Assembly: GCF_001676705.1 (NCBI RefSeq)
Contig: NZ_CP016170.1
Span: 1 to 64,000, forward strand
Direction of reading: 5' to 3'
Length of the DNA: 64,000 nt
From: Bordetella bronchialis
GTDB lineage: Bacteria > Pseudomonadota > Gammaproteobacteria > Burkholderiales > Burkholderiaceae_B
Part shown: piece by piece, positions 1-64,000 of the stretch
Layout of the letters: each line of letters starts with the position of its first letter
Position numbering within the stretch: position 1 is the first letter of the stretch
Made by a program: the position numbers and the translations under genes
Notes under the pieces: model-generated
What the model was told of the DNA's origin: nothing
The model's input: the letters and a program-made list of their open reading frames with translations, nothing else
Database searches by the model: none

Positions 1-1533
1 ATGAAAGAATTCTGGCAGACCTGCGTCAGTCGTCTTGAGCAGGAACTCCCCCCTCAACAGATCAGCGCGTGGATACGTCCGCTCGTGCCGCTTGCGTTCG
101 ACGAAACGCAGGGGGTGCTGCGCATTTCGGCGCCCAACCGCTTCAAGCTGGACTGGGTGCGCAAGAACTTTGCCCACCAGATAGAGCAACTGGCGGGGGA
201 ATGGTATCAGCGGCCGGTGCAGGTGCAGTTCGAGCTGCCGGCCGGCGCGGGCGCGCCGCGCATGCCGGTCATGCCGCGCCAGCCCCTGGCCACGCCCGGA
301 ACGCCGGCCGCCGGATCGCCGGCCGCCGGATCGCCGGCCGCCGGGACGCCGGCCGCCGGTCTGGGGGCCGCCCACGCCCCTGCCCCCTCGGTGCCGGTCG
401 GCGAGACCGCCGCGCCGCCGGCCATGCCGGGCGGCGCCATGCCCGGGGCGCCCACATCCGGTGCGGTGGCGGCCGCCGTCAATGCCGACGCGGCCAACGT
501 CATCTACGAGCGTTCGCGCCTGAACACCGACCTGACGTTCGAGAACTTCGTCACCGGCAAAGCCAACCAGCTGGCCCGCGCGGCCGCGCTGCAGGTTGCC
601 GAGAACCCTGGCATTTCCTATAACCCGCTGTTCCTGTACGGCGGCGTGGGCCTGGGCAAGACACACCTTATCCACGCCATCGGCAATGCCATGGTGGCGG
701 CGGGCACGGGCGTGCGCGTGCGCTACGTGCATGCCGACCAATACGTGTCGGACGTCGTGAAGGCCTACCAGCGCAAGGCCTTCGACGACTTCAAGCGCTA
801 TTACCATTCGCTGGACCTGCTGCTGATCGACGATATCCAGTTCTTCTCCGGCAAGAACCGCACGCAGGAAGAGTTCTTCTACGCGTTCGAGGCCATGGTG
901 GCCCAGCGCAAGCAGATCATCATCACCAGCGATACCTATCCCAAGGAACTCGCCGGCATCGACAGCCGGCTGATCTCCCGCTTCGACTCCGGCCTGACCG
1001 TGGCCATAGAGCCGCCGGAACTCGAAATGCGCGTGGCCATCCTGCTGCGCAAGGCCGAGTCCGAAGGCGTGCCCATGCCGGAGGAAGTCGCCTTCTTCAT
1101 CGCCAAGCACTTGCGCAGCAACGTGCGCGAACTGGAAGGCGCGCTGCGCAAGGTCCTGGCCTACGCGCGCTTCCATGGCCGCGACGTGCTTACCGTCGAT
1201 GTCTGCAAGGATGCGCTCAAGGACTTGCTGTCGGTGTCCAACGGCCAGATCACGGTCGAGAACATCCAGAAGACGGTGGCCGACTTCTACAAGATCAAGG
1301 TCGCCGACATGTATTCGAAACGGCGTCCGGCCAATATTGCGCTGCCCCGCCAAGTGGCCATGTACCTGGCCAAGGAGCTGACCCAGAAAAGCCTGCCTGA
1401 AATCGGTGACCTGTTCGGTGGCCGCGACCACACCACCGTACTTCACGCCGTGCGCAAGATTTCAGACGCGCGTGGCAAGCTTGCCGAGCTCAACCATACC
1501 CTGCACGTGTTGGAACAAACTCTAAAAGGATGA
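1..1533 (+). CDS. dnaA: Chromosomal replication initiator DnaA
   Basis: DnaA binds DnaA boxes at oriC as an ATP complex and opens the origin. The 510-aa protein shows the N-terminal oligomerisation domain (about residues 1-85), a long Pro/Ala/Gly-rich linker (about 80-165), the AAA+ core with Walker [10 protein letters not shown] (about 213-221) and Walker [10 protein letters not shown], and the C-terminal DNA-binding signature [10 protein letters not shown]. It is longer than E. coli DnaA (467 aa) because of the linker. It overlaps the dnaN region by its stop codon, the usual dnaA-dnaN-gyrB order. The window begins at its ATG, so its promoter and oriC are not visible. Confidence 0.99.
300..359 (+). 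repeat. 15-bp tandem repeat inside dnaA linker
   Basis: Four copies of a 15-bp unit (core GCCGGCCGCCGG) lie in frame in the DnaA domain II linker and encode repeated [10 protein letters not shown] pentapeptides. Domain II is a flexible, poorly conserved linker in the family, so the repeat probably alters only its length. It is a possible strain-variable site. Confidence 0.85.
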
Positions 1534-1535
1534 AC

Positions 1536-5188
<3,653 letters not shown>

Positions 5189-5204
5189 CCGTTCGCGGCC
5201 ATGG

Positions 5205-5241
5205 AAAAGCGGCGGTGCCGGAAGGCGCCGCCGCTTTTTTT
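5205..5241 (+). terminator. Intrinsic terminator after gyrB
   Basis: A 15-bp stem (AAAAGCGGCGGTGCC at 5205-5219 pairing with 5224-5238, one G-U pair, GGAA-containing loop) runs into a T tract at 5235-5241. It separates the replication operon from the repeated DUF4148 module that starts about 50 nt later. Confidence 0.9.
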
Positions 5242-5295
5242 ATGCGCGGGGTTCCGGTGGGTTGACGCCGGGGCCACTTAGGACAATAGGCTGTC

Positions 5296-5503
5296 TTTAT
5301 GTCTTCGATAGTCGGAATGATGGAATAAATCTGGATTGCTTCAGAAATTGGAAAGATGATTTTCTCGGATCAGGGTTTATCCCTAGGCCTGGGCGGCGCA
5401 GAATGCGTTTCATCGGGAACAGCAACGGACATCGCGAACTTTCCCAAGCAAGCAGATCGCGATGCACGGCCCGAATCACTTAACCAGGACTAGGAGTACT
5501 GCC
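5296..5503 (+). promoter_or_regulatory. Conserved leader of DUF4148 copy 1
   Basis: This 5' region is shared with the other three copies, including the diverged copy on the other strand near 60.6 kb. The strongest conservation begins at 5371 with CAGGGTTTATCCCTAGGCCT, containing the inverted repeat AGGG-N5-CCCT, and continues to the ribosome-binding site GGACTAGGAG (5487-5496). A clear -35/-10 pair could not be assigned. The leader is better conserved than the coding part of copy 4, which suggests a regulatory role in DNA or RNA. Confidence 0.6.
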
Positions 5504-5827
5504 ATGAAAGCCAAGACCATCGTTTCCGCTCTGATTCTCTCGTTCGCCGCCATCGGCGCGGCCCAAGCGGGCACCCCGCGCGGCGATTCGGACAACACGC
5601 CCTTCCAAGGCGTGTACGGCCAGCAAGCCAGCAGCGTGAGCCGCGACCAAGTGGTTGCGCAGCTGGAACAAGCACGCGCCGCGGGCCTGACGGGTAACGC
5701 GGACAGCGACAACGCGCCGTTTACCGCCCAAGCCGATACGCCCTCCATCCCCGCTGTCGCGCAAGGCGGTGGCGTGCATGGCGACCTGGCCTTCGGCGAC
5801 ATCGACAACCAGCCCTTCCAAGGCTAA
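5504..5827 (+). CDS. Secreted DUF4148-type small protein, copy 1
   Basis: This is a 107-aa protein of unknown function with a signal peptide (MKAKTIVSALILSFAAIGAAQA, predicted cut after AQA) and an ~85-aa acidic mature part, so it should be periplasmic or secreted. The segment SSVSRDQVVAQLEQARAAG resembles the DUF4148 core. Three short motifs, DSDNTPFQG, DSDNAPFT and DIDNQPFQG, are spaced along the mature chain. ATG 5504 follows TAGGAG. An in-frame ATG at 5462 would add 14 residues before the signal peptide and is less likely. Copies 1-3 encode identical proteins with scattered silent differences. Confidence 0.85.
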   Translation: MKAKTIVSALILSFAAIGAAQAGTPRGDSDNTPFQGVYGQQASSVSRDQVVAQLEQARAAGLTGNADSDNAPFTAQADTPSIPAVAQGGGVHGDLAFGDIDNQPFQG

Positions 5828-5952
5828 GCCTGGAAGGGGCCGGGACGGCCCAGCCCTTCCCGCGTCGAGCTGGAAGGGCGATGAAACAAGCAGGTTCTTC
5901 CAGGCTGGCGCCTGGAAGGGCCCGAATGAAGTAGCACATTGAAGTAGCAAGC

Positions 5953-6117
5953 GTGGCGTGACGCCACACCGGCCGCGAAGGCCGGACACGCCACCAGGAA
6001 GTCCTGCCGTTCATGCCAGCAAGGGTGAACGGTTCCCCCGGCGAGAGGCGGGGGTTGCTGTGTTGGCAGTCCTCTCGGTGCAGTACGGTCGGCCCCCTTA
6101 CGGGGGCCGATTTGTTT
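5953..6117 (+). ncRNA. Candidate structured 3' RNA, copy 1
   Basis: Downstream of the DUF4148 gene, several pairings can be read: GTGGCGTG (5953-5960) with CACGCCAC (5987-5994), closing an inner CCGGCC/GGCCGG hairpin; CCGTTCA/TGAACGG (6007-6032); CCCCCG/CGGGGG (6035-6054), whose loop contains CGAGAGG; and CCTCTCG (6071-6077), which can pair with that loop as a pseudoknot. A terminator hairpin follows. The stems persist in copies 2 and 3. It could be a 3'-UTR-derived small RNA or an mRNA-stabilising structure. No known family was recognised. Confidence 0.5.
6089..6117 (+). terminator. Terminator of DUF4148 module 1
   Basis: Stem TCGGCCCCC (6089-6097) pairs with GGGGGCCGA (6102-6110) across loop TTAC, followed by TTTGTTT. 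The same hairpin ends modules 2 and 3. Confidence 0.85.
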
Positions 6118-6134
6118 GCGCATTGCGGATGTAT

Positions 6135-7049
6135 TCATCCGCTACGGCGGACTCGTGGCGAGGAAACCCGGCCGGCACGCGTACCGCGCCGGTCCGGCAC
6201 TTCACGATGTGCCGAGGCGGGCACCGTATTTCTCGTCGGGCTCCGTGCGCCGCCGTCCGAAGCGGAGCCATATATTTTCGTCCGCAGTCTTCGCGCCTCA
6301 ATGGCGGAACGAAACGCAAGCATGCCAAGAAGCGCCGCCCAGCCGCCGATCGATAAGGCCGTTATGCCGACATTGCGCTGACCGTCTGTTGTGTCCTGCA
6401 CGTATTGTCTGAGTTCTTCGGTATTCAACGCATGGCACAGCGTCGTGATCTCCGTCGTCGACATGCCGGCCAAGCGCGACAATTCGTCCGTATCAGCGGA
6501 ACATTCCTTTGCAGAAAAGTGCCAGCCTCCCGACGGCGCCCGGACAGTGACACCGTCCGTGATGAACCAGGTCTTCGATTCACGCATGTGAAGCAGTGCC
6601 GCCGGGTAGGCGGCAACATAGGCTGCCACTAGCATAAGCAGCGTCGCCATTGCGCAGGAAACAAGGGGATAAGCAGCGTAGCCCTTGGGCGGTTCCAGCA
6701 CAATGTCAGCTGACGCGGGGTCGATCCACTTGCGCACCTTCAACAATTTGGAAATGTCGATGCGGTGCTCGTCCAGCCAAAGCGCGAGTTTGTGCACATC
6801 CCCCAAGGTTTCTGCTGGCAAGCGATAGATGAACCGGAATTTCTCCAGATCCAGGTTCCTGCGTATCAGCCCTTTTACGATGGGATCCTCCACCTCTGCT
6901 TTCCCTGCCAGCAGGCGCCACAGCCGGTCCAGCAATGTATAGACCGAGCCGGCGCGCCACAAGAAAAAGGCGACCAAGGCAATCCCGCCCAACAGCGCGT
7001 AAAGGTGAGGAAAGAGTGAGTTCTGGACAATGGCTGAGAGAGATTCCAA
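6135..7049 (-). CDS. Hypothetical membrane protein between repeats
   Basis: This 304-aa protein was not recognised. Three hydrophobic segments are visible: near the N terminus (LYALLGGIALVAFFLW), in the middle (ATLLMLVAAYVAAYPAALL) and towards the C terminus (ALSIGGWAALLGMLAF), with a charged cytoplasmic-looking part between the first two. The start is TTG at 7049, supported by AAGGAG seven bases upstream. An alternative ATG start is not evident. GC is visibly lower than in neighbouring genes, and the gene lies exactly between direct repeats 1 and 2, both signs of acquisition. The Arg/Ser-rich last ~45 residues may be an extension created at the junction. Confidence 0.7.
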   Translation of the reverse strand: MESLSAIVQNSLFPHLYALLGGIALVAFFLWRAGSVYTLLDRLWRLLAGKAEVEDPIVKGLIRRNLDLEKFRFIYRLPAETLGDVHKLALWLDEHRIDISKLLKVRKWIDPASADIVLEPPKGYAAYPLVSCAMATLLMLVAAYVAAYPAALLHMRESKTWFITDGVTVRAPSGGWHFSAKECSADTDELSRLAGMSTTEITTLCHALNTEELRQYVQDTTDGQRNVGITALSIGGWAALLGMLAFRSAIEARRLRTKIYGSASDGGARSPTRNTVPASAHREVPDRRGTRAGRVSSPRVRRSG

Positions 7050-7146
7050 GCAATGACTCCTTGTTCGCTGGCGCGTCTTGCATGAAGCGCCGCGGCGGAT
7101 GGCCTTTCAGGGTTACGGCAGATTCAAGGCTGTTCGATAGACTGGC

Positions 7147-7354
7147 TTTATGTCTTCGATAGTCGAAATGATGGAATAAATCTGGATTGCTCCAGAAATT
7201 GGAAAGATGATTTTCTCGGATCAGGGTTTATCCCTAGGCCTGGGCGGCGCAGAATGCGTTTCATCGGGAACAGCAACGGACATCGCGAACTTTCTCAAGC
7301 AAGCAGATCGCGATGCACGGCCCGAATCACTTAACCAGGACTAGGAGTACTGCC
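7147..7354 (+). promoter_or_regulatory. Conserved leader of DUF4148 copy 2
   Basis: This is nearly identical to the copy 1 leader; the CAGGGTTTATCCCTAGGCCT block starts at 7222 and the SD-like GGACTAGGAG lies at 7338-7347. Confidence 0.6.
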
Positions 7355-7678
7355 ATGAAAGCCAAGACCATCGTTTCCGCTCTGATTCTCTCGTTCGCCG
7401 CCATCGGCGCGGCCCAAGCGGGCACCCCGCGCGGCGATTCGGACAACACGCCGTTCCAAGGCGTCTACGGCCAGCAAGCCAGCAGCGTGAGCCGCGACCA
7501 GGTGGTTGCGCAGCTGGAACAAGCGCGCGCCGCGGGCCTGACGGGTAATGCCGACAGCGACAACGCGCCGTTTACCGCCCAGGCCGATACGCCCTCCATC
7601 CCCGCTGTCGCGCAAGGCGGCGGCGTGCATGGCGACCTGGCCTTCGGCGACATCGACAACCAGCCGTTCCAAGGCTAA
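7355..7678 (+). CDS. Secreted DUF4148-type small protein, copy 2
   Basis: It encodes exactly the same 107-aa precursor as copy 1, with a signal peptide, DUF4148-like core and three DxDNxPF motifs, while the DNA differs at several silent positions. Identical proteins with only silent change point to purifying selection or gene conversion after duplication. It is followed by the candidate structured RNA and terminator and preceded by the full leader, so it should be expressed independently. Confidence 0.85.
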   Translation: MKAKTIVSALILSFAAIGAAQAGTPRGDSDNTPFQGVYGQQASSVSRDQVVAQLEQARAAGLTGNADSDNAPFTAQADTPSIPAVAQGGGVHGDLAFGDIDNQPFQG

Positions 7679-7802
7679 GCCTGCAAGGGGCCGGGACGGC
7701 CCAGCCCTTGCCGCGTCGAGCTGGAAGGGCGATGAAACAAGCAGGTTCTTCCAGGCTGGCGCCTGGAAGGGCCGAATGAAGTAGCACATTGAAGTAGCAA
7801 GC

Positions 7803-7967
7803 GTGGCGTGACACCACACCGGCCGCGCAGGCCGGACACGCCACCAGGAAGTCCTGCCGTTCATGCCAGCAAGGGTGAACGGTTCCCCCGGCGAGAGGCG
7901 GGGGATGCTGTGTTGGCAGTCCTCTCGGTGCAGTACGGTCGGCCCCCTTACGGGGGCCGATTTGTTT
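7803..7967 (+). ncRNA. Candidate structured 3' RNA, copy 2
   Basis: It has the same layout as copy 1. A change (ACACCAC in place of ACGCCAC) breaks the short local hairpin that copy 1 could form, while the longer GTGGCGTG (7803-7810) / CACGCCAC (7837-7844) pairing stays perfect, favouring the latter as the real outer stem. The hairpins CCGTTCA/TGAACGG and CCCCCG/CGGGGG, the loop complement CGAGAGG/CCTCTCG and the terminator are intact. Confidence 0.5.
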
Positions 7968-7979
7968 GGCGGTGCCGAT

Positions 7980-8903
7980 TCAGCGGCGGGCGCCGATGGC
8001 CTGGCCGATCTCCTCCAGGCTGCCGCGCAGGATGTGCGCCACCTCGCGGCAGGCCAGCGTCATCGGCCTGACTTCGGACATGGCCAGCGTGATGCTGCGG
8101 GTGAGCGACGGTTTCACGATCCGCGCGGCCTGCAGTTCGCCGGCGGCGCATTCGCGCGTGACCGCATGTTCCGCCAGCACGGCATACAGGCCGCTGCGCA
8201 AAACCATCTGCTTCTGGATCTGCAGCGAATCGCATTCCAGGGCAACCGTCAGCGTCACCCCCATGCGCCGCGCCAGCTGGTCCATCTGCCGGCGAAAGGC
8301 GCTGGGCGCGCCGGCCAGCACCAGCGGCAGGCCTTCCAGGCTGGCGAAGGGAACGGTGGCGGCGCGGGTCGCCGGATCGCCGGGGGCGGCCACCAGGAGG
8401 TGCCGCGCGCTGAACAGCGTGGTTTCGCGGCGGCGGCTCTCGCGCCCGCCGCGCATCAGGATGCCGATGTCGACATCGCCGTTTTCCAGCCACTCGCTGA
8501 CCGCGGCGCCCACGCCGTCGCGGATGCGCAGGCGGATGTGCGGGTGCTGTCGGCGAATCTGGTCATAGGCGCGGGATAGGCATTCATGGTCGATGGAAGA
8601 CAGCACGCCGATGCGCACCAGGCCGGCGGGCTGGTCCACCGCCTGTGCCACGTCGCGGCCCAATGCGTCGCCCTCCTCCAGCCAGGCCAGCACGCGCGGG
8701 TACAGCTGTCGGCCGGATTCGGTCAGTTCCACGCCCCGGCCGGTACGGTGGAACAGGCGGCCGCCGCACTGCTTTTCCATGGCGGACAGTTGCCTGCTGA
8801 TGGCGGGCTGCGCGCGGTCCCGCAGGACGGCCACCTTGGTCAGGCTGCCCTGGTCCGCAATCTGCACGAACAGGCGCCATTGGTCCAGCGAAAGGGCAGT
8901 CAT
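7980..8903 (-). CDS. LysR-family transcriptional regulator
   Basis: This 307-aa LysR-type regulator has an N-terminal winged HTH (about residues 5-64, ISRQLSAMEKQCGGRLFHRTGRG) and a C-terminal periplasmic-binding-like co-inducer domain. It is transcribed divergently from the sulfatase gene at 9216 across a 312-bp gap containing a perfect palindrome, the classical arrangement for a LysR regulator controlling its neighbour. The predicted target is therefore the sulfatase-Bug pair. The ligand is unknown. Confidence 0.9.
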   Translation of the reverse strand: MTALSLDQWRLFVQIADQGSLTKVAVLRDRAQPAISRQLSAMEKQCGGRLFHRTGRGVELTESGRQLYPRVLAWLEEGDALGRDVAQAVDQPAGLVRIGVLSSIDHECLSRAYDQIRRQHPHIRLRIRDGVGAAVSEWLENGDVDIGILMRGGRESRRRETTLFSARHLLVAAPGDPATRAATVPFASLEGLPLVLAGAPSAFRRQMDQLARRMGVTLTVALECDSLQIQKQMVLRSGLYAVLAEHAVTRECAAGELQAARIVKPSLTRSITLAMSEVRPMTLACREVAHILRGSLEEIGQAIGARR

Positions 8904-9051
8904 GCAGGTTCACCTGAGGGTTTGATTGCGCTCCACGGGGGCAACCGGTTGCGATCCGCCGCCCGGACGGTGGGGCCGGTCCGCGCTGGCCGGATCGGCC
9001 TGAGCACCCGCCGCCAGCCAGTTCCAGGGCCCAAAGACATAACTCCGAAAT

Positions 9052-9073
9052 CATATCTGATCTTCCTGATATG
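9052..9073. promoter_or_regulatory. Palindromic LysR-type operator candidate
   Basis: CATATC (9052-9057) and GATATG (9068-9073) form a perfect 6-10-6 inverted repeat in an AT-rich patch between the divergent LysR and sulfatase genes. Its form fits the T-N11-A box bound by LysR regulators. The rest of 8904-9215 shows no other recognisable feature apart from the ribosome-binding site AAGGA at 9206-9210. Confidence 0.55.
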
Positions 9074-9215
9074 CCTCTGGCGACCAGGGCTGCCCGCGCC
9101 TAGACTTTCCCGGAAACGGCGGACCGGCTCGGCTCCGGCCGAACCGCGCCGCGCTGGCGGAGCGGCGCAACGGCCGCCTCGCCGCCGCCAGCCAGGCGCT
9201 GCAACAAGGACATCC

Positions 9216-10691
9216 ATGGCCCCTCCCAATGTGCTCTTCATCATGGTCGACCAGTGGCCCGGCGCGCTGCTGGGCAGCGCCGGCCATCCGGTCGTTCAGA
9301 CTCCCACGCTGGACCATCTGGCCCGCCTGGGTACGCGTTTCCCGCGCGCCTATTCCGAGTGCCCCATCTGCATCCCCGCGCGTCGCACGGTCATGACGGG
9401 TACCTCGCCGCGCGGGCATGGCGATCGCAACTTCGCGCCAGCGCTGGAAATGCCCGCGCTGCCCACACTGGCGCAGTCGTTCCGCGACGGCGGCTACCAG
9501 GCCTACGCGGTGGGCAAGATGCACCTGTATCCGCAGCGCGACCGCATCGGGTTCGACGACATCCTGCTGGCCGAAGAGGGCCGGCCGCAGCTGGGCGCGG
9601 TGGACGACTATGACATCTACCTGGCCGAGCAGGGCGCCGCCGGCGAGCAGTACCTGCACGGCATGAACAACAACGACTACATGCACCGGCCCTGGCATCT
9701 GGCCGAGAAGCTGCACGTGACCAATTGGACGACGCGCGAAGCCGCGAAGATGATCAAGCGGCGGGATCCGCGCCGTCCCGGTTTCTGGCACGTGTCGTAC
9801 ACGCATCCGCATCCGCCGCTGGTGCCGCTGGCCGCCTACCTGGACCTGTACGAGCGCGCGCTCATCGACCTGCCCGCCCAGGCCGATTGGGCCAGCGGCG
9901 CGTTGCCGCCCGCCCTGCAAAGCATACGGGACCACTGGCCCATCCAGGCTACGGATACCCACGTGCAAGGCATACGGCGCGCGTTCTACGCGCTCTGTAC
10001 GCATATCGACCATCAACTGCGCGTGCTGCTCGGCACCCTGCGCGAAGAGAACCTGCTGGACGACACCATCATCATGGTCACCGGCGACCACGGCGACATG
10101 CTGGGCGCGTTCGGCCTGTGGGCGAAGCGCCTGTTCTACGAGGGCTCGGCCCAGGTGCCGATGATCCTGGTCGACCGTGCCCGCGACGCGCGCGTGGCGG
10201 CCGGCCATGTCGACCATCGCCTGGTCGGCCTGCAGGACGTGATGCCGACGCTGCTGTCGCTGGCGGGGCTGCCCATCCCGGACACGGTGGAAGGCATGCC
10301 GATGGTGGGCGATCGGCGCCGCGAATTCCTCTACGGCGAATGCAAGGAGAATGTGCTGGCCACCCGCATGGCGCACGACGGCCGCCACAAGCTGATCTGG
10401 TATCCGGCGGGCAACGTGGTGCAGTTGTTCGACTTGCAGGAAGACCCGCGCGAATGCCGCGACTTGTCCGCCGCGCCCGCCTATGCGGATGTGCGCCGGC
10501 GGCTGGAGCAGGTGCTGGTGGATAAGGCCTGGGGCGTCGACAAGCAGTGGATCCAGGACGGGAGACTGGTCGGCGCTCCCGCCGACGCGCCGAAGCGAGG
10601 CGCCGATCGGGCCTTCGGCGGCCAACGTGGCCTGCATTATCCGCAGCCGCCGCTGAGCGATCCGACGCAGACGGTGGGATCGCCGGGCTAG
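9216..10691 (+). CDS. Type I (formylglycine) sulfatase
   Basis: This 491-aa sulfatase-family hydrolase should cleave sulfate (or a related) ester after activation of Cys-52 to formylglycine. The activation motif CIPAR (residues 52-56) matches C-x-P-x-R, and the metal-site segments NVLFIMVDQ (N terminus) and TGDHGD are present. No signal peptide is visible, suggesting a cytoplasmic enzyme. The start at 9216 is set by AAGGA six bases upstream. It is followed by a Bug receptor 131 bp downstream, so import and desulfation of an anionic substrate is a reasonable guess. Choline-sulfatase-like or phosphonate-monoester-hydrolase-like activity is also possible. Confidence 0.88.
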   Translation: MAPPNVLFIMVDQWPGALLGSAGHPVVQTPTLDHLARLGTRFPRAYSECPICIPARRTVMTGTSPRGHGDRNFAPALEMPALPTLAQSFRDGGYQAYAVGKMHLYPQRDRIGFDDILLAEEGRPQLGAVDDYDIYLAEQGAAGEQYLHGMNNNDYMHRPWHLAEKLHVTNWTTREAAKMIKRRDPRRPGFWHVSYTHPHPPLVPLAAYLDLYERALIDLPAQADWASGALPPALQSIRDHWPIQATDTHVQGIRRAFYALCTHIDHQLRVLLGTLREENLLDDTIIMVTGDHGDMLGAFGLWAKRLFYEGSAQVPMILVDRARDARVAAGHVDHRLVGLQDVMPTLLSLAGLPIPDTVEGMPMVGDRRREFLYGECKENVLATRMAHDGRHKLIWYPAGNVVQLFDLQEDPRECRDLSAAPAYADVRRRLEQVLVDKAWGVDKQWIQDGRLVGAPADAPKRGADRAFGGQRGLHYPQPPLSDPTQTVGSPG

Positions 10692-10822
10692 CGATGCCTA
10701 CGCTTCCGCATGCCGGCGCCTGGGGGGCCGCGCATGCAGGGGCCGCCGGCGTCGGGGATCGACCCGGCCCATGCTGCCCCCAGGGCACAACAAGCACAAC
10801 AAGCACAATGGAGACACGCATC

Positions 10823-11803
10823 ATGAATCGAGTAAAGGCCGCGCTGGCAGGCGCGCTGGCGATAGGCATGGCCCTGGCGGGTGCCTTCCATGCGGCGCAC
10901 GCCGCGGAATGGCCCACCGAAAAGCCGATACGCCTGGTCGTGCCGTATCCCGCTGGGGGCAATTCAGATGTGATCGGCCGCGTCTTCGCCCGCAAGCTGG
11001 CGGACGCGCTGCACCAGGCCGTCATCGTGGACAACCGGCCGGGCGCCGGCGGTTCCATCGGCGCCGCGCTGGTGGCCAAGGCGCAAGCCGATGGCTACAC
11101 GCTACTGCTGGGCGACATCGCCACGCACGCGATCAACCGCTTGTCCATGCCCAACCTGCCGTACGACGCGCAGGCCGATTTCGTGCCCGTGTCGCGCCTG
11201 ACGAGCATCTCGCTGCTGCTCGTGGCCAATCCGAAATACGGTTTCAAGTCGGCCGGGGAGTTCATCGCCTACGTCAAGGCCCATCCCGGAAAGCTGGCCT
11301 ACGCCACCGGCGGCAACGGCACGCCCAGTCAACTGGCCATGGAAATGCTGCGCGGCGCCGCGGGGCTGGACATGCTGCAGATTCCGTATAAGGGGAGCGC
11401 GCCCGCATTGACCAATGTGGTCTCGGGCCAGGTGAACGCAATGATCGACGGTGCCGCCACGCCGCTGGTGAAGGCCGGAAAACTGGACCTGCTTGCCGTT
11501 ACGGCGGACCGCTCGCCCGCCTTCCCCGATACGCCCACCCTGGCGGAGTCCGGCGTGCCGGGCTACCGCTTCGTGTCCTGGCACGGCGTGTTCGCGCCCA
11601 AGGGAACGCCGCAGGCGGTCGTGGACAGATTGGCCGCCGAGCTCGGACGCGCGGCCCAGGATCCCGAAGTGCGCAAGCAATTCCAGGCCTTGGGCATCGG
11701 GCTGGATACGCAGCACGGCGCCGCTTTCGCGTCTTTCATCACCGACCAGCGGGAGTCCTTGGAGGCCGTCGTGAAAGAGCGCGGGTTGAAGCTGGCGCAG
11801 TAG
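10823..11803 (+). CDS. Bug-family tripartite tricarboxylate receptor
   Basis: This 326-aa periplasmic binding protein of the Bug/TctC family has a signal peptide ending AHAAEW. Family hallmarks are present: PIRLVVPYPAGGNSDVIGR after the signal, VDNRPGAGGSIGA, and an APKGTPQAVVD segment. Bug proteins bind carboxylates, amino acids or similar small molecules for TctAB-type carriers. No tctA/tctB lies nearby, so it is an orphan receptor. Its position after the sulfatase suggests a common substrate. Confidence 0.93.
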   Translation: MNRVKAALAGALAIGMALAGAFHAAHAAEWPTEKPIRLVVPYPAGGNSDVIGRVFARKLADALHQAVIVDNRPGAGGSIGAALVAKAQADGYTLLLGDIATHAINRLSMPNLPYDAQADFVPVSRLTSISLLLVANPKYGFKSAGEFIAYVKAHPGKLAYATGGNGTPSQLAMEMLRGAAGLDMLQIPYKGSAPALTNVVSGQVNAMIDGAATPLVKAGKLDLLAVTADRSPAFPDTPTLAESGVPGYRFVSWHGVFAPKGTPQAVVDRLAAELGRAAQDPEVRKQFQALGIGLDTQHGAAFASFITDQRESLEAVVKERGLKLAQ

Positions 11804-11915
11804 CGCCGCTAACCCTTCTGCGCGCGACGTCCTTCGGCGTGCGGACGATTCGGCCGCGTCGGCGAGGGGTTGTGGACACCGGGGGCCGGAGGGACCGCAG
11901 CGGCGATAGTCGAGG

Positions 11916-12123
11916 TTTATGAATTCGATAGTCGGAATGATGGAATAAATCTGGATTGCTCCAGAAATTGGAAAGATGATTTTCTCGGATCAGGGTTTAT
12001 CCCTAGGCCTGGGCGGCGCAGAATGCGTTTCATCGGGAACAGCAACGGACATCGCGAACTTTCCCAAGCAAACAGATCGCGATGCACGGCCCGAATCACT
12101 TAACCAGGACTAGGAGTACTGCC
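11916..12123 (+). promoter_or_regulatory. Conserved leader of DUF4148 copy 3
   Basis: The leader matches copies 1 and 2. The CAGGGTTTATCCCTAGGCCT block begins at 11991 and the ribosome-binding site is at 12107-12116. Upstream of 11911 the copies no longer match. Confidence 0.6.
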
Positions 12124-12447
12124 ATGAAAGCCAAGACCATCGTTTCCGCTCTGATTCTCTCGTTCGCCGCCATCGGCGCGGCCCAAGCGGGCACCCCGCG
12201 CGGCGATTCGGACAACACGCCGTTCCAAGGCGTCTACGGCCAGCAGGCCAGCAGCGTGAGCCGCGACCAGGTGGTTGCGCAGCTGGAACAAGCGCGCGCC
12301 GCGGGCCTGACGGGTAACGCCGACAGCGACAACGCGCCGTTTACCGCCCAGGCCGATACGCCCTCCATCCCCGCTGTCGCGCAAGGCGGTGGCGTGCATG
12401 GCGACCTGGCCTTCGGCGACATCGACAACCAGCCGTTCCAGGGCTAA
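12124..12447 (+). CDS. Secreted DUF4148-type small protein, copy 3
   Basis: It encodes a protein identical to copies 1 and 2 (107 aa, signal peptide, three DxDNxPF motifs). It lies downstream of the sulfatase-Bug block and upstream of the acyl-CoA cluster on the same strand, but the leader and strong terminator suggest its own transcript. The function is unknown; the export signal and acidic repeats point to an envelope role. Confidence 0.85.
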   Translation: MKAKTIVSALILSFAAIGAAQAGTPRGDSDNTPFQGVYGQQASSVSRDQVVAQLEQARAAGLTGNADSDNAPFTAQADTPSIPAVAQGGGVHGDLAFGDIDNQPFQG

Positions 12448-12591
12448 GCCCGCCAGGGCCGGGGACAGCCAGGGATTCCGGCGCCGAGCGCCGAGAGGGA
12501 TCTGGCAACCCCAGGCCGCGGCAGGGCCAGGCCTGGAAAGGTCTGAAGCATCCAGGAAGTCGCAGCAAGCAAGCGTTGAAGCAAGCGAGGG

Positions 12592-12852
12592 GTGGCGTGA
12601 AGGCGGCGAAGCGGAATGCGCAGCCGCCACATGACGCAGCAACGGGAGTCCGGTGGGGCCGGCGATGCAGTGCTTTCGCCGGCGCGGATATCCCGCCATG
12701 CCGGCCCGGAGGGCCGGGCACGCCACCAGGAAGTCCTGCCGTTCATGCCAGCACGGGTGAACGGTCCCCCCGGCGAGAGGCGGGGGATGCTGTAGTGGCA
12801 GTCCTCTCGGTGCAGTACGGTCGGCCCCCTTACGGGGGCCGATTTCGTTTTT
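12592..12852 (+). ncRNA. Candidate structured 3' RNA, copy 3 (variant)
   Basis: GTGGCGTG (12592-12599) can pair with CACGCCAC (12719-12726) across a ~120-nt insert unrelated to copies 1 and 2. The inner hairpin is CCGGCCC/GGGCCGG (12701-12717) in place of CCGGCC/GGCCGG. The downstream CCCCCG/CGGGGG hairpin, the loop complement CGAGAGG/CCTCTCG and the terminator stem at 12821-12842 are kept. Retention of pairing despite sequence replacement is the best evidence for structure. Confidence 0.5.
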
Positions 12853-12960
12853 GGCGCTCGAGCTTAATCCCGCCGAAACGCCACCTTAAGCAAATGCGAC
12901 TTCGCGATCGCGGCGCGGGGGTGCATAGTGGAGCCATCCCTGCAAGACGGAGACTCCTAC

Positions 12961-13875
12961 ATGCCGGACGCTGGCGCCTCGCTCAACGATTGGCTGGACA
13001 AGACCGAGACGGTCCATGACCTGATTACGCCCTTCCCCCTGGCGGCGCTGGCCGCTACGCTGGAACGCCCCGACCCGCGCGGCGTTGTGCCTCCGCTATG
13101 GCATTGGCTGTACTTCCTGCCTGTCACCCCCATGAGCGAGGTCGGACCGGATGGGCATGCCCGGCGCGGCGGTTTCCTGCCGCCCGTGCCCCTGCCGCGC
13201 CGCATGTGGGCCGGCGGCCGGCTGACGTTCCAGGCGCCGTTGCGCGAAGGCGAGCGCGCGACGCGCACGTCCACCATCACCCACATCGAAGACAAGACCG
13301 GCCGCAGCGGACGGCTGGTGTTCGTCACCGTGCACCACCGCTACGAGGTCGACGGCGAAGCCCGCTTGGAAGAAGAGCACGACATCGTCTACCGCGACGC
13401 GCCGCCCGCTTCCCCGGGCGCCAAGGCGGCAAGCGTGCCGGGAAGCGATAGCGTGATCGGCGTGGGCCATTCCGGCGACCGCAACGCTGCTCCGGGGATA
13501 CGCCAGTCGCCCGCGCTGGAAGACGAAACCTGGTCTCGCACCCTGCATCCGGACGCCGTGCTGCTGTTCCGCTACTCGGCCTTGACCTTCAACAGCCACC
13601 GGATCCATTACGACCACCCCTACGTGACCGGGGAAGAGGGCTATCCGGGCCTGATCGTGCATGGACCGCTGATCGCCACGCTGCTGGTGGACCTGCTGCG
13701 GCGCGAGCGGCCCGACGCCACGCTGCGCGGTTTCGCCTTCCGCGCCATGCGGCCCTGCTTCGCGGGCAATGCCTTGACCGTATGCGGCAAGCCGCGGGAC
13801 AACGGCGAGGTGTCGCTATGGACGCGCGATCATGAAGGCAACGTGGGCATGCAGGCGACGGCCACCCTGGCGTGA
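12961..13875 (+). CDS. FAS1-like dehydratase / mesaconyl-CoA hydratase-like protein
   Basis: This 304-aa protein resembles the MaoC/hotdog group typified by mesaconyl-C4-CoA hydratase and HTD2: an N-terminal FAS1-like dehydratase half (WLDKTETVHDLIT, PPLWHWLYFLP) and a C-terminal hotdog half with NSHRIHYDHPY and GLIVHGPLIATLL. The family hydrates or dehydrates branched or C4-C5 enoyl-CoA esters. ATG 12961 has GGAG eight bases upstream; a GTG at 12928 is an alternative. It is the first gene of a rightward cluster with an acyl-CoA dehydrogenase and CoA-transferase, consistent with a C5-dicarboxyl-CoA route. Confidence 0.82.
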   Translation: MPDAGASLNDWLDKTETVHDLITPFPLAALAATLERPDPRGVVPPLWHWLYFLPVTPMSEVGPDGHARRGGFLPPVPLPRRMWAGGRLTFQAPLREGERATRTSTITHIEDKTGRSGRLVFVTVHHRYEVDGEARLEEEHDIVYRDAPPASPGAKAASVPGSDSVIGVGHSGDRNAAPGIRQSPALEDETWSRTLHPDAVLLFRYSALTFNSHRIHYDHPYVTGEEGYPGLIVHGPLIATLLVDLLRRERPDATLRGFAFRAMRPCFAGNALTVCGKPRDNGEVSLWTRDHEGNVGMQATATLA

Positions 13876-13944
13876 CTTGGTCACCGCCGATATCTCGACA
13901 CACAGGGCACCCGCCACACCCTCATTTGGAGCATCGTCGCAGCC

Positions 13945-15102
13945 ATGAATCCACAGGAATCGTTCCAGGACATCCGCGAAGCGGTGCGCGATCTCTGCGC
14001 GCAGTTTCCGCCCGAATACTTCCGCGAGATCGACGAAGTGCGGGGTTATCCCGAGGCCTTCGTCGACGCGCTGACCAAGGCCGGCTGGCTGGCCGCGCTG
14101 ATCCCGCAGGAGTACGGCGGTTCCGGCCTGGGCTTGACCGAGGCCTCGGTCATCATGGAAGAGATCAACCGCTCCGGCGGGAATGCGGGCGTGTGCCACG
14201 GCCAGATGTACAACATGGGCACGCTGCTGCGGCATGGATCCGATGCGCAAAAGCGCGCCTACCTGCCCCGCATCGCCAGCGGGGAGCTGCGCCTGCAATC
14301 GATGGGCGTGACCGAACCCACGACGGGCACCGATACCACGAAGATCAAGACCACGGCAGAGCGTCGTGGCGATCGCTATGTGGTCAACGGCCAGAAGGTA
14401 TGGATTTCGCGCGTGCAGCATTCCGACCTGATGATCCTGCTGGCGCGCACTACGCCGCTGGCGGACGTCGCGCGGAAATCCGAGGGCATGTCGATTTTCC
14501 TGGTCGACCTGCGCCAGGCGATCGGCAAGGGCCTGACGGTGCGCCCCATCCGCAATATGGTCAATCACGAGACCAACGAGCTGTTCTTCGAAAACCTGGA
14601 AATTCCCGCGGAGAACCGCATCGGCGAAGAGGGCCAGGGTTTCAAGTACATCCTGGACGGGCTGAACGCGGAACGCACCCTGATCGCCGCGGAATGCATC
14701 GGCGACGGATACTGGTTCGTCGACAAGGTCAGCGCCTATGCCAAGGAACGCGTGGTGTTCGGGCGCCCCATCGGGCAGAACCAGGGCGTGCAGTTTCCCA
14801 TCGCGCGCGCCTATATCAATGTCGAGGCGGCCAGCCTGATGCGTTTCGACGCCGCGCGCCGCTTCGATGCGCGAGAGCCCTGTGGCGCGCAGGCGAACAT
14901 GGCCAAGCTGCTGGCGGCGGATGCCTCGTGGGAAGCCGCCAACGCCTGCCTGCAATTCCATGGCGGCTTCGGCTTCGCCAGCGAGTATGACGTGGAGCGC
15001 AAGTTCCGCGAGACGCGGCTGTACCAGGTGGCGCCGATATCGACCAACCTGATCCTGTCGTACGTGGCCGAACATGTGCTGGGGCTGCCGCGGTCTTTCT
15101 GA
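13945..15102 (+). CDS. Acyl-CoA dehydrogenase family protein
   Basis: This 385-aa flavoprotein has the three-part acyl-CoA dehydrogenase fold: an N-terminal helical part, the middle FAD strand (SMGVTEPTTGTDTTKIKT, VNGQKVWIS), and a C-terminal helical part (GFKYILDGLNAERTLIAAE, NACLQFHGGFGFASEYDVER). It should oxidise or reduce a short or branched acyl-CoA. Near the C terminus, where many members have YEG with the catalytic Glu, this protein reads YQVAP, so the base may lie elsewhere, as in isovaleryl-CoA-type enzymes, or activity may differ. It sits between the hydratase-like gene and the CoA-transferase. Confidence 0.9.
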   Translation: MNPQESFQDIREAVRDLCAQFPPEYFREIDEVRGYPEAFVDALTKAGWLAALIPQEYGGSGLGLTEASVIMEEINRSGGNAGVCHGQMYNMGTLLRHGSDAQKRAYLPRIASGELRLQSMGVTEPTTGTDTTKIKTTAERRGDRYVVNGQKVWISRVQHSDLMILLARTTPLADVARKSEGMSIFLVDLRQAIGKGLTVRPIRNMVNHETNELFFENLEIPAENRIGEEGQGFKYILDGLNAERTLIAAECIGDGYWFVDKVSAYAKERVVFGRPIGQNQGVQFPIARAYINVEAASLMRFDAARRFDAREPCGAQANMAKLLAADASWEAANACLQFHGGFGFASEYDVERKFRETRLYQVAPISTNLILSYVAEHVLGLPRSF

Positions 15103-15139
15103 CCGGCGCGCGGATCGTCGGCATTGCGGGAGCAAGAGA

Positions 15140-16330
15140 GTGGACGGAACTACCAGGCCGCTGGACGGCATCAAAGTGATTGCGCTGGAACACGCCATCG
15201 CCGCGCCCTTCTGCACGCGCCAGCTGGCGGACCAGGGCGCGCGTGTCATCAAGATCGAACGTCCGGGCGTGGGCGACTTCGCCCGCCGCTACGATGAGCG
15301 CGTGCACGGGCAGGCCTCGCACTTCGTGTGGACCAACCGGTCCAAGGAAAGCCTGACGCTGGACTTGAAACAGGCCCAGGCGCAACGCATCCTGCGCGCG
15401 CTGGTGGCCGATGCCGACGTACTGGTGCAGAACCTGGCGCCCGGCGCGGCGGATCGCCTGGGCCTGGGCTACGAGGCCTTGTCGCGCGAATGTCCGCGCC
15501 TGATCGTCTGCGACATCTCCGGCTACGGCGCGGATGGACCCTATCGCGATCGCAAGGCCTACGATCTGCTCATACAGAGCGAATCGGGGTTTTTGTCGGT
15601 CACCGGCACGCCGGACGAGCCGGCGAAGGCGGGATGCTCCATCGCCGATATCGCCGCCGGCATGTACGCCTACAGCAATATCCTGAACGCCCTGCTTCTG
15701 CGCGGGCGCACGGGGCGCGGATGCCGCATCGATGTCTCCATGCTGGAAAGCATGGTGGAATGGATGGGCTACCCGCTGTACTACGCCATGGACGGGCAGT
15801 CCCCGCCGCCGCGCGCCGGCGCCTCGCACGCCACGATCTATCCCTACGGGCCCTTCCCCACCGGCGACGGCAAAGCCGTGATGCTGGGGCTGCAGAACGA
15901 GCGCGAGTGGAAACTGTTCTGCGAGCGTGTGCTGCGCCAGCCCGCATTGGCGGAGGACCCGCGCTTCGCGAGCAATTCCGCGCGGTCGCGCGAGCGCGAA
16001 GCGCTGCGCGCAGCTATCGTCGCCGCCTTCGCCGACCTGAGCGCCGAACAAGTGGTGCAGCGCCTGGACGAGGCCGGCATCGCCAATGCGCGCATGAACA
16101 CCATGCACGACGTCTGGACGCATCCGCAGTTGCGCGCGCGCGAGCGGTGGCGGGAGGTCGACGCGCCCGGCGGCCCCATTCCGGCCTTGTTGCCGCCGGG
16201 CATGCCCCAGGGCATACCGGCGCGCATGGACCCGGTGCCGGCGCTGGGCCAGCATACCGAAGCCATACTGGCCGAGCTGGGTTACGACGCGGCGGCGATC
16301 GAGCAACTGCGCGCCGCGCAGGCGATCTGA
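15140..16330 (+). CDS. Class III (CaiB/BaiF) CoA-transferase
   Basis: This family III CoA-transferase, 396 aa, moves CoA between carboxylic acids. Characteristic segments are LDGIKVIALEHAIAAPF at the N terminus, GARVIKIERPGVGDFAR, and SKESLTLDLKQ. The GTG at 15140 is chosen because GGGAG lies upstream and the preceding residues are not family-like. Together with the flanking dehydrogenase and MmgE/PrpD genes it probably activates the pathway acid at the expense of succinyl-CoA or another donor. Confidence 0.92.
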   Translation: MDGTTRPLDGIKVIALEHAIAAPFCTRQLADQGARVIKIERPGVGDFARRYDERVHGQASHFVWTNRSKESLTLDLKQAQAQRILRALVADADVLVQNLAPGAADRLGLGYEALSRECPRLIVCDISGYGADGPYRDRKAYDLLIQSESGFLSVTGTPDEPAKAGCSIADIAAGMYAYSNILNALLLRGRTGRGCRIDVSMLESMVEWMGYPLYYAMDGQSPPPRAGASHATIYPYGPFPTGDGKAVMLGLQNEREWKLFCERVLRQPALAEDPRFASNSARSREREALRAAIVAAFADLSAEQVVQRLDEAGIANARMNTMHDVWTHPQLRARERWREVDAPGGPIPALLPPGMPQGIPARMDPVPALGQHTEAILAELGYDAAAIEQLRAAQAI

Positions 16331-16435
16331 GTAGACGGCGCGATGGTGGCGCGCACATGGACACATCGCGGCGCGCGGCGCCATCGGCACGTCGCGGATG
16401 AACACGATCACGTATCGACATAAAGGAGCCCGACC

Positions 16436-17875
16436 ATGAACAACGATCGCCCAGGTGGCCCGGAGGGGCTGGATCATCCCAGCCGCGCACTGGCTGCCTT
16501 TGCCGCCGCGCTGCGCTTCGAGGCCATTCCAGGCCCGGTGGTGGAACGCACGGTCAACCTGTATGTGGACTGGCTGGGATCCGCGCTGGCGGGCAAGGGC
16601 GCGCGGCCGGTGGAAACCATTGCACGCTTCGCCCGCGCGGCCGGCGGCCACGCCGGGCCGGCGGAAGTCATCGTTGACCGCGGCGGCGCATCGGCCTATT
16701 TCGCCGCGATGGCCAATGGCGCCGCTTCGCATTTCGTCGAACAGGACGACGTCCACAACGGGTCCGTCCTGCATCCGGCCACCGTGGTCTTCCCCGTGGT
16801 GCTGGCGCTGGCGCAGGAGCGGGGGGCTTCCGGACGCGACCTCATCGCTGCCGCGGTGGCCGGTTACGAGGTCGGCATCCGCGTGGGCGAATACCTGGGG
16901 CGCTCGCACTACAAGGTCTTCCACACCACGGGCACGGCAGGTACCCTGGCCGCGGCGGCCGCGGCCGGGCGCCTGCTGGGCCTGGACGAGCAAGGCATGC
17001 TGCACGCCTTCGGATCGGCCGGGACGCAGGCCAGCGGCTTGTGGGAGTTCCTGCGCGATGCCGCCGACTCCAAGCAGCTGCATACGGCCATGGCGGCGGC
17101 GAACGGCCTGATGGCCGCGCGCCTGGCCGCCGACGGTTTCCGCGGCGCGGCGCGCATCCTGGAAGGCGCGCAAGGCATGGCGGCAGGCATGTCGCGCGAT
17201 GCCGATCCCGCGCGGCTGCTGGACGGCCTGGGCCGGCGCTGGGCCACGATGGAAACGTCCTTCAAATACCACGCGGCCTGCCGTCATACGCATCCGGCCG
17301 CCGATGCCCTGCTGGCGGTCGTGACGCAGCATCGGCTGCGGCCGGACGACGTCGCCCGCGTGACGGCGCGGGTGCACCAGGGCGCCATCGATGTGCTGGG
17401 CAATGTCGTGATCCCGCGCAGCGTACATCAGGCCAAGTTCAACATGGGCACGGTGCTGGGCATCGTGGCGCACCGCGGCTATGCGGGCGTGAACGAGTTC
17501 GAACAGGCCTATGACGCGCCGGAAATCGCCGCCTTCCGCGAGAAGGTCGAGATGGTGCGGGACGAAGAAGTGGATCGCGCCTATCCCGCGCGCTGGATAG
17601 GCAAGGTCAGCGTGACCACCACCGATGGCCGCGTGCTGGAAGGCCGTGTCGACGAGCCCAAGGGCGACCCGGGCAATACCTTGTCGCGCCAGGAGATCTC
17701 GGACAAGTTCCTGCGGCTGGCGGCGTTCTCGCGCACGGCCGAGCCGCAGGAGGCGCGCGACATGCTGGCACGTGCCTGGGAGCTGGCATCGCTGCCCGTC
17801 GTCGGCAGCGTGTTCGCGGGGGCGACCGTGTCCTCGCGCGCCGACCGGCCTGTGGCGCGCGCCGATATGGCTTGA
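16436..17875 (+). CDS. MmgE/PrpD family protein
   Basis: This 479-aa member of the MmgE/PrpD family includes 2-methylcitrate dehydratase and cis-aconitate decarboxylase relatives. Visible family segments include LYVDWLGSALAG, FVEQDDVHNGSVLHPATV, FHTTGTAGTLAAAAAAGRLLG, and FKYHAACRHTHPAADAL. It is preceded by AAGGAG and follows the CoA-transferase by 105 bp, likely in the same operon. A role in forming or removing a branched unsaturated dicarboxylate is plausible; the exact reaction cannot be set from sequence. Confidence 0.9.
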   Translation: MNNDRPGGPEGLDHPSRALAAFAAALRFEAIPGPVVERTVNLYVDWLGSALAGKGARPVETIARFARAAGGHAGPAEVIVDRGGASAYFAAMANGAASHFVEQDDVHNGSVLHPATVVFPVVLALAQERGASGRDLIAAAVAGYEVGIRVGEYLGRSHYKVFHTTGTAGTLAAAAAAGRLLGLDEQGMLHAFGSAGTQASGLWEFLRDAADSKQLHTAMAAANGLMAARLAADGFRGAARILEGAQGMAAGMSRDADPARLLDGLGRRWATMETSFKYHAACRHTHPAADALLAVVTQHRLRPDDVARVTARVHQGAIDVLGNVVIPRSVHQAKFNMGTVLGIVAHRGYAGVNEFEQAYDAPEIAAFREKVEMVRDEEVDRAYPARWIGKVSVTTTDGRVLEGRVDEPKGDPGNTLSRQEISDKFLRLAAFSRTAEPQEARDMLARAWELASLPVVGSVFAGATVSSRADRPVARADMA

Positions 17876-18076
17876 CGCAGGGCGGGCGCGTGGCGCGGGC
17901 CGCGCGCCCGCACCCGCGGACTCGCGCCGCGCATCGGCGCGCCCCGCGTCGGCGGTGCGCACATCTTTTGACCAGGCATCACCTTACCGCGCGGTCCTGC
18001 ACCGCGCGGCTCCCCGATATCGGAGTGGCCACATGGCTTGCAGCCCGGCCCCGTCCCAGGCCCCCGCTCGGTTACC

Positions 18077-19015
18077 ATGAGCCTGTCCTCATTTCCGAAC
18101 CGCGCGGACATGCATTTCGATTTCGTCGATCTGCGGCTGCTCGTCCATCTGGCCGATACCCGCAACCTGGCACGCGCCGCGGAGCGCTCGCATATGTCGG
18201 CGCCCGCGGCAAGCAACCGCATCCGCAACCTGGAACGCGACCTGGGCTTTCCCCTGCTGTACCGTAGCAGCCAGGGCATGACGCCGACACCCGCCGGCGA
18301 GGCCTTCGTCCACCATGCCCGGCTGGTACTGGAACGCGTGGAGCACCTGGCCGGCGACATGCAGGAGTATGGCGAGGGCATCAAGGGTCATGTCCGCATC
18401 TGGGCCAACACCACCGCCATCAGCGAGTTCCTGCCCGAGGCCCTCAGCACCTTTCTGCGCGACTATCCCGACGTCAATATCGATCTCAGGGAGGTATTGA
18501 GCGGCGACATCGTCAAGGGGGTGGCCGACGGCGCGACCGATATCGGCATCGTCGCGGGCAATGTACACGCCGGGCCGCTGGAGATGCTGCCCTATCTGGA
18601 CGATAGGCTGGTGTTGGTGACGGCGGTGCAGCATCCGCTGGCGCAAGAGGCCTCCGTCGATTTTGCCCGCACGCTGGGCGACTACTACGTCAGCCTGCCG
18701 GCGTCCAGCGCCATCCATATGTTCATCGACAACGCGGCCCAGGCGCTGGGCAGCCGCATCAAGCTGCGCATACAGGTTGGCAACTTCGAGGCGGCCTGCC
18801 GGATGATAGAGGCGGGCGTCGGCATAGGCGTGGTGCCGCGGTCGGTGGCGCGCCGCCATGCCCGTGCCATGGCCATCGCGCTTATTCCGCTCAACGATCC
18901 CTGGGCGGAGCGCAAACTGAAGATCTGCGTGCGGGCGCTGGCCGACCTGCCGCCCTTTGCCCGTACCCTGGTCGAGCGCCTGATGGCCGACGCGCGGGAG
19001 GCGTCGCGCGGTTGA
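18077..19015 (+). CDS. LysR-family transcriptional regulator
   Basis: This LysR-type regulator of about 312 aa has an HTH at LADTRNLARAAERSHMSAPAASNR and a CysB-like effector domain. The start is uncertain: ATG 18077 is used, ATG 18110 would give the typical MHFDFVDLRLL start, and a TTG lies further upstream. It sits 200 bp after the MmgE/PrpD gene on the same strand and converges on the next LysR gene with a six-base gap. It may control the preceding acyl-CoA cluster. Confidence 0.88.
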   Translation: MSLSSFPNRADMHFDFVDLRLLVHLADTRNLARAAERSHMSAPAASNRIRNLERDLGFPLLYRSSQGMTPTPAGEAFVHHARLVLERVEHLAGDMQEYGEGIKGHVRIWANTTAISEFLPEALSTFLRDYPDVNIDLREVLSGDIVKGVADGATDIGIVAGNVHAGPLEMLPYLDDRLVLVTAVQHPLAQEASVDFARTLGDYYVSLPASSAIHMFIDNAAQALGSRIKLRIQVGNFEAACRMIEAGVGIGVVPRSVARRHARAMAIALIPLNDPWAERKLKICVRALADLPPFARTLVERLMADAREASRG

Positions 19016-19021
19016 AGGCCG

Positions 19022-19927
19022 CTATTGCTTCCACTCCGCGTCCTTGAACCAGCGCCGCAAGTGCTCGACGAATAGCCGTACCTTGTAGGGAAGGTGGCGC
19101 TTGCTCTGCACAATGGCGTAGATATCCAGGCCTTCCGGCCGATATTCCGGCATGACCACCTGCAGGGTCCCCGCCCGCAATGCGCTTTCCACCATATAGC
19201 GGGGATGCATGGAAATGCCATGGCCCAGCTGGGCCAGATGCATGATGGACTCCCCCAGATTGGAATTGAACGTCCCCGAGACGTGCACGACCTGCGTGTT
19301 GTTGCGCGGGTCCGTGAAGGTCCACATATTGGTGGGTGCCTTCAGGCTATGAACCAGGCAATTGTGCTGCTCCAGGTCCTTGGGAGTGGCCGGCGTGCCG
19401 TGCGTGCGCAGATAGGCGCGCGTGGCGACGACGACCTGGGGCACGACCGTGATCAGGTAGGCAATCTGGTTGGTGTCCTTCAGCCGCGGCGCGATGCGCA
19501 CGGACAGGTCCAGATTCTCCGCGATCAGGTCGCTGCGGCCGTCATCCAGCAGCAGCGATATCTTGATGGCGGGATAGCGGCGCAGGAAGTCCTCGATGGC
19601 CGGCGCCAGATGCACGGCGCCGAACGACGGCGGCGTACCCAGGCGTATGCGTCCGGTGGGCGTGCGCACCGGACCCTGCACCAGCTCCTTCAGATTGCGC
19701 GTGGCCAGCGCCAGCGTGTCGGCGTTCTCCAGCAGCAGCCGCCCGCTTTCGGTCAGGCTGACGTGCTTGGTATTGCGGTTGAAAAGCTGGACGCCGAAAT
19801 AGCCTTCGAGCCAGGCGATCTTTTTGGTCACCGACGATCGGCTGGAAGCCCTGCTTTCGGCCGCCTTCGAAAAGCTGAGGCTCTTGCCGACTTCCTGGAA
19901 GACCTCCATGCACTCGATCAAGTCCAT
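19022..19927 (-). CDS. LysR-family transcriptional regulator
   Basis: This 301-aa LysR protein has a strongly basic HTH (SFSKAAESRASSRSSVTKKIAWLEGYFG) and a PBP-like effector domain. It reads divergently from the Fe-ADH gene at 20039; the 111-bp gap contains the short inverted repeat TTCCA-TTC-TGGAA (19937-19949) close to its own start, which may be its operator. It is the likely regulator of the 20-26.7 kb catabolic cluster. Confidence 0.9.
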   Translation of the reverse strand: MDLIECMEVFQEVGKSLSFSKAAESRASSRSSVTKKIAWLEGYFGVQLFNRNTKHVSLTESGRLLLENADTLALATRNLKELVQGPVRTPTGRIRLGTPPSFGAVHLAPAIEDFLRRYPAIKISLLLDDGRSDLIAENLDLSVRIAPRLKDTNQIAYLITVVPQVVVATRAYLRTHGTPATPKDLEQHNCLVHSLKAPTNMWTFTDPRNNTQVVHVSGTFNSNLGESIMHLAQLGHGISMHPRYMVESALRAGTLQVVMPEYRPEGLDIYAIVQSKRHLPYKVRLFVEHLRRWFKDAEWKQ

Positions 19928-20038
19928 CGGTGTGTTTCCATTCTGGAAAAAATCATTTCGTTGCGCGGCCCTTCTGCGCGACTGGCGTGCTTACTACACT
20001 GGGCTATCTCTTACGGTGAACGCGACCTGTCCTTGCTT

Positions 20039-21196
20039 ATGATCCCAGGCGATTTCGACTACCACCTGTTCGGCACGCATGTCCGTTTCGGCGAGGGCGT
20101 GGCCGCCCGCGCGGGCGAGGAATTGCGGGCGCGGGGCCTGCGGCGGCCGGTGGTGTTGACGCAGGACCGCATCGCCGGCGCGCCGCGGCACGCGGCCCTG
20201 CTGCGCGGGCTGGAAGGCATGACGGTGCTGCAACGCAGCGGCATCCCGCCGCATTCCAGTGTCAGTTTAATCGAAACAATCGCGCCGGATGTCGCCGCCT
20301 TCGGACCGGACTGCCTGATCGCCGTGGGCGGAGGAAGCGTGGCGGACTCGGCCAAGGCGCTGGCGCTCCTGCTGGCCGAAGGCGGCCGCCTGGCCGACCA
20401 CGTCACCGTGTTCCGGCCGCCCGCCACCATCGAGATTCCGCGGCGCACCGCGCCCAAGCTGCCCATCATCGCGGTACCCACGACGGCATCGGGCGCGGAG
20501 ACCACCTCTTCGTTCGGCGTGCGCGATGGCGACGGCGACAAGCTGATGTTCTGGAACCGCCAGGTTTCGGCGGCCGCCATCCTGGTCGATCCCCTGATGA
20601 GCGAGGACGTACCGCTGGCCACGATGCGCTATACGGCCATGAACGGCATCGCCCATTGTCTGGAGGGCCTGTATTCCAAGGGCCGCTCCATCGTCTCGGA
20701 CGGCCTGGCCGTGCAGGCCGTGGGCCTGTTCCACCAGGCCTTGGCGCATCCCTTGCCGGCGGAGGCCGCGCAGCGCCGCCTGATCCTCGCGGCCGCGCAT
20801 CTGTCGGGCATGGTGCTGGCGATGGCGCGCAGCTGCCTGCACCATGCGATCTGCCACGTGGTCGGCGCGCGCCTGGATCTGCCGCACGGCCTGGTGAATA
20901 CCGTCATCCTGCCGCATGCCCTGCGTTTCAACGAAGACGCCGCCGCACCCATGCTGGCCCCGGCGCTCGATCGCGTGAACAGTCTGGCGGCGCGCCGCCA
21001 CGGCAGCCTGTCGGACTGGCTGGCACAGACTGGGGTGGAACTGGGCCTGCCACGGCGCCTGCGCGACCTGGGCGTGGCCGAAACCGCGCTGCCGGACATC
21101 GCGGCCCACGTCATGACGGAACGCGGGCTGGCGCTCAATCCCCGGCCCGTGGCCGACGCGGGCGAGGTCCTCGCGATATTGCGGCAGGCGTTCTAG
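20039..21196 (+). CDS. Iron-containing alcohol dehydrogenase (maleylacetate-reductase-like)
   Basis: This 385-aa group III Fe-dependent dehydrogenase has the nucleotide motif AVGGGSVADSAKA and metal ligands in the His-containing segments NGIAHCLEG, LHHAICHVVG and LPHGLVNTVILPH. Maleylacetate reductases and lactaldehyde/1,3-propanediol dehydrogenases share this fold. It is the first gene of a rightward set with a TauD/TfdA dioxygenase, which would suit a product aldehyde or oxo-acid reduction. Substrate not determined. Confidence 0.87.
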   Translation: MIPGDFDYHLFGTHVRFGEGVAARAGEELRARGLRRPVVLTQDRIAGAPRHAALLRGLEGMTVLQRSGIPPHSSVSLIETIAPDVAAFGPDCLIAVGGGSVADSAKALALLLAEGGRLADHVTVFRPPATIEIPRRTAPKLPIIAVPTTASGAETTSSFGVRDGDGDKLMFWNRQVSAAAILVDPLMSEDVPLATMRYTAMNGIAHCLEGLYSKGRSIVSDGLAVQAVGLFHQALAHPLPAEAAQRRLILAAAHLSGMVLAMARSCLHHAICHVVGARLDLPHGLVNTVILPHALRFNEDAAAPMLAPALDRVNSLAARRHGSLSDWLAQTGVELGLPRRLRDLGVAETALPDIAAHVMTERGLALNPRPVADAGEVLAILRQAF

Positions 21197-21223
21197 GGCC
21201 GATCAACACTGGTAGGAGACAAC

Positions 21224-22111
21224 ATGGAAATCGTTGGAAGCGGCGCCACGCTGGGCGCCCGCATCGAGGGCGTGGACCTGGCCCGCCCGCTGTCGCGCGA
21301 GGACTACCGCGCCATCGAGCAGGCCCTGGGCCGGTACGGCGTGGTGTGCTTTCCGCGGCAGCGACTGGATGCCGCGGCGCTGAAACGCTACGCCGAAAAC
21401 TTCGGCACCCTGGAAGTCAACGTCGCCAACCTATACCACGAGCCCGGCATGCCGGAGGTCATGATCCTGTCCAACATTGTCGAGGATGGCAAACCGATAG
21501 GCCTGAGCGACGCGGGCCAGGACTGGCATACGGACATGTCCTATAGCCGCACCATCGCGTTCAGCAATGTGCTGTACGGTATCCGCATCCCCATGCGCGA
21601 CGGCCGCTCGCTGGGCAATACCGAGTTCTGCAATATGCACGCGGCCTACGAAGGCCTGCCGCAGGCGCTGAAAGACGAGCTGGATGGGATGACCATCACC
21701 CATGACTTCAACAAGTTCTGGGAAATGATGCGCCGGGAGAAAGGCAGCACGCGTCCGCCGCTGACGGAAGAACAGCGCAGGCGCAAGCCGCCGGTGTCGC
21801 ACCCGGTCTTCCTGACGCATCCCATCACGGGCCGCAAGGTGCTGTACGCCAACCCCGGGTATTCGGTGCGCATCAACGAAATGACGGCGTCGCGCAGCGA
21901 GGAAGTGCTTGCCTTCCTGTTCGAGCACCAGCTGCAGGACAAGTATCGCTACCGCCATCACTGGGCCGAGGGCGACGTCCTGATGTGGGACAACATGGGG
22001 ACCATCCACAACGCGGTGGCCGATTACCGGCCGGATGAACCGCGGCTGATCAAGCGCTGCCAGGTCATGGCGGACAAGTACTTTCCCGAGCTCTATCGGG
22101 ACCAGGGGTAA
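21224..22111 (+). CDS. TauD/TfdA family 2-oxoglutarate dioxygenase
   Basis: This 295-aa non-haem Fe(II)/2-oxoglutarate dioxygenase carries the metal site HTD (in DWHTDMSY) and the distal His in MGTIHNAVADY; RLIKRCQV provides the 2-oxoglutarate-binding Arg. Family members (TauD, TfdA) hydroxylate substrates so that a side group such as sulfite or glyoxylate is released. Preceded by GTAGGAGA and 27 bp after the dehydrogenase, it is probably co-transcribed. It may remove an ether or sulfonate side chain from the imported compound. Confidence 0.92.
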   Translation: MEIVGSGATLGARIEGVDLARPLSREDYRAIEQALGRYGVVCFPRQRLDAAALKRYAENFGTLEVNVANLYHEPGMPEVMILSNIVEDGKPIGLSDAGQDWHTDMSYSRTIAFSNVLYGIRIPMRDGRSLGNTEFCNMHAAYEGLPQALKDELDGMTITHDFNKFWEMMRREKGSTRPPLTEEQRRRKPPVSHPVFLTHPITGRKVLYANPGYSVRINEMTASRSEEVLAFLFEHQLQDKYRYRHHWAEGDVLMWDNMGTIHNAVADYRPDEPRLIKRCQVMADKYFPELYRDQG

Positions 22112-22223
22112 CGCGCCGCGCGGCAGGCCCGACGCCCGCCGCGCCGATGCACAGCCGGCAGGCCGCCGCAGGGCGGCGCCCGCCGGGACGAGCGGCAACG
22201 CCGCCTAAAACAAGGAGACAGGC

Positions 22224-23228
22224 ATGAACCCAAGAAACCTGGCCAAGCGGGCGCTGGCCGCGGCACTGGGCACCGCGCTGAGCGCGGCGCTGGCGACCGC
22301 CGCGCGCGCCGACGACTATCCTTCCCGGCCCATCCGCATGGTGGTCGGCTATGCCGCCGGCGGGCCGACCGACGTGGTCGCGCGCGTCATGGCCAAGGAA
22401 ATGTCGGAAAGCATGGGCGCCTCCATCGTGGTGGAGAACAAGCCCGGTGCGAGCGCATCCATCGCCGCCAACGACGTGATGCGTTCACCACCCGATGGCT
22501 ACAAGCTGCTGGTTACCTCACTGACGCTGAATGTGAACCCGCTGCTGTATCCCAAGCGCTACGACTACGATCCGGTCAAGGCCTTCGAGCCGATCACCAA
22601 CTTCGTCAACAATCCCATGTTGCTGGTGACGAACTACGACTCGCCCTACAAGGACTTGAAGAGCCTGATCGCCGACGCCAAGGCGCATCCTGGCAAGTTG
22701 ACCTTCGGGTCGTCCGGCGTGGGGGGCTCGGCTCATCTGGCGGCCGAGATGCTGGCCACGGAGGCCGGCATCAAGATGGTCCACGTGCCTTTCAAGGGCA
22801 ACGGGCCGGCGCTGCAGGAGATGGTGGCGGGCCGCATCAGCTTCATGTTCTACCCCAGCGTGGGCATTCCCAACTATGTCGCCGCCAAGCAGCTGCGCGT
22901 GCTGGCGGTGGGCACCGAGAAACCGCAGAAGGAGTTCCCCGGCGTGCCCACCATGGACAGCCTGGGCTTCAAGGGCTTCGAACAGGGGGCGCCGTGGATC
23001 GGCATGCTGGCGCCGGCCGGCACGCCCAAGGCCATCGTGGACAAGCTGAACAAGGCGGCGGTGGACGCCTTGGCCAAGCCCGCGGTGCGCGAGCAGATGG
23101 CACAGCTGGGTGCGGTGGTCGTGGCCGACAGTCCCGAGCAATTCCGCCAGTTCCTGATCCAGGACAAGGCGCGCTGGGCGGCGGTCATCAAGAAAGGCAA
23201 TGTGACGGCGGACGATGCCGGCAATTGA
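22224..23228 (+). CDS. Bug-family tripartite tricarboxylate receptor
   Basis: This 334-aa periplasmic solute-binding protein has a signal peptide ending ATAARADDYPS. It carries the Bug landmarks PIRMVVGYAAGGPTDVVAR, VENKPGASASIAA, and MLAPAGTPKAIVDKL. AAGGAG stands just upstream. It is located inside the dioxygenase cluster and very likely delivers that pathway's substrate, but no TctAB membrane genes are nearby. Confidence 0.93.
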   Translation: MNPRNLAKRALAAALGTALSAALATAARADDYPSRPIRMVVGYAAGGPTDVVARVMAKEMSESMGASIVVENKPGASASIAANDVMRSPPDGYKLLVTSLTLNVNPLLYPKRYDYDPVKAFEPITNFVNNPMLLVTNYDSPYKDLKSLIADAKAHPGKLTFGSSGVGGSAHLAAEMLATEAGIKMVHVPFKGNGPALQEMVAGRISFMFYPSVGIPNYVAAKQLRVLAVGTEKPQKEFPGVPTMDSLGFKGFEQGAPWIGMLAPAGTPKAIVDKLNKAAVDALAKPAVREQMAQLGAVVVADSPEQFRQFLIQDKARWAAVIKKGNVTADDAGN

Positions 23229-23253
23229 GCGCGGCGCGAAGGATGACCGCACC

Positions 23254-24525
23254 GTGAACAACACCGCGCTGGACGACTGCTATTCCATCGATCGCCTGCG
23301 GGCGGCGGCGCGCGCCCGCCTGCCCCTGCCCGTGTTCGATTTCTTCGAGGGCGGCGCCGAGGACGAGATCACCCTGCAGGACAATGCGCAGGCCTTCCGT
23401 CGCGTGCGGCTATTGCCCCGCGTGCTGCGCGACGTGTCCCGGGTGGACATGCGCGCCACGCTGCTGGGCCGGCCCGCGCAGCTGCCGTTGGCCATCGGCC
23501 CGACCGGCGCCGTCGGCTTCGGCTGGCGCGGCGGCGACGTGGCGCTGGCCCGCGCGGCCGCCAGCATGGACCTGCCGTATGCGCTGTCGACGTCCGCCAC
23601 CGCATCGATCGAGGAGATCGCCGAGCAGGCGCCGGGCCGCCTGTGGTTCCAGGCCTATATCCTGCAGGACAAGGCGCGCCTGCACACGCTGATCGATCGC
23701 GCCGGCGCGGCCGGCTACGAAGGCCTGGTCATCACCGTGGACCTTCCGGTGGGCGGCAAGCGGGAACGCGACCTGGCACATGGGCTGGGCTTTCCCATGA
23801 AGATCACGCCGCGTAACTTCTGGCACTTCGCCCGGCGGCCGGCCTGGTCGCTGGACATGTTGCTGCGACGGCCGCCCGCGATGCCCAGCCTGGCCGGCAT
23901 GAAGAAGGTGGAAAGCGACCGCAAGGCCATCCAGTCGGTGGCGGGCCGCAATTACGACCCGGCCTTCGACCTGGCGGCGTTGGCACGCATCCGCGACCGC
24001 TGGCCGGGCAAGCTTATCGTCAAGGGCGTCGTGCATCCCGCCGATGTGGACGCCATCGTGGGACTGGGGGCGGACGCGCTGGTCGTGTCCAACCACGGCG
24101 GGCGCCAGCTGGATACCGGCATCGCGACCCTGGACGCCCTGCCCGGCATCGTCGCCGCCGCCCGCGGCCGGGTGCCGGTGATGCTGGATGGCGGCGTGCG
24201 GCGCGGCAGCGATGTGTTCAAGGCCTTGGCGCTGGGCGCGAGCGCCGTGCTGACGGGTCGCGCCACCCTGTACGGGGTGCTGGCCGGCGGCCATGACGGC
24301 GTACAGCGCGCCCTGCATATCCTGCGCGACGAGTTGGCCCGCACCATGGCCTTGTGCGGCACCCCCACTTTGGCGGACATCTCTCGCGACGTGCTGAGCG
24401 TGCCGCCCGCCACTAACCAGGACGGGCGGGCGATCCCGCCCGCGGTCCCGCAAAGGAGTTGGAATGAACGACACGATCAGCCTGTGCCGCAACCAGGTCA
24501 TGGGGTTCTTTCGCGACCTGGATGA
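23254..24525 (+). CDS. FMN-dependent alpha-hydroxy-acid dehydrogenase
   Basis: This flavoprotein of the lactate/mandelate dehydrogenase family (about 423 aa) oxidises a 2-hydroxy acid to the 2-oxo acid. Typical segments: FDFFEGGAEDE, PLAIGPTGAVGF, LWFQAYILQDK, the active-site VVSNHGGRQLD, and VMLDGGVRRGSDVFKALALGA. GTG 23254 follows GAAGGA; ATG 23215 overlaps the Bug stop and adds 13 residues. The last ~37 residues run past the usual family end and overlap the next gene by 62 bp, suggesting a lost stop codon. Confidence 0.9.
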   Translation: MNNTALDDCYSIDRLRAAARARLPLPVFDFFEGGAEDEITLQDNAQAFRRVRLLPRVLRDVSRVDMRATLLGRPAQLPLAIGPTGAVGFGWRGGDVALARAAASMDLPYALSTSATASIEEIAEQAPGRLWFQAYILQDKARLHTLIDRAGAAGYEGLVITVDLPVGGKRERDLAHGLGFPMKITPRNFWHFARRPAWSLDMLLRRPPAMPSLAGMKKVESDRKAIQSVAGRNYDPAFDLAALARIRDRWPGKLIVKGVVHPADVDAIVGLGADALVVSNHGGRQLDTGIATLDALPGIVAAARGRVPVMLDGGVRRGSDVFKALALGASAVLTGRATLYGVLAGGHDGVQRALHILRDELARTMALCGTPTLADISRDVLSVPPATNQDGRAIPPAVPQRSWNERHDQPVPQPGHGVLSRPG

Positions 24526-24883
24526 CAATGCCTACGATAGCCTGGCGGGCCGCATGGCGCCCGACGGCGTATGGCACCGCCAGGGCAAGGTGCTGAACGG
24601 CCGCGAGGCGGTGCTGCAGGCCCTGTCCACGCGATCGAAGACCATGCGCATCCATCACCTGATCGCCAACCTGCTGGCTGACGTCGTGGACGAACACCGC
24701 TGCGTCATGCGAGCCTACATGCTGGTCGTGCGCCACGACGCGGGCCGGCCGATCACCGGGCCCGCGCCACTGGCGGGCATCGAGAATATCCGGACCACGC
24801 ACGTGGAGCTGGCGCGGCGCGATGGCCGGTGGCTGATCTCGCTGATGCGCAACGACGAACCCACCTTCGCCACGCAGGCATAG
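24464..24883 (+). CDS. SnoaL-like / NTF2-fold protein
   Basis: This 139-aa small protein has the pattern of the NTF2-like superfamily (SnoaL-like isomerases, dehydratases or ring-hydroxylating beta-like folds): an N-terminal helix pair (VMGFFRDLDDNAYD) and beta strands carrying WHRQGKVLNGREAVLQAL and HHLIANLLADVVDEHRCVMRAY. It is preceded by AAGGAG and overlaps the end of the hydroxy-acid dehydrogenase gene. A pathway dehydratase or isomerase role is inferred; no catalytic residue can be claimed. Confidence 0.75.
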   Translation: MNDTISLCRNQVMGFFRDLDDNAYDSLAGRMAPDGVWHRQGKVLNGREAVLQALSTRSKTMRIHHLIANLLADVVDEHRCVMRAYMLVVRHDAGRPITGPAPLAGIENIRTTHVELARRDGRWLISLMRNDEPTFATQA

Positions 24884-24904
24884 CCCGGACAAGGGGACGA
24901 CACG

Positions 24905-25666
24905 ATGAAATGGATACGCTATACGCAGGGCGGCCACACCGGCTACGGCATACTCGAAGGCGAACGCATCGCCGCCGTACGCGGGGATCCGTTCCTCGGA
25001 CATGAGAAGACCGGGCAAGTGGTCCGGCTGCAGGACGTACGCCTGGAGGTGCCCGTGGTGCCCCCGACCTTCTATTGCGTGGGGCTGAATTACGTGACGC
25101 ACATCGGCACGGAAGGCCTGAAAATCCCCACGCAGCCCGACGTGGGCTACCGCGCCAACAATGCCCTGTTGCCGCACGGGCAGGATGTCATCATGCCCGC
25201 GGACGCAAGCAGGGTGCACTACGAAGGCGAGCTGGTGGTGGTGATCGGCAAGCAGGCGCGCAATGTGAGCGAGGCCGACGCCCGCGCGTGCGTGCTGGGC
25301 TATACCATCGGCAACGATGTCAGCGAACGGGTGTGGCAAGCGTCGGACCGCACGTTCTGGCGGGCCAAGAACAGCGACACCTTCAAGCCGATGGGACCCT
25401 GGATCGAAACCGAGGCGGACGTGGACGCCATGGAAACCGTGGTGCGCCTGAACGGCGAGGCGCGCACGCGCTTCCGCACCAACGATATGCTGTTCGGCAT
25501 CGATCGCTTCATCAGCACGATGAGCCGCTACCTGACGCTATATCCGGGCGATATCCTTTGGATGGGCACGGACGGCCATTCGCCCGATCTGCGGGACGGC
25601 GACGTGGTGGAGGTCTCCATCACGGGATTGGGGACACTATCCAACCGCTTCGTACGCGCAAAATAG
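24905..25666 (+). CDS. Fumarylacetoacetate hydrolase family protein
   Basis: This 253-aa FAH-fold enzyme shows the family core PPTFYCVGLNYVTH, VHYEGELVVVIGKQARNV with the metal-binding Glu residues, and GYTIGNDVSERVWQ, ending with GDVVEVSITGLGTLSNRFV. Members hydrolyse C-C bonds of 1,3-dioxo acids or decarboxylate/isomerise hydroxymuconate-type products. It follows the SnoaL-like gene by 21 bp. It would fit the cleavage step of the cluster's pathway. Confidence 0.92.
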   Translation: MKWIRYTQGGHTGYGILEGERIAAVRGDPFLGHEKTGQVVRLQDVRLEVPVVPPTFYCVGLNYVTHIGTEGLKIPTQPDVGYRANNALLPHGQDVIMPADASRVHYEGELVVVIGKQARNVSEADARACVLGYTIGNDVSERVWQASDRTFWRAKNSDTFKPMGPWIETEADVDAMETVVRLNGEARTRFRTNDMLFGIDRFISTMSRYLTLYPGDILWMGTDGHSPDLRDGDVVEVSITGLGTLSNRFVRAK

Positions 25667-25720
25667 CCGGCGCTAGAATCGGCGCATGCCTTTACGCCAC
25701 GCACCCTTCAGGAGGCCGAC

Positions 25721-26707
25721 ATGCGTGTAGCCCTGTATTCCCGGAACGGACCGGCGCGGGACGTTCTCCAACTGACCGACCTGCCGACGCCCGAACCCGG
25801 ACCGGGCGAGGTGCGGGTGAAGCTCGCGACCTCTGGCGTGAATCCTTCCGACGTGAAGTCGCGCGGGGGCAGCCGGCCGGTCACGCAAGGCTACGTGGTG
25901 CCACATAGCGACGGCGCGGGCACGATAGACCGCGTGGGGCGCGGCGTGCCGGAAAGCCGGGTGGGCGAGCGGGTATGGATCTGGAATGGCCAATGGCAGC
26001 GTCCGATGGGCACGGCGGCGAAGTACATCGCGCTGCCGGCCGAACAGGCGGTACCCTTGCCCGACACGGTCAGTTTCGAGGCGGGCGCATGCATGGGGAT
26101 CCCCGGCCTGACGGCGATGCGCGGGATCTCGCTGCTGGGCGATATCGAGGGCAAGACGGTGCTGGTGACGGGCGGGGCTTCCGGCGTGGGCTTTTACGCG
26201 GCGCAGATGGCGCGGCTGCGCGGTGCCCGCGTGATTACGACTGTGGGATCGACGGAGAAGGCGGCTCGCCTGGAACAGGTCGGGGTGACTGAGAACATCC
26301 TGTACAAGCAAGAGCCGGTGGCGGAGCGTCTCCTCGCGCTGACGGACGGGCGCGGGGTGGATGCCGTGATCGATATGGATTTCTCCACCACCGCGGGCCT
26401 GGTGAATGCCGGAGCGGTCGCCGCGCACGGTGTTGTGTCTGTGTATGGCTCCAACCAGCGTGGCGATATCTCCTTGAACTTCGGGACTTGCCTGCCGAGG
26501 TCCTTGAGCTTCAACTTTTTCCTGGTGTATGACCTGCTGCCGGTGCAGCGCCGGGAGACGGTGCAGGCCCTGGACGACCTGCTGCGCGAAGGCGCCTTGT
26601 CCCATCTACTCGCACCTTCGTTTTCGCTGGATGACATCGTGGCGGCGCACGAGGCAGTGGAATCCGGACGGGTTCTGGGGAATGTGGTGGTTGCCTTGCC
26701 GGAGTAG
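25721..26707 (+). CDS. MDR-family NADPH:quinone oxidoreductase-like protein
   Basis: This 328-aa medium-chain dehydrogenase/reductase has a GroES-like N-terminal part and a Rossmann fold starting VLVTGGASGVGFYAAQMARL. No structural-zinc Cys cluster is present, which indicates the quinone-oxidoreductase branch rather than alcohol dehydrogenase. AGGAGG precedes the ATG. It is the last gene of the 20-26.7 kb set; immediately after its stop begins the first palindromic element. Confidence 0.9.
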   Translation: MRVALYSRNGPARDVLQLTDLPTPEPGPGEVRVKLATSGVNPSDVKSRGGSRPVTQGYVVPHSDGAGTIDRVGRGVPESRVGERVWIWNGQWQRPMGTAAKYIALPAEQAVPLPDTVSFEAGACMGIPGLTAMRGISLLGDIEGKTVLVTGGASGVGFYAAQMARLRGARVITTVGSTEKAARLEQVGVTENILYKQEPVAERLLALTDGRGVDAVIDMDFSTTAGLVNAGAVAAHGVVSVYGSNQRGDISLNFGTCLPRSLSFNFFLVYDLLPVQRRETVQALDDLLREGALSHLLAPSFSLDDIVAAHEAVESGRVLGNVVVALPE

Positions 26708-26760
26708 AGGTCAGCGGATTTTTTGCTGGCGGTTTTGGGCGATGGGTTTTTTGGATTCTT

Positions 26761-27295
26761 CGTCTGTCTTGCTCATGCCGTCCGTCGGTGGAGATGCCTG
26801 TCGTGTCCGGCCCGCTCGGGCGGTCCAGGGCCTTCGCCCTGGACTGCCGCTTCGTCTTCCTCCTTCGGCGGCCGAAGTGGCGGTGTTTTTCTTGCGGCTT
26901 TTTTGCCCGGCCGTCCTCCGTACGGAAGCCCTCGCGCGCCCTCGGACGGGCCGGCCCCGACAGGCATCTCCCCCGCCGGACTCACCGGGTGCCTTAGAGC
27001 CGGTTGCTGGGACGGTCTGTGTGCTTGGCACTTCGTGGGGCGCTTGTCGCTCGATAAGAAGAATCTTGGGGTGCCCGCCGGTTCGGAGCCGCCCTGCGCG
27101 GCTCCGAACCGGCTACGCGGTGGTGGCGTGCGGCGGGTGCACGCCTGCGATGGTTCTGCGCCCGGAGTGGAAGCGTTGCCTGCGCAGATCGGGGGAGAAA
27201 CAAGTCGGTGTGGCGGGCCGCCAGCCGGCCCGCCACACCGTAGGCACCGTGGCATGCCACGGATGCTGGCGTAGGTGCCATGCGCCGCTAGCGCG
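26761..27295 (+). repeat. Palindromic element locus 1, left arm
   Basis: This non-coding arm repeats in inverted form at 27471-28082 and is related to arms at 45850 and 48767. From the outside it holds: the boundary motif TTGCTCATGCCGTCCG; a ~180-bp outer fold closed by GGAGATGCCTGTCG (26790-26803) with its complement (26958-26971), which itself contains smaller hairpins (TCCAGGGC/GCCCTGGA and CTTCGGCGGCCGAAG); a 15-bp-stem hairpin (27078-27112, loop CCTGC); and a 35-bp palindrome (27206-27240). Reading frames here look spurious. Confidence 0.85.
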
Positions 27296-27395
27296 ATTGC
27301 ACGCACCGTTTCCCATCGAATCGCGGCCAGGCCACCGTGCCTTGCCGAGGGTGGTCGCTATAGGTGCGGTCATGGTTGAGCACGGCGTTCGGATG

Positions 27396-27452
27396 CTTCA
27401 AACACAAAAATCCTGACAGTCCCGGACGCTTCGAACACAAGATTCCGGGCGG
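27396..27452. mobile_element. IS256-type end remnants in locus 1 core
   Basis: CACAAAAATCCTGACAGTCCC (from 27402) closely resembles the right end of the intact IS at 47296-48668 (CACAAAATTCCTGACACTCC), and a second, weaker copy (GAACACAAGATTCCGGG) follows at 27429-27452. No transposase is left between the arms. This suggests an IS256-family element once occupied the core. Confidence 0.5.
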
Positions 27453-27470
27453 TTCCAAGATCCCGGCATT

Positions 27471-28082
27471 CGCGCTAGCGGCATATGGCACCTATGCCAG
27501 CATCCGTGGCAAGCCTCGGTGCCTTACGGTGTGGCGGGCCGGCGGGCGGCCCGCCACACCGCCTTGTCTCCCCCCCAACCGGCCGGACAAGATTCCACTC
27601 CGCTTCCTCGACCTCCGCATTACCGGCAATCGTCGACTGCCAACGCCCGTGGCATCACCGGTAACCGTCGCATCACAAGCAATCGTCGAATTACCACTCC
27701 CCGTCGCATTACCAGCAACCACCGCATGCCCTGAGTGCGTAGGCGTTTCTGGGCCGCGCAGGGCGGCCCAGAAACGACGGGCAACGCAAGATCTTTCTTA
27801 CCCTGAACACGCGACCACGAAGGGCCAAGAACACCGCCCGCCCCAGCGACCGCCTCTAAGGCAAACCGTGAGTCCGGCGGGGGAGATGCCTGTCGGGGCC
27901 GGCCCGTCCGAGGGCGCGCGAGGGCTTCCGTACGTAGGACGGCCGGGCAAAAAAGCCGCAAGAACCCCAACGCCCGTTCGGCCGCCGAAGGAGGAAGACG
28001 ACGCGGTAGTCCAGCGCGAAGGCGCTGGACCGCCCGAGCGGGCCGGCCCCGACAGGCATCTCCCCCGACGGATGGCATGAAC
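27471..28082 (-). repeat. Palindromic element locus 1, right arm
   Basis: This is the inverted counterpart of the left arm: inner border CGCGCTAGCGGC; 35-bp palindrome 27527-27561 with the same 15-bp stem but a different loop; a degenerate 18-bp tandem array (about 27615-27725, units like CGCATTACCAGCAA); a hairpin with 14-bp stem at 27744-27776; and the outer fold closed by GGAGATGCCTGTCG (27882-27895) and its complement (28050-28063). It ends at the boundary motif and a short tandem array. Locus 1 lies between convergent genes. Confidence 0.85.
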
Positions 28083-28148
28083 AAGACACACGACCGCCAT
28101 CACAAAGACACACGACCGCCATCACAAAGACACACGACCGCCATCACC
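28083..28148 (+). repeat. 22-bp tandem array at edge of locus 1
   Basis: Three near-perfect 22-bp units containing GACACACGACCGCCATCAC occur side by side. The unit is a variant of the arm's boundary motif, as is the larger array at the edge of locus 2. The rest of the stretch to 28216 is unremarkable. Confidence 0.85.
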
Positions 28149-28216
28149 AAGACGACAACAGCTATAGCAACCTAACGACGGCACCATCCAAGAAGGGCAT
28201 GCGCGAAGAAAGGCAA

Positions 28217-28780
28217 TCACCCTTCCCCCGGCCGCATAAGCTTCCCCGCCAGCCCGTTCGTCGTCGTTTCCGAGAACTTCGACATCAGGCGGGATCGGTA
28301 CATCTCCACGGTTCGAGGGCTTAGGTTGAGATGCCTGGCCACCATCTTGCTCGTCTTGCCTTCGGCAATCAGCAGCGCGATCTCGCGCTCCCGATCGTTC
28401 AGGTTCGGCAGCACCGGATGCGGCGAACTCAGGTCTTCGAAAGTCCAGATGCATAGGGCCAGCGGGTCCGCCGGCGTCAGGGAGCGGCCGACCAGGCGGC
28501 ACCAGAAGAGTTCGCCGTCCAGCCGCTTCATGATCCGGTCGCACGCATATATGCCGCGCGCGTTCAAGGCCGCGGCAGTGCCTTCCGTCGCGCGGGCCAT
28601 GTCGCGGCGTGTGGGGTACAAGGCATCGAACGAGGCGTCGTTCAGCTCGCCGGGCGGGTAGCGGAAGATCGATTCCAGGCGGGCGTTGGCCTGTTGGATG
28701 ACCCGCCATCGCGACACGCACAGTCCGGCTGGTGCCAGCATGAATGCCTGCCTGTAGTCGAGCTGCGGCTGCGTGTCCAT
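28217..28780 (-). CDS. PAS-LuxR type transcriptional regulator
   Basis: This 187-aa regulator joins an N-terminal PAS-like sensor region (AGLCVSRWRVIQQANARLESIFRY, ARGIYACDRIMKRLDGELFWCRLVGRSL) to a C-terminal LuxR/FixJ HTH (LNDREREIALLIAEGKTSKMVARHLNLSPRTVEMYRSRLM). It lacks a receiver domain. It stands just upstream of the leftward operon start side at 28835, with the same orientation, and downstream of it. A small cytosolic signal sensor controlling nearby catabolism is a fair guess. Confidence 0.85.
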   Translation of the reverse strand: MDTQPQLDYRQAFMLAPAGLCVSRWRVIQQANARLESIFRYPPGELNDASFDALYPTRRDMARATEGTAAALNARGIYACDRIMKRLDGELFWCRLVGRSLTPADPLALCIWTFEDLSSPHPVLPNLNDREREIALLIAEGKTSKMVARHLNLSPRTVEMYRSRLMSKFSETTTNGLAGKLMRPGEG

Positions 28781-28834
28781 GCGGCCCCCGCGATGGCGTG
28801 CCCGGATCTGGCACGTTAGCCGAAATCTACGCCA

Positions 28835-29815
28835 CTAGTCGCTGGTCGTGATATGCGCCTTCTGTATGATTTCGCGCGCGGTATCGATCTCGCGGGCCAG
28901 GAATTTGGCGTAGTCATCGGCGTTGCCGCCCGCCGCCTCGAAGCCCAGGTCGGCGATGCGCCGGGCGGCCTCCGGTGTCTTCAGCCTGGCGTCGAAGCCG
29001 GCCGCCAACTGTTGGACGATGGCGTCCGGGACGCCCTTGGGCGCGATGACCCCGTAGGAAATGACGCCCGCCACTTGCGGCACCCCGGCCTCGGCGAATG
29101 TCGGTACGTCGGGGAGCGAGGCAAGCCGGTGCGTGCCCGTGACGGCCAGGGCGCGCAGGCGTCCGGACTGGATATGGGCCAGCACCGTCGATGGCGCGGA
29201 GAAATTCACTTGCGTCTCGCCGGCCACCACCGCCATTACCGATGGCGCGCCGCCGCGGTACGGTACGTGGACGAGCCCCGCGCCGGTCGCCATGTTGAAC
29301 TGCTCGCCCGCCAGATGCAGCGCCGTGCCATTGCCCGCCGAGCTGAAGTTGTAGCGGCCGGGCTGGGCCTTGGCCAGCGCCACCAGTTCGGACACGCTAT
29401 GCGCCGGCACGTCCTTGTTCACGGACAGCACAATGGGAGAGGTCGCGGCCAGGATGATGGCGCGGAAATCCTGGCGCGTGTCGTAGGGCAGCTTCGCGCC
29501 CAGCAACGTCGCGTTGATCGGGAAGGCGCTGTCCACCACGCCCAGGGTGTAGCCGTTGGGTTGTGCGGTCGCCACGATATTCGTCCCGGCCACCGAGGCC
29601 CCGCCGGCGCGGTTCTCCACGATGATGCGGTCGCCCAGGCCGCCGCCGGGCGTGCTGGCGAGCAGGCGCGCGATGACGTCGGATGCCCCGCCCGGGGCAT
29701 AGGGCACCACGATGCGTATCGCTTGCGACGGGAAGGCGTCGGCGGCGTGGCCGGGTGCGGCCAGCGCGCAGGACAGCGCAACGGCCGCCGCGCGCAAGGG
29801 GATGCGCAGATTCAT
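28835..29815 (-). CDS. Bug-family tripartite tricarboxylate receptor
   Basis: This 326-aa periplasmic receptor has the signal peptide MNLRIPLRAAAVALSCALAA...GHAADAFPS. Bug landmarks: IRIVVPYAPGGASDVIAR, VENRAGGASVAGTNIVA, VIAPKGVPDAIVQQL. The reading frame is open far upstream, but ATG 29815 is set by the signal peptide. It lies at the distal end of a leftward operon of sugar-acid-type enzymes and should supply their substrate. Orphan of TctAB genes. Confidence 0.93.
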   Translation of the reverse strand: MNLRIPLRAAAVALSCALAAPGHAADAFPSQAIRIVVPYAPGGASDVIARLLASTPGGGLGDRIIVENRAGGASVAGTNIVATAQPNGYTLGVVDSAFPINATLLGAKLPYDTRQDFRAIILAATSPIVLSVNKDVPAHSVSELVALAKAQPGRYNFSSAGNGTALHLAGEQFNMATGAGLVHVPYRGGAPSVMAVVAGETQVNFSAPSTVLAHIQSGRLRALAVTGTHRLASLPDVPTFAEAGVPQVAGVISYGVIAPKGVPDAIVQQLAAGFDARLKTPEAARRIADLGFEAAGGNADDYAKFLAREIDTAREIIQKAHITTSD

Positions 29816-29835
29816 GAGGTCTCCTCCGGTTGTTC

Positions 29836-30933
29836 TTATTCCACCGCCGCGTAGCGGCGTAGCGCCTGCGGGTCGGGGTCGAAGCCCAGGCCCGGCACAT
29901 CGGGGACCCGCACCGCGCCGTCGCGCGGCAAGGTCGCGCCGCCGGAAAGCTCCACCGGCATCTCGCAATAGAAGCGTTCCAGTATGGGGTCGGTCCGTAT
30001 GGTCGCCAGTACGTGCATCGTGGCCAGCAGTCCCGGACCGAAATAAGCGCTGTGGGGCATCAGCCGGATGTCGCGTTGCGCGGCATCGTGCGCCACCTCC
30101 AGCAGGGCCGTGATGCCGCCGGTCTTGATCACGCTGGGCTGGGCGTAGGCAATGCCCGCGCTGTCCAGCACGCGACGGAACTCCACCGGGTTGCCGACGT
30201 TCTCGCCCATCGCCAGCGGCGTTTCGATGCAGCGCGCCAGTTCCGCCATCGCGGTGAAATCGTCGACCGGGAACAGCGGCTCTTCCAGCCACATCGGCTT
30301 GTAGTCCGCGACGTCGTGCGCGAAGCGCTCGGCCTGGCGTAGATCGAAGGGACAATTCAGGTCCACCATCAGGCCGATGTCCGGGCCGATGGCCGCGCGC
30401 GACTCCCGGACCGAAGCGACGTCGCGTTCGTGCAGCTTCACGTAGCGGTAGCCCTGGTCCACCGCGCGCGCGGCGAAGCGGGCCGCCAGGGCGGGATCCC
30501 GATAAGGCAGCAGGCTGGCGTAGGCGGGGATATCGCGCGTGCGCACGGGGCCGATCAGGGCGTGCACGGGCAGCCCGGCGGCCTTGGCCGCGATGTCCCA
30601 CAAAGCGATGTCCACCGCCGATATCGCATATTGCAGCGGGCCGGCGCGGCCGAAGTGGTAGAGCGTGCGGTTCAGCTTGTCCACGATCTGCTCGCGCTGC
30701 AGCGCGTCCTCGCCAAGGCATAGCGGTGCCGCCAGGCGGTCGATGAGCAGGCGTGTCACCGGCCAGATGCGCACGCCGAAGGCGTCGCCCCAGCCCACGA
30801 TGCCGCTGTCGGTCGTGACCTTGACCAGCAGGCTTTCCATGTTGGTGCGCGGCTTGCCGCCCAGCGGCAGCGGCGCGGCGCCGCTGTCGTAGGGGATGGC
30901 GATGGGCAGGGTTTCGATGGCGACGATTTTCAT
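29836..30933 (-). CDS. Mandelate racemase/muconate lactonizing family enzyme 1
   Basis: This 365-aa enolase-superfamily enzyme has a capping domain followed by a TIM barrel with metal ligands in MVDLN (Asp), WLEEP (Glu) and GENVG (Glu), and the barrel-end His in MPHSAYFG. At the usual K-x-K catalytic site this protein has K-L-H (YVKLHERD), so one acid/base residue differs. Family members dehydrate acid sugars or racemise hydroxy acids. It is 20 bp from the Bug gene and 9 bp from the hydroxyacid dehydrogenase gene, clearly one transcript. Confidence 0.92.
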   Translation of the reverse strand: MKIVAIETLPIAIPYDSGAAPLPLGGKPRTNMESLLVKVTTDSGIVGWGDAFGVRIWPVTRLLIDRLAAPLCLGEDALQREQIVDKLNRTLYHFGRAGPLQYAISAVDIALWDIAAKAAGLPVHALIGPVRTRDIPAYASLLPYRDPALAARFAARAVDQGYRYVKLHERDVASVRESRAAIGPDIGLMVDLNCPFDLRQAERFAHDVADYKPMWLEEPLFPVDDFTAMAELARCIETPLAMGENVGNPVEFRRVLDSAGIAYAQPSVIKTGGITALLEVAHDAAQRDIRLMPHSAYFGPGLLATMHVLATIRTDPILERFYCEMPVELSGGATLPRDGAVRVPDVPGLGFDPDPQALRRYAAVE

Positions 30934-30942
30934 GGCGTGTCC

Positions 30943-31989
30943 TCAGGTGGCGCGCGTGCCGCCATCGGCGCGGCGTGCGGCCGGCGTGGCGTCGTTGTCG
31001 AACGGTTCGCCGTTCAGCCAGTGCATGAAGTTGCGCAGGAATATTTCGGTGAATCGCGCCGCATTGCCGGGCGATGCGCCGCAGTTGTGCGGCGATAGCC
31101 AGGTGTGGGGCGCGTTCCACAGCGGCGATCCGGCGGGCAGCGGTTCGGTGGCGAAGACATCCAGGTAGGCAGACCGCAGGCGGCCCTGGTGCAGCGCGGC
31201 AGCCAATGCGGCCTCGTCCAGGAGTTCGCCACGGCCGATATTGGCGACGCCCGCGTGGGCGGGAAGCAGCGCGATGCGGCGCGCATCCAGCAAGTGGCGC
31301 GTCTCGGGTGTCAGGGGACACGCCAGCACCAGCCAATCGCAGGCGGGCAGCAGCTCGTCTAGGACGTCCGGGCGGCAGATACGGTCGAAGTGCGGCACGG
31401 GCGCTGCGCCGCGCCGTACGCCTATGGTCGTCAGGCCCACGGCCTTGAGCAGCCGGCCGATCTCGCGGCCGATGGGGCCAAGGCCGACGATGATGGCGGT
31501 CTGTTCGTGCAGGTCGCGCGCCATCTGCGCGGCGGTCAGCGGCCGCCAGCGGCGTTCGCCCTGCGCGGCCAGCCAATGGGTGAACCCGCGCGCCTGCGCC
31601 AGAATGGCGCCGACGACGGTTTGCGCGATGGGCAGGGCATTGCCGCCCGACGACGTGGTCAGCCGCACGGCGCGGCGCAGCGTGGGCTGGTATAGCGGAT
31701 TATCGATGCCGGCCGAGCCGACATGCAGCCACTCGGCCCGCGGCGCCGCATCGAAGACGTCGAAAAAGGCGCGGCCCGCGGCCGGGTTTCCGCCGGTCAG
31801 CAGGTCGCGCGAATAGTAGGCCAGCCGTATCGCGGCCTGCTCGTCCGCGGCCAGGGCCCGCCCCGGCTCGGCCGGCGCGACGACCAGGCGCAGCACGTGG
31901 CCCGCCGCGCGAGCCAGGGCGGACAGGCGCTCGCCCAGTTCGTCGTGCACGGATTGCGATATCAACAGCCCGACCGCTTCGTTGCTCAT
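30943..31989 (-). CDS. D-isomer-specific 2-hydroxyacid dehydrogenase
   Basis: This 348-aa NAD(P)-dependent 2-hydroxyacid dehydrogenase has the Rossmann motif GLGPIGREIGRLL, the active-site Arg in IGRGELLDE, Glu in DVFATEPLP and His in LSPHNCGASPG. It interconverts a 2-hydroxy and 2-oxo acid. ATG 31989 is preceded by AAGGAGGCGACAT on its strand. Placed between two enolase-superfamily genes, it probably acts on the 2-keto-3-deoxy product or the starting acid sugar. Confidence 0.9.
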   Translation of the reverse strand: MSNEAVGLLISQSVHDELGERLSALARAAGHVLRLVVAPAEPGRALAADEQAAIRLAYYSRDLLTGGNPAAGRAFFDVFDAAPRAEWLHVGSAGIDNPLYQPTLRRAVRLTTSSGGNALPIAQTVVGAILAQARGFTHWLAAQGERRWRPLTAAQMARDLHEQTAIIVGLGPIGREIGRLLKAVGLTTIGVRRGAAPVPHFDRICRPDVLDELLPACDWLVLACPLTPETRHLLDARRIALLPAHAGVANIGRGELLDEAALAAALHQGRLRSAYLDVFATEPLPAGSPLWNAPHTWLSPHNCGASPGNAARFTEIFLRNFMHWLNGEPFDNDATPAARRADGGTRAT

Positions 31990-32030
31990 GTCGCCTCCTT
32001 GTAGGCGTAGGGCCGGCCCGATCGCGCGGA

Positions 32031-33197
32031 TCACCGCTCGACGACCGCGTGCCGGCCCGGATAGACGTGCAGCGCGGCCGGGTCCGCATCGATGCCGATG
32101 CCGGGCGCGTCGTCCAGCGCGATGGTTCCGTCCACCGGTTGCGGAAAGCCCGGGGCGCCCAGCGTGCGCAGGGGATTGGGATTGGCGTCCAGTTCCAGGA
32201 CGCCGTCCCCGCCCGCGGCGCACAGTACGTGCGCGGCCAGCGCGGCGCCGATGTGGGAGCCGAAGGCGTGGGGACAATAGCGCTTGCCGCGCGCCAGTGC
32301 CTCTCGGGCCAAGGGCAACACCTGGCTGACGCCGCCCCATTTGCCCAGATCGGGCTGCACCACGTCCAGCCAGTCGAAGGCGTCGTGGAAGGCCTCTCGC
32401 GCCAGCAGGTTTTCGCCGGCGGCCAGGCGGTGGCCGGCATCGCGCAGCGCCCGCCATTCCGCGGCCGGCCTTTCCGGGCCGATGGGCTCTTCCACCCACT
32501 GCAGCGGCAGGGCGCGGATGCGTTGCAGCGCATGCCGGGCCTGCGCCACGTCCCAGCCGCAGTTGGCGTCTATCATCGCGCTCTCGCCGGGGGCCAGGCG
32601 GTCCACGGTGCGCGCCAGGTCGTCGAGCGCGCGGTCGTCGGCGAAGCCGGCCTTGAACTTGAATGCGCGGAAGCCGCGGGCGCGCAGCGCATCGAGCGCG
32701 TCCGGCGCGATCGACGGCGATACGCCGCTGGCGTACACGGGCAGGCGCCGCGCGTCGCCGCCCAGCAGGCGGTAGAGCGGCACGCCCCGCAGCCGCGCGG
32801 CCAGGTCCCACAAGGCGCAATCCAGCCCGGCCAGTACGTGCGCGATGGGGCCCGGCTCGCCCGCCAGGCGCAGCATGGGCAGCATGGCTTCCCGCAGTGC
32901 GCCGAGCAAATCCGGAATGGACGCCACTGTCTGGCCGACCACCCTGGGCGCCACCAGCTGTTCCAGGATGGTGGCGCGGTGATAGGCGCCGAAAGGCGGA
33001 TGGCCGCTCCAGATCTCGCCCCAGCCATGTTGCCCCGACTCGTCTTCCACCTTGATCAGCGCCGAGGTGCGCTGCGTCGATGTGCCGAAGGAGGACCGCA
33101 CCGCGGGGGGCGCGTCGTCCTGGAAGACGTACACATGGATGCGGGCGATGTGAAGCGGACCGTGCGGGACCGCGGCGGTAGAGCTGGCGGAGGCCAT
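32031..33197 (-). CDS. Mandelate racemase/muconate lactonizing family enzyme 2
   Basis: This second enolase-superfamily enzyme of 388 aa has complete motifs: K-F-K (FRAFKFKAGF), Asp in MIDANCGW, Glu in WVEEPIGPE, Glu in LAAGENLL, Asp in VQPDLGKWGG and His in CPHAFGSHIGAAL. Thus, unlike enzyme 1, it keeps K-x-K. The start at 33197 is selected because upstream residues are not family-like. The pair may act on the two epimers or on consecutive acid-sugar intermediates. Confidence 0.92.
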   Translation of the reverse strand: MASASSTAAVPHGPLHIARIHVYVFQDDAPPAVRSSFGTSTQRTSALIKVEDESGQHGWGEIWSGHPPFGAYHRATILEQLVAPRVVGQTVASIPDLLGALREAMLPMLRLAGEPGPIAHVLAGLDCALWDLAARLRGVPLYRLLGGDARRLPVYASGVSPSIAPDALDALRARGFRAFKFKAGFADDRALDDLARTVDRLAPGESAMIDANCGWDVAQARHALQRIRALPLQWVEEPIGPERPAAEWRALRDAGHRLAAGENLLAREAFHDAFDWLDVVQPDLGKWGGVSQVLPLAREALARGKRYCPHAFGSHIGAALAAHVLCAAGGDGVLELDANPNPLRTLGAPGFPQPVDGTIALDDAPGIGIDADPAALHVYPGRHAVVER

Positions 33198-33211
33198 CGG
33201 ATGTCCTGCGT

Positions 33212-34183
33212 TCAACGGTTGGTCAGGCCTGGCGAGCGCGCCACGACCCCGGCCCAAAGCTGCGACTGGGCCTGCCATTCTTTCTGGAAATCGGCGCTCG
33301 AACCGCCGCCAGGCTGCAGTCCGCCGCCGCGCAGCGCCGCCTGGATGCCGGGGTCGGCAAGCGCTTTGTTCAGGGCGGCGTTCAGGCGCTCCACCCGTTC
33401 CGGGGGCACCTGGATGCGGGCGAACATGCCGGCCCACGAGGAGATCTCCATGCCCGGCACGCCGGCCTCGGCCATCGTCGGGACATCCGGATAGGCGGGC
33501 GACCGCGCGTGTCCGGTCGTGGCCAGGCGGCGCACGCGGCCGCTACTGACGAAGGGCTCCGTGACGGCCTGGGTTTCGATCAGCATGTCGGCGTTGCCCG
33601 ATGCGACGCCCAGCGCCGCCGCCGGGCTGCCGTTGAAGGGAACCTGGTAGATGTCGGCGCCGGTCTGCTGCTTGAGTACCTCGGTGGCCAGCTGCGCGGC
33701 GCTGCCCGGGCCGCTATTGGCGGCGACCAGGGCGCCGGGCTTTTGCCTGGCGCGCGCGATCAAGGCCGCCATGGAATCGATGCCGGTGTCGCTGCGGACG
33801 ATCAGGAAGAAGTCGGTCGAGTAGATCTTGCCGACGGCCTTCAGGTCCTTCAGCACGTCCACGGCCTGCCGCGGATAGACATGCGGGTTGATGGCCATGG
33901 TGCTGCCGGCGGCCACCAGGACCGTATAGCCGTCGGGCGGGTTTTTCAGCACCTCCTGCGCGGCGATCTGGCCATTGGCGCCCGGGCGGTTCTCCACCAC
34001 GACGGGCTGGCCCAGCGCCTGCGCCATGGACGAGGCGATGGCGCGCGCGCCGGTGTCCGGGGTAGAGCCTGCCGGCGAGGCGATTACCAAAGTGATGGGC
34101 CGCGTGGGAAAGTCCTGTGCGGCGGCATGGGCGGCGGCGAGGCATGCCGGCAGGCATGCAAGGAGGGTAAGCAGTCGGCGCAT
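33212..34183 (-). CDS. Bug-family tripartite tricarboxylate receptor
   Basis: This 323-aa periplasmic receptor has a signal peptide ending AHAAAQDFPT; landmarks PITLVIASPAGSTPDTGAR, VENRPGANGQIAAQ, and VPPERVERLN near the C terminus. It is the first gene of the leftward operon and is divergent from the LysR gene at 34404. Having a second Bug at the other end of the operon suggests two related ligands, for example epimers. Confidence 0.93.
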   Translation of the reverse strand: MRRLLTLLACLPACLAAAHAAAQDFPTRPITLVIASPAGSTPDTGARAIASSMAQALGQPVVVENRPGANGQIAAQEVLKNPPDGYTVLVAAGSTMAINPHVYPRQAVDVLKDLKAVGKIYSTDFFLIVRSDTGIDSMAALIARARQKPGALVAANSGPGSAAQLATEVLKQQTGADIYQVPFNGSPAAALGVASGNADMLIETQAVTEPFVSSGRVRRLATTGHARSPAYPDVPTMAEAGVPGMEISSWAGMFARIQVPPERVERLNAALNKALADPGIQAALRGGGLQPGGGSSADFQKEWQAQSQLWAGVVARSPGLTNR

Positions 34184-34273
34184 GATGTCTCCTTGCCGGC
34201 ACGTCGCGCGCTCCGGCTGGGGCGCGTCGCGTGGCGGTCGGTGATAGGTGGATGGTAGGAAGATCGCCGGCGA

Positions 34274-34297
34274 TGGTCTAATACCAAAATGGTCCTG
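34274..34297. promoter_or_regulatory. Operator candidate between Bug operon and LysR
   Basis: TGGT-CTAAT-ACCA followed by AAAATGGTCC gives overlapping short inverted repeats in the most AT-rich part of the 220-bp divergent intergenic region. It is a reasonable LysR-box candidate for the operon read leftward from 34183. The rest of the gap shows nothing else. Confidence 0.35.
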
Positions 34298-34403
34298 CGC
34301 GATACGCGACGCGTTTCACCGCACGCGGCGGGCACCATAACGGCAGGCGCTGGCAGCGTTGCCGCGCGGCGCAACACCCCCGTACAGAGGACCGCCCACC
34401 GCC

Positions 34404-35321
34404 ATGTCCACCCGCGCATCCAACCTGGACCTACGCATGGTGCAGCAATTCCTGGCCGTGGCCGAAACGCTGAGTTTCCGCAAGGCGGCCGAGCAGATGC
34501 ATATGGCGCAGCCGCCGCTCAGCCAGGCCATCATGCGGCTGGAATCGCTGCTGCAGGCCCGCTTGTTCGAGCGCTCGCCGCGCGGGGTGCGGCTGACGCC
34601 GGCCGGCGAAGTCTTCAAGATGGAAGCCGTGCGTCTGTTGAACCAGGCCAGCCGTGCGCTGGAGCGCACGCAGCGCGCGGGGCGCGGCGAATTGGGCACC
34701 GTGCACGTGGGCTTCATCGGACCTGCCATGATCGCCCTGCTGCCCAAGGTCATCCTGGCTTTCCGCGAGCGCTTCGCCGGTGTGGATCTGGCGCTGCACG
34801 AAGGCAGTTCCATGCAGGTCGCCGGCATGATCAATTCCGACACCGTCGATATCGGCTTCCTGGTGACGCCCGCCGAACTGGCGCCCGATGTCGAGACGGA
34901 GGTCATCGTGGTCGATACGCTGGTGGCGGTCCTGCCGGCCGGCCACAGGCTGAGCGGCGCTTCCTGCATACGGCTGGAGGATCTGGCGGACGACGCCTTC
35001 GTGCTGTTCTCCGCGCAAGGCGTGCCGACGCTGTCCTCGCGCATCGCGTCGCTATGCCGCCAGGCAGGCTTCGAGCCCCGCATCGCGCAGGAAGCCGTGC
35101 AGATTTCGACGGTGCTGGGATTGGCGGCGGGCGGCCTGGGCGTGTCCATTCTGCCCGGCTCCATCGGCGCGATGGCCACCGGGGCCGTGGTCTGCAAGCC
35201 TATCGTCGCGGATGCCGAGCTGCTGCGCGTGAAGATCCACGCGGCCTATCGCCCCGACCGGCTCAGCGACGCGGCGCACGCCTTTTTGATGACGGCCCGG
35301 CTGCACGCCGACCGCCCGTGA
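34404..35321 (+). CDS. LysR-family transcriptional regulator
   Basis: This LysR regulator of 305 aa has an HTH at LSFRKAAEQMHMAQPPLSQAIMRLE, typical of the CatR/CbbR-like subgroup. ATG 34404 (MSTRASNLDLRMVQQF) is preferred over 34359, whose extra 15 residues are unlike the family. It is divergent from the sugar-acid operon and convergent with the quinone reductase gene (25 bp apart). It probably activates the divergent operon. Confidence 0.9.
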   Translation: MSTRASNLDLRMVQQFLAVAETLSFRKAAEQMHMAQPPLSQAIMRLESLLQARLFERSPRGVRLTPAGEVFKMEAVRLLNQASRALERTQRAGRGELGTVHVGFIGPAMIALLPKVILAFRERFAGVDLALHEGSSMQVAGMINSDTVDIGFLVTPAELAPDVETEVIVVDTLVAVLPAGHRLSGASCIRLEDLADDAFVLFSAQGVPTLSSRIASLCRQAGFEPRIAQEAVQISTVLGLAAGGLGVSILPGSIGAMATGAVVCKPIVADAELLRVKIHAAYRPDRLSDAAHAFLMTARLHADRP

Positions 35322-35346
35322 CGCCTGGCCCCCGGCGCCGCGCGCG

Positions 35347-36348
35347 TCAAGGCGCCGCGCTGGCGGGCACCAGTACCAGCCTGCCGCGGGCGGTGCGCGC
35401 TTCCAGCTGGCGCAGGGCGTCCTGTACCTGGTCCAGCGGCATTACGGTGGCCGGCGGCGCGGCCAGCTGGCCGGCCTCGTACAGGCGGAAGATTTCGTGG
35501 ATGCAATGGCGCATCTCGTCGGGCGCCTTCTTGCGGTAGTCGCTGACCTGTACGCCGCTCACTTCCATGTTCTTCAGCATGACGTAATTGACCTTCAGCG
35601 TGGGGATGCGGCCTGCCGCGAAACCGATGACGACATAGCGGCCGCGCCACGCCACCGCGCGGATCGCCGCGTCGAAAATATCGCCGCCCAGGGGGTCCAG
35701 GACGATATCGGCGCCCTTGCCGCCGTTGGCCGCGTGCACCTGGGCGCGCAGGCTGTCGCGCAGGTCCGCCGCCGACAGGTCGATGACGGCATCGGCGCCC
35801 GCGCGCCGCACGGCGTCCGACTTGGCCGGGTTGCTGACGGCGGCCAGCACGCGCAGGCCGTACGCCTTGGCCAGCTGTACCGCGGCCAGGCCCACCGCGC
35901 CGGTGGCGCCCAGCACCAGCACCGTCTCGCCGGCCTTGGCGCGGCCCCGCTCGCACAGCGCGAACCAGGCGGTATCGAAGCCCAGCGACATGGCGGCCGC
36001 ATCGATGAAGGACAGCGTGCCGGGCAGGCGGAAACAGCTGGCCGCCGGGACGGCGATTTTCTCCGCATAGCCGCCGTGTTCGGCCAGGGTGAGCACGCGG
36101 TCGCCCGGTTTCAGGTCCGCGACGCCGGCGCCCACGGCGCTGACAATGCCCGTGGGCAGTTTGCCCGGCGAGAACGGCCGTTCCGGCAGGAACTGGTATT
36201 TGCCGGCCACGACCAGCGTATCGACGAAGTTGGCGGCGATGGCCTGGATGTCGACCACCACCTGTCCCGCGGCCGGCGCGGGGTCGGCCACGGTCTCCAT
36301 GCGCAATTGCTCGATCGCGCCGAATTCCCTCAGGATAGCTGCCTGCAT
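35347..36348 (-). CDS. NADPH:quinone oxidoreductase-like MDR protein
   Basis: This 333-aa MDR enzyme has a GroES-like N terminus (FVDTLVVAGKYQFLPERPFSPG) and nucleotide site ETVLVLGATGAVGLAAVQLAKAYG, with no zinc cluster, as in quinone reductase/crotonyl-CoA-reductase-like proteins. It ends the leftward set that includes a thioesterase and acyl-CoA ligase, so reduction of an enoyl-CoA or quinone-like intermediate is possible. It is distinct in sequence from the MDR at 25721. Confidence 0.9.
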   Translation of the reverse strand: MQAAILREFGAIEQLRMETVADPAPAAGQVVVDIQAIAANFVDTLVVAGKYQFLPERPFSPGKLPTGIVSAVGAGVADLKPGDRVLTLAEHGGYAEKIAVPAASCFRLPGTLSFIDAAAMSLGFDTAWFALCERGRAKAGETVLVLGATGAVGLAAVQLAKAYGLRVLAAVSNPAKSDAVRRAGADAVIDLSAADLRDSLRAQVHAANGGKGADIVLDPLGGDIFDAAIRAVAWRGRYVVIGFAAGRIPTLKVNYVMLKNMEVSGVQVSDYRKKAPDEMRHCIHEIFRLYEAGQLAAPPATVMPLDQVQDALRQLEARTARGRLVLVPASAAP

Positions 36349-36386
36349 GGTGCGGATCCTATGGTTGAATGCGCGGCACCGCGTGC

Positions 36387-36860
36387 CTACGCGGTGCCGC
36401 CGGTGTCCAGCGTGCTGAAAGTGCCGCGCCCCACGGCGCAGGGCGCCGCGCCGGGCGCGTGGGAGATCTCGACATCGGCGCGCGCGATGGCGCGGCCCAA
36501 CCGCAGGACCTTGGCGGTGGCGTACAGGTCGGCGCCCGGGGCGGGTTTCAGGTAATCGATGCGCAGGTCCACGGTGGGTGCCATGCGGCCGGTCTGCACG
36601 GCGACCGAGGCATGCGCCGCCATGTCTATCAAGGCCGCGATGACGCCGCCGTGTATGTTTTCCGAGCCCGCCGCGCGGCGCAGCGCGGGACGATAGGGCA
36701 GCCGGATCACGACGACCCCGGTGTCGGCGTCGACGGACACGGCCTCCGGGTTGAGCAGCGCATGGAAAGGCGGATGGGCCAGCTCGTGGCGCAGGCGCTG
36801 CAGCAGCGCCTGCGCGCGTTCGGCGCCGGCGGCGGCCAAGTCGGGCGCGGGCGCGTTCAT
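36387..36860 (-). CDS. PaaI-type hotdog thioesterase
   Basis: This 157-aa hotdog-fold acyl-CoA thioesterase shows the PaaI signature HGGVIAALIDMAAHAS with a strand VVIRLPYRPALRRAAGSENIHGG before it. It hydrolyses aryl- or acyl-CoA esters, often to relieve CoA sequestration. Its start codon overlaps the stop of the acyl-CoA ligase gene by 4 bp (ATGA), indicating translational coupling. Confidence 0.92.
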   Translation of the reverse strand: MNAPAPDLAAAGAERAQALLQRLRHELAHPPFHALLNPEAVSVDADTGVVVIRLPYRPALRRAAGSENIHGGVIAALIDMAAHASVAVQTGRMAPTVDLRIDYLKPAPGADLYATAKVLRLGRAIARADVEISHAPGAAPCAVGRGTFSTLDTGGTA

Positions 36861-38581
36861 GGCGCCGGCTTCGCCGCGACCGGCGGCGACGGCAAGGAGG
36901 ACGGCGCCGCCGCTGGCGCGCCGCCCTGCCAGCGTACCGCGCGCGGCGCCAGGCGGCCGGCGCGCACGTCTTCCACCAGATCGCGCTTGAAGATCTTGCC
37001 GCTGGCGGTCAGCGGGATTTCCGGCAGTTCGATGTAGTACTCCGGCATGTCGTAGCGCGACAGGCCGCAGGCGTCCAGGTGGGACAGCATCGCTTCGCCC
37101 GACAGGCTGGCGCCGGGCTTGAGCATGACCGCCAGGCAGACCTTTTCGCCCAGGCGGGCATCCGGCACGGGCAGCACCGCGGCGCGCGCAACGGCAGCGT
37201 GCTGCATGGCCAGGTTCTCGATGCGCGCGGGATAGATGTTGTGTCCGCCGCGGATGATCAGGTCTTTCTTGCGGCCCGTGATCACCAGATAGCCGTCGGC
37301 GTCCAGGCGTCCCACGTCGCCCGTCATGAACCAGCCGTGCGAATTGAATGCGCTCTCGGTGGCCTTCTGGTTGTCGAAGTACCCCAGCATCAGGCTGGCG
37401 CCGCGCCCGCCGATCTGGCCGGTCTCGCCGATGGGGACTTCCTGGTCGGGGTCTTCGGTCGACCAGATTTTGACTTCGTAGCTGGCGCAGGCGCGGCCGG
37501 AGGTCTCGATGATGCGTTGCGGGTCGTCGCCGGGCAGCGTGTAGTGATGCGAGCAGGCTTCGGTCATGCCGTAGCCGCTTTGCGGCGTGACGCCGTAGCG
37601 CAGCAATTCCGCCACGACATCCTTGGGTGCCGACGCGCCGGAGATGCGGAAGCCCTGCAAGTTGCCCACCCGCGACAGGCCGCGCGATTTCAGCTCCGCC
37701 AGCAGGTCGACCGCATGCGTGGGCACGCCGAAGAGAAAGCTCGCGCCGGTGTCCAGCAGGCGGTCCAGCACACTGGCGCCACGCGGCAGGTCGTGCACCA
37801 CGAGTTCGCCGCCGGTGGCCAGCGCGCTGATCAGCGCGCCCAGGCCCAGGTTGTGGCTGAGCGGACTCATGGTGTAGATGACGGAACTGGGCCCGAACGA
37901 CCAGTCCTTGGCGATTTCGCGGGCATTCGCCAGCAGCGTGTTGTCGCTGTGCATGACGCCCTTGGGCGCGCCCGTCGTGCCCGATGTGAAGGCCAGGTAC
38001 ACCAGCCGGTCGGGCTCGGTGGACCAGGCGTCGTCGGCGGTGGGCGTGCCGGCGTCGAACAGCGCGCCGGCCGGCCGCTGGTCCACCGTGGGCAGTGCGA
38101 TGACGTGGCGCAGGCTGGGCACCCGGGCCAGCAGGCTGAAGATATCGTTGCGATCGGCATCGGCGCCATAGCCGATTTCGCCGATGAAGGCGGCGGCGCT
38201 GACGCTTTCCATCAATGCCAGCACGTCCGGCGCGGTGTGGTCGCGGTGCAGCGAGGGGCAGCAGGCGTAGCCGTTGCGCGAGCAGGCCAGCAGCGCAATC
38301 GCGGTTTCGACGCGGCTGGACATCCAGACGCCGACGCGTTGGCCGGCACGCACGCCGGCGGCCTGCAGCGTCGCGGCCAGGCGATCCGCGGCGGCGATCA
38401 GCTCCGCATACGTCAGGCGCAAGCCCCGGTCGCGCACCGCCCAGGCGTCCGGCGCGGCCCGGGCGTGGCGCCGGGCCGCCATGTATATCGTTTCGTCCCG
38501 CCAGTAGCCCGCTGCGTAGAACGCCGCCATCCGCTCGGCGCTCAGCAGGGTCAGTACGGTGTTGATGGAAGGCTTGGTCAA
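36857..38581 (-). CDS. AMP-binding acyl-CoA synthetase
   Basis: This 574-aa ANL-superfamily ligase converts a carboxylic acid to its CoA thioester through an adenylate. Motifs: P-loop FTSGTTGAPKGV, SGYGMTEA, TGDVGRLDADGYLVITGRKKD, and the C-terminal catalytic Lys in ASGKIFKRD. The C terminus has a ~30-aa Ala/Pro-rich tail. Coupled with a thioesterase and close to a CoxG/CoxLMS set, it may activate an aromatic or heteroaromatic acid. Confidence 0.93.
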   Translation of the reverse strand: MTKPSINTVLTLLSAERMAAFYAAGYWRDETIYMAARRHARAAPDAWAVRDRGLRLTYAELIAAADRLAATLQAAGVRAGQRVGVWMSSRVETAIALLACSRNGYACCPSLHRDHTAPDVLALMESVSAAAFIGEIGYGADADRNDIFSLLARVPSLRHVIALPTVDQRPAGALFDAGTPTADDAWSTEPDRLVYLAFTSGTTGAPKGVMHSDNTLLANAREIAKDWSFGPSSVIYTMSPLSHNLGLGALISALATGGELVVHDLPRGASVLDRLLDTGASFLFGVPTHAVDLLAELKSRGLSRVGNLQGFRISGASAPKDVVAELLRYGVTPQSGYGMTEACSHHYTLPGDDPQRIIETSGRACASYEVKIWSTEDPDQEVPIGETGQIGGRGASLMLGYFDNQKATESAFNSHGWFMTGDVGRLDADGYLVITGRKKDLIIRGGHNIYPARIENLAMQHAAVARAAVLPVPDARLGEKVCLAVMLKPGASLSGEAMLSHLDACGLSRYDMPEYYIELPEIPLTASGKIFKRDLVEDVRAGRLAPRAVRWQGGAPAAAPSSLPSPPVAAKPAP

Positions 38582-38651
38582 GGATCGCTCCGGCTGCAGC
38601 CCGGGCGGCCGGGGCGGTCCGCGCGTGCTACGTAAAAATCGGTATTAGTGT

Positions 38652-38663
38652 CGTTTTTTGTAC
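38652..38663. promoter_or_regulatory. TACCAAAAA-like site upstream of acyl-CoA ligase
   Basis: On the minus strand GTACAAAAAACG resembles the sites at 39544-39574, 43474-43504 and 45731-45744. It lies about 75 bp upstream of the ligase start, a plausible operator or UP-like position. Confidence 0.3.
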
Positions 38664-38719
38664 TCGCTTGGCGCGCGTGGGCGCCGGCGCGTGACGCCGG
38701 CGCGGGCACGCCGGTCCCG

Positions 38720-39379
38720 TCAACGCGAGGAGCCGCCGAACCAGCCGCGGATCATGGCCCACAGCGAAGACAGGATCAGCGAGAAACCGCTGATGGGCTT
38801 GGCGGGCTGCACCGGCGGGCGCGGCGCGGCCGGGCGGACGGGCGCCGCGTCGCCGCCGGAAGCGGCAGCGGCCCCGCCATCCGCCGCGCCTGCGGCCGCC
38901 GCTGGGGCGGCCGCCCCGGCCTGCCGGCTTTGCGAGATCTGCGCTTCCAGGTTCTTGGAAAACTGCGAGATGATTTGGTTGGCCACGGTCTGGATCATGC
39001 CGACGCCGCGGCCGTACTGCGCCACCGCGCCGGTCAGCGTCAGGTCGGTATCGATGATGACCTTCGACCCCTTGGCGCTGGGCTGCAGGCCGAAGCGGAT
39101 GGTGGTGTTCGCATTGCCGCGGCCCTTGGCGTCCGCGCCGTTGGCCTTGATGCGCGCGGTGTGCGCGGCGTTGTCCACTTCCTCGAAAACGGCGTTGCAC
39201 AGGAAGGTGAGCGCCACCGGGCCCAGCTTGACGCTTACCTTGCCCTTGAAGGTCTTGTCATCGACGATCTCCACCAGTTCGGCGCCCGGCATGCAGGGCA
39301 CGATGCGCTCGACATCCATCAGGACCTGCCATGCCTGGTCGGGCGGCAGCGATACTTCGAAATCGTTGGTGAATTGCAT
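38720..39379 (-). CDS. coxG: CoxG-like SRPBCC family protein
   Basis: This 219-aa protein has an N-terminal SRPBCC/START-like domain of the CoxG type (MQFTNDFEVSLPPDQAWQVLMDVERIVPCMPGAEL, ATFLCNA-like middle) of ~150 aa, followed by an Ala/Pro-rich linker and a C-terminal hydrophobic anchor (FSLILSSLWAMIRGWF). In aerobic CO dehydrogenase clusters CoxG anchors the enzyme at the membrane. The same role for the molybdenum hydroxylase encoded upstream is inferred. Confidence 0.88.
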   Translation of the reverse strand: MQFTNDFEVSLPPDQAWQVLMDVERIVPCMPGAELVEIVDDKTFKGKVSVKLGPVALTFLCNAVFEEVDNAAHTARIKANGADAKGRGNANTTIRFGLQPSAKGSKVIIDTDLTLTGAVAQYGRGVGMIQTVANQIISQFSKNLEAQISQSRQAGAAAPAAAAGAADGGAAAASGGDAAPVRPAAPRPPVQPAKPISGFSLILSSLWAMIRGWFGGSSR

Positions 39380-39543
39380 GACGGTGGTCCTCCCCGGTGC
39401 GCCGCGGACGGCGCTGGCCCAAATTCCTGTTCTTGCCCGGCGCGCTGTGGCGCTGGCACCCTGTGGCGCGCACGCCCTATTGCATGCGGTGCGGCGATGC
39501 GGACGCTGCGCGCCCGAGCATGATGCAGTGTAGCAGGTCTATG

Positions 39544-39574
39544 CCAAAATAGATACTCGTTCCAAAAATAGTAC
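39544..39574. promoter_or_regulatory. Tandem CCAAAAATAG sites upstream of coxG
   Basis: CCAAAATAGATAC (39544-39556) and CCAAAAATAGTAC (39562-39574) are two near-identical direct repeats with 18-bp spacing in an AT-rich gap upstream of coxG. A similar pair at the same spacing stands upstream of the deacetylase gene. Two helical turns of spacing suits cooperative binding of a dimeric regulator. Confidence 0.45.
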
Positions 39575-39609
39575 GGTACAAATTCCGGCGGCGCCGGCCA
39601 GGGCGTCCC

Positions 39610-41991
39610 TCAGGGGCGCAGGTCATGGCGCTGTTCGCGGTCCCGCGCCTCCCGCGCCGCCAGATGGCGCCGCACGTCCAGCGGCCTGATGGGCAGCCGC
39701 GTCACGAAGCCGGGTGCGTCCAGGGCGTCGTCCACCGCGGCCGCGATGGCGGCGCCCGCGGCATTGGTCCCGCCCTCGCCGGCTCCCTTCAGGCCCATGG
39801 GGTTCAGGGGGCTGGGCGCGTCCTCCGTGATCAGCACATCGACGGGCGGCATCTCATGGGCGGTGACCATGATGTAGTCGGCGAAGGTGGTCGAAAGCGG
39901 CTGGCCTTCGGCGTCGTAGGTGAACTCTTCGAACAGCGCGCCGCCTATGCCTTGCGCCAAGCCGCCGACGATCTGGCCTTCGATCAGCATGGGATTGACC
40001 GCGCGGCCGACGTCATAGGCCACCAGGTATTTCTCGACCAGGACCTGCCCGGTGTCGCCGTCCACGCGGACCTGTGCCACATGCACCCCGTAGGGATAGT
40101 TCATATGGTCGCTGTAGAACCAGCCTTCGGCCGACAGGCCGGGCTCGTGGCCGTCGCTGGTCCGCGACGAGGGATGCAGGTAGCGGGCGACTTCCTCCAG
40201 GCCGATCGCGCGGCCGGCCGGATCGGCGGTCCGGCGGATGCGGCCGCCTTCCACCGTGAGATCGGCCGGCGTGGCGTCCAGCAGCTTGGCGGCCACGTCC
40301 AGGGCCTTGGCGCGCACCTTGCGCGCCGCGATCTGGGTGGCCGAGCCGGACATCACGGTCACGCGCGACGCGTGCGCGCCGTTGCCGAACTCGATCTGGT
40401 CGGTGCGTCCGTGGATGACCCGCACGCGGCGGTAGTCCACGCCCAGCTCCTGGGCGCAGATCTGCGCCAGCGCGGTTTCCATGCCCTGGCCCACCGAGCC
40501 GGCGCCGGTCACGAGTTCTATCGCGCCGCTGACGTCCACCGTCAGGCGGACCATGTCGGAGGGGCCCAGGCCGGACTTCTCCACGAACATCGCCAGGCCC
40601 AGGCCCACGCGCTCGCCGGCGGCGCGGCGCTGCGTCAGCTCGGCCCGCAGCCGGGGCCAGTCCAGCCTGGCCAGCGTCTTGTCGATCAGCCCGTCGTAGT
40701 CGCCGGAATCCAGCACGACGTCCGTTCCCAGCGCATCCAGCGGGCGCGCGTAGGGCATCTCTTGCGATTTGATCAGGTTGCGGCGGCGCGCCTCGACGGG
40801 GTCGATGCCGACACGGCGGGCGATCGCATCCATCAGGCGTTCGCGCACGAAGGTGGTTTCGTAGCGGCCGGGCGAACGGTAGGTGGCGGCGGGCGTCTTG
40901 TTGACCAGGCGATAGTGGCCGGCCACTTCGTAGGCGGGTACGCGGTAGGGGCCCAGCAGCAGTCCCGCCGACATGTCGGCCACGCGCGCGCCGTGGGTGC
41001 GGGTGTAGGCGCCCTGGGCATGGAAGAAGGTATTGCGTATGCCCAGGATGCGCCCCTGCGCATCGATGGCGGCCTCGATCTGGTGCTGCTGCTCGCGCGA
41101 ATGGTTGGTGGCCATGAGGTTCTCGCGGCGGTCCTCTATCCATTTGACCGGGCGGCGCAGGCGCAGCGCGGCCAGGCACACCAGCACGTCCTCGGGATAG
41201 ATCTCGCCGCGCACGCCGAAGCCGCCGCCCACGTGCCCTTCGTACAGGTGGAAACTGCTGGGGCTGCGGCCGAGCATCTTGGCCATTTCGTCGCGGTTCC
41301 AATGCGACTTCTTGGCGGCGCCGTGCATCTCCAGCACGTCGCGCGCGGCGTCGTAGCGCGCCACGGCGCCGCGGCATTCCAGCGGCACGCCGGAATGCCG
41401 GCCGACGGCCAGATCCAGCGCGATGACGGCATGCGCCGCGGCGAAAGCGGCCGCCACGTCGCCATAGCCCTTGCGGATCACCGTGGGTTCGGTGTTCAGG
41501 CCGGGCAGGAACTCGCCGGGCTCGTCGCGGGCCGACAGGATGGGCGGCAAGGGATCGATCCGGACCTCGACCAGGTCCGCCGCGTCTTCCGCCACGTAGG
41601 GACTGTCGGCGAATACCACCGCCACCGGCTCGCCGACGTAGCGCACGCGCTCCCGCGCCAGGATGGGCTGGCAATAGGGTTCGAGCCCGGTGACCTTGGT
41701 GGCGCGGAAAGGGATGGGCGGAATATCGGCGACGTCCGCGCCTGTCCACGCGGCCACCACGCCGCGCAGCGCGAGCGCGGGCGCGGTATCGATGCCGACG
41801 ATGCGGCCGTGCGCCGTTTGCGCGCGCACGACGCGCATATGCAATTGCCGCGGGAAATTCACATCGGCGGCGAAGCAGGCCTCGCCACGGACCAGCGGGG
41901 GATCTTCCAGCCGCGCAACGGAGCGGCCGACGATGCGTTCCCCGGTGGCGGGCGCGTCGACGCGCGGGACTTCGTACACGTGGGCGCTCAT
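39610..41991 (-). CDS. Molybdenum hydroxylase large subunit (CoxL/XdhB-like)
   Basis: This 793-aa molybdopterin-binding catalytic subunit begins GERIVGRSVARLEDPPLVRGEACF and carries the catalytic Glu near its C terminus (GAGEGGTNAAG, about residue 735). The active-site loop near residues 365-377 reads TYRSPGRYE, not the AYxCSFR signature of true form I CO dehydrogenase, so CO oxidation is unlikely; hydroxylation of an N-heterocycle, aldehyde or aromatic CoA ester is more likely. ATG 41991 lies 4 bp after the iron-sulphur subunit. Confidence 0.92.
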   Translation of the reverse strand: MSAHVYEVPRVDAPATGERIVGRSVARLEDPPLVRGEACFAADVNFPRQLHMRVVRAQTAHGRIVGIDTAPALALRGVVAAWTGADVADIPPIPFRATKVTGLEPYCQPILARERVRYVGEPVAVVFADSPYVAEDAADLVEVRIDPLPPILSARDEPGEFLPGLNTEPTVIRKGYGDVAAAFAAAHAVIALDLAVGRHSGVPLECRGAVARYDAARDVLEMHGAAKKSHWNRDEMAKMLGRSPSSFHLYEGHVGGGFGVRGEIYPEDVLVCLAALRLRRPVKWIEDRRENLMATNHSREQQHQIEAAIDAQGRILGIRNTFFHAQGAYTRTHGARVADMSAGLLLGPYRVPAYEVAGHYRLVNKTPAATYRSPGRYETTFVRERLMDAIARRVGIDPVEARRRNLIKSQEMPYARPLDALGTDVVLDSGDYDGLIDKTLARLDWPRLRAELTQRRAAGERVGLGLAMFVEKSGLGPSDMVRLTVDVSGAIELVTGAGSVGQGMETALAQICAQELGVDYRRVRVIHGRTDQIEFGNGAHASRVTVMSGSATQIAARKVRAKALDVAAKLLDATPADLTVEGGRIRRTADPAGRAIGLEEVARYLHPSSRTSDGHEPGLSAEGWFYSDHMNYPYGVHVAQVRVDGDTGQVLVEKYLVAYDVGRAVNPMLIEGQIVGGLAQGIGGALFEEFTYDAEGQPLSTTFADYIMVTAHEMPPVDVLITEDAPSPLNPMGLKGAGEGGTNAAGAAIAAAVDDALDAPGFVTRLPIRPLDVRRHLAAREARDREQRHDLRP

Positions 41992-41995
41992 GGGG

Positions 41996-42526
41996 TCAGC
42001 CTCCCTTGGCGGCGTTCGGCGCGGCATGGCCGGCCGCCATGGCCGCGCGGGCGGCGCGCACGGCGGCCAGGATATTCTGGTAGCCCGTGCAGCGGCATAG
42101 ATTGGAGGACAGCACGTCCAGCAATTCCGCATCGCTGATGTCGGGGTTGCGCTCCAGCGCCCCCGTGGCCAGCATCAGGAAACCCGGCGTGCAGAAGCCG
42201 CACTGCAAGGCATGATGGTCCATGAAGGCCTGCTGCATGGGGTGGAAACCGGCGCCGTCGGCCAGGCCTTCCACGGTGCGGATGCAAGAGCCTTCGGCCT
42301 GCACCGCGAACATCAGGCAGGACCGCACGGGCTCGCCATCCACCAGCACGGTGCAGGCGCCGCATACGCCATGCTCGCAGCCGATGTGCGTGCCGGTCTG
42401 TCCGCAGTCGTCGCGGATGGCATCGACCAGCGTCTTGCGCGCTTCCACGCGTATCGGATATGCCACCCCGTTCACTTCCAGGACGACGTCGTGGTCCATG
42501 CCGGCTGTTTCGTCACGCTCGTTCAT
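41996..42526 (-). CDS. Molybdenum hydroxylase [2Fe-2S] subunit (CoxS-like)
   Basis: This 176-aa electron-transfer subunit has two [2Fe-2S] clusters: the plant-ferredoxin type CEHGVCGACTVL...RSC at about residues 50-75, and the C-terminal CGFCTPG...CRCTGY. It passes electrons from the molybdenum site to the FAD subunit. The order FAD, FeS, Mo subunit is that of Cox/Ndh-type operons. ATG 42526 is preceded by AGGGGAT. Confidence 0.95.
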   Translation of the reverse strand: MNERDETAGMDHDVVLEVNGVAYPIRVEARKTLVDAIRDDCGQTGTHIGCEHGVCGACTVLVDGEPVRSCLMFAVQAEGSCIRTVEGLADGAGFHPMQQAFMDHHALQCGFCTPGFLMLATGALERNPDISDAELLDVLSSNLCRCTGYQNILAAVRAARAAMAAGHAAPNAAKGG

Positions 42527-42545
42527 CGGTATCCCCTGCGATGCG

Positions 42546-43430
42546 TTATCGCGGCGCCGCGCCGCCGTGGGCCTGGGCCAGCGCGCGCCGCACGGCCGCG
42601 CGCACCAGGTCGCGGCGATAGGCCCGCTCGTCGTCGCCGCTGTCCACGGGCTCTGCTTCCATGGCCGCGGCCTCCGCCGCGCGCATGAAGGTATCCGGGT
42701 GCGGCGCTTCGCCTTCCAGGCAAGCCTGGGCGGCCGGCATGCGGCGCGGGCGGTCTTCCACGCCGCCCAGGCCGATGCGCACGTTGCGCATGACCGTCCC
42801 GCCACTGCCGGCGTGTTCCTCGTATGTGACCAGCGCCATGGCCTGGGCGAAATCGCCGGCGCGCCGGCTGAACTCGTAGAAGCCGCAGCGGGTGCCTTCG
42901 GGCAGGACGGGCAGGCTGGCGCCCACCAGCAGTTCGTCGGCGGCCAGCGCGGTGGCCATATAGCCGTGAAAGAAATCGCGCGCGTCGATATGCCGCGTCC
43001 CGCGCAGGCTGCGCGCCTCGAAGACGGCGTCAAGCGTGGCCGCGACCAGGCACCATTCCGACGCCGGGTCGGCATTGGCGATACTGCCGCAGAAGGTGCC
43101 GCGGGTGCGGATGGGCAGGTGCGCGATATGTCGGACGACCGTGCAAAGCAACGTGCCCAGCGGACCCGGCGCGACGGGCGCATGGAAGCCGGCGTGGCGC
43201 ACGCAGGCGCCGATGTGCAGCCGGCCGTCGCGCACTTCCAGCCGGCGCAGTTCGTCGATGCGGTTGATGTCCACCAGGTAGGCGGGGCGCGCCAGCCGCA
43301 GCGCCATGGCGGGCACCAGGGTCTGGCCACCGGCCAGCACGCGTCCGTCCTGCTCGCAGACGTCGGCGAGGATCATGACCGCCTGGTCCACCGAAGTGGG
43401 TACGTAGTGCACGAATCTGCTGGGTTTCAT
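42546..43430 (-). CDS. Molybdenum hydroxylase FAD subunit (CoxM-like)
   Basis: This 294-aa FAD-binding subunit shows the flavin motifs VLAGGQTLVPAMALR (residues ~32-46) and TRGTFCGSIANADPASEW, of the CoxM/XdhA type. It is the first gene of the operon read leftward. ATG 43430 is chosen as family-like start (MKPSRFVHYVPTSVDQA); the frame remains open upstream without support. Confidence 0.95.
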   Translation of the reverse strand: MKPSRFVHYVPTSVDQAVMILADVCEQDGRVLAGGQTLVPAMALRLARPAYLVDINRIDELRRLEVRDGRLHIGACVRHAGFHAPVAPGPLGTLLCTVVRHIAHLPIRTRGTFCGSIANADPASEWCLVAATLDAVFEARSLRGTRHIDARDFFHGYMATALAADELLVGASLPVLPEGTRCGFYEFSRRAGDFAQAMALVTYEEHAGSGGTVMRNVRIGLGGVEDRPRRMPAAQACLEGEAPHPDTFMRAAEAAAMEAEPVDSGDDERAYRRDLVRAAVRRALAQAHGGAAPR

Positions 43431-43473
43431 CGCCGCCTTGCCCCTGCGCCGCACCCGTGAGCGAGTGCGCGGT

Positions 43474-43504
43474 GTTATATTTATGGGATTATAACTATTT
43501 TTGG
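43474..43504. promoter_or_regulatory. Tandem CCAAAAATAG-like sites upstream of deacetylase
   Basis: Read on the minus strand, CCAAAAATAGTTAT (43491-43504) and CCATAAATATAAC (43474-43486) stand 18 bp apart, between the divergent FAD subunit and deacetylase genes. This mirrors the pair upstream of coxG, so both transcription units may share one regulator. Confidence 0.45.
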
Positions 43505-43622
43505 TACGGTCACAACGCGGGTACCGCACCAAGCCTGGCATTGCTTTTCCTGACGGGACGCGCCGCCGCGCCCCTTTCCCAAACCGGCCCCGGCCACCCG
43601 AGCACCTCCGGAGAGAACCGCC

Positions 43623-44513
43623 ATGCTGTTGCCCAGCCACGATCGCTATCCCTATCGCGCCATCGGCGCGCGCAAAGACTACAGCTGGCCGGAAGGCAAG
43701 CGCCTGGCGATGCACATCGGCCTGAATATCGAGATATTCGCCTTCGGTACGGGCCTGAGCCACAACCTGACCGTGCCGCTGCCCGCGCCCGACCAGCGCG
43801 CCTTCGCGTGGACGGACTACGGCAACCGGATCGGCGTGTGGCGGATCCTGGATATGCTGGACGAGCTGGGCCTGCCCGCGGCGCACCTTTGCAACACCGA
43901 GATCTTCAAGTACTGCCCGGCGCTGATCGCGCCCATCAAGGCCCGCGGCGACGAGTTCATCGGCCACGGCCGCACCAACGCCGAGCGCCACGGTTCGATG
44001 TGGGAACCGGACGAGGCACGCTTCCTGACCGAGGTGCGCGATGCGATCCGCGAACACACGGGCCAGGAGGTACGCGGCTGGATGGCGCCGTGGATGTCCC
44101 ACAGCCGCCATACGCCCGACCTGCTGCAGGAGACGGGATACAAGTTCCTGATGGACTGGCCGGCGGACGACCAGCCGATCTGGATGAAGACGCGCGGCGG
44201 CCGCATCATGTCGGTGCCCTATCCGCTGGAGTTGAACGATTCCCCGCAGATGCTGGTGCGACATCACACGCCGGACCAGTTCAGCCAAATGGTGATCGAT
44301 CAATTCGAAGAGATGCTGGACCAGAGCGCCAAGCAGCCGCTGGTGTTCGGGATCGCGCTGCACACGATGGTGACGGGACAGCCGTATCGCCTGCGCGCGA
44401 TGCGCCGCGCGCTGAAGTACATCGCCGAGCATCCGCGTCGCAACGAGGTCTGGTTCACCCGGCCGGGCGCGATCTACGATCACTGCGTCAATCTTCCGGA
44501 AGGCACGATGTAG
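43623..44513 (+). CDS. Polysaccharide-deacetylase-family protein (allantoinase PuuE-like), copy A
   Basis: This 296-aa protein of the NodB-like deacetylase superfamily is of the type to which non-metal-dependent allantoinase PuuE belongs. Visible: GLNIEIFAFG, DYGNRIGVWRILDMLDELGLPAA, GDEFIGHGRTNAERHG, WMAPWMSHSRHTPDLLQETGYKFLMDW. It starts after CGGAGAGAACC. It is about 70% identical by eye to the gene at 58037. Next to a molybdenum hydroxylase, a ring-opening amidohydrolase in N-heterocycle breakdown is a reasonable inference. Confidence 0.85.
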   Translation: MLLPSHDRYPYRAIGARKDYSWPEGKRLAMHIGLNIEIFAFGTGLSHNLTVPLPAPDQRAFAWTDYGNRIGVWRILDMLDELGLPAAHLCNTEIFKYCPALIAPIKARGDEFIGHGRTNAERHGSMWEPDEARFLTEVRDAIREHTGQEVRGWMAPWMSHSRHTPDLLQETGYKFLMDWPADDQPIWMKTRGGRIMSVPYPLELNDSPQMLVRHHTPDQFSQMVIDQFEEMLDQSAKQPLVFGIALHTMVTGQPYRLRAMRRALKYIAEHPRRNEVWFTRPGAIYDHCVNLPEGTM

Positions 44514-44556
44514 GCGGAATGCGCGCCGGCATTGCCGGCGGCCCTTCGCTGGAGGC

Positions 44557-44580
44557 ATGCCGGGCATGGCCCGGCATTTT
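44557..44580. terminator. Terminator between convergent deacetylase and Bug genes
   Basis: ATGCCGGGC (44557-44565) pairs with GCCCGGCAT (44569-44577) over a 3-base loop and runs into TTTT. It lies between convergent genes, so it mainly ends the deacetylase transcript. Confidence 0.75.
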
Positions 44581-44587
44581 CGTTCCA

Positions 44588-45658
44588 TCAATCCAGCGTG
44601 ATGTTGGCCTTTTTGACGATGGCATCGAAGTTGGCAAAATTCTTCACGGTACGTTCGGTGAAGACGTCCGGGCTGGTGTACTGGACTTCCAGCCCCTGCG
44701 ATTCGAGCAGCGACTTCAGGTCCGGCCGCTGCAGCGCGGCGTCGATGGCTTTCGATAGGGCGTCGACGATGGCGGGCGGCGTACCCTTGGGCGCATAAAA
44801 GCCGAACAGATTCTCCGCGCTGAAGTTCTTGACGCCTGCTTCGGTGATGGTGGGCACCTCGGGCAACATGGGCAACCTATGGTCGCCGGCCACGGCCAGG
44901 ACGCGCACCGCGCCGCTCTTCATGTGCGGGACGGCGGCGGGCGCGCTAAGGAACATCAGGCTGGAGTTGCCGGAGATCAAATCCATCAATGCCTGCGAGC
45001 CGCCGCGGTAGGGCACATGGGTGATCTGTACGCCGGTGGTCAGCATCAGGAGTTCGCCTTCCAGGTGCGATAGCGTGCCGATGCCGATGGAGGCAAAGTT
45101 ATGCTTGCCGGGCTCCCGCTTGAGAAGGTCGAGAAGCTGCTGGACATTCTGCGGCGCGGATTTGGACGGAACGACCAGAATGTGCGGCGCGAGCGCGACA
45201 CCCGCAACGGCCGCGAAGTCGTCCCGCAGGTTGACCGACGGCGGTACCTTGGAAGCCGCCTTGAAGATGGCGGAGTCGGTCGTGCACCCGAACAGAATCG
45301 TGTAGCCGTCCGCCGGCGCATGCGCGACAACAGACATCCCGATCAAGCCGCTGCCGCCGGTACGGTTCTCCACAACCACGGACTGCTTCATCGCTTCGGA
45401 GATGCGCTGGCCGATGCTGCGCGCCAGCGTGTCGGTGGCGCCCCCAACCGGATACGGAACGACGATGGTGATGGGACGCTCCGGAAAAGCCGCCCGCGCC
45501 GGCCCCGCCGGCAGTATGGCCGCCGCGGCGGCCGCCAGCGCAAGCGAAGAAAGCGCGAACAATCGCCGGACACGGCAAGCGATACCGCTGTCGCTCGACA
45601 AGCCGGATCGCAAAAAGGCGGGACCGGCACTAGGGGCACGATGCGGGAATGCGGACAT
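44588..45658 (-). CDS. Bug-family tripartite tricarboxylate receptor
   Basis: This 356-aa periplasmic receptor has landmarks PITIVVPYPVGGATDTLAR, VENRTGGSGLIGM, FYAPKGTPPAIVDAL. The signal peptide is preceded by an unusually long ~30-residue N-terminal region, so the true start may lie further in, though no better start codon is visible. It converges on the deacetylase gene. The upstream side at 45720-45744 carries the TTTTTGGTACGG motif shared with the molybdenum hydroxylase region. Confidence 0.9.
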   Translation of the reverse strand: MSAFPHRAPSAGPAFLRSGLSSDSGIACRVRRLFALSSLALAAAAAAILPAGPARAAFPERPITIVVPYPVGGATDTLARSIGQRISEAMKQSVVVENRTGGSGLIGMSVVAHAPADGYTILFGCTTDSAIFKAASKVPPSVNLRDDFAAVAGVALAPHILVVPSKSAPQNVQQLLDLLKREPGKHNFASIGIGTLSHLEGELLMLTTGVQITHVPYRGGSQALMDLISGNSSLMFLSAPAAVPHMKSGAVRVLAVAGDHRLPMLPEVPTITEAGVKNFSAENLFGFYAPKGTPPAIVDALSKAIDAALQRPDLKSLLESQGLEVQYTSPDVFTERTVKNFANFDAIVKKANITLD

Positions 45659-45719
45659 GGGCGTTCCTGAAGATGGCGTGGGTGGGTATGCGGCGGGAGC
45701 CGGGTGTAGTTCTACTGTT

Positions 45720-45744
45720 GGGATTTTTCCCGTTTTTGGTACGG
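45720..45744. promoter_or_regulatory. TTTTTGGTACGG site upstream of Bug gene
   Basis: The palindrome GGGA-TTTT-TCCC (45720-45731) abuts CGTTTTTGGTACGG (45731-45744), which matches the site at 43495-43508. It is about 65-85 bp upstream of the Bug start. A shared regulon with the hydroxylase and deacetylase genes is inferred. Confidence 0.4.
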
Positions 45745-45849
45745 TTCGCTACGTGGGTATTCCCTAGCGTCAGGTTGTGCGCTGCGGGGCGTTTTGTTGG
45801 GCGTGACGGTTGTGGAGGGGGCAGGCGTTGTTGGCTTGCTGATGTGGGT

Positions 45850-46606
45850 CGTCTGTCTTGCTCATGCCGTCCGTTCGGTTTGCTTATGCCGTTCGTCGGC
45901 TTGTTTATGCCGTCGTGGCTTGCTTATGCCGTCGTGGCTTGCTTATGCCGTCGTAGCTTGCTTATGCCGTCCGGCGGGGGAGATGCCTGGCGTGTCCGGC
46001 CCGGTCGGCCGGTCCAGCGCTTTCGCGCTGGACTACCGCGTCGTCTTCCTCGTCCGGCGGCCGAAGTGGCGGTGGTGTTCTAGCGGCTTTTTTGCCCGGC
46101 CGACCTCCCTACGGAAGCCCTCGCGCGGCCTCCGACGGGCCGGCCCCGCCAGGCATCTCCCCCGCCGGACTCACGGCTTGCCTTAGTCGCGGTTGCTGCG
46201 GCGGTCTTTGTGCTTGGCCCTTCGTGGGCGGCGTTTCGGGTTGAGAAGGATCTGCCGTTGCCCGTCGTTTTCGGGCCGCCCTGCGCGGCCCGAAAACGCC
46301 TACGCGGTGGGGGCATGCGGTGTTGCTGGTAATGCGACCGTTGCTGATGCGACGGTGGCCGGTGATGCGACGGTTGCGGGTGATGCGACGGGCGTTGGTA
46401 ATGCGACGGGTGCTGGCAATGCAACGGCTGCTGGTGATGCGAAGCCTGCTGGTAATGCGACGATTACTAGTAATGCGGAGGTCGAGGAATCGAAGTGAAA
46501 TCTTCGCCCGCGCAGGGTTGGGGGAGACAAGGCGGTGTGGCGGGCCGCCCCTCGGCCCGCCACACCGTGGCACCGAGGCTTGCAACGGATGCTCGCGATA
46601 GGTGAG
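45850..46606 (+). repeat. Palindromic element locus 2, left arm
   Basis: It is related to the locus 1 arms: boundary motif CTTGCTCATGCCG followed by a few 19-20-bp tandem copies (GCTTGCTTATGCCGTCGTG) to 45970; outer fold closed by GGAGATGCCTGGCG (45979-45992) and its complement (46147-46160); hairpin with 14-bp stem at 46266-46298 (loop CCTGC); an 18-bp tandem array with GATGCGACGG-type units (46320-46480); and the 35-bp palindrome at 46533-46567. No credible gene. The stretch 46607-46930 holds only small repeats of GGAGAGACG near 46640-46680. Confidence 0.85.
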
Positions 46607-47295
46607 ACGGTAAACCGATAAGGGATGGCGTCGGTATGTGAGGAGAGACGTTTAAAGGAGAGACGTTGAGAGGAGAGACGGTGCCGACATATCAGGCCGA
46701 TGGTGTTGGCGTAGCGGACGTCCAACACTGGCGTCGTCAGGATCGGCCATCGAATCGCGCCCCTTGAATAATCTGGCGCGCAACCGGGCAGACCAATGGG
46801 CCAACATGGGGACGCGCCGGTCGATGTCGGTGGCCCGCGTCGCCGAAGCGGTGCTGTGCCACATGACAGTATCAAGCCACCGTTACTGGAGTGGACGAAG
46901 GTGACCGTTGGACTGACGTGTATCCCCTTCTGGAACGGCCCCAATTCGCTGACCCCCGCAATGATGACCGGATCATCGCCATGTACGCACGGGGCATGAG
47001 CGTGCGCGAGATCCAGGCGTTCCTGGCCGAGAGCCACGGCACCGAGGTCTCGCCGGACTTCATCAGCTCGGTCACCGACGAGGTCATGGCCGAGACGATT
47101 GCCTGGCAGAACCGGCCGCTGGAGGCGATGTACCCGGTGGTGTTCTTCGACGCGCTGCGGGTTAAGATCCGCGACGACGGCGGGGTCACCAACAAGGCCG
47201 TGTACCTGGCTCTGGGCGTGCAGGCTGACGGCCAGCGCGACGTGCTGGGCCTGTGGGTCGAGCAGACCGAGGGGGCCAAGTTCTGGCTCAAGGTC

Positions 47296-48668
47296 GGGTG
47301 TGTCAGTATTTTTGTGCTTGAGGCATTAAAGGCCGGTCTATAAGAGCCCCAGCCCAGTGATGATATTTCAGCGATATGGATTGGTGAAGCGCTCTGCGTA
47401 GATGATCGCAAACTGGTTCATGGCTGCCTTCCACTCGTGAGTGGAACTGCCCCAGGTGCCGGTGATATTACGTAGCACCAGCCACAGCAGCTTGGTGGCC
47501 GCCTCGTCGGAGGGGAAGTGCCCGCGCGTTTTGACCGCCCGGCGCAGCTGGGCGTTGATGCTCTCGATGGCGTTGGTGGTATAGATGATCTTGCGGATCG
47601 CCGGCGGGAAGGTAAAAAACGGGATCACGCGGTCCCAGGCGCTGCGCCAAGCCTGCGCGATCGGCGCGTAGCGCTGTCCCCACAGGCCCTGTTCGAAGCG
47701 TGCCAGCTCGGCTTGCGCGGCCTCCACCGTTGGCGCACTGTAGATGGGCCTGAGCGCAGCAGCCACGGCACGGCGCTCCTTCCAGCTGGCATAGTCCAGG
47801 CTTGAGCGCATCAAATGCACGATGCAGGTCTGCAACGTCGTGGCAGGGAATACGGCGTTTAAGGCCTGCTCCATGCCCTTCAGGCCGTCGGTGACTGCAA
47901 TCAGGATGTCCTGCGTGCCACGAGTCTTGAGCTCGTTGAAGACCTTCATCCAGAATTTGGCGCCTTCGGTCTGCTCGATCCATAAGCCCAACACGTCGCG
48001 TGTGCCGTCGGCCAGGATGGCCAGGGCCAGATACACGGCCTTGTTTCTGACCACGCCGTCCTCGCGGATCTTCACCCGCAGCGCATCGAAGAACACCACC
48101 GGGTACATCGTCTCCAGCGGGCGGGTTTGCCAGGCTGTAACCTCCTCGACCACCGCATCGGTCACCGAGCTGATGAACTCTGGCGATACCTCAGTGCCGT
48201 ACTGCTCCAGAAGAAACGCCTGTATCTCGCGCACTGTCATGCCGCGCGCGTACATCGCGATGATCTTGTCATCGAACCCCGTGAAGCGCCGCTCATGCTT
48301 GGGAATCAGGATCGGGGCGAAGCTGCCGTCGCGATCGCGCGGCACATCTACCGAGATGGCCCCGTCGTCGGTCAGCACGGTCTTCGAGCTCGTGCCATTG
48401 CGTCGGTTCGTTGCCGTTTCAGACCGTTGGCCCGGTGCGTAACCCAGGTGATGACCCAGCTCCGCGCCCAGTGCCCGCTCGATCAACGCCTTCTTGAACG
48501 CCATCGACAGGTCCTGCACCGCCTCGGCCGTCATCGGCCCTTTGACCAATTGCTCGACCAACTCGGCAGGAATCGCCGGCAGCTCTTTAGGGGGATTCTT
48601 CTTTCGGGTTGCCATACATGCTCCGTTTTCGACATGTTAGGCCTCAAGCACAAAATTCCTGACACTCC
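47296..48668 (-). mobile_element. Complete IS256-family insertion sequence (1,373 bp)
   Basis: Terminal inverted repeats are GGGTGTCAGTATTTTTGTGC (left) and, inverted, GGAGTGTCAGGAATTTTGTGC (right), both continuing TTGAGGC. The 9-bp direct repeat CTCAAGGTC flanks the element at 47287-47295 and 48669-48677, the 8-9-bp duplication expected for IS256. One transposase gene fills it. It inserted into an older IS256-family transposase gene in the opposite orientation. Confidence 0.93.
47368..48615 (-). CDS. IS256-family transposase
   Basis: This intact 415-aa DDE-type transposase of the IS256/Mutator family carries the expected acidic residues: Asp in VVFFDALRVKI, Asp in IAVTDGLKGMEQAL, and Glu in TTNAIESINAQLRR. 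The C-x2-H-like segment TCIVHLMRSSL is also present. It is full length and free of stop codons, so the element may still be active. It shares strong similarity with the remnant it interrupts. Confidence 0.96.
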   Translation of the reverse strand: MATRKKNPPKELPAIPAELVEQLVKGPMTAEAVQDLSMAFKKALIERALGAELGHHLGYAPGQRSETATNRRNGTSSKTVLTDDGAISVDVPRDRDGSFAPILIPKHERRFTGFDDKIIAMYARGMTVREIQAFLLEQYGTEVSPEFISSVTDAVVEEVTAWQTRPLETMYPVVFFDALRVKIREDGVVRNKAVYLALAILADGTRDVLGLWIEQTEGAKFWMKVFNELKTRGTQDILIAVTDGLKGMEQALNAVFPATTLQTCIVHLMRSSLDYASWKERRAVAAALRPIYSAPTVEAAQAELARFEQGLWGQRYAPIAQAWRSAWDRVIPFFTFPPAIRKIIYTTNAIESINAQLRRAVKTRGHFPSDEAATKLLWLVLRNITGTWGSSTHEWKAAMNQFAIIYAERFTNPYR

Positions 48669-48766
48669 CTCAAGGTCTTCAACGAACTCAAGACCCGGGG
48701 GCGCCAGGACATCCTGATCGCCGTGGTTGACGGCCTGAACGGCCCCACTTCGCTGATCCCCGCAAT

Positions 48767-49400
48767 CGCGCGAGCGCCGCATCGCACCTATGCCATCACC
48801 CGTGGCAAGGCACGGTGCTACGGTGTGGCGGGCCGGTTGGCGGCCCGCCACACCGCCTTGTCTCCCCCAACCCTGCGCGGGCGAAGATTTCACTTCGATT
48901 CATCGACCTCCGCATTACTAGTAATCGTCGCATTACCAGCAGCCGTCGCATTACCAACGCCCGTCGTATCACCCGCAACCGTCGCATCACCGGCCACCGT
49001 CGCATCAGCAACGCTCGCATTACCAGCAACCACCGCATGCCCCCACCGCGTAGGCGTTTTTGGGCCGCGCAGGGCGGCCCAAAAACGACGGGCAACAGCA
49101 GATCTTTCTTAACCCGAAAACCCGCCCACGAAGGGCCAAGAACAAAGACGGTCGCAGCATCCGCGACTTAGGCACTCTGTGAGTCCGGCGGGGGAGATGC
49201 CTGGCGGGGCCGGCCCGTCGGAGGCCGCGCGAGGGCTTCCGTAGGGAGGTCGGCCGGGCAAAAAAGCCGCTAGAAAACCACCGCTCCTTCGGCCGCCGGA
49301 CGAGGAAGACGACGCGGTAGCCCAGCGCGAAGGCGCTGGGCCGGCCGACCGGGCCGGACACGCCAGGCATCTCCCCCGCCGGACGGCATAAGCAAGCCGA
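48767..49400 (-). repeat. Palindromic element locus 2, right arm
   Basis: This is the inverted counterpart of the arm at 45850: inner border CGCGCGAGCGCC right after the transposase remnant; 35-bp palindrome 48821-48855; an 18-bp-type array (about 48905-49040); hairpin with 14-bp stem at 49055-49087; outer fold closed by GGAGATGCCTGGCG (49193-49206) with its complement (49361-49374). It is nearly identical to the left arm, including the outer stem variant that differs from locus 1. Confidence 0.85.
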
Positions 49401-49700
49401 CGACGGCATAAGCAAGCCGACGACGGCATAAGCAAGCCGACGACGGCATAAGCAAGCCGACGACGGCATAAGCAAGCCGACGACGGCATAAGCAAGCCGA
49501 CGACGGCATAAGCAAGCCGACGACGGCATAAGCAAGCCGACGACGGCATAAGCAAGCCGACGACGGCATAAGCAAGCCGACGACGGCATAAGCAAGCCGA
49601 CGACGGCATAAGCAAGCCGACGACGGCATAAGCAAGCCGACGACGGCATAAGCAAGCCGCCGGACGACATAAGCAAGCCGACGACGCCATAAACAAATCC
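49383..49700 (+). repeat. 20-bp tandem array (14 near-perfect units)
   Basis: About 14 near-identical 20-bp units containing GACGGCATAAGCAAGCC, then two or three degenerate units, extend the boundary motif of the right arm. No spacers separate the units, so it is not a CRISPR array. 49700-49794 holds only vague repeats (CATCCACGCA...AAGATCACCC) and no gene. Copy number is likely variable between strains. Confidence 0.95.
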
Positions 49701-49794
49701 GCATCAGACGCCATCCACGCACGGCACGCACAAGATCACCCGAACCGCACCATCCACGCACTACATCGGCAAGATCACCCAAGCCGCCACGGCC

Positions 49795-50817
49795 CTAATG
49801 CCCCGCAAACACTAACCGCAACGTTTCCAGCTCCTGCGTTTGCGATAGTGCCAGCGCCAACAAGATCCGCGCCTTCTGCGGACTCAGTGAGTTGCCCGCG
49901 ATCCAGCCGTTCTCGCGCAATGCTCGCCGGTTTGCCACCCGGCCGCTGCCTGCCCGGGTGCATTGGACCAGGGCCACTCCCGCGCGGCGCGCGTTCTCGT
50001 AGGCCTCGCGTTCCGCCTTGGCCGGCATGCCTGGCGCCAGGCCCGCCGATACGATCCCTCGCGCGCCGGCAGCCACGCAGGCGTCCACCAGCATGCCGTC
50101 CGCGCCGACATGGGAATAGATGATGTCCACCCGCGGCAGCACCGCATCGTCCGGCAGGGTCGTGAAATCGGGAGCCGTGGCCTCCGCGGGCATGCGCGGC
50201 TCGTTGCGGCGGTAGTAGAAGACACCGTCCGGATCGACCACGCCCAGCGGACCGAAATCCGCGGAACGGAAAGTTTGCACGCGCAGCGTGTGTGTCTTCA
50301 CCACATCGCGCGCCGAGGAAATCTCGTCGTTCAGCACGACCAGCACCCCGCGCCCGCGCGACTGCGGGGCTGCCGCCGTGCGCAGGGCCGCGATCACATT
50401 CATCGGGGCGTCGGAGCCCACCGCGCTCAGTGGCCGCTGCGCCCCGACCAGCACCACCGGCTGCGCCAGCGACAAGGTCAGGTCCAGGAAAAACGCCGTT
50501 TCCTCCAGCGTTGCCGTCCCGTGCAGAATCACGAAACCGGCCAGGTCGGGCTCCTCGGCCGCCATCCGCCGTATCGTGGCGCGCAGCGCGAACCAGTCCG
50601 CCATCGTGATCGCGGAACTGCTCACTTCGCGGAACGGCACCAGTACCGCGCGCGCCACGTTCGCGGCCTCGGGGATGGCTTCCAGGACCTCGGCCACGCT
50701 CAGCTTGGTGCCGAACTCGGGGTAATCCATGGTGTCCAGGGGACCCGTCCCGCGCGACGTGATCGTTCCGCCGCAGCCGATGATGGCCACGCGCGGCAGG
50801 GAAGTATTGCCAGCCAT
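49795..50817 (-). CDS. Asparaginase/glutaminase-family protein
   Basis: This 340-aa type II asparaginase-like protein shows GCGGTITSRG (nucleophile Thr), VGAQRPLSAVGSDAPMN, and RDVVKTHTLRV (catalytic Lys). The second motif reads HGTATLEET; the usual HGTDTxEET Asp of the Thr-Asp-Lys triad is replaced by Ala. It may define a subfamily with another amide substrate. No signal peptide. It is transcribed away from LysR/amidase and bounded by the palindromic element. Confidence 0.88.
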   Translation of the reverse strand: MAGNTSLPRVAIIGCGGTITSRGTGPLDTMDYPEFGTKLSVAEVLEAIPEAANVARAVLVPFREVSSSAITMADWFALRATIRRMAAEEPDLAGFVILHGTATLEETAFFLDLTLSLAQPVVLVGAQRPLSAVGSDAPMNVIAALRTAAAPQSRGRGVLVVLNDEISSARDVVKTHTLRVQTFRSADFGPLGVVDPDGVFYYRRNEPRMPAEATAPDFTTLPDDAVLPRVDIIYSHVGADGMLVDACVAAGARGIVSAGLAPGMPAKAEREAYENARRAGVALVQCTRAGSGRVANRRALRENGWIAGNSLSPQKARILLALALSQTQELETLRLVFAGH

Positions 50818-50940
50818 GAAAACGCTCCTGTGGTTCGCCGGACCATGATGCCAGCCTCTTGGCGGTAGCCGCCGGCCGCCGGCGCCGAGCCGGTGCGGCG
50901 GGAACGGTCTACCTTGCCGCGATCCGCGACGGGCGACACA

Positions 50941-51828
50941 CTAGCCCTGTTGCAGGATTCGCGCAAATGCGAGCGCGGTGGGATTCAGATTGTCGGGACG
51001 GCGGGCGCAGTACAGGTCCACGTCGAAGGCGTTGGGCAGGCCGGACAGCGGGCGGTACACCACCGAGTTGCGCAGTCCCGCGGCGGATTCCGGCACCAGT
51101 GCCATGCCCATGCCGCCTTCCACCAGCGCCAGCAGCGTCGGCAGCACGCTCTCGTAGACGATGCGCGGACGCACATTGTGGTCGCGGAACAGCCGCGTCT
51201 GCACCGCATTGAAGTACGAGGATGCCCCGCGCTGGAAGCCCACCATGGCCTGGCCGTCCAGCTTGGACATCGGCACGCGTTCCAGTTCGCGGTAGGGATG
51301 GCCGGCCGGCATGGCCAGCACCATTTTCTCGCGGTGCACGCGCTCGAAAACCAGGTCGTGCTCGACGGCGCGCGGCAGTCTGCGAAAGATCGCGATGTCG
51401 ATGGTGCCGGACATCAGCTTGTCGGTGATGACGCCGGTCAGCTCCTCGAACAGCACCAGCTCGACCTCGGGGTATTTGGCGCGGTAGCGCGCGATCGCGC
51501 CCGGCAGCACCCGGTAGGCGGCCGTACTGACGAAGCCCACCGCCAGGCGGCCGGCGTCGCCGCTGCCCGCGCGGCGAACCGCGCGCAGGGTGGAGTCATT
51601 GTCGTCGACCAGGCGGCGTGCGCGGTGCAGCAGCACCTCGCCCGCCTGCGTCAGCCGCACCGAGCGGGTGGAGCGCACGAACAGCTCGGTGCCGACCTCG
51701 GCCTCGAACTGCCGTATCAGCTGGCTGAGCGGGGGCTGGCTGATATTCAGGCGGGTCGCGGCGCGGCCGAAGTGCAGTTCCTCGGCGACCACCACGAAGG
51801 CCCGCAGCGCGCGCGAGATCAGGGGCAT
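50941..51828 (-). CDS. LysR-family transcriptional regulator
   Basis: This 295-aa LysR regulator has an HTH at LHFGRAATRLNISQPPLSQLIRQFE. It is divergent from the amidase gene across 188 bp that contain an AT-rich inverted repeat. It likely controls the amidase-Liv-deacetylase operon and possibly the asparaginase-like gene behind it (123 bp). Confidence 0.92.
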   Translation of the reverse strand: MPLISRALRAFVVVAEELHFGRAATRLNISQPPLSQLIRQFEAEVGTELFVRSTRSVRLTQAGEVLLHRARRLVDDNDSTLRAVRRAGSGDAGRLAVGFVSTAAYRVLPGAIARYRAKYPEVELVLFEELTGVITDKLMSGTIDIAIFRRLPRAVEHDLVFERVHREKMVLAMPAGHPYRELERVPMSKLDGQAMVGFQRGASSYFNAVQTRLFRDHNVRPRIVYESVLPTLLALVEGGMGMALVPESAAGLRNSVVYRPLSGLPNAFDVDLYCARRPDNLNPTALAFARILQQG

Positions 51829-51875
51829 CGTTTTCCCGGATGATTAAGTTGGATTCCATCTCAATGATGGTCTTA

Positions 51876-51897
51876 GATTGTATTAGACATATCAATC
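51876..51897. promoter_or_regulatory. Inverted-repeat operator candidate, LysR/amidase
   Basis: GATTG (51876-51880) and CAATC (51893-51897) flank an AT-rich 12-bp centre (TATTAGACATAT), the only low-GC patch in the gap. It suits a LysR binding site overlapping divergent promoters. Confidence 0.45.
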
Positions 51898-52016
51898 CCC
51901 GGTCCATAAAGTAGGCAGGCTCAAGGGCCGGCCACCGGCCGGGGCCGCGATCCGGGCGCCGCGGATCGCCGGGTCCCGGCCGCGGCCCGCCATCCGAACA
52001 TCCACGGAACGTAGAA

Positions 52017-53309
52017 GTGAAACCTCTGAACCAGCTGACCGCGTGGGAGGCGTACGCGGCCATCGAGCGCGGCGAGACCACGCCCACCGCCGTCGTCCAG
52101 GCCTGCCTGGACCGCATCGCCGAACGCAATGACGAGATCCGCGCCTTCGTTGCCTGCGATCCGGAACGCGCCCTGGCCGGCGCGCGCCAGGCCGAGGCCA
52201 TGGCGGCGGGCCCCCTGCGCGGCGTGCCCTTCGCCGCCAAGGATATTTTCGATACGGCGGACTATCCGACCGAATATGGATCGCCCATCTACCGCGGCCA
52301 TCGTCCCGCCACCGACGCGGCTTGCGTGGCGATGGCCAGGCACCGCGGCGCGGTGCTCATCGGCAAGGTGGCGACCGGCGAATTCGCCACGCAAACGCCC
52401 AGCAAGGCGGTCAATCCGCTGCGCGTCACGCACACCCCGGGCGGATCGTCCAGCGGATCCGGCGCGGCCGTGGGCGACTACATGGTGCCCGTGGCCTTCG
52501 GCACGCAGACCACGGGCTCGATCGTGCGCCCGGCCATCTACTGCGGCGCGGTCGGCTACAAGCCCAGCTTCGGCCTGATCGCCACCGCCGGCATGAAGGC
52601 GCTGAGTCCCTCGCAGGACACCATCGGCGTCATCACCCGCGATGTCGCCGACGCGGCCTTCTTCACGATGGGCCTGCACGGCGCGCGCGATGTGATGTCG
52701 GGCAGCGTGCTGCGCCCGCGCATCGGCCTGTGCCTGTCGCGCCAGTGGGACTACGCGCATCCCGCCACCATCGCCGCCATCGATCGCGCCGCGGCCCGCC
52801 TGGAACAGGCGGGCGCGCGTGTCGGGCGCTTCTGGCTGCCCGCCGAATTCGAGGCCCTGGAGGCCATGCAGCTGCGCCTGTTCGCCTTCGAGGCGCGCCA
52901 GACCCTGGCCCAGGAAAGGCTGCAGAACGAAGCGCTGCTCAGCCCGCGCCTGCAGGCACGGCTGCGCAGCGGCGCCGAGATCGGATTGGACGAATACACG
53001 GGAATGTTGCAGCATGTGGCCCAAATGCGCGCCCGCGCGCGTTCGCTGTTCGACGAATACGACGTCCTGCTGTATCCCGCGGCGGAAGGCGAAGCGGAAG
53101 CCGGCCACGACTACTCGGGATCGCCGCGCTATGGCGCGATCTGGACGCTGCTGCACATGCCCTGCGTGTCCTTCCCTCTCGAAACCGGACCCGGCGGCCT
53201 GCCGCTGGGCGCGCAACTGATCGGCGCCTACGGCCAGGACAACCGCCTGCTGGCCGCCGCGCGATTCGCGACCTCGGTGTTGGGCACCGTGCCCGCGCCG
53301 ACAGCCTGA
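52017..53309 (+). CDS. Amidase signature family protein
   Basis: This 430-aa amidase uses the Ser-cisSer-Lys triad: the Lys in FAAKDIFDTADYPTEYGSP, the Gly/Ser loop GGSSSGSGAAVG, and the nucleophile Ser in TTGSIVRPA. It hydrolyses an amide to acid and ammonia. The start is GTG 52017, after GTAGAA with weak spacing. It is the first gene of a rightward operon with a branched-chain-amino-acid-type transporter, so it should act on an imported amide. Confidence 0.92.
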   Translation: MKPLNQLTAWEAYAAIERGETTPTAVVQACLDRIAERNDEIRAFVACDPERALAGARQAEAMAAGPLRGVPFAAKDIFDTADYPTEYGSPIYRGHRPATDAACVAMARHRGAVLIGKVATGEFATQTPSKAVNPLRVTHTPGGSSSGSGAAVGDYMVPVAFGTQTTGSIVRPAIYCGAVGYKPSFGLIATAGMKALSPSQDTIGVITRDVADAAFFTMGLHGARDVMSGSVLRPRIGLCLSRQWDYAHPATIAAIDRAAARLEQAGARVGRFWLPAEFEALEAMQLRLFAFEARQTLAQERLQNEALLSPRLQARLRSGAEIGLDEYTGMLQHVAQMRARARSLFDEYDVLLYPAAEGEAEAGHDYSGSPRYGAIWTLLHMPCVSFPLETGPGGLPLGAQLIGAYGQDNRLLAAARFATSVLGTVPAPTA

Positions 53310-53352
53310 TTCATCTTCAACCGAACCGCCTCCAGAACAAGGGGAATGCCTC

Positions 53353-54531
53353 ATGCATGCGAAGAAACTGCTTGGAAGCCTGATACTTACCGCGCTGGGC
53401 GCGGGCGCGGCCCTGTCCGCGCATGCCCAGGAAACATTGAAGATCGGCGGCATCGGACCGCTGTCGGGCGGCGGCACCGCCTGGGGCCTGGCCGTGCAGC
53501 GCGGCGTGCAGATGGCCATCGATGAGGTCAACGCGCAGGGCGGCCTGAAGGTGGGCGACAAGACCTACAAGCCCGAACTGGTGATGTACGACGACAAGTA
53601 CACCGCCACGGGCGGCCGCACCGCCGCCGAGCGCCTGGTCAACTACGACAAGGTCAAGTTCGTCATCGGCCCCATCGGTACGCCCTCGGCCATGGCCGTG
53701 GTGCCCATCACCAACCAGGGCAAGGTCATCGTCCTGTCCAACGGCTACGCGCCGGATATCCTCAAGCAGGGCGGCGCCAACGGCTACAACTTCCGCTCGA
53801 TGAACAGCAACATCGAGTTCGGCCCCGCCATGGTGAAGTGGCTGAAGGAAACGCATCCGAAGGTCAAGAAGGTCGCGCTGATCGTGCCCAACGACGCCAC
53901 CGGCCAGGTCGTGCTGCCCACCCTGGGCCAGACCTACAAGGACAACGGCTACACCGTGTGGTCCGAAAGCTATGAGCGCGGCTCCAAGGAATTCACGCCG
54001 CTGCTGACCCGCATGATGGCGCAGGGCGTCGACATCCTGGACCTGAACCTGAACGCGCCCGGCGAAGCCGGCCTGCTGGTCAAGCAGGCGCGGCAGATCG
54101 GCTACAAGGGCCTGATCTGGCAGGTGGGCGGCCCCGGCATCGACGAGATCAACGACATCGCCGGGCCCTACGCCGAAGGCTTCATGTCCTATGACGTGTT
54201 CGATTTCCGCGAGCCCGGCGCGCAGAAGTTCGTCGACGCCTACAAGAAGCGCTGGAGCGGTGTGATCAACGCGCAGACGCCGGGCTGGTACAACTCCGCG
54301 AAGATCCTGTTCAAGGCCCTGGAGAATGCCGGCACGGTCACCGACACGGACAAGGTCCGCACCGCGCTGGAGAACGTCAGCGGCTATGACGCCGGCATCT
54401 ACGGCCCGGTGGTGTGGGGCGGCCAGAAGGCCTATGGCGTGAACCGCCAGTTGCTGAACAAGTTCTGGATCACCCAGATCAAGGACGGCAAGCCGCAGAC
54501 CGTTACCTCCCTGACGCCCGTCAAGGAATAA
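53353..54531 (+). CDS. Liv-type ABC transporter substrate-binding protein
   Basis: This 392-aa periplasmic binding protein has signal peptide MHAKKLLGSLILTALGAGAALSAHA. The mature start ETLKIGGIGPLSGGGTAWGLAVQRGVQMAIDEVN is typical of the LivJ/AmiC fold for amino acids, amides and urea-like ligands. It is the receptor of the transporter encoded by the next four genes. Confidence 0.94.
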   Translation: MHAKKLLGSLILTALGAGAALSAHAQETLKIGGIGPLSGGGTAWGLAVQRGVQMAIDEVNAQGGLKVGDKTYKPELVMYDDKYTATGGRTAAERLVNYDKVKFVIGPIGTPSAMAVVPITNQGKVIVLSNGYAPDILKQGGANGYNFRSMNSNIEFGPAMVKWLKETHPKVKKVALIVPNDATGQVVLPTLGQTYKDNGYTVWSESYERGSKEFTPLLTRMMAQGVDILDLNLNAPGEAGLLVKQARQIGYKGLIWQVGGPGIDEINDIAGPYAEGFMSYDVFDFREPGAQKFVDAYKKRWSGVINAQTPGWYNSAKILFKALENAGTVTDTDKVRTALENVSGYDAGIYGPVVWGGQKAYGVNRQLLNKFWITQIKDGKPQTVTSLTPVKE

Positions 54532-54601
54532 GCCTTATCCGTCCGGCGCGGCGGCCCGTGCGCGGCCGCCGCGCCGGACGCTCCGCCTTCAAGGGGATTG
54601 C

Positions 54602-55471
54602 ATGTTTTCCGCACCGGTCCTGACCCAGGTGCTGATCAACGGCCTGAGCCTCAGCGCGATCTACGTCCTGATCGCCCTGGGGTTCACGCTGTTGTTCGGC
54701 ATCATGAAAGTGGTCAACTTCGCGCACGGCAGCCTGGCCATGCTGGGCGGCTATGCGCTGCATTATTACTTCGGCGAATTCAAGCTGCCTTATGTGGTGG
54801 CCATCCTGCTGGCCGGGCTGACCGTCGCCGCCGCCAGCATGATCCTGGAATGGCTGGTGTACCGCCGCTTCTACCAGAAGATGTTCCAGAGCATGATCGG
54901 CCTGCTCGGCCTGGACATCGCCATCGTCTACAGCTGCGTGCTGATATTCGACGTCTATGAACGGTCGATTCCCGCGGCGCTGGACACCATGGTCTCCGTG
55001 GGCCCCGTCTTCATCCCCGCCGACAAACTGATGATCATCGGTATCGCCATCGTGGTGCTGCTGGCGTTCTGGGGCTTCATGAGCCTGAGCCGCTACGGCC
55101 TGGCCGTGCGCGCCGCCGCCGAGGACATCGAAATCGCCGAGGCGCAAGGCGTCAACACGCGGCGCATCTACCAGCTGGCGTTCTTCCTGGCTGCCTTCAT
55201 GACCGCCATCGCCGGCGCCATCTATGCGCAGACCTACGCCCTGTCGCCGTTCATGGGCGAACGCCCGCTGATGGTGGCCTTCATCGTGGTCATCCTGGGC
55301 GGGATGGGCAGCATCCCGGGCGCGGCGCTGGGTGGCGTGCTCTTCGGCTTCGGGGAAAGCTTCCTGTCCACCTTCTACGGCTCGGCCACGTCCACCTTCG
55401 TTTCCTTCGGCGTGGTGATCGCGCTGCTGGTGGTGCGCCCCTGGGGCCTGCTTGGAAAACCGGAACGCTGA
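54602..55471 (+). CDS. Liv-type ABC transporter permease (LivH-like)
   Basis: This 289-aa integral membrane permease has about eight hydrophobic helices, ALGFTLLFGIMKVVNFAHGSLAMLGGY and the ABC-contact region RAAAEDIEIAEAQGVNTRRIYQLAFFLAAF. It pairs with the next gene to form the transmembrane channel. It follows the receptor gene by 70 bp. Confidence 0.94.
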   Translation: MFSAPVLTQVLINGLSLSAIYVLIALGFTLLFGIMKVVNFAHGSLAMLGGYALHYYFGEFKLPYVVAILLAGLTVAAASMILEWLVYRRFYQKMFQSMIGLLGLDIAIVYSCVLIFDVYERSIPAALDTMVSVGPVFIPADKLMIIGIAIVVLLAFWGFMSLSRYGLAVRAAAEDIEIAEAQGVNTRRIYQLAFFLAAFMTAIAGAIYAQTYALSPFMGERPLMVAFIVVILGGMGSIPGAALGGVLFGFGESFLSTFYGSATSTFVSFGVVIALLVVRPWGLLGKPER

Positions 55472-55478
55472 GGCCGCC

Positions 55479-56477
55479 ATGTCGAATACTTCCTTGAATC
55501 CTCCCATCGCGCGCCATACCGAAGGCGCGCCGCGCGGGATGAAGGTGCTTGCCATCGGCGTCCTGGCGGTCGTGGTGCTGGCCGTGCTGCCGCATGTCGC
55601 CGACAACGCCTTCATCCTGGCCATCGGCGCGCTGATCCTGCTGAACGTCATCGGCGCGCTCAGCCTGCACCTGATCATCCGCACCGGGCACATCTCGTTC
55701 TCGCATGCCGGCTTCATGGGCGTGGGCGCCTACGCCTGCGCGCTCTCCGTGCTGAAGCTGGGCGTTTCGCCCTTCGTCGGCCTGGCGATAGGCGCGGCGG
55801 CCTCGGGCCTGCTGGCCCTGCTGGTGGGCCCCATCGTGCTGCGGCTAACCGGCAAATACTTCGTGCTGGTGACTTTCCTGCTGGGCGAGATCATCCGCCT
55901 GGTGCTGGTCGAGTGGGAAAGCGTGACGGGCGGCTCCAACGGCCTGTCCAACCTGCCCGACCTGCACGCGGGCTGGAGCTCGCCGCTGGCGCAGTACTAC
56001 ATCGCCCTGGTCGCCGCCACGCTGGTGGCCGCCCTGTGCATCCGCCTGCTGATGTCGGAGACCGGACGCGCCATGGATGCCGTGCGCGAGGCCGAACGGG
56101 TCACCGAATGCGCCGGCGTGCCGGTCATCCGCCTGAAGGTGGGCATCTTCGTGCTGGGCTGCGCGCTGGTCGGCCTGCAAGGCGGGCTGCTGGCCTTCTT
56201 CATGCATTACATCGATCCGACCACCTTCGGCATGACGGACTCGCTGAACCTGGTCGTCATGAACGTGCTGGGCGGTATGTACAACGTGGTCGGCCCGATC
56301 GTCGGCGCGGTCTTCCTGGTGGCGCTGCCCGAACTGCTGCGCGGTTACGTGGAAATCCAGCGCATCCTGTTCGGCGTGGCGCTGATCCTGGTGATGGCCT
56401 CTTTCTCGTCCGGCCTGGTCGGCCTGGCCGGCATGCTGCGCGGTGCGCGGCGCGAACGCAAGGAGGCGCGGGCATGA
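55479..56477 (+). CDS. Liv-type ABC transporter permease (LivM-like)
   Basis: This 332-aa permease has LIIRTGHISFSHAGFMGVGAYACALS and the coupling helix RAMDAVREAERVTECAGVPVIRLKV. ATG 55479 starts 8 bp after the livH-like stop. The final four bases overlap the next ATG, suggesting coupled translation. Confidence 0.93.
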   Translation: MSNTSLNPPIARHTEGAPRGMKVLAIGVLAVVVLAVLPHVADNAFILAIGALILLNVIGALSLHLIIRTGHISFSHAGFMGVGAYACALSVLKLGVSPFVGLAIGAAASGLLALLVGPIVLRLTGKYFVLVTFLLGEIIRLVLVEWESVTGGSNGLSNLPDLHAGWSSPLAQYYIALVAATLVAALCIRLLMSETGRAMDAVREAERVTECAGVPVIRLKVGIFVLGCALVGLQGGLLAFFMHYIDPTTFGMTDSLNLVVMNVLGGMYNVVGPIVGAVFLVALPELLRGYVEIQRILFGVALILVMASFSSGLVGLAGMLRGARRERKEARA

Positions 56478-57256
56478 AGAAACTGCTCAATGTGGATGGC
56501 ATCGGCATCAGCTTCGGCGGACTGAAGGCCGTCGATGGCGTCACCTTCGAAGTGTATGAAGGCGAGATCCTGGGGGTCATCGGGCCCAACGGCGCCGGCA
56601 AGACCACGCTGGTCAACCTGATCAGCGGCGTCATCAAGCCCACGCGCGGCACGGTGGTGTTCCGCGACGAAACCGTGACCGGCATGGCGCCCTCGCGCCT
56701 GACCGAGCGGGGCCTGGTGCGCACCTTCCAATCCACGGCCGTCTATGCGCAGCGCAGCGTGCGCGAGAACATCGTGCGCGGTTCCTACCTGACGCGCTAT
56801 CCGGGTTTCCTGTCCACGCTGTTCGATACGCCCCGCGCGCGCCGCCGCCGCGAAGAATCGGACGCGCAGGTCGAGGAACTGCTCCATCGCATGGGGCTGG
56901 CCGCGGTGGCCGACGACGCGGCCGGCAGCCTGCCCTACGGGATGCAGAAGATCCTGGGCATCGCCATCGCGCTGGCGGCGCGGCCGACCCTGCTGATGCT
57001 GGACGAGCCCGTGGCCGGGCTCAGCGCGGAGGAAACCGACCAGGTGCGAGACGCCATCCTGCGCGTACGCGAGTCCGGCGTCACCGTCATGGTCATCGAC
57101 CACAACATGCGCTTCATCGCCGGATTGTGCGACCGCCTGCTGGTGGTCGCCGCCGGCCAGGAACTGACGCGCGGCAAGCCGGATGAGGTCCTGCGCGACC
57201 GGCGCGTCGTCGAGGCTTACTTGGGAACTAGGAATGTCACTGCTGGAATTGCGTAA
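56474..57256 (+). CDS. Liv-type ABC transporter ATPase (LivG-like)
   Basis: This 260-aa ATP-binding subunit has Walker A GPNGAGKTT, signature-like LPYGMQKILGIAIALA (the usual LSGGQ is replaced by LPYGM, as in many LivG proteins), Walker B LLMLDEPVAGL and switch His in VIDHNM. Start ATG 56474 overlaps the livM-like stop. Confidence 0.95.
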   Translation: MKKLLNVDGIGISFGGLKAVDGVTFEVYEGEILGVIGPNGAGKTTLVNLISGVIKPTRGTVVFRDETVTGMAPSRLTERGLVRTFQSTAVYAQRSVRENIVRGSYLTRYPGFLSTLFDTPRARRRREESDAQVEELLHRMGLAAVADDAAGSLPYGMQKILGIAIALAARPTLLMLDEPVAGLSAEETDQVRDAILRVRESGVTVMVIDHNMRFIAGLCDRLLVVAAGQELTRGKPDEVLRDRRVVEAYLGTRNVTAGIA

Positions 57257-57944
57257 CCTGGACGTGCGCTACGGCCGCGTGGCCGGCACGCGCGCGTTGA
57301 ACCTGAGCATCGGCGAAGCCGAAACCGTGGCCCTGATCGGCTCGAACGGCGCGGGCAAGAGCAGCACGCTGAAGGCCATCACCGGACTCGTCAACGGCTA
57401 CGGCGGCGATATCCTGTGGCAAGGCAAGAGCATCAAGGGCATGGCCGCGTCGGAGGTCGTCAAGCTGGGCATCGGCTTTTCGCCCGAAGGGCGCCGCGTG
57501 TTCCCGTCGCTATCGGTGCAGGAGAACCTGAAAATGGGCGCCTTCGGCCGCGGCGGGGACCGCCAGGCCGAACGCATGGAGCAGATGTTCGGGTATTTTC
57601 CGCGGCTCAAGGAACGGGCGCGCCAGGCCGCCGGCAGCCTGTCCGGCGGCGAACAGCAGATGCTGGCCATCGGCCGCGCGCTGATGAGCGGACCCAGGCT
57701 GTTCCTGCTGGACGAGCCGTCGCTGGGCCTGGCGCCCATCATCGTCGAGCGCATCGGCGATATCCTGCTGGAGATCCAGCAGCGCGAGGGACTGGCCTTC
57801 GTGCTTGCCGAACAGAACGCCAATTGGGCGATGCGCGTGGCGCGGCGCACCGCCATCCTGCAATTGGGCGAAAAAATGTTCGACGATGAATCCGCCGCGC
57901 TGCTCGAAGACCCGAAGGTGCAGACCGCTTTCCTGGGCGTATAG
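57234..57944 (+). CDS. Liv-type ABC transporter ATPase (LivF-like)
   Basis: This 236-aa second ATPase has Walker A GSNGAGKSS, signature LSGGEQQM, Walker B LFLLDEPSLGL. It begins within the last 23 bp of the preceding gene (ATG 57234, AGGA upstream). It completes a five-component importer. Confidence 0.95.
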   Translation: MSLLELRNLDVRYGRVAGTRALNLSIGEAETVALIGSNGAGKSSTLKAITGLVNGYGGDILWQGKSIKGMAASEVVKLGIGFSPEGRRVFPSLSVQENLKMGAFGRGGDRQAERMEQMFGYFPRLKERARQAAGSLSGGEQQMLAIGRALMSGPRLFLLDEPSLGLAPIIVERIGDILLEIQQREGLAFVLAEQNANWAMRVARRTAILQLGEKMFDDESAALLEDPKVQTAFLGV

Positions 57945-57961
57945 GCCCATGCCGCGATTCC

Positions 57962-58006
57962 GCGTGGATGCCGCGCCGGGCGCTGCCTGGCCGGATCCAC
58001 GCTTTT
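57962..58006 (+). terminator. Candidate terminator after the Liv genes
   Basis: GCGTGGAT (57962-57969) pairs with ATCCACGC (57995-58002), followed by TTTT; the 25-nt intervening GC-rich loop can fold further. It may attenuate rather than fully stop transcription into the deacetylase gene 31 bp later. Confidence 0.5.
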
Positions 58007-58036
58007 GACGTTGACTTCCCTAATCGGATGGATCCC

Positions 58037-58936
58037 ATGCTACTTCCCTATCACGATCGGTATCCGTACAGCGCCATCACGCGCCGCCCCGACTACAGCT
58101 GGCCCGGCGGCAAGCGCCTGGCCGTCTATCTGGGCCTGAACATCGAGCACTTCGCCTTCGGCGCGGGCAAGGGCCACCACCTGGGCACCGAACTGCCGCA
58201 GCCCGATGCGCGCGGTTTCGCCTGGCGGGACTATGGCAACCGGGTGGGCGTGTGGCGCCTGCTGGAACTGTTCGACGAACTGGGCCTGCCGGCCGCGCAC
58301 CTGATGAATACGGTGCTGTTCGAATACTGCCCCGAGGTCCTGGAGCCCATCCTGAAGCGCGGCGACGAGATCATCGGCCACGGCCGCACCAATGCCGAGG
58401 CGCAAGGGCATCTGTGGCCCGCCGACGAAGCACGCCTGTTGACCGAAGTGCGCGATGCGATCAAGAAGCACGCCGGCCAGGACGTGCGCGGCTGGATGGG
58501 GCCGTGGATGTCGCAAAGCGCGCAGACGCCTGAACTGCTGGTGGAGACGGGCTACAAGTTCGTGATGGACTGGCCGGCCGACGACCAGCCGGTATGGATG
58601 AAGACGCGCTCGGGTCCGCTGATGTCGGTGCCCTATCCGCTGGAGATCAACGATTCGCCGCAGATGCTGGTGCGCCGCCATACCGCCCAGGACTTCGAGC
58701 AGATGATCGTCGAGCAGTTCGAGGAGATGCTGGCGCAGTCGGAAAAACAGCCGCTGGTGTGCGGCATCGCCCTGCACACGATGATCGTCGGCCAGCCCTA
58801 TCGCCTGCGGGCGCTGCGCCGGGCGCTGAAGTACATCGTCGAACACCCGCAGCGCGACAAGATCTGGTTCACGCGCCCCGGCGAAATCTACGATCACTGC
58901 GCGGGGCTGCCGGAAGGCGTCATGGTGCGCCCCTAG
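58037..58936 (+). CDS. Polysaccharide-deacetylase-family protein (allantoinase PuuE-like), copy B
   Basis: This 299-aa paralogue of the gene at 43623 matches from MLLPYHDRYPY onward, with GDEIIGHGRTNAEAQGH, WMGPWMSQSAQTPELL and FTRPGEIYDHC. An ATG at 58028 would add three residues. In this context the substrate probably arrives via the Liv-type importer and yields an amide for the amidase, giving an uptake, ring-opening and deamidation set. Confidence 0.85.
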   Translation: MLLPYHDRYPYSAITRRPDYSWPGGKRLAVYLGLNIEHFAFGAGKGHHLGTELPQPDARGFAWRDYGNRVGVWRLLELFDELGLPAAHLMNTVLFEYCPEVLEPILKRGDEIIGHGRTNAEAQGHLWPADEARLLTEVRDAIKKHAGQDVRGWMGPWMSQSAQTPELLVETGYKFVMDWPADDQPVWMKTRSGPLMSVPYPLEINDSPQMLVRRHTAQDFEQMIVEQFEEMLAQSEKQPLVCGIALHTMIVGQPYRLRALRRALKYIVEHPQRDKIWFTRPGEIYDHCAGLPEGVMVRP

Positions 58937-58955
58937 CGTTAACAGGCACTAGGGA

Positions 58956-59948
58956 TCAGGAGCCCTCGCGCGACGCGGCCGACGGGTTGGGCGCGCAGGC
59001 CGCGGCGCCCCCCAGCGTGTTGCGCACCCACACCAGTTCGGCGGCGATGGCCACGGCGATCTCCGCCGGCGTGCGGCTGGCGATGCGCAGGCCCACCGGC
59101 CCGTGCAGGCGGGCGATCTCCTCGTCGGACAGGTCGAACATCCGCAGGCGTTCGCGCCGCTTGGCCTGGTTGGGCGCGGAGCCCAGCGCGCCAACATAGA
59201 AGGCTGGGGATTTCAGCGCTTCCAGCAGGGCCATGTCGTCAAGCTTGGGGTCATGGGTGACGGCGACGATGGCGGTGCGTTCGTCCGTGCCGATTTCCGT
59301 CACCGTGTCGTCGGGCATGGACGTCAGCAAGGTGACGCCGGGCATATTCCAGTCGGCGAAGAATTCCTCGCGCGGGTCGCACACCATCACGTGGAAATCC
59401 AGGGCGGTGGCGATTTCGCCGAGCACGCGCGCCGTCTGGTTGGCGCCTATGATCAACAGACGCCAGTGCGGACCGTACACCGAACGGAAGGTGCGGCCAT
59501 CGAAATCCGGGCCGTCGATGGGCGTGGCGGGCGCCAATGTCCAGGTACCGGTCTGCAGATCGACGGTACGCATGATCAGGCGGTGTTCGCGTACGTCGCG
59601 CAGGACCGGATCCAGCCACGCCGTGTCGCGCAGCGGCTCGACCACCAGGCGCAGCGTGCCGCCGCAGGGCAGGCCGAAACGCGCCGCTTCTTCGCTGGTG
59701 ATGCCGTAGGTGACGCGGTCGGCCGCGTCGGGCAGCGTACCCGCCACCGCGCGCGATATCAGGTCGTCTTCGACGCAGCCGCCCGATACGGAGCCGACCA
59801 GCCGGCCGTCGCCGCGCAGGGCCGCCAGCGCGCCCGCCTGGCGGGGCGCCGAGCCCCAGGTCTGCACCACGGTGACCAGGTGCACGCGATGCCCTTCGGC
59901 GACCCAGTCGCGAGCATGCTGCAGTACGTCGATATCCAGGGAATTCAT
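58956..59948 (-). CDS. XdhC/CoxI family molybdenum cofactor insertion protein
   Basis: This 330-aa XdhC-family protein has the N-terminal segment TWGSAPRQAGALAALR and GSVSGGCVEDDLI, and a C-terminal Rossmann part (LLIIGANQTARVLGEIATALDFHVMVCDPR, FYVGALGSAPNQAKRRERL). XdhC binds and sulfurates the Mo cofactor and loads it into xanthine-dehydrogenase-type enzymes. The only such enzyme in the window is encoded at 39.6-43.4 kb, so it may serve that enzyme. ATG 59948 chosen by similarity. Confidence 0.92.
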   Translation of the reverse strand: MNSLDIDVLQHARDWVAEGHRVHLVTVVQTWGSAPRQAGALAALRGDGRLVGSVSGGCVEDDLISRAVAGTLPDAADRVTYGITSEEAARFGLPCGGTLRLVVEPLRDTAWLDPVLRDVREHRLIMRTVDLQTGTWTLAPATPIDGPDFDGRTFRSVYGPHWRLLIIGANQTARVLGEIATALDFHVMVCDPREEFFADWNMPGVTLLTSMPDDTVTEIGTDERTAIVAVTHDPKLDDMALLEALKSPAFYVGALGSAPNQAKRRERLRMFDLSDEEIARLHGPVGLRIASRTPAEIAVAIAAELVWVRNTLGGAAACAPNPSAASREGS

Positions 59949-60163
59949 GAAGCGCCCGTCCTGAAGGCCCGCCATGGGCCTGAAAACCGGCCGCATCGCG
60001 CTGGGCAAGGCGGCACACCCGAAGGCGCTGCGACATGCGCGCGCCGCGCAAGGTACTTTACCCCAGCGCGCCGGCGGCATGCCGCCGCCGGCCGACCGCG
60101 CGGGTACTGGCGGAGTGTGCAACATTTTTGGCACTTCTCCAAGTTTTGGCCAGTGGCGCGCCA

Positions 60164-60195
60164 AAAGAAAATCGGCCCTCGCGGGGAGGGCCGAT
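60164..60195 (-). terminator. Terminator of DUF4148 copy 4
   Basis: On the minus strand ATCGGCCCTC (60186-60195) pairs with GAGGGCCGAT (60171-60180) around a 5-nt loop, followed by TTTTCTTTT. It shares the GGCCGATTT ending with the terminators of copies 1-3, but the structured tail of those copies is absent here. Confidence 0.88.
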
Positions 60196-60251
60196 TTATC
60201 GCTATCGGTCGTCGTGCGACCGCGTCATCCGTGGCTGGACGCCCTGGATGC

Positions 60252-60557
60252 TTACGCGCCCTGGAAGGGCTCGTTGTTCGAGTCGCCGAAGTCCGAGCCC
60301 AGCGCGATCTGCGCACGGCTGACGCCGCTATCGGCTTGCGCGGTGAACGGCGCATTGTTGGTGTCGGCATTGCCGGTCAGGCCGGCGGCGCGCGCTTGCT
60401 GCAGGTCGGCGACGACCTGGGCGCGGCTCACGCTGTCGGCGGTCTGGCCGTAGACACCCTGGAAGGGGACGTTATTGGGTTCGCTGTTGGCCGCCTGGGC
60501 CGCGCCGATGGCGGCAAACGACAGAATGACGGCGGAAACGATGGTCTTGGCTTTCAT
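60252..60557 (-). CDS. Secreted DUF4148-type small protein, diverged copy 4
   Basis: This 101-aa paralogue of the proteins at 5.5, 7.4 and 12.1 kb has an almost identical signal peptide (MKAKTIVSAVILSFAAIGAAQA) and DUF4148-like core, but a diverged mature part. The three motifs persist as PNNVPFQG, TNNAPFT and SNNEPFQG, so the N-x-PF portion is the conserved element. ATG 60557 is preceded by the same TAGGAGTACTGCC as the others. Probably periplasmic, unknown role. Confidence 0.85.
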   Translation of the reverse strand: MKAKTIVSAVILSFAAIGAAQAANSEPNNVPFQGVYGQTADSVSRAQVVADLQQARAAGLTGNADTNNAPFTAQADSGVSRAQIALGSDFGDSNNEPFQGA

Positions 60558-60750
60558 GGCAGTACTCCTAGTCCTGGTTAAGTGGTCCGGGCCGTGCATC
60601 GCGATCTGCTTGCTTGGGAAAGTTCGCGATGCCCGTTGCTGTTCCCGATGAAACGCATTCTGCGCCGCACAGGCCTAGGGATAAACCCTGGTTATCGAAA
60701 TTCATCTTTCCAAATCCGCGAATAATTCCGGATTATTCGTCGATTTTGAC
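60558..60750 (-). promoter_or_regulatory. Conserved leader of DUF4148 copy 4
   Basis: On the minus strand, CAGGGTTTATCCCTAGGCCT (60690-60671) and the following ~110 nt to the start codon match the leaders of copies 1-3 with few changes, although the coding parts have diverged. The stretch from here to 60865 shows no other feature. Confidence 0.6.
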
Positions 60751-60865
60751 TATTGAATTCATTGGCCCGCACTATTGACCGGGCGGCGCGGCGCTTCGGC
60801 GGCGTGCTCGCGCGAGGAAGCCATGGCGCGGTGGCATCCCCCAGGGCACCTTGCGCATCGCCTGC

Positions 60866-61627
60866 CTAGATGCCGCTGAACCAGTTGTAGCCCTGGTCCT
60901 CCCAATAGCCGCCCGGATAGGTGTTCGTGACGAACATCGCGACGATGTGCTTGGGATTCTTGAAACCGAGCTTGGTGGGCACGCGCAGGCGCAACGGTTG
61001 TCCGTAGTCCGCGGGCAAGGCCGTGCCGCCGAAGTCCAGGGCCAGGATGGTCTGCGGATGCAGCGCCGTGGGCATGTCGATGCTGCCGTAGTAGCGGTCG
61101 GCGCATTTGAAGCCCACATAGCGCGCGGTGAGGTCGGCGCCCACCCGCTGCAGGAAGGTCTTCAGCGGGATACCGCTCCATTGGCCTATCGCGCTCCAGC
61201 CCTCGATGCAGATGAGCCGGGTGATCTGGCTGGCTTGCGGCAGCCGGCGCAGTTCCTCCAGCGTCCAGGTGTGCTTGTCGGCCACCATGCCGGAAACTTC
61301 CAGCCGCCACGTGGACAGGTCGATATCCGGCACGCTGTATTCCGGATAGTAGGCATTGAAGGGAAACGGGTCGGTGACCTGGCTGGCCGCGTAGGTGGGC
61401 GCGAGCTTGTTCTGGTTGAACAGCCATGCCTGGACGCGGTCGTTCCAGCGCGACATCGCCCACAGGACCTTGTCGAAGGTATCGCCGTCCTGCATATTGC
61501 AGCCGCTCATCATGGCCAGCGCGCCCAGGGACAGGCCGCCGCGCAGCAGCAGGCGTCGCTGCGCGCGATGCAGTTCGCTGCGCTGGGCAGGCTCCAGCAC
61601 CAGGCGCGCGGATTTGCGTTCAGGCAT
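60866..61627 (-). CDS. Periplasmic molybdopterin-dependent oxidoreductase (MsrP/SUOX-fold)
   Basis: This 253-aa SUOX-fold enzyme has the molybdenum-ligating Cys in RLICIEGWSAIGQW. The N terminus has a twin-arginine signal (RRLLLRGGLSLGALAMMSGC) in which the final Cys resembles a lipobox, so it may be a Tat-exported lipoprotein. Related MsrP repairs oxidised methionine in periplasmic proteins. It overlaps the cytochrome gene by 8 bp; the pair parallels MsrP with MsrQ, although the cytochrome is of another type. Confidence 0.88.
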   Translation of the reverse strand: MPERKSARLVLEPAQRSELHRAQRRLLLRGGLSLGALAMMSGCNMQDGDTFDKVLWAMSRWNDRVQAWLFNQNKLAPTYAASQVTDPFPFNAYYPEYSVPDIDLSTWRLEVSGMVADKHTWTLEELRRLPQASQITRLICIEGWSAIGQWSGIPLKTFLQRVGADLTARYVGFKCADRYYGSIDMPTALHPQTILALDFGGTALPADYGQPLRLRVPTKLGFKNPKHIVAMFVTNTYPGGYWEDQGYNWFSGI

Positions 61628-62327
61628 CGCGGTCTCCGTGGGCGCGGCCGGTGATCATGGGCGGCAAGGTGCGCGGCACCAGGATTACGAGCAACAGGTG
61701 CACCGCGACGAACAGGCCTATGCCCGCCATGGCGCAGAAATGCACGACCCGCGCCGCCGCGAAGCCGCCGAAGAAGTCCGTCAGCCCGCTCAGCTGCACC
61801 GGCTTCCAGATCGCCAGTCCGGACGACACGATCAGCACGCCCAACAGCAGGACGCCCAGGTAGAGCGTCTTCTGCACGGCGTTGTAGCGGCCGGCGGTGT
61901 GCGGCAGGCGCAGCCGCAGCGCGGCCGCGGCGTCGTGCGCCACCGCGCGTGGCGTCACGTCCATCAGGTCGCGCCTCAGGTGGCCGGAAAGCACGCCGCC
62001 GATCACATAGACCAGGCCATTGCCGACCAGCAGCCACATGACCGCGAAATGCCAGATGGTGGCCGCGCCCAGCCAGCCGCCCAGCGTGGCCCATTGCGGA
62101 AAACTGAAGCCGAAGATCGGCGATGCGTTATAGATGCCCCACCCGCTCATGAACATGCAGGCCATGGCGTAGACGTTGAGCCAGTGGGTGATGCGCACAT
62201 ACAGGGCATGGACGCGCGGTCGCCCACGGGGCCCGGGCGCGGCGCCTTCGCGCCGGACCGCGTCGGATAAGGTGCGTGCGGACAAGGTAGGACTCCCGAA
62301 GTCCGATGCGGCCGCGGGGCGGCGCAT
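61620..62327 (-). CDS. Membrane b-type cytochrome (cytochrome b561-like)
   Basis: This 235-aa integral membrane protein has four main hydrophobic helices and haem-ligand candidates His in RITHWLNVYAM, WHFAVMWLL, and ARVVHFCAMAGIG...VHLLLV. It resembles the cytochrome b subunit of formate dehydrogenase/Ni-Fe-hydrogenase. It probably passes electrons from quinol to the oxidoreductase encoded next. ATG 62327 selected; the frame is open further upstream but without family similarity. Confidence 0.88.
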   Translation of the reverse strand: MRRPAAASDFGSPTLSARTLSDAVRREGAAPGPRGRPRVHALYVRITHWLNVYAMACMFMSGWGIYNASPIFGFSFPQWATLGGWLGAATIWHFAVMWLLVGNGLVYVIGGVLSGHLRRDLMDVTPRAVAHDAAAALRLRLPHTAGRYNAVQKTLYLGVLLLGVLIVSSGLAIWKPVQLSGLTDFFGGFAAARVVHFCAMAGIGLFVAVHLLLVILVPRTLPPMITGRAHGDRDA

Positions 62328-62404
62328 CGTGGCGGCATAACGGTGGCGTGCATGGGCCGGCGGCGCCGGCGGGCGGCGTCGGTCCCATGCGCATGCGGCT
62401 TGGC

Positions 62405-63031
62405 TTACATGGGCGGGATGGTGCCGTCCTTGCCGGCGATGATGGTGCTTGCCGTCAGGCTGCCGTCGGCGTTCTTGGTCGGGAACACGAGTACCGGCAC
62501 ACCGGCCTTGAGCATGCCGCGGTCGCCGGGCTCCATGTACACGATGGGAACGTCGGGCGGCACCACCACGGTTTTCTCGCCGTCCTTGTACTTCACCTTC
62601 ATGGTCGTGCCGTTGGTGCCGACCAGGCTGCCAACGGTACCGTTGGTCATCTGGCCGGTCTTGCCGTCGGCGCCCAGCCACGGGCGATTGCCCTCGCCGG
62701 AGCCGCGCAGGGATGCGGCGAAGACGTGCACCTCGAGCGCCTTCAGGGTGCCATCGGGCTGCGGCGTGGCGGCGGTGCCGATGAAACTGTCGGGCTTGAT
62801 ATCGCTCAGCTTGGCGAGCGACACGGCGCGTACCGCGGCGTCGGCCGGTATCGCCAGGCTGATGTCCTTGCCGTTGCGTGCCTTGATCAGCAGGGTCGTG
62901 TCGGTGACCTGCTCGATCTTGCCGCGTACCGCCAGCCGGTTGGCCGGCGGTTGCTGCGCTTGTGCCGCCGCCATGCCGCCCGCCAGCAGCAAGCCGGCGC
63001 ACCATGCTCCAATCCGATAACGCTTGTTCAT
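62405..63031 (-). CDS. Secreted DUF5666-like protein
   Basis: This 208-aa exported protein has signal peptide MNKRYRIGAWCAGLLLAGGMAAAQA. The mature part has OB-like repeats with VRGKIEQVTDTTLLIKARNGKDISLAI and VGSLVGTNGTTMKVKYKDGEKTVVV, typical of DUF5666-type periplasmic proteins. It is the first gene of the leftward unit with the cytochrome and oxidoreductase, downstream of the CusR-like box. Function unknown. Confidence 0.75.
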   Translation of the reverse strand: MNKRYRIGAWCAGLLLAGGMAAAQAQQPPANRLAVRGKIEQVTDTTLLIKARNGKDISLAIPADAAVRAVSLAKLSDIKPDSFIGTAATPQPDGTLKALEVHVFAASLRGSGEGNRPWLGADGKTGQMTNGTVGSLVGTNGTTMKVKYKDGEKTVVVPPDVPIVYMEPGDRGMLKAGVPVLVFPTKNADGSLTASTIIAGKDGTIPPM

Positions 63032-63141
63032 CCGTTTCTCCGTCAGGCTGTGCCGGGCCGTTGATCGGACCGGCCGGAAGACCCTTGCAGGGTCGCCGGG
63101 CTATCCTGCCTTGCGCGGGGGGACGGAAACATGACGCGCGG

Positions 63142-63157
63142 ATGACAATAATGTCAT
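63142..63157. promoter_or_regulatory. CusR/HprR-type operator
   Basis: ATGACA-ATAA-TGTCAT is a perfect inverted repeat, differing from the E. coli CusR/HprR consensus (ATGACAANNTTGTCAT) at one position. It lies midway in the divergent intergenic region, 53 bp upstream of the response regulator and 111 bp upstream of the DUF5666-like gene, and may control both. Confidence 0.7.
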
Positions 63158-63209
63158 GAACCCGCGCACGCGAATGGATAGAATCGCGGAGAAGCGATAG
63201 AGGTGTCGT

Positions 63210-63905
63210 GTGCGCATACTGGTGGTCGAGGATGACCTCAAAACCGGCGAATACCTGAAAAAAGGGCTGGGCGAATCGGGCTACGCGGTGGATCTGGCGC
63301 GCCACGGCGTCGACGGCCTGCACCTGGCGCTGGAACAGCGCTACGACTTGATCGTGCTGGATGTCATGCTGCCCGGCATCAACGGCTGGCAGATCATGGA
63401 AACCCTGCGCAAGCGCCAGGACGTGCCGGTCCTGTTCCTGACGGCGCGCGATCACCTGCAGGACCGCATCCGCGGCCTCGAGCTCGGCGCCGACGACTAC
63501 CTGGTCAAGCCTTTTTCCTTTACCGAACTGGTGCTGCGCATACGGACACTGCTGCGCCGGGGCGTGGTGCGCGAAGCCGATCATCTGCGCCTGGCGGACC
63601 TGCACATCGACGTGCTGCGACGGCGTGTCACGCGCATGAATACCGCCATCGCCCTGACCACCAAGGAATTCACGCTGCTGCACCTGCTGGCGCGGCGCGA
63701 GGGCGAGGTCCTGTCGCGCGCCATCATCGCGTCCGAGGTCTGGGATATGAATTTCGATAGCGACACCAATGTGGTGGACGTCGCCATCAAGCGCTTGCGG
63801 GCCAAGATAGACCGCCCCTTCGAGCCCAAGCTCATCCATACCGTACGCGGCATAGGCTACGTCTGCGAGGTGCGCGCATGCGCGGACAATGGCGACGCTC
63901 CCTGA
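63210..63905 (+). CDS. OmpR-family response regulator (CusR/HprR-like)
   Basis: This 231-aa response regulator has a receiver domain with phospho-acceptor Asp-51 (LDVMLPG), switch Lys in LVKPFSF, and a C-terminal winged HTH ([42 protein letters not shown]). The sequence is of the heavy-metal/HprR group. GTG start at 63210, AGAGG upstream. In E. coli the related HprRS controls msrPQ in oxidative stress, and CusRS responds to copper. By location this system should control the adjacent oxidoreductase unit. Confidence 0.93.
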
Positions 63906-64000
63906 CGCTGCACACCGCCCTGCTCTTCGCGCTGCTGGCGGCGCTGGTCGTCAGCATGGCGGGCATGTACCTGTACAAGTCCATGGAGGCCAGCATGATC
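63878..64000 (+). CDS. Sensor histidine kinase, N-terminal fragment
   Basis: The first 41 residues of the partner sensor kinase ([25 protein letters not shown]...) overlap the regulator gene by 28 bp and are cut by the window end. A basic stretch is followed by a transmembrane helix, then LYKSMEASM, as in CusS-like kinases. Confidence 0.85.

What the first reader, a model, noticed from the sequence alone, without database searches (positions are those of the whole stretch)
26761..49700. Two paired-arm palindromic loci (26.76-28.15 kb and 45.85-49.7 kb) form a repeat family with an IS256-related core
Seen: each locus has two inverted arms of about 0.55-0.75 kb built from the same ordered parts (boundary motif, outer fold, hairpin, short array, 35-bp palindrome), and both cores contain IS256-type material. 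Inference: the arms may be giant terminal repeats of a mobile element whose transposase decayed, or a non-autonomous element using IS256 functions in trans. I do not recognise this element.
Basis: partly seen in the sequence, partly recalled or inferred. Interest (0 to 1): 0.85.

Follow-up and report, generated by a model that had tools for sequence, protein, structure and literature searches.

The report
Paired foldback repeats in Bordetella chromosome
Two places between genes in a Bordetella-like chromosome carry a non-coding repeat made of two long mirror-image arms full of hairpins; the jumping gene (IS256) found inside them looks like a later guest, and how these repeats arise and stay matched is an open, testable question.

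Summary
Two intergenic loci each carry two inverted arms: 279 nt at 90% and 367 nt at 94% complementarity in the longest ungapped blocks, reaching about 0.55-0.75 kb with gaps. Each arm has a 202-bp unit with 35-bp ends, a long hairpin and a 35-bp palindrome; three of four also have an 18-bp array. Hairpins are maintained: 7 of 106 pairs changed on both sides, reached by 0 of 500 shuffles. Arms of one locus are sisters: 28 informative sites against 4 and 5. IS256-type DNA is in both cores, but the intact IS256 has its own short ends and an 8-bp duplication, and no arm contains anything like an IS256 end: it looks like a passenger. The five arm-like ORFs found in a protein database all carry the name Bordetella bronchialis. 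Best reading: a non-coding foldback-type repeat with arm-to-arm homogenisation. Mobility, empty sites and obligatory pairing could not be tested.

The parts
26760..27300 (+). Locus 1 left arm (L1); lacks the 18-bp array
27466..28153 (-). Locus 1 right arm (R1), inverted relative to L1
45850..46600 (+). Locus 2 left arm (L2)
48767..49700 (-). Locus 2 right arm (R2), inverted relative to L2; ends in a 20-bp x 15.7 array
26780..26981 (+). 202-bp unit of L1 with 35-bp inverted ends and an inner hairpin
27872..28073 (-). 202-bp unit of R1
45969..46170 (+). 202-bp unit of L2; RNA fold -144.3 kcal/mol, z -9.3
49183..49384 (-). 202-bp unit of R2
27077..27113 (.). long hairpin of L1 (stem sequence differs from the other arms, pairing kept)
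27744..27776 (.). long hairpin of R1
46266..46298 (.). long hairpin of L2
49055..49087 (.). long hairpin of R2
27206..27240 (.). 35-bp palindrome of L1: 15-bp stem invariant in the four arms, variable 5-base loop
27527..27561 (.). 35-bp palindrome of R1
46533..46567 (.). 35-bp palindrome of L2
48821..48855 (.). 35-bp palindrome of R2
27647..27720 (-). 18-bp array of R1 (4.1 copies)
46322..46477 (+). 18-bp array of L2 (8.8 copies)
48911..49031 (-). 18-bp array of R2 (6.9 copies)
28083..28153 (-). outer 22-bp array of R1 (3.2 copies)
45857..45971 (+). outer 19-bp array of L2 (5.8 copies)
49382..49696 (-). outer 20-bp array of R2 (15.7 copies, 97% match)
27395..27423 (.). IS256-family terminal repeat left in the locus 1 core; a weaker copy (9 mismatches to the IS256 end) follows at 27428-27456
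47296..48669 (-). intact IS256-family element, transposase 47368-48615; 8-bp duplication TCAAGGTC at 47288-47295 and 48670-48677
46963..47295 (+). older IS256 transposase fragment (80% aa identity to the intact one over 111 residues), continued after the intact IS at 48670 to about 48743
46933..46962 (+). 30-bp direct repeat edging the older IS256 fragment; partner at 48737-48766 (93%)

Best explanation
The two loci are copies of a non-coding, foldback-type interspersed repeat of a Bordetella lineage. Shown: each copy is two inverted arms of hairpin modules around a variable core; the hairpins are kept by paired changes; arms of one locus resemble each other more than arms of the other locus. 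Inferred: the arms are kept alike by exchange or templated repair between them (cruciform or template switching). The family spreads as a non-autonomous element or by recombination between copies, and the stacked hairpins act in place on transcript ends or DNA structure. IS256 DNA in the core is a passenger: IS256 elements land in these long intergenic palindromes and decay there.
For: Paired arms of common modular make-up at two loci. Folds far more stable than shuffles: z -9.3 and -10.0 for the L2 unit on the two strands, -8.5 and -5.2 for one strand of the L2 and R1 arms, 20 shuffles each. Compensatory change: 7 of 106 pairs, 0 of 500 shuffles; in the short hairpin and the long hairpin 6 of 6 varying pairs changed on both sides with 100% of cells paired; slid controls give 0-1 such pairs. 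Within-locus kinship: site pattern L1R1|L2R2 28, the others 4 and 5 (P 1.7e-7 against equal thirds). Uneven L2-R2 divergence: linker 13 of 94 against 11 of 435 over four other segments (P 4e-5; palindrome, inner edge and outermost 16 columns not in that test). Further copies: five ORFs in B. bronchialis records all contain the 202-bp unit, two of them running through the palindrome. IS256 as passenger: own ends, 8-bp duplication, no IS256-end similarity in the arms.
Against: Four sequences is a thin base for covariation and kinship, and shuffles do not model relatedness; one measure, further pair types, was reached by 33 of 500 shuffles. Uneven divergence could be uneven constraint: the linker varies 14-26% in all six comparisons. 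The inner edge of L2-R2 (19 of 57) and parts of L1-R1 (26-28% in linker and hairpin flank, 12 of 43 before the palindrome) are not homogenised. No direct evidence of movement: no duplication of 6 bp or more in the outer flanks tested, no empty site seen. Promoter-like sites are not in excess (0 against 0.2; 2 against 1.0); terminator-like sites are 3 against 2.0 (sd 1.7) and 8 against 3.4 (sd 1.9). IS256-type DNA lies at nearly the same inner edge of R1 and R2, which could mean it is ancestral. That the family is confined to Bordetella is hardly tested: no Bordetella genome could be searched.
Confidence: 0.57

Rival explanations
1. Giant-terminal-repeat transposon of the IS256/Mutator line: the arms are its long ends, its transposase decayed or acts in trans, as in eukaryotic Mutator-like elements with long repeat-bearing ends.
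For: IS256-type DNA in both cores, and near the same inner edge of both right arms. Mutator-like elements, whose transposases are related to IS256, have ends over 100 bp, often with subterminal tandem repeats (PMC5225508, passages).
Against: The intact IS256 uses its own short ends and made an 8-bp duplication inside the core; no arm segment resembles the IS256 end (13-14 of 29 mismatches); no flanking duplication found around the loci. Locus 2's older piece is an internal transposase fragment, not an end.
Confidence: 0.12
2. A structured-RNA or termination block: the palindromes are selected as bidirectional terminators or transcript stabilisers, and pairing of arms is incidental duplication.
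For: Locus 1 lies between convergent genes 25721-26707 (+) and 28217-28780 (-); maintained hairpins; a terminator-like hairpin at 27240-27206; 8 terminator-like sites in locus 2 against 3.4 (sd 1.9) in shuffles.
Against: Locus 2 lies between two genes on the same strand (44588-45658 and 49795-50817); locus 1 has no excess of terminator-like sites (3 against 2.0); no Rfam family at gathering score in the window (sub-threshold matches only in locus 1). Does not explain why arms of one locus are sisters.
Confidence: 0.18
3. Each locus is a local inverted duplication made by IS256 activity or by template switching in a pre-existing single repeat, so there is no element, only two similar accidents.
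For: Arms of one locus are sisters; large palindromes can arise by template switching (general knowledge).
Against: Both loci have the same arm order, and three of four arms share the inner segment next to the 35-bp palindrome; two independent accidents ending at the same point are unlikely unless that point is a hotspot.
Confidence: 0.11

Closest known systems
Foldback-like transposons, e.g. Galileo of Drosophila (PMC2775673, passages)
   Same: Long internally repetitive inverted ends (two GalileoN copies: about 575 bp with a middle of about 350 bp), no coding capacity in the copies first described; ends within copies 1 and 2 differ by 0.2-0.7% but by about 7% between those copies; nested insertions.
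   Different: Eukaryotic, P-superfamily, 7-bp duplications and a known transposase; two other GalileoN copies are chimeric and show the opposite pattern. Here no duplication or transposase is shown, and the arms hold maintained hairpins.
BIME/REP and Bordetella Bor repeats (PMC1590033, passages; REP size from the abstract start of PMC3733652)
   Same: Non-coding, extragenic, hairpin-forming, repeated; IS elements insert in REPs (PMC1525189, passages).
   Different: Bor repeats are 26-30 bp and REPs 20-40 bp; here one arm is 0.55-0.75 kb with several hairpins and arrays, and comes in inverted pairs. The Bor consensus letters were not available to compare.
IS256-family insertion sequences, e.g. 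the IS256 transposase region of a Cupriavidus taiwanensis plasmid (79.8% DNA identity)
   Same: The element at 47296-48669 has a PF00872 transposase, short ends and an 8-bp duplication.
   Different: It is only the passenger; the arms are not part of it.
Mutator-like elements (PMC5225508, passages)
   Same: Long ends, often with tandem repeats, and an IS256-related transposase.
   Different: Eukaryotic; here no link between arms and transposase is shown.

Membership tests
IS256-family insertion sequence (element 47296-48669 only) | Transposase_mut protein | tested here: met
   PF00872, E 1.3e-127
IS256-family insertion sequence (element 47296-48669 only) | short inverted ends and 8-9 bp target duplication | tested here: met
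   29-bp ends with 3 mismatches, TCAAGGTC on both sides
Whole loci as IS256-type / Mutator-like transposon | arm ends resemble the IS256 ends | tested here: not met
   best 13-14 mismatches of 29 in each arm
Whole loci as IS256-type / Mutator-like transposon | 8-9 bp duplication flanking the arms | tested here: inconclusive
   no direct match of 6 bp or more in the outer flanks, but the true edges are blurred by tandem arrays
Foldback-like element | long, internally repetitive inverted repeats around a variable middle | tested here: met
   the middles of the two loci differ
Foldback-like element | ends within a copy more alike than between copies | tested here: met
   28 against 4 and 5 informative sites, on four arms only; not in every segment
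Foldback-like element | mobility with target duplication / empty sites | not testable with these tools
   no close relative genome held or reached
BIME / REP | short (20-40 bp) palindromes in many extragenic copies | tested here: inconclusive
   the 35-bp palindrome fits in size, but was found only 4 times in this window, each time inside an arm; a genome-wide count was not possible
Known structured RNA (Rfam) | match at gathering score | tested here: not met
   0 matches in the window; best sub-threshold score in locus 1 is 25.9 bits against 70; locus 2 not searched below threshold

The most novel reading that the evidence does not exclude
A bacterial foldback element: a mobile, non-autonomous repeat whose very long modular ends carry tandem arrays and maintained hairpins, homogenise with each other within each copy, and are moved by an IS256/Mutator-type transposase.
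Probability: 0.12. Interest if true: 0.82.

Novelty: new variant of a known kind. Interest (0 to 1): 0.5.

Why it matters
Long near-perfect palindromes are usually unstable in bacteria (general knowledge). Here two of them persist about 20 kb apart near dnaA, with arms kept alike within each locus and hairpins kept by paired changes. Reading all copies in complete Bordetella genomes would show whether bacteria have foldback-type elements with concerted ends, and whether hairpins are held by selection or by templated correction. Such repeats can also break short-read assemblies, so they may be under-counted (inference).

Tried and rejected
Rejected: arms as IS256 ends. Rejected: arms as genes. 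Their open frames run in several frames and on both strands; the only protein matches are five unnamed-function ORFs of B. bronchialis in different frames (in 45 and 46 only the 7993 candidates sharing most words were scored). Rejected: known Rfam RNA. No sign of plasmid, phage or E. coli origin: no match for arm R2 (48791-49400) in plasmids and phages or for locus 1 in E. coli. Whole locus 2 matched 1162 plasmid records, and the 20 rows shown all fall on the IS256. A loose search of the 202-bp unit in plasmids gave 61 records, and the 8 shown have E of 0.05 or worse. Five patterns (three of the unit, one of the palindrome, one of the array) found nothing in viral contigs. Core pieces: the left core of locus 2 has no plasmid match, and that of locus 1 only the IS256 end.

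An error of mine. I took G291 as a Burkholderiales centre because it gave the best hit to a frame at 39625-42135 (+); that frame is probably antisense to the real gene on the other strand. The family list of G291 contains G001, the genome of a Rhizobiales contig, and the gyrB matches stop before the GyrB insert domain. So searches were most likely searches of Rhizobiales and say little about Bordetella's kin. Among 39 other phylum genomes, 29 of 39 gave a gyrB match at E 1e-150 or better, the best being G248 at 77% over nearly the whole gene, insert domain included. In 145 genomes of G248's family (drawn from a larger group), 9 of 145 had an arm match, all short (about 24-79 bases, 42-47 bits) and judged chance. 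Whether that family includes Bordetella is not known.

Led nowhere: the single genome-collection scan, spent on the asparaginase next to locus 2, returned two Rhizobiales MAG contigs only. Arm DNA: 15 of 391 and 4 of 136, short matches of 41-45.5 bits judged chance. Only the 2 to 4 best candidates per genome were scored in the rows shown. Covariance model: 0 of 136. gyrB by family: 2 of 18, 0 of 5, 0 of 136 at strict cut-offs. No positive genome is known, so empty answers are weak. The target-duplication test was crude (shuffles of 2-base blocks). One of six comparisons, around the R1 unit, gave an 8-bp match reached by 2 of 300 shuffles; it lies 17-18 bases outside the unit edges with one side in a tandem array, and I discount it. 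Literature searches listed no title that describes this repeat; lists were capped at 10-15 rows and most subscription journals are not held.

Papers: passages only of PMC2267715, PMC1590033, PMC1525189, PMC3733652, PMC5225508, PMC2775673; whole text of PMC5064114; all others search listing only.
Full report
What is there. The window opens with dnaA at base 1 and gyrB at 2735, so it looks like the start of a finished chromosome record; a 371-aa ORF at 1530-2645 lies where dnaN is expected but was not searched. GC is 67%. Its own genome is not held. The organism is inferred, not proven, to be a Bordetella: the only proteins that three searches of a 5.8-billion-protein database found to resemble the arms come from B. 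bronchialis.

Two intergenic loci carry paired inverted arms. Locus 1 lies between an alcohol dehydrogenase gene (25721-26707, +) and a LuxR-type regulator gene (28217-28780, -). Locus 2 lies between a TctC-type receptor gene (44588-45658, -) and an asparaginase gene (49795-50817, -). Ungapped inverted blocks reach 279 nt at 90% (locus 1) and 367 nt at 94% (locus 2). With gaps, L2 and R2 align over 739 columns at 89%, and R1 aligns to them over 749 and 710 columns at 77% and 80%. L1 matches the others over its outer 366-381 nt at 83-86% and again over 109-139 nt around the palindrome at 82-86%.

Anatomy of one arm, outside to inside: a tandem array of 19-22 bp units (5.8 copies in L2, 15.7 in R2, 3.2 in R1; L1 shows one boundary motif); a 202-bp unit with 35-bp inverted ends and an inner hairpin; a linker; a long hairpin; an 18-bp array (8.8, 6.9 and 4.1 copies in L2, R2, R1; absent in L1); a 35-bp palindrome with a 15-bp stem invariant in the four arms; and an inner segment, lost in L2. 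A covariance model of the 202-bp unit finds its four copies strongly (215-222 bits; the model was built from them). Everything else is the complement of these four (48-57 bits) or at most 18.7 bits, some of it the arms' other hairpins.

Structure. The L2 unit folds at -144.3 kcal/mol on one strand and -145.9 on the other, z -9.3 and -10.0. Arms L2 and R1, one strand each, give z -8.5 and -5.2 against 20 shuffles. On the four-arm alignment, of 106 pairs 7 show a change on both sides, against a shuffled mean of 3.2 and 0 of 500 shuffles as high; sliding the partners by 1-3 columns gives 0 or 1. In the short hairpin of the unit and in the long hairpin, all 6 varying pairs changed on both sides and all cells pair. 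Against a single shared fold: helices 2, 4 and 6 of the L2 fold pair only in 83-88% of cells, and the count of further pair types was reached by 33 of 500 shuffles. Only the outer stem and the three hairpins are well supported, and the 35-bp stem never varies, so it says nothing by itself. Perfect hairpins can be kept by selection or by templated correction during replication; these data do not separate the two.

Kinship of arms. Summed over eight segments of my choosing, informative sites favour L1 with R1 and L2 with R2 28 times, and the two other groupings 4 and 5 times. In the 202-bp unit the arms differ by 7% and 3% within loci and 10-11% between loci. The pattern is not uniform: L1 is the odd one in the hairpin flank (28% from R1), and L2 has lost similarity at its inner edge (33% from R2). 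In L2-R2 the linker differs at 13 of 94 sites, four other segments together at 11 of 435 (P 4e-5), which fits patchy conversion or patchy constraint. Ends alike within a copy and different between copies are described for two GalileoN copies of Drosophila (PMC2775673, passages).

IS256. The intact element is 47296-48669, with 29-bp ends, transposase PF00872 and an 8-bp duplication TCAAGGTC. It sits inside an older transposase fragment in the opposite orientation (46963-47295 and 48670 to about 48743; 80% aa identity over 111 residues), which is edged by a 30-bp direct repeat (46933-46962, 48737-48766, 93%). In locus 1 the core keeps a terminal repeat at 27395-27423 (4 mismatches of 29; best in 100 shuffled windows was 8) and a weaker one 33 bp on. 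A 27-base stretch over this motif, at 96% identity, lies about 23 bases outside the start of an IS256-family transposase gene on an Eleftheria terrae plasmid, which supports that it is an IS256-type end. Outside the two loci the window shows no IS256 end closer than 11 mismatches. No 29-mer in any arm is closer than 13. By rough gene calls (49 ORFs picked by me from the lists, the IS transposase left out) the loci are 47% of the non-coding bases, 40% without the IS, so finding IS256 there needs no special targeting. An IS256-family element, ISRm5, is nevertheless listed with REP association, 5/7 (PMC1525189).

Relatives. Five ORFs with the name B. bronchialis in the source (four from one draft, one tagged BAU08 on a 5,966,919-base contig) match the arms. 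All five cover the 202-bp unit. P0001 and P0003 run through the palindrome to the inner segment. P0004 holds array to outer edge. P0002 leaves the arm after the long hairpin. P0005 holds the outer edge and unit. So arms occur at further places and not all copies look complete; whether they are paired there cannot be seen from proteins. The largest chromosome reported in the 2016 announcement of B. bronchialis AU17676 and other strains is also 5,966,919 bp (PMC5064114, whole text). Elsewhere: nothing in plasmids, phages or E. coli.

Mechanism. Most likely this is a non-coding foldback-type repeat whose two arms recombine or template each other. It is spread by unknown means, and IS256 elements settle in its core. 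Shown: anatomy, paired changes, within-locus kinship, passenger nature of the intact IS256. Inferred: conversion between arms, dispersal as an element, effect on transcripts or DNA structure. The bold alternative, a bacterial foldback element driven by an IS256/Mutator-type transposase, is not excluded.

Verdict. A real and unusual structure; novelty as a new variant of extragenic palindromic or foldback-type repeats. The most valuable next step is a census of arms in complete Bordetella genomes.

Noticed in passing
window 5286-6118, 7137-7968, 11906-12850; also 60329-60762 on the other strand: A repeat of about 0.4-0.8 kb, 96-98% identical among the first three places in the best pieces and about 82% to the fourth; the first and fourth ORFs (121 and 115 aa) match DUF4148, a small family repeated close to gyrB.
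   Followed up: partly
window 46933-46962 and 48737-48766: A 30-bp direct repeat edges an internal IS256 transposase fragment, as if a fragment had been captured at a staggered break rather than transposed.
   Followed up: no
window 27391-27456: Two 33-bp tandem copies (25 of 33 identical) of an IS256-type end in the core of locus 1.
   Followed up: partly
window 49382-49696: A 20-bp array of 15.7 copies at 97% match at the outer edge of R2, against 5.8 copies in L2: possibly a fast-changing length marker.
   Followed up: no
window 10692-12081: A stretch of about 1.4 kb without a gene in my rough calls, between a sulfatase-like gene and a 121-aa ORF of the DUF4148-type repeat.
   Followed up: no
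window 39613-42132: The molybdenum-binding dehydrogenase gene on the - strand has a long open frame on the other strand that also finds matches at E 1e-138 in another genome: a trap for six-frame searches in GC-rich DNA.
   Followed up: partly
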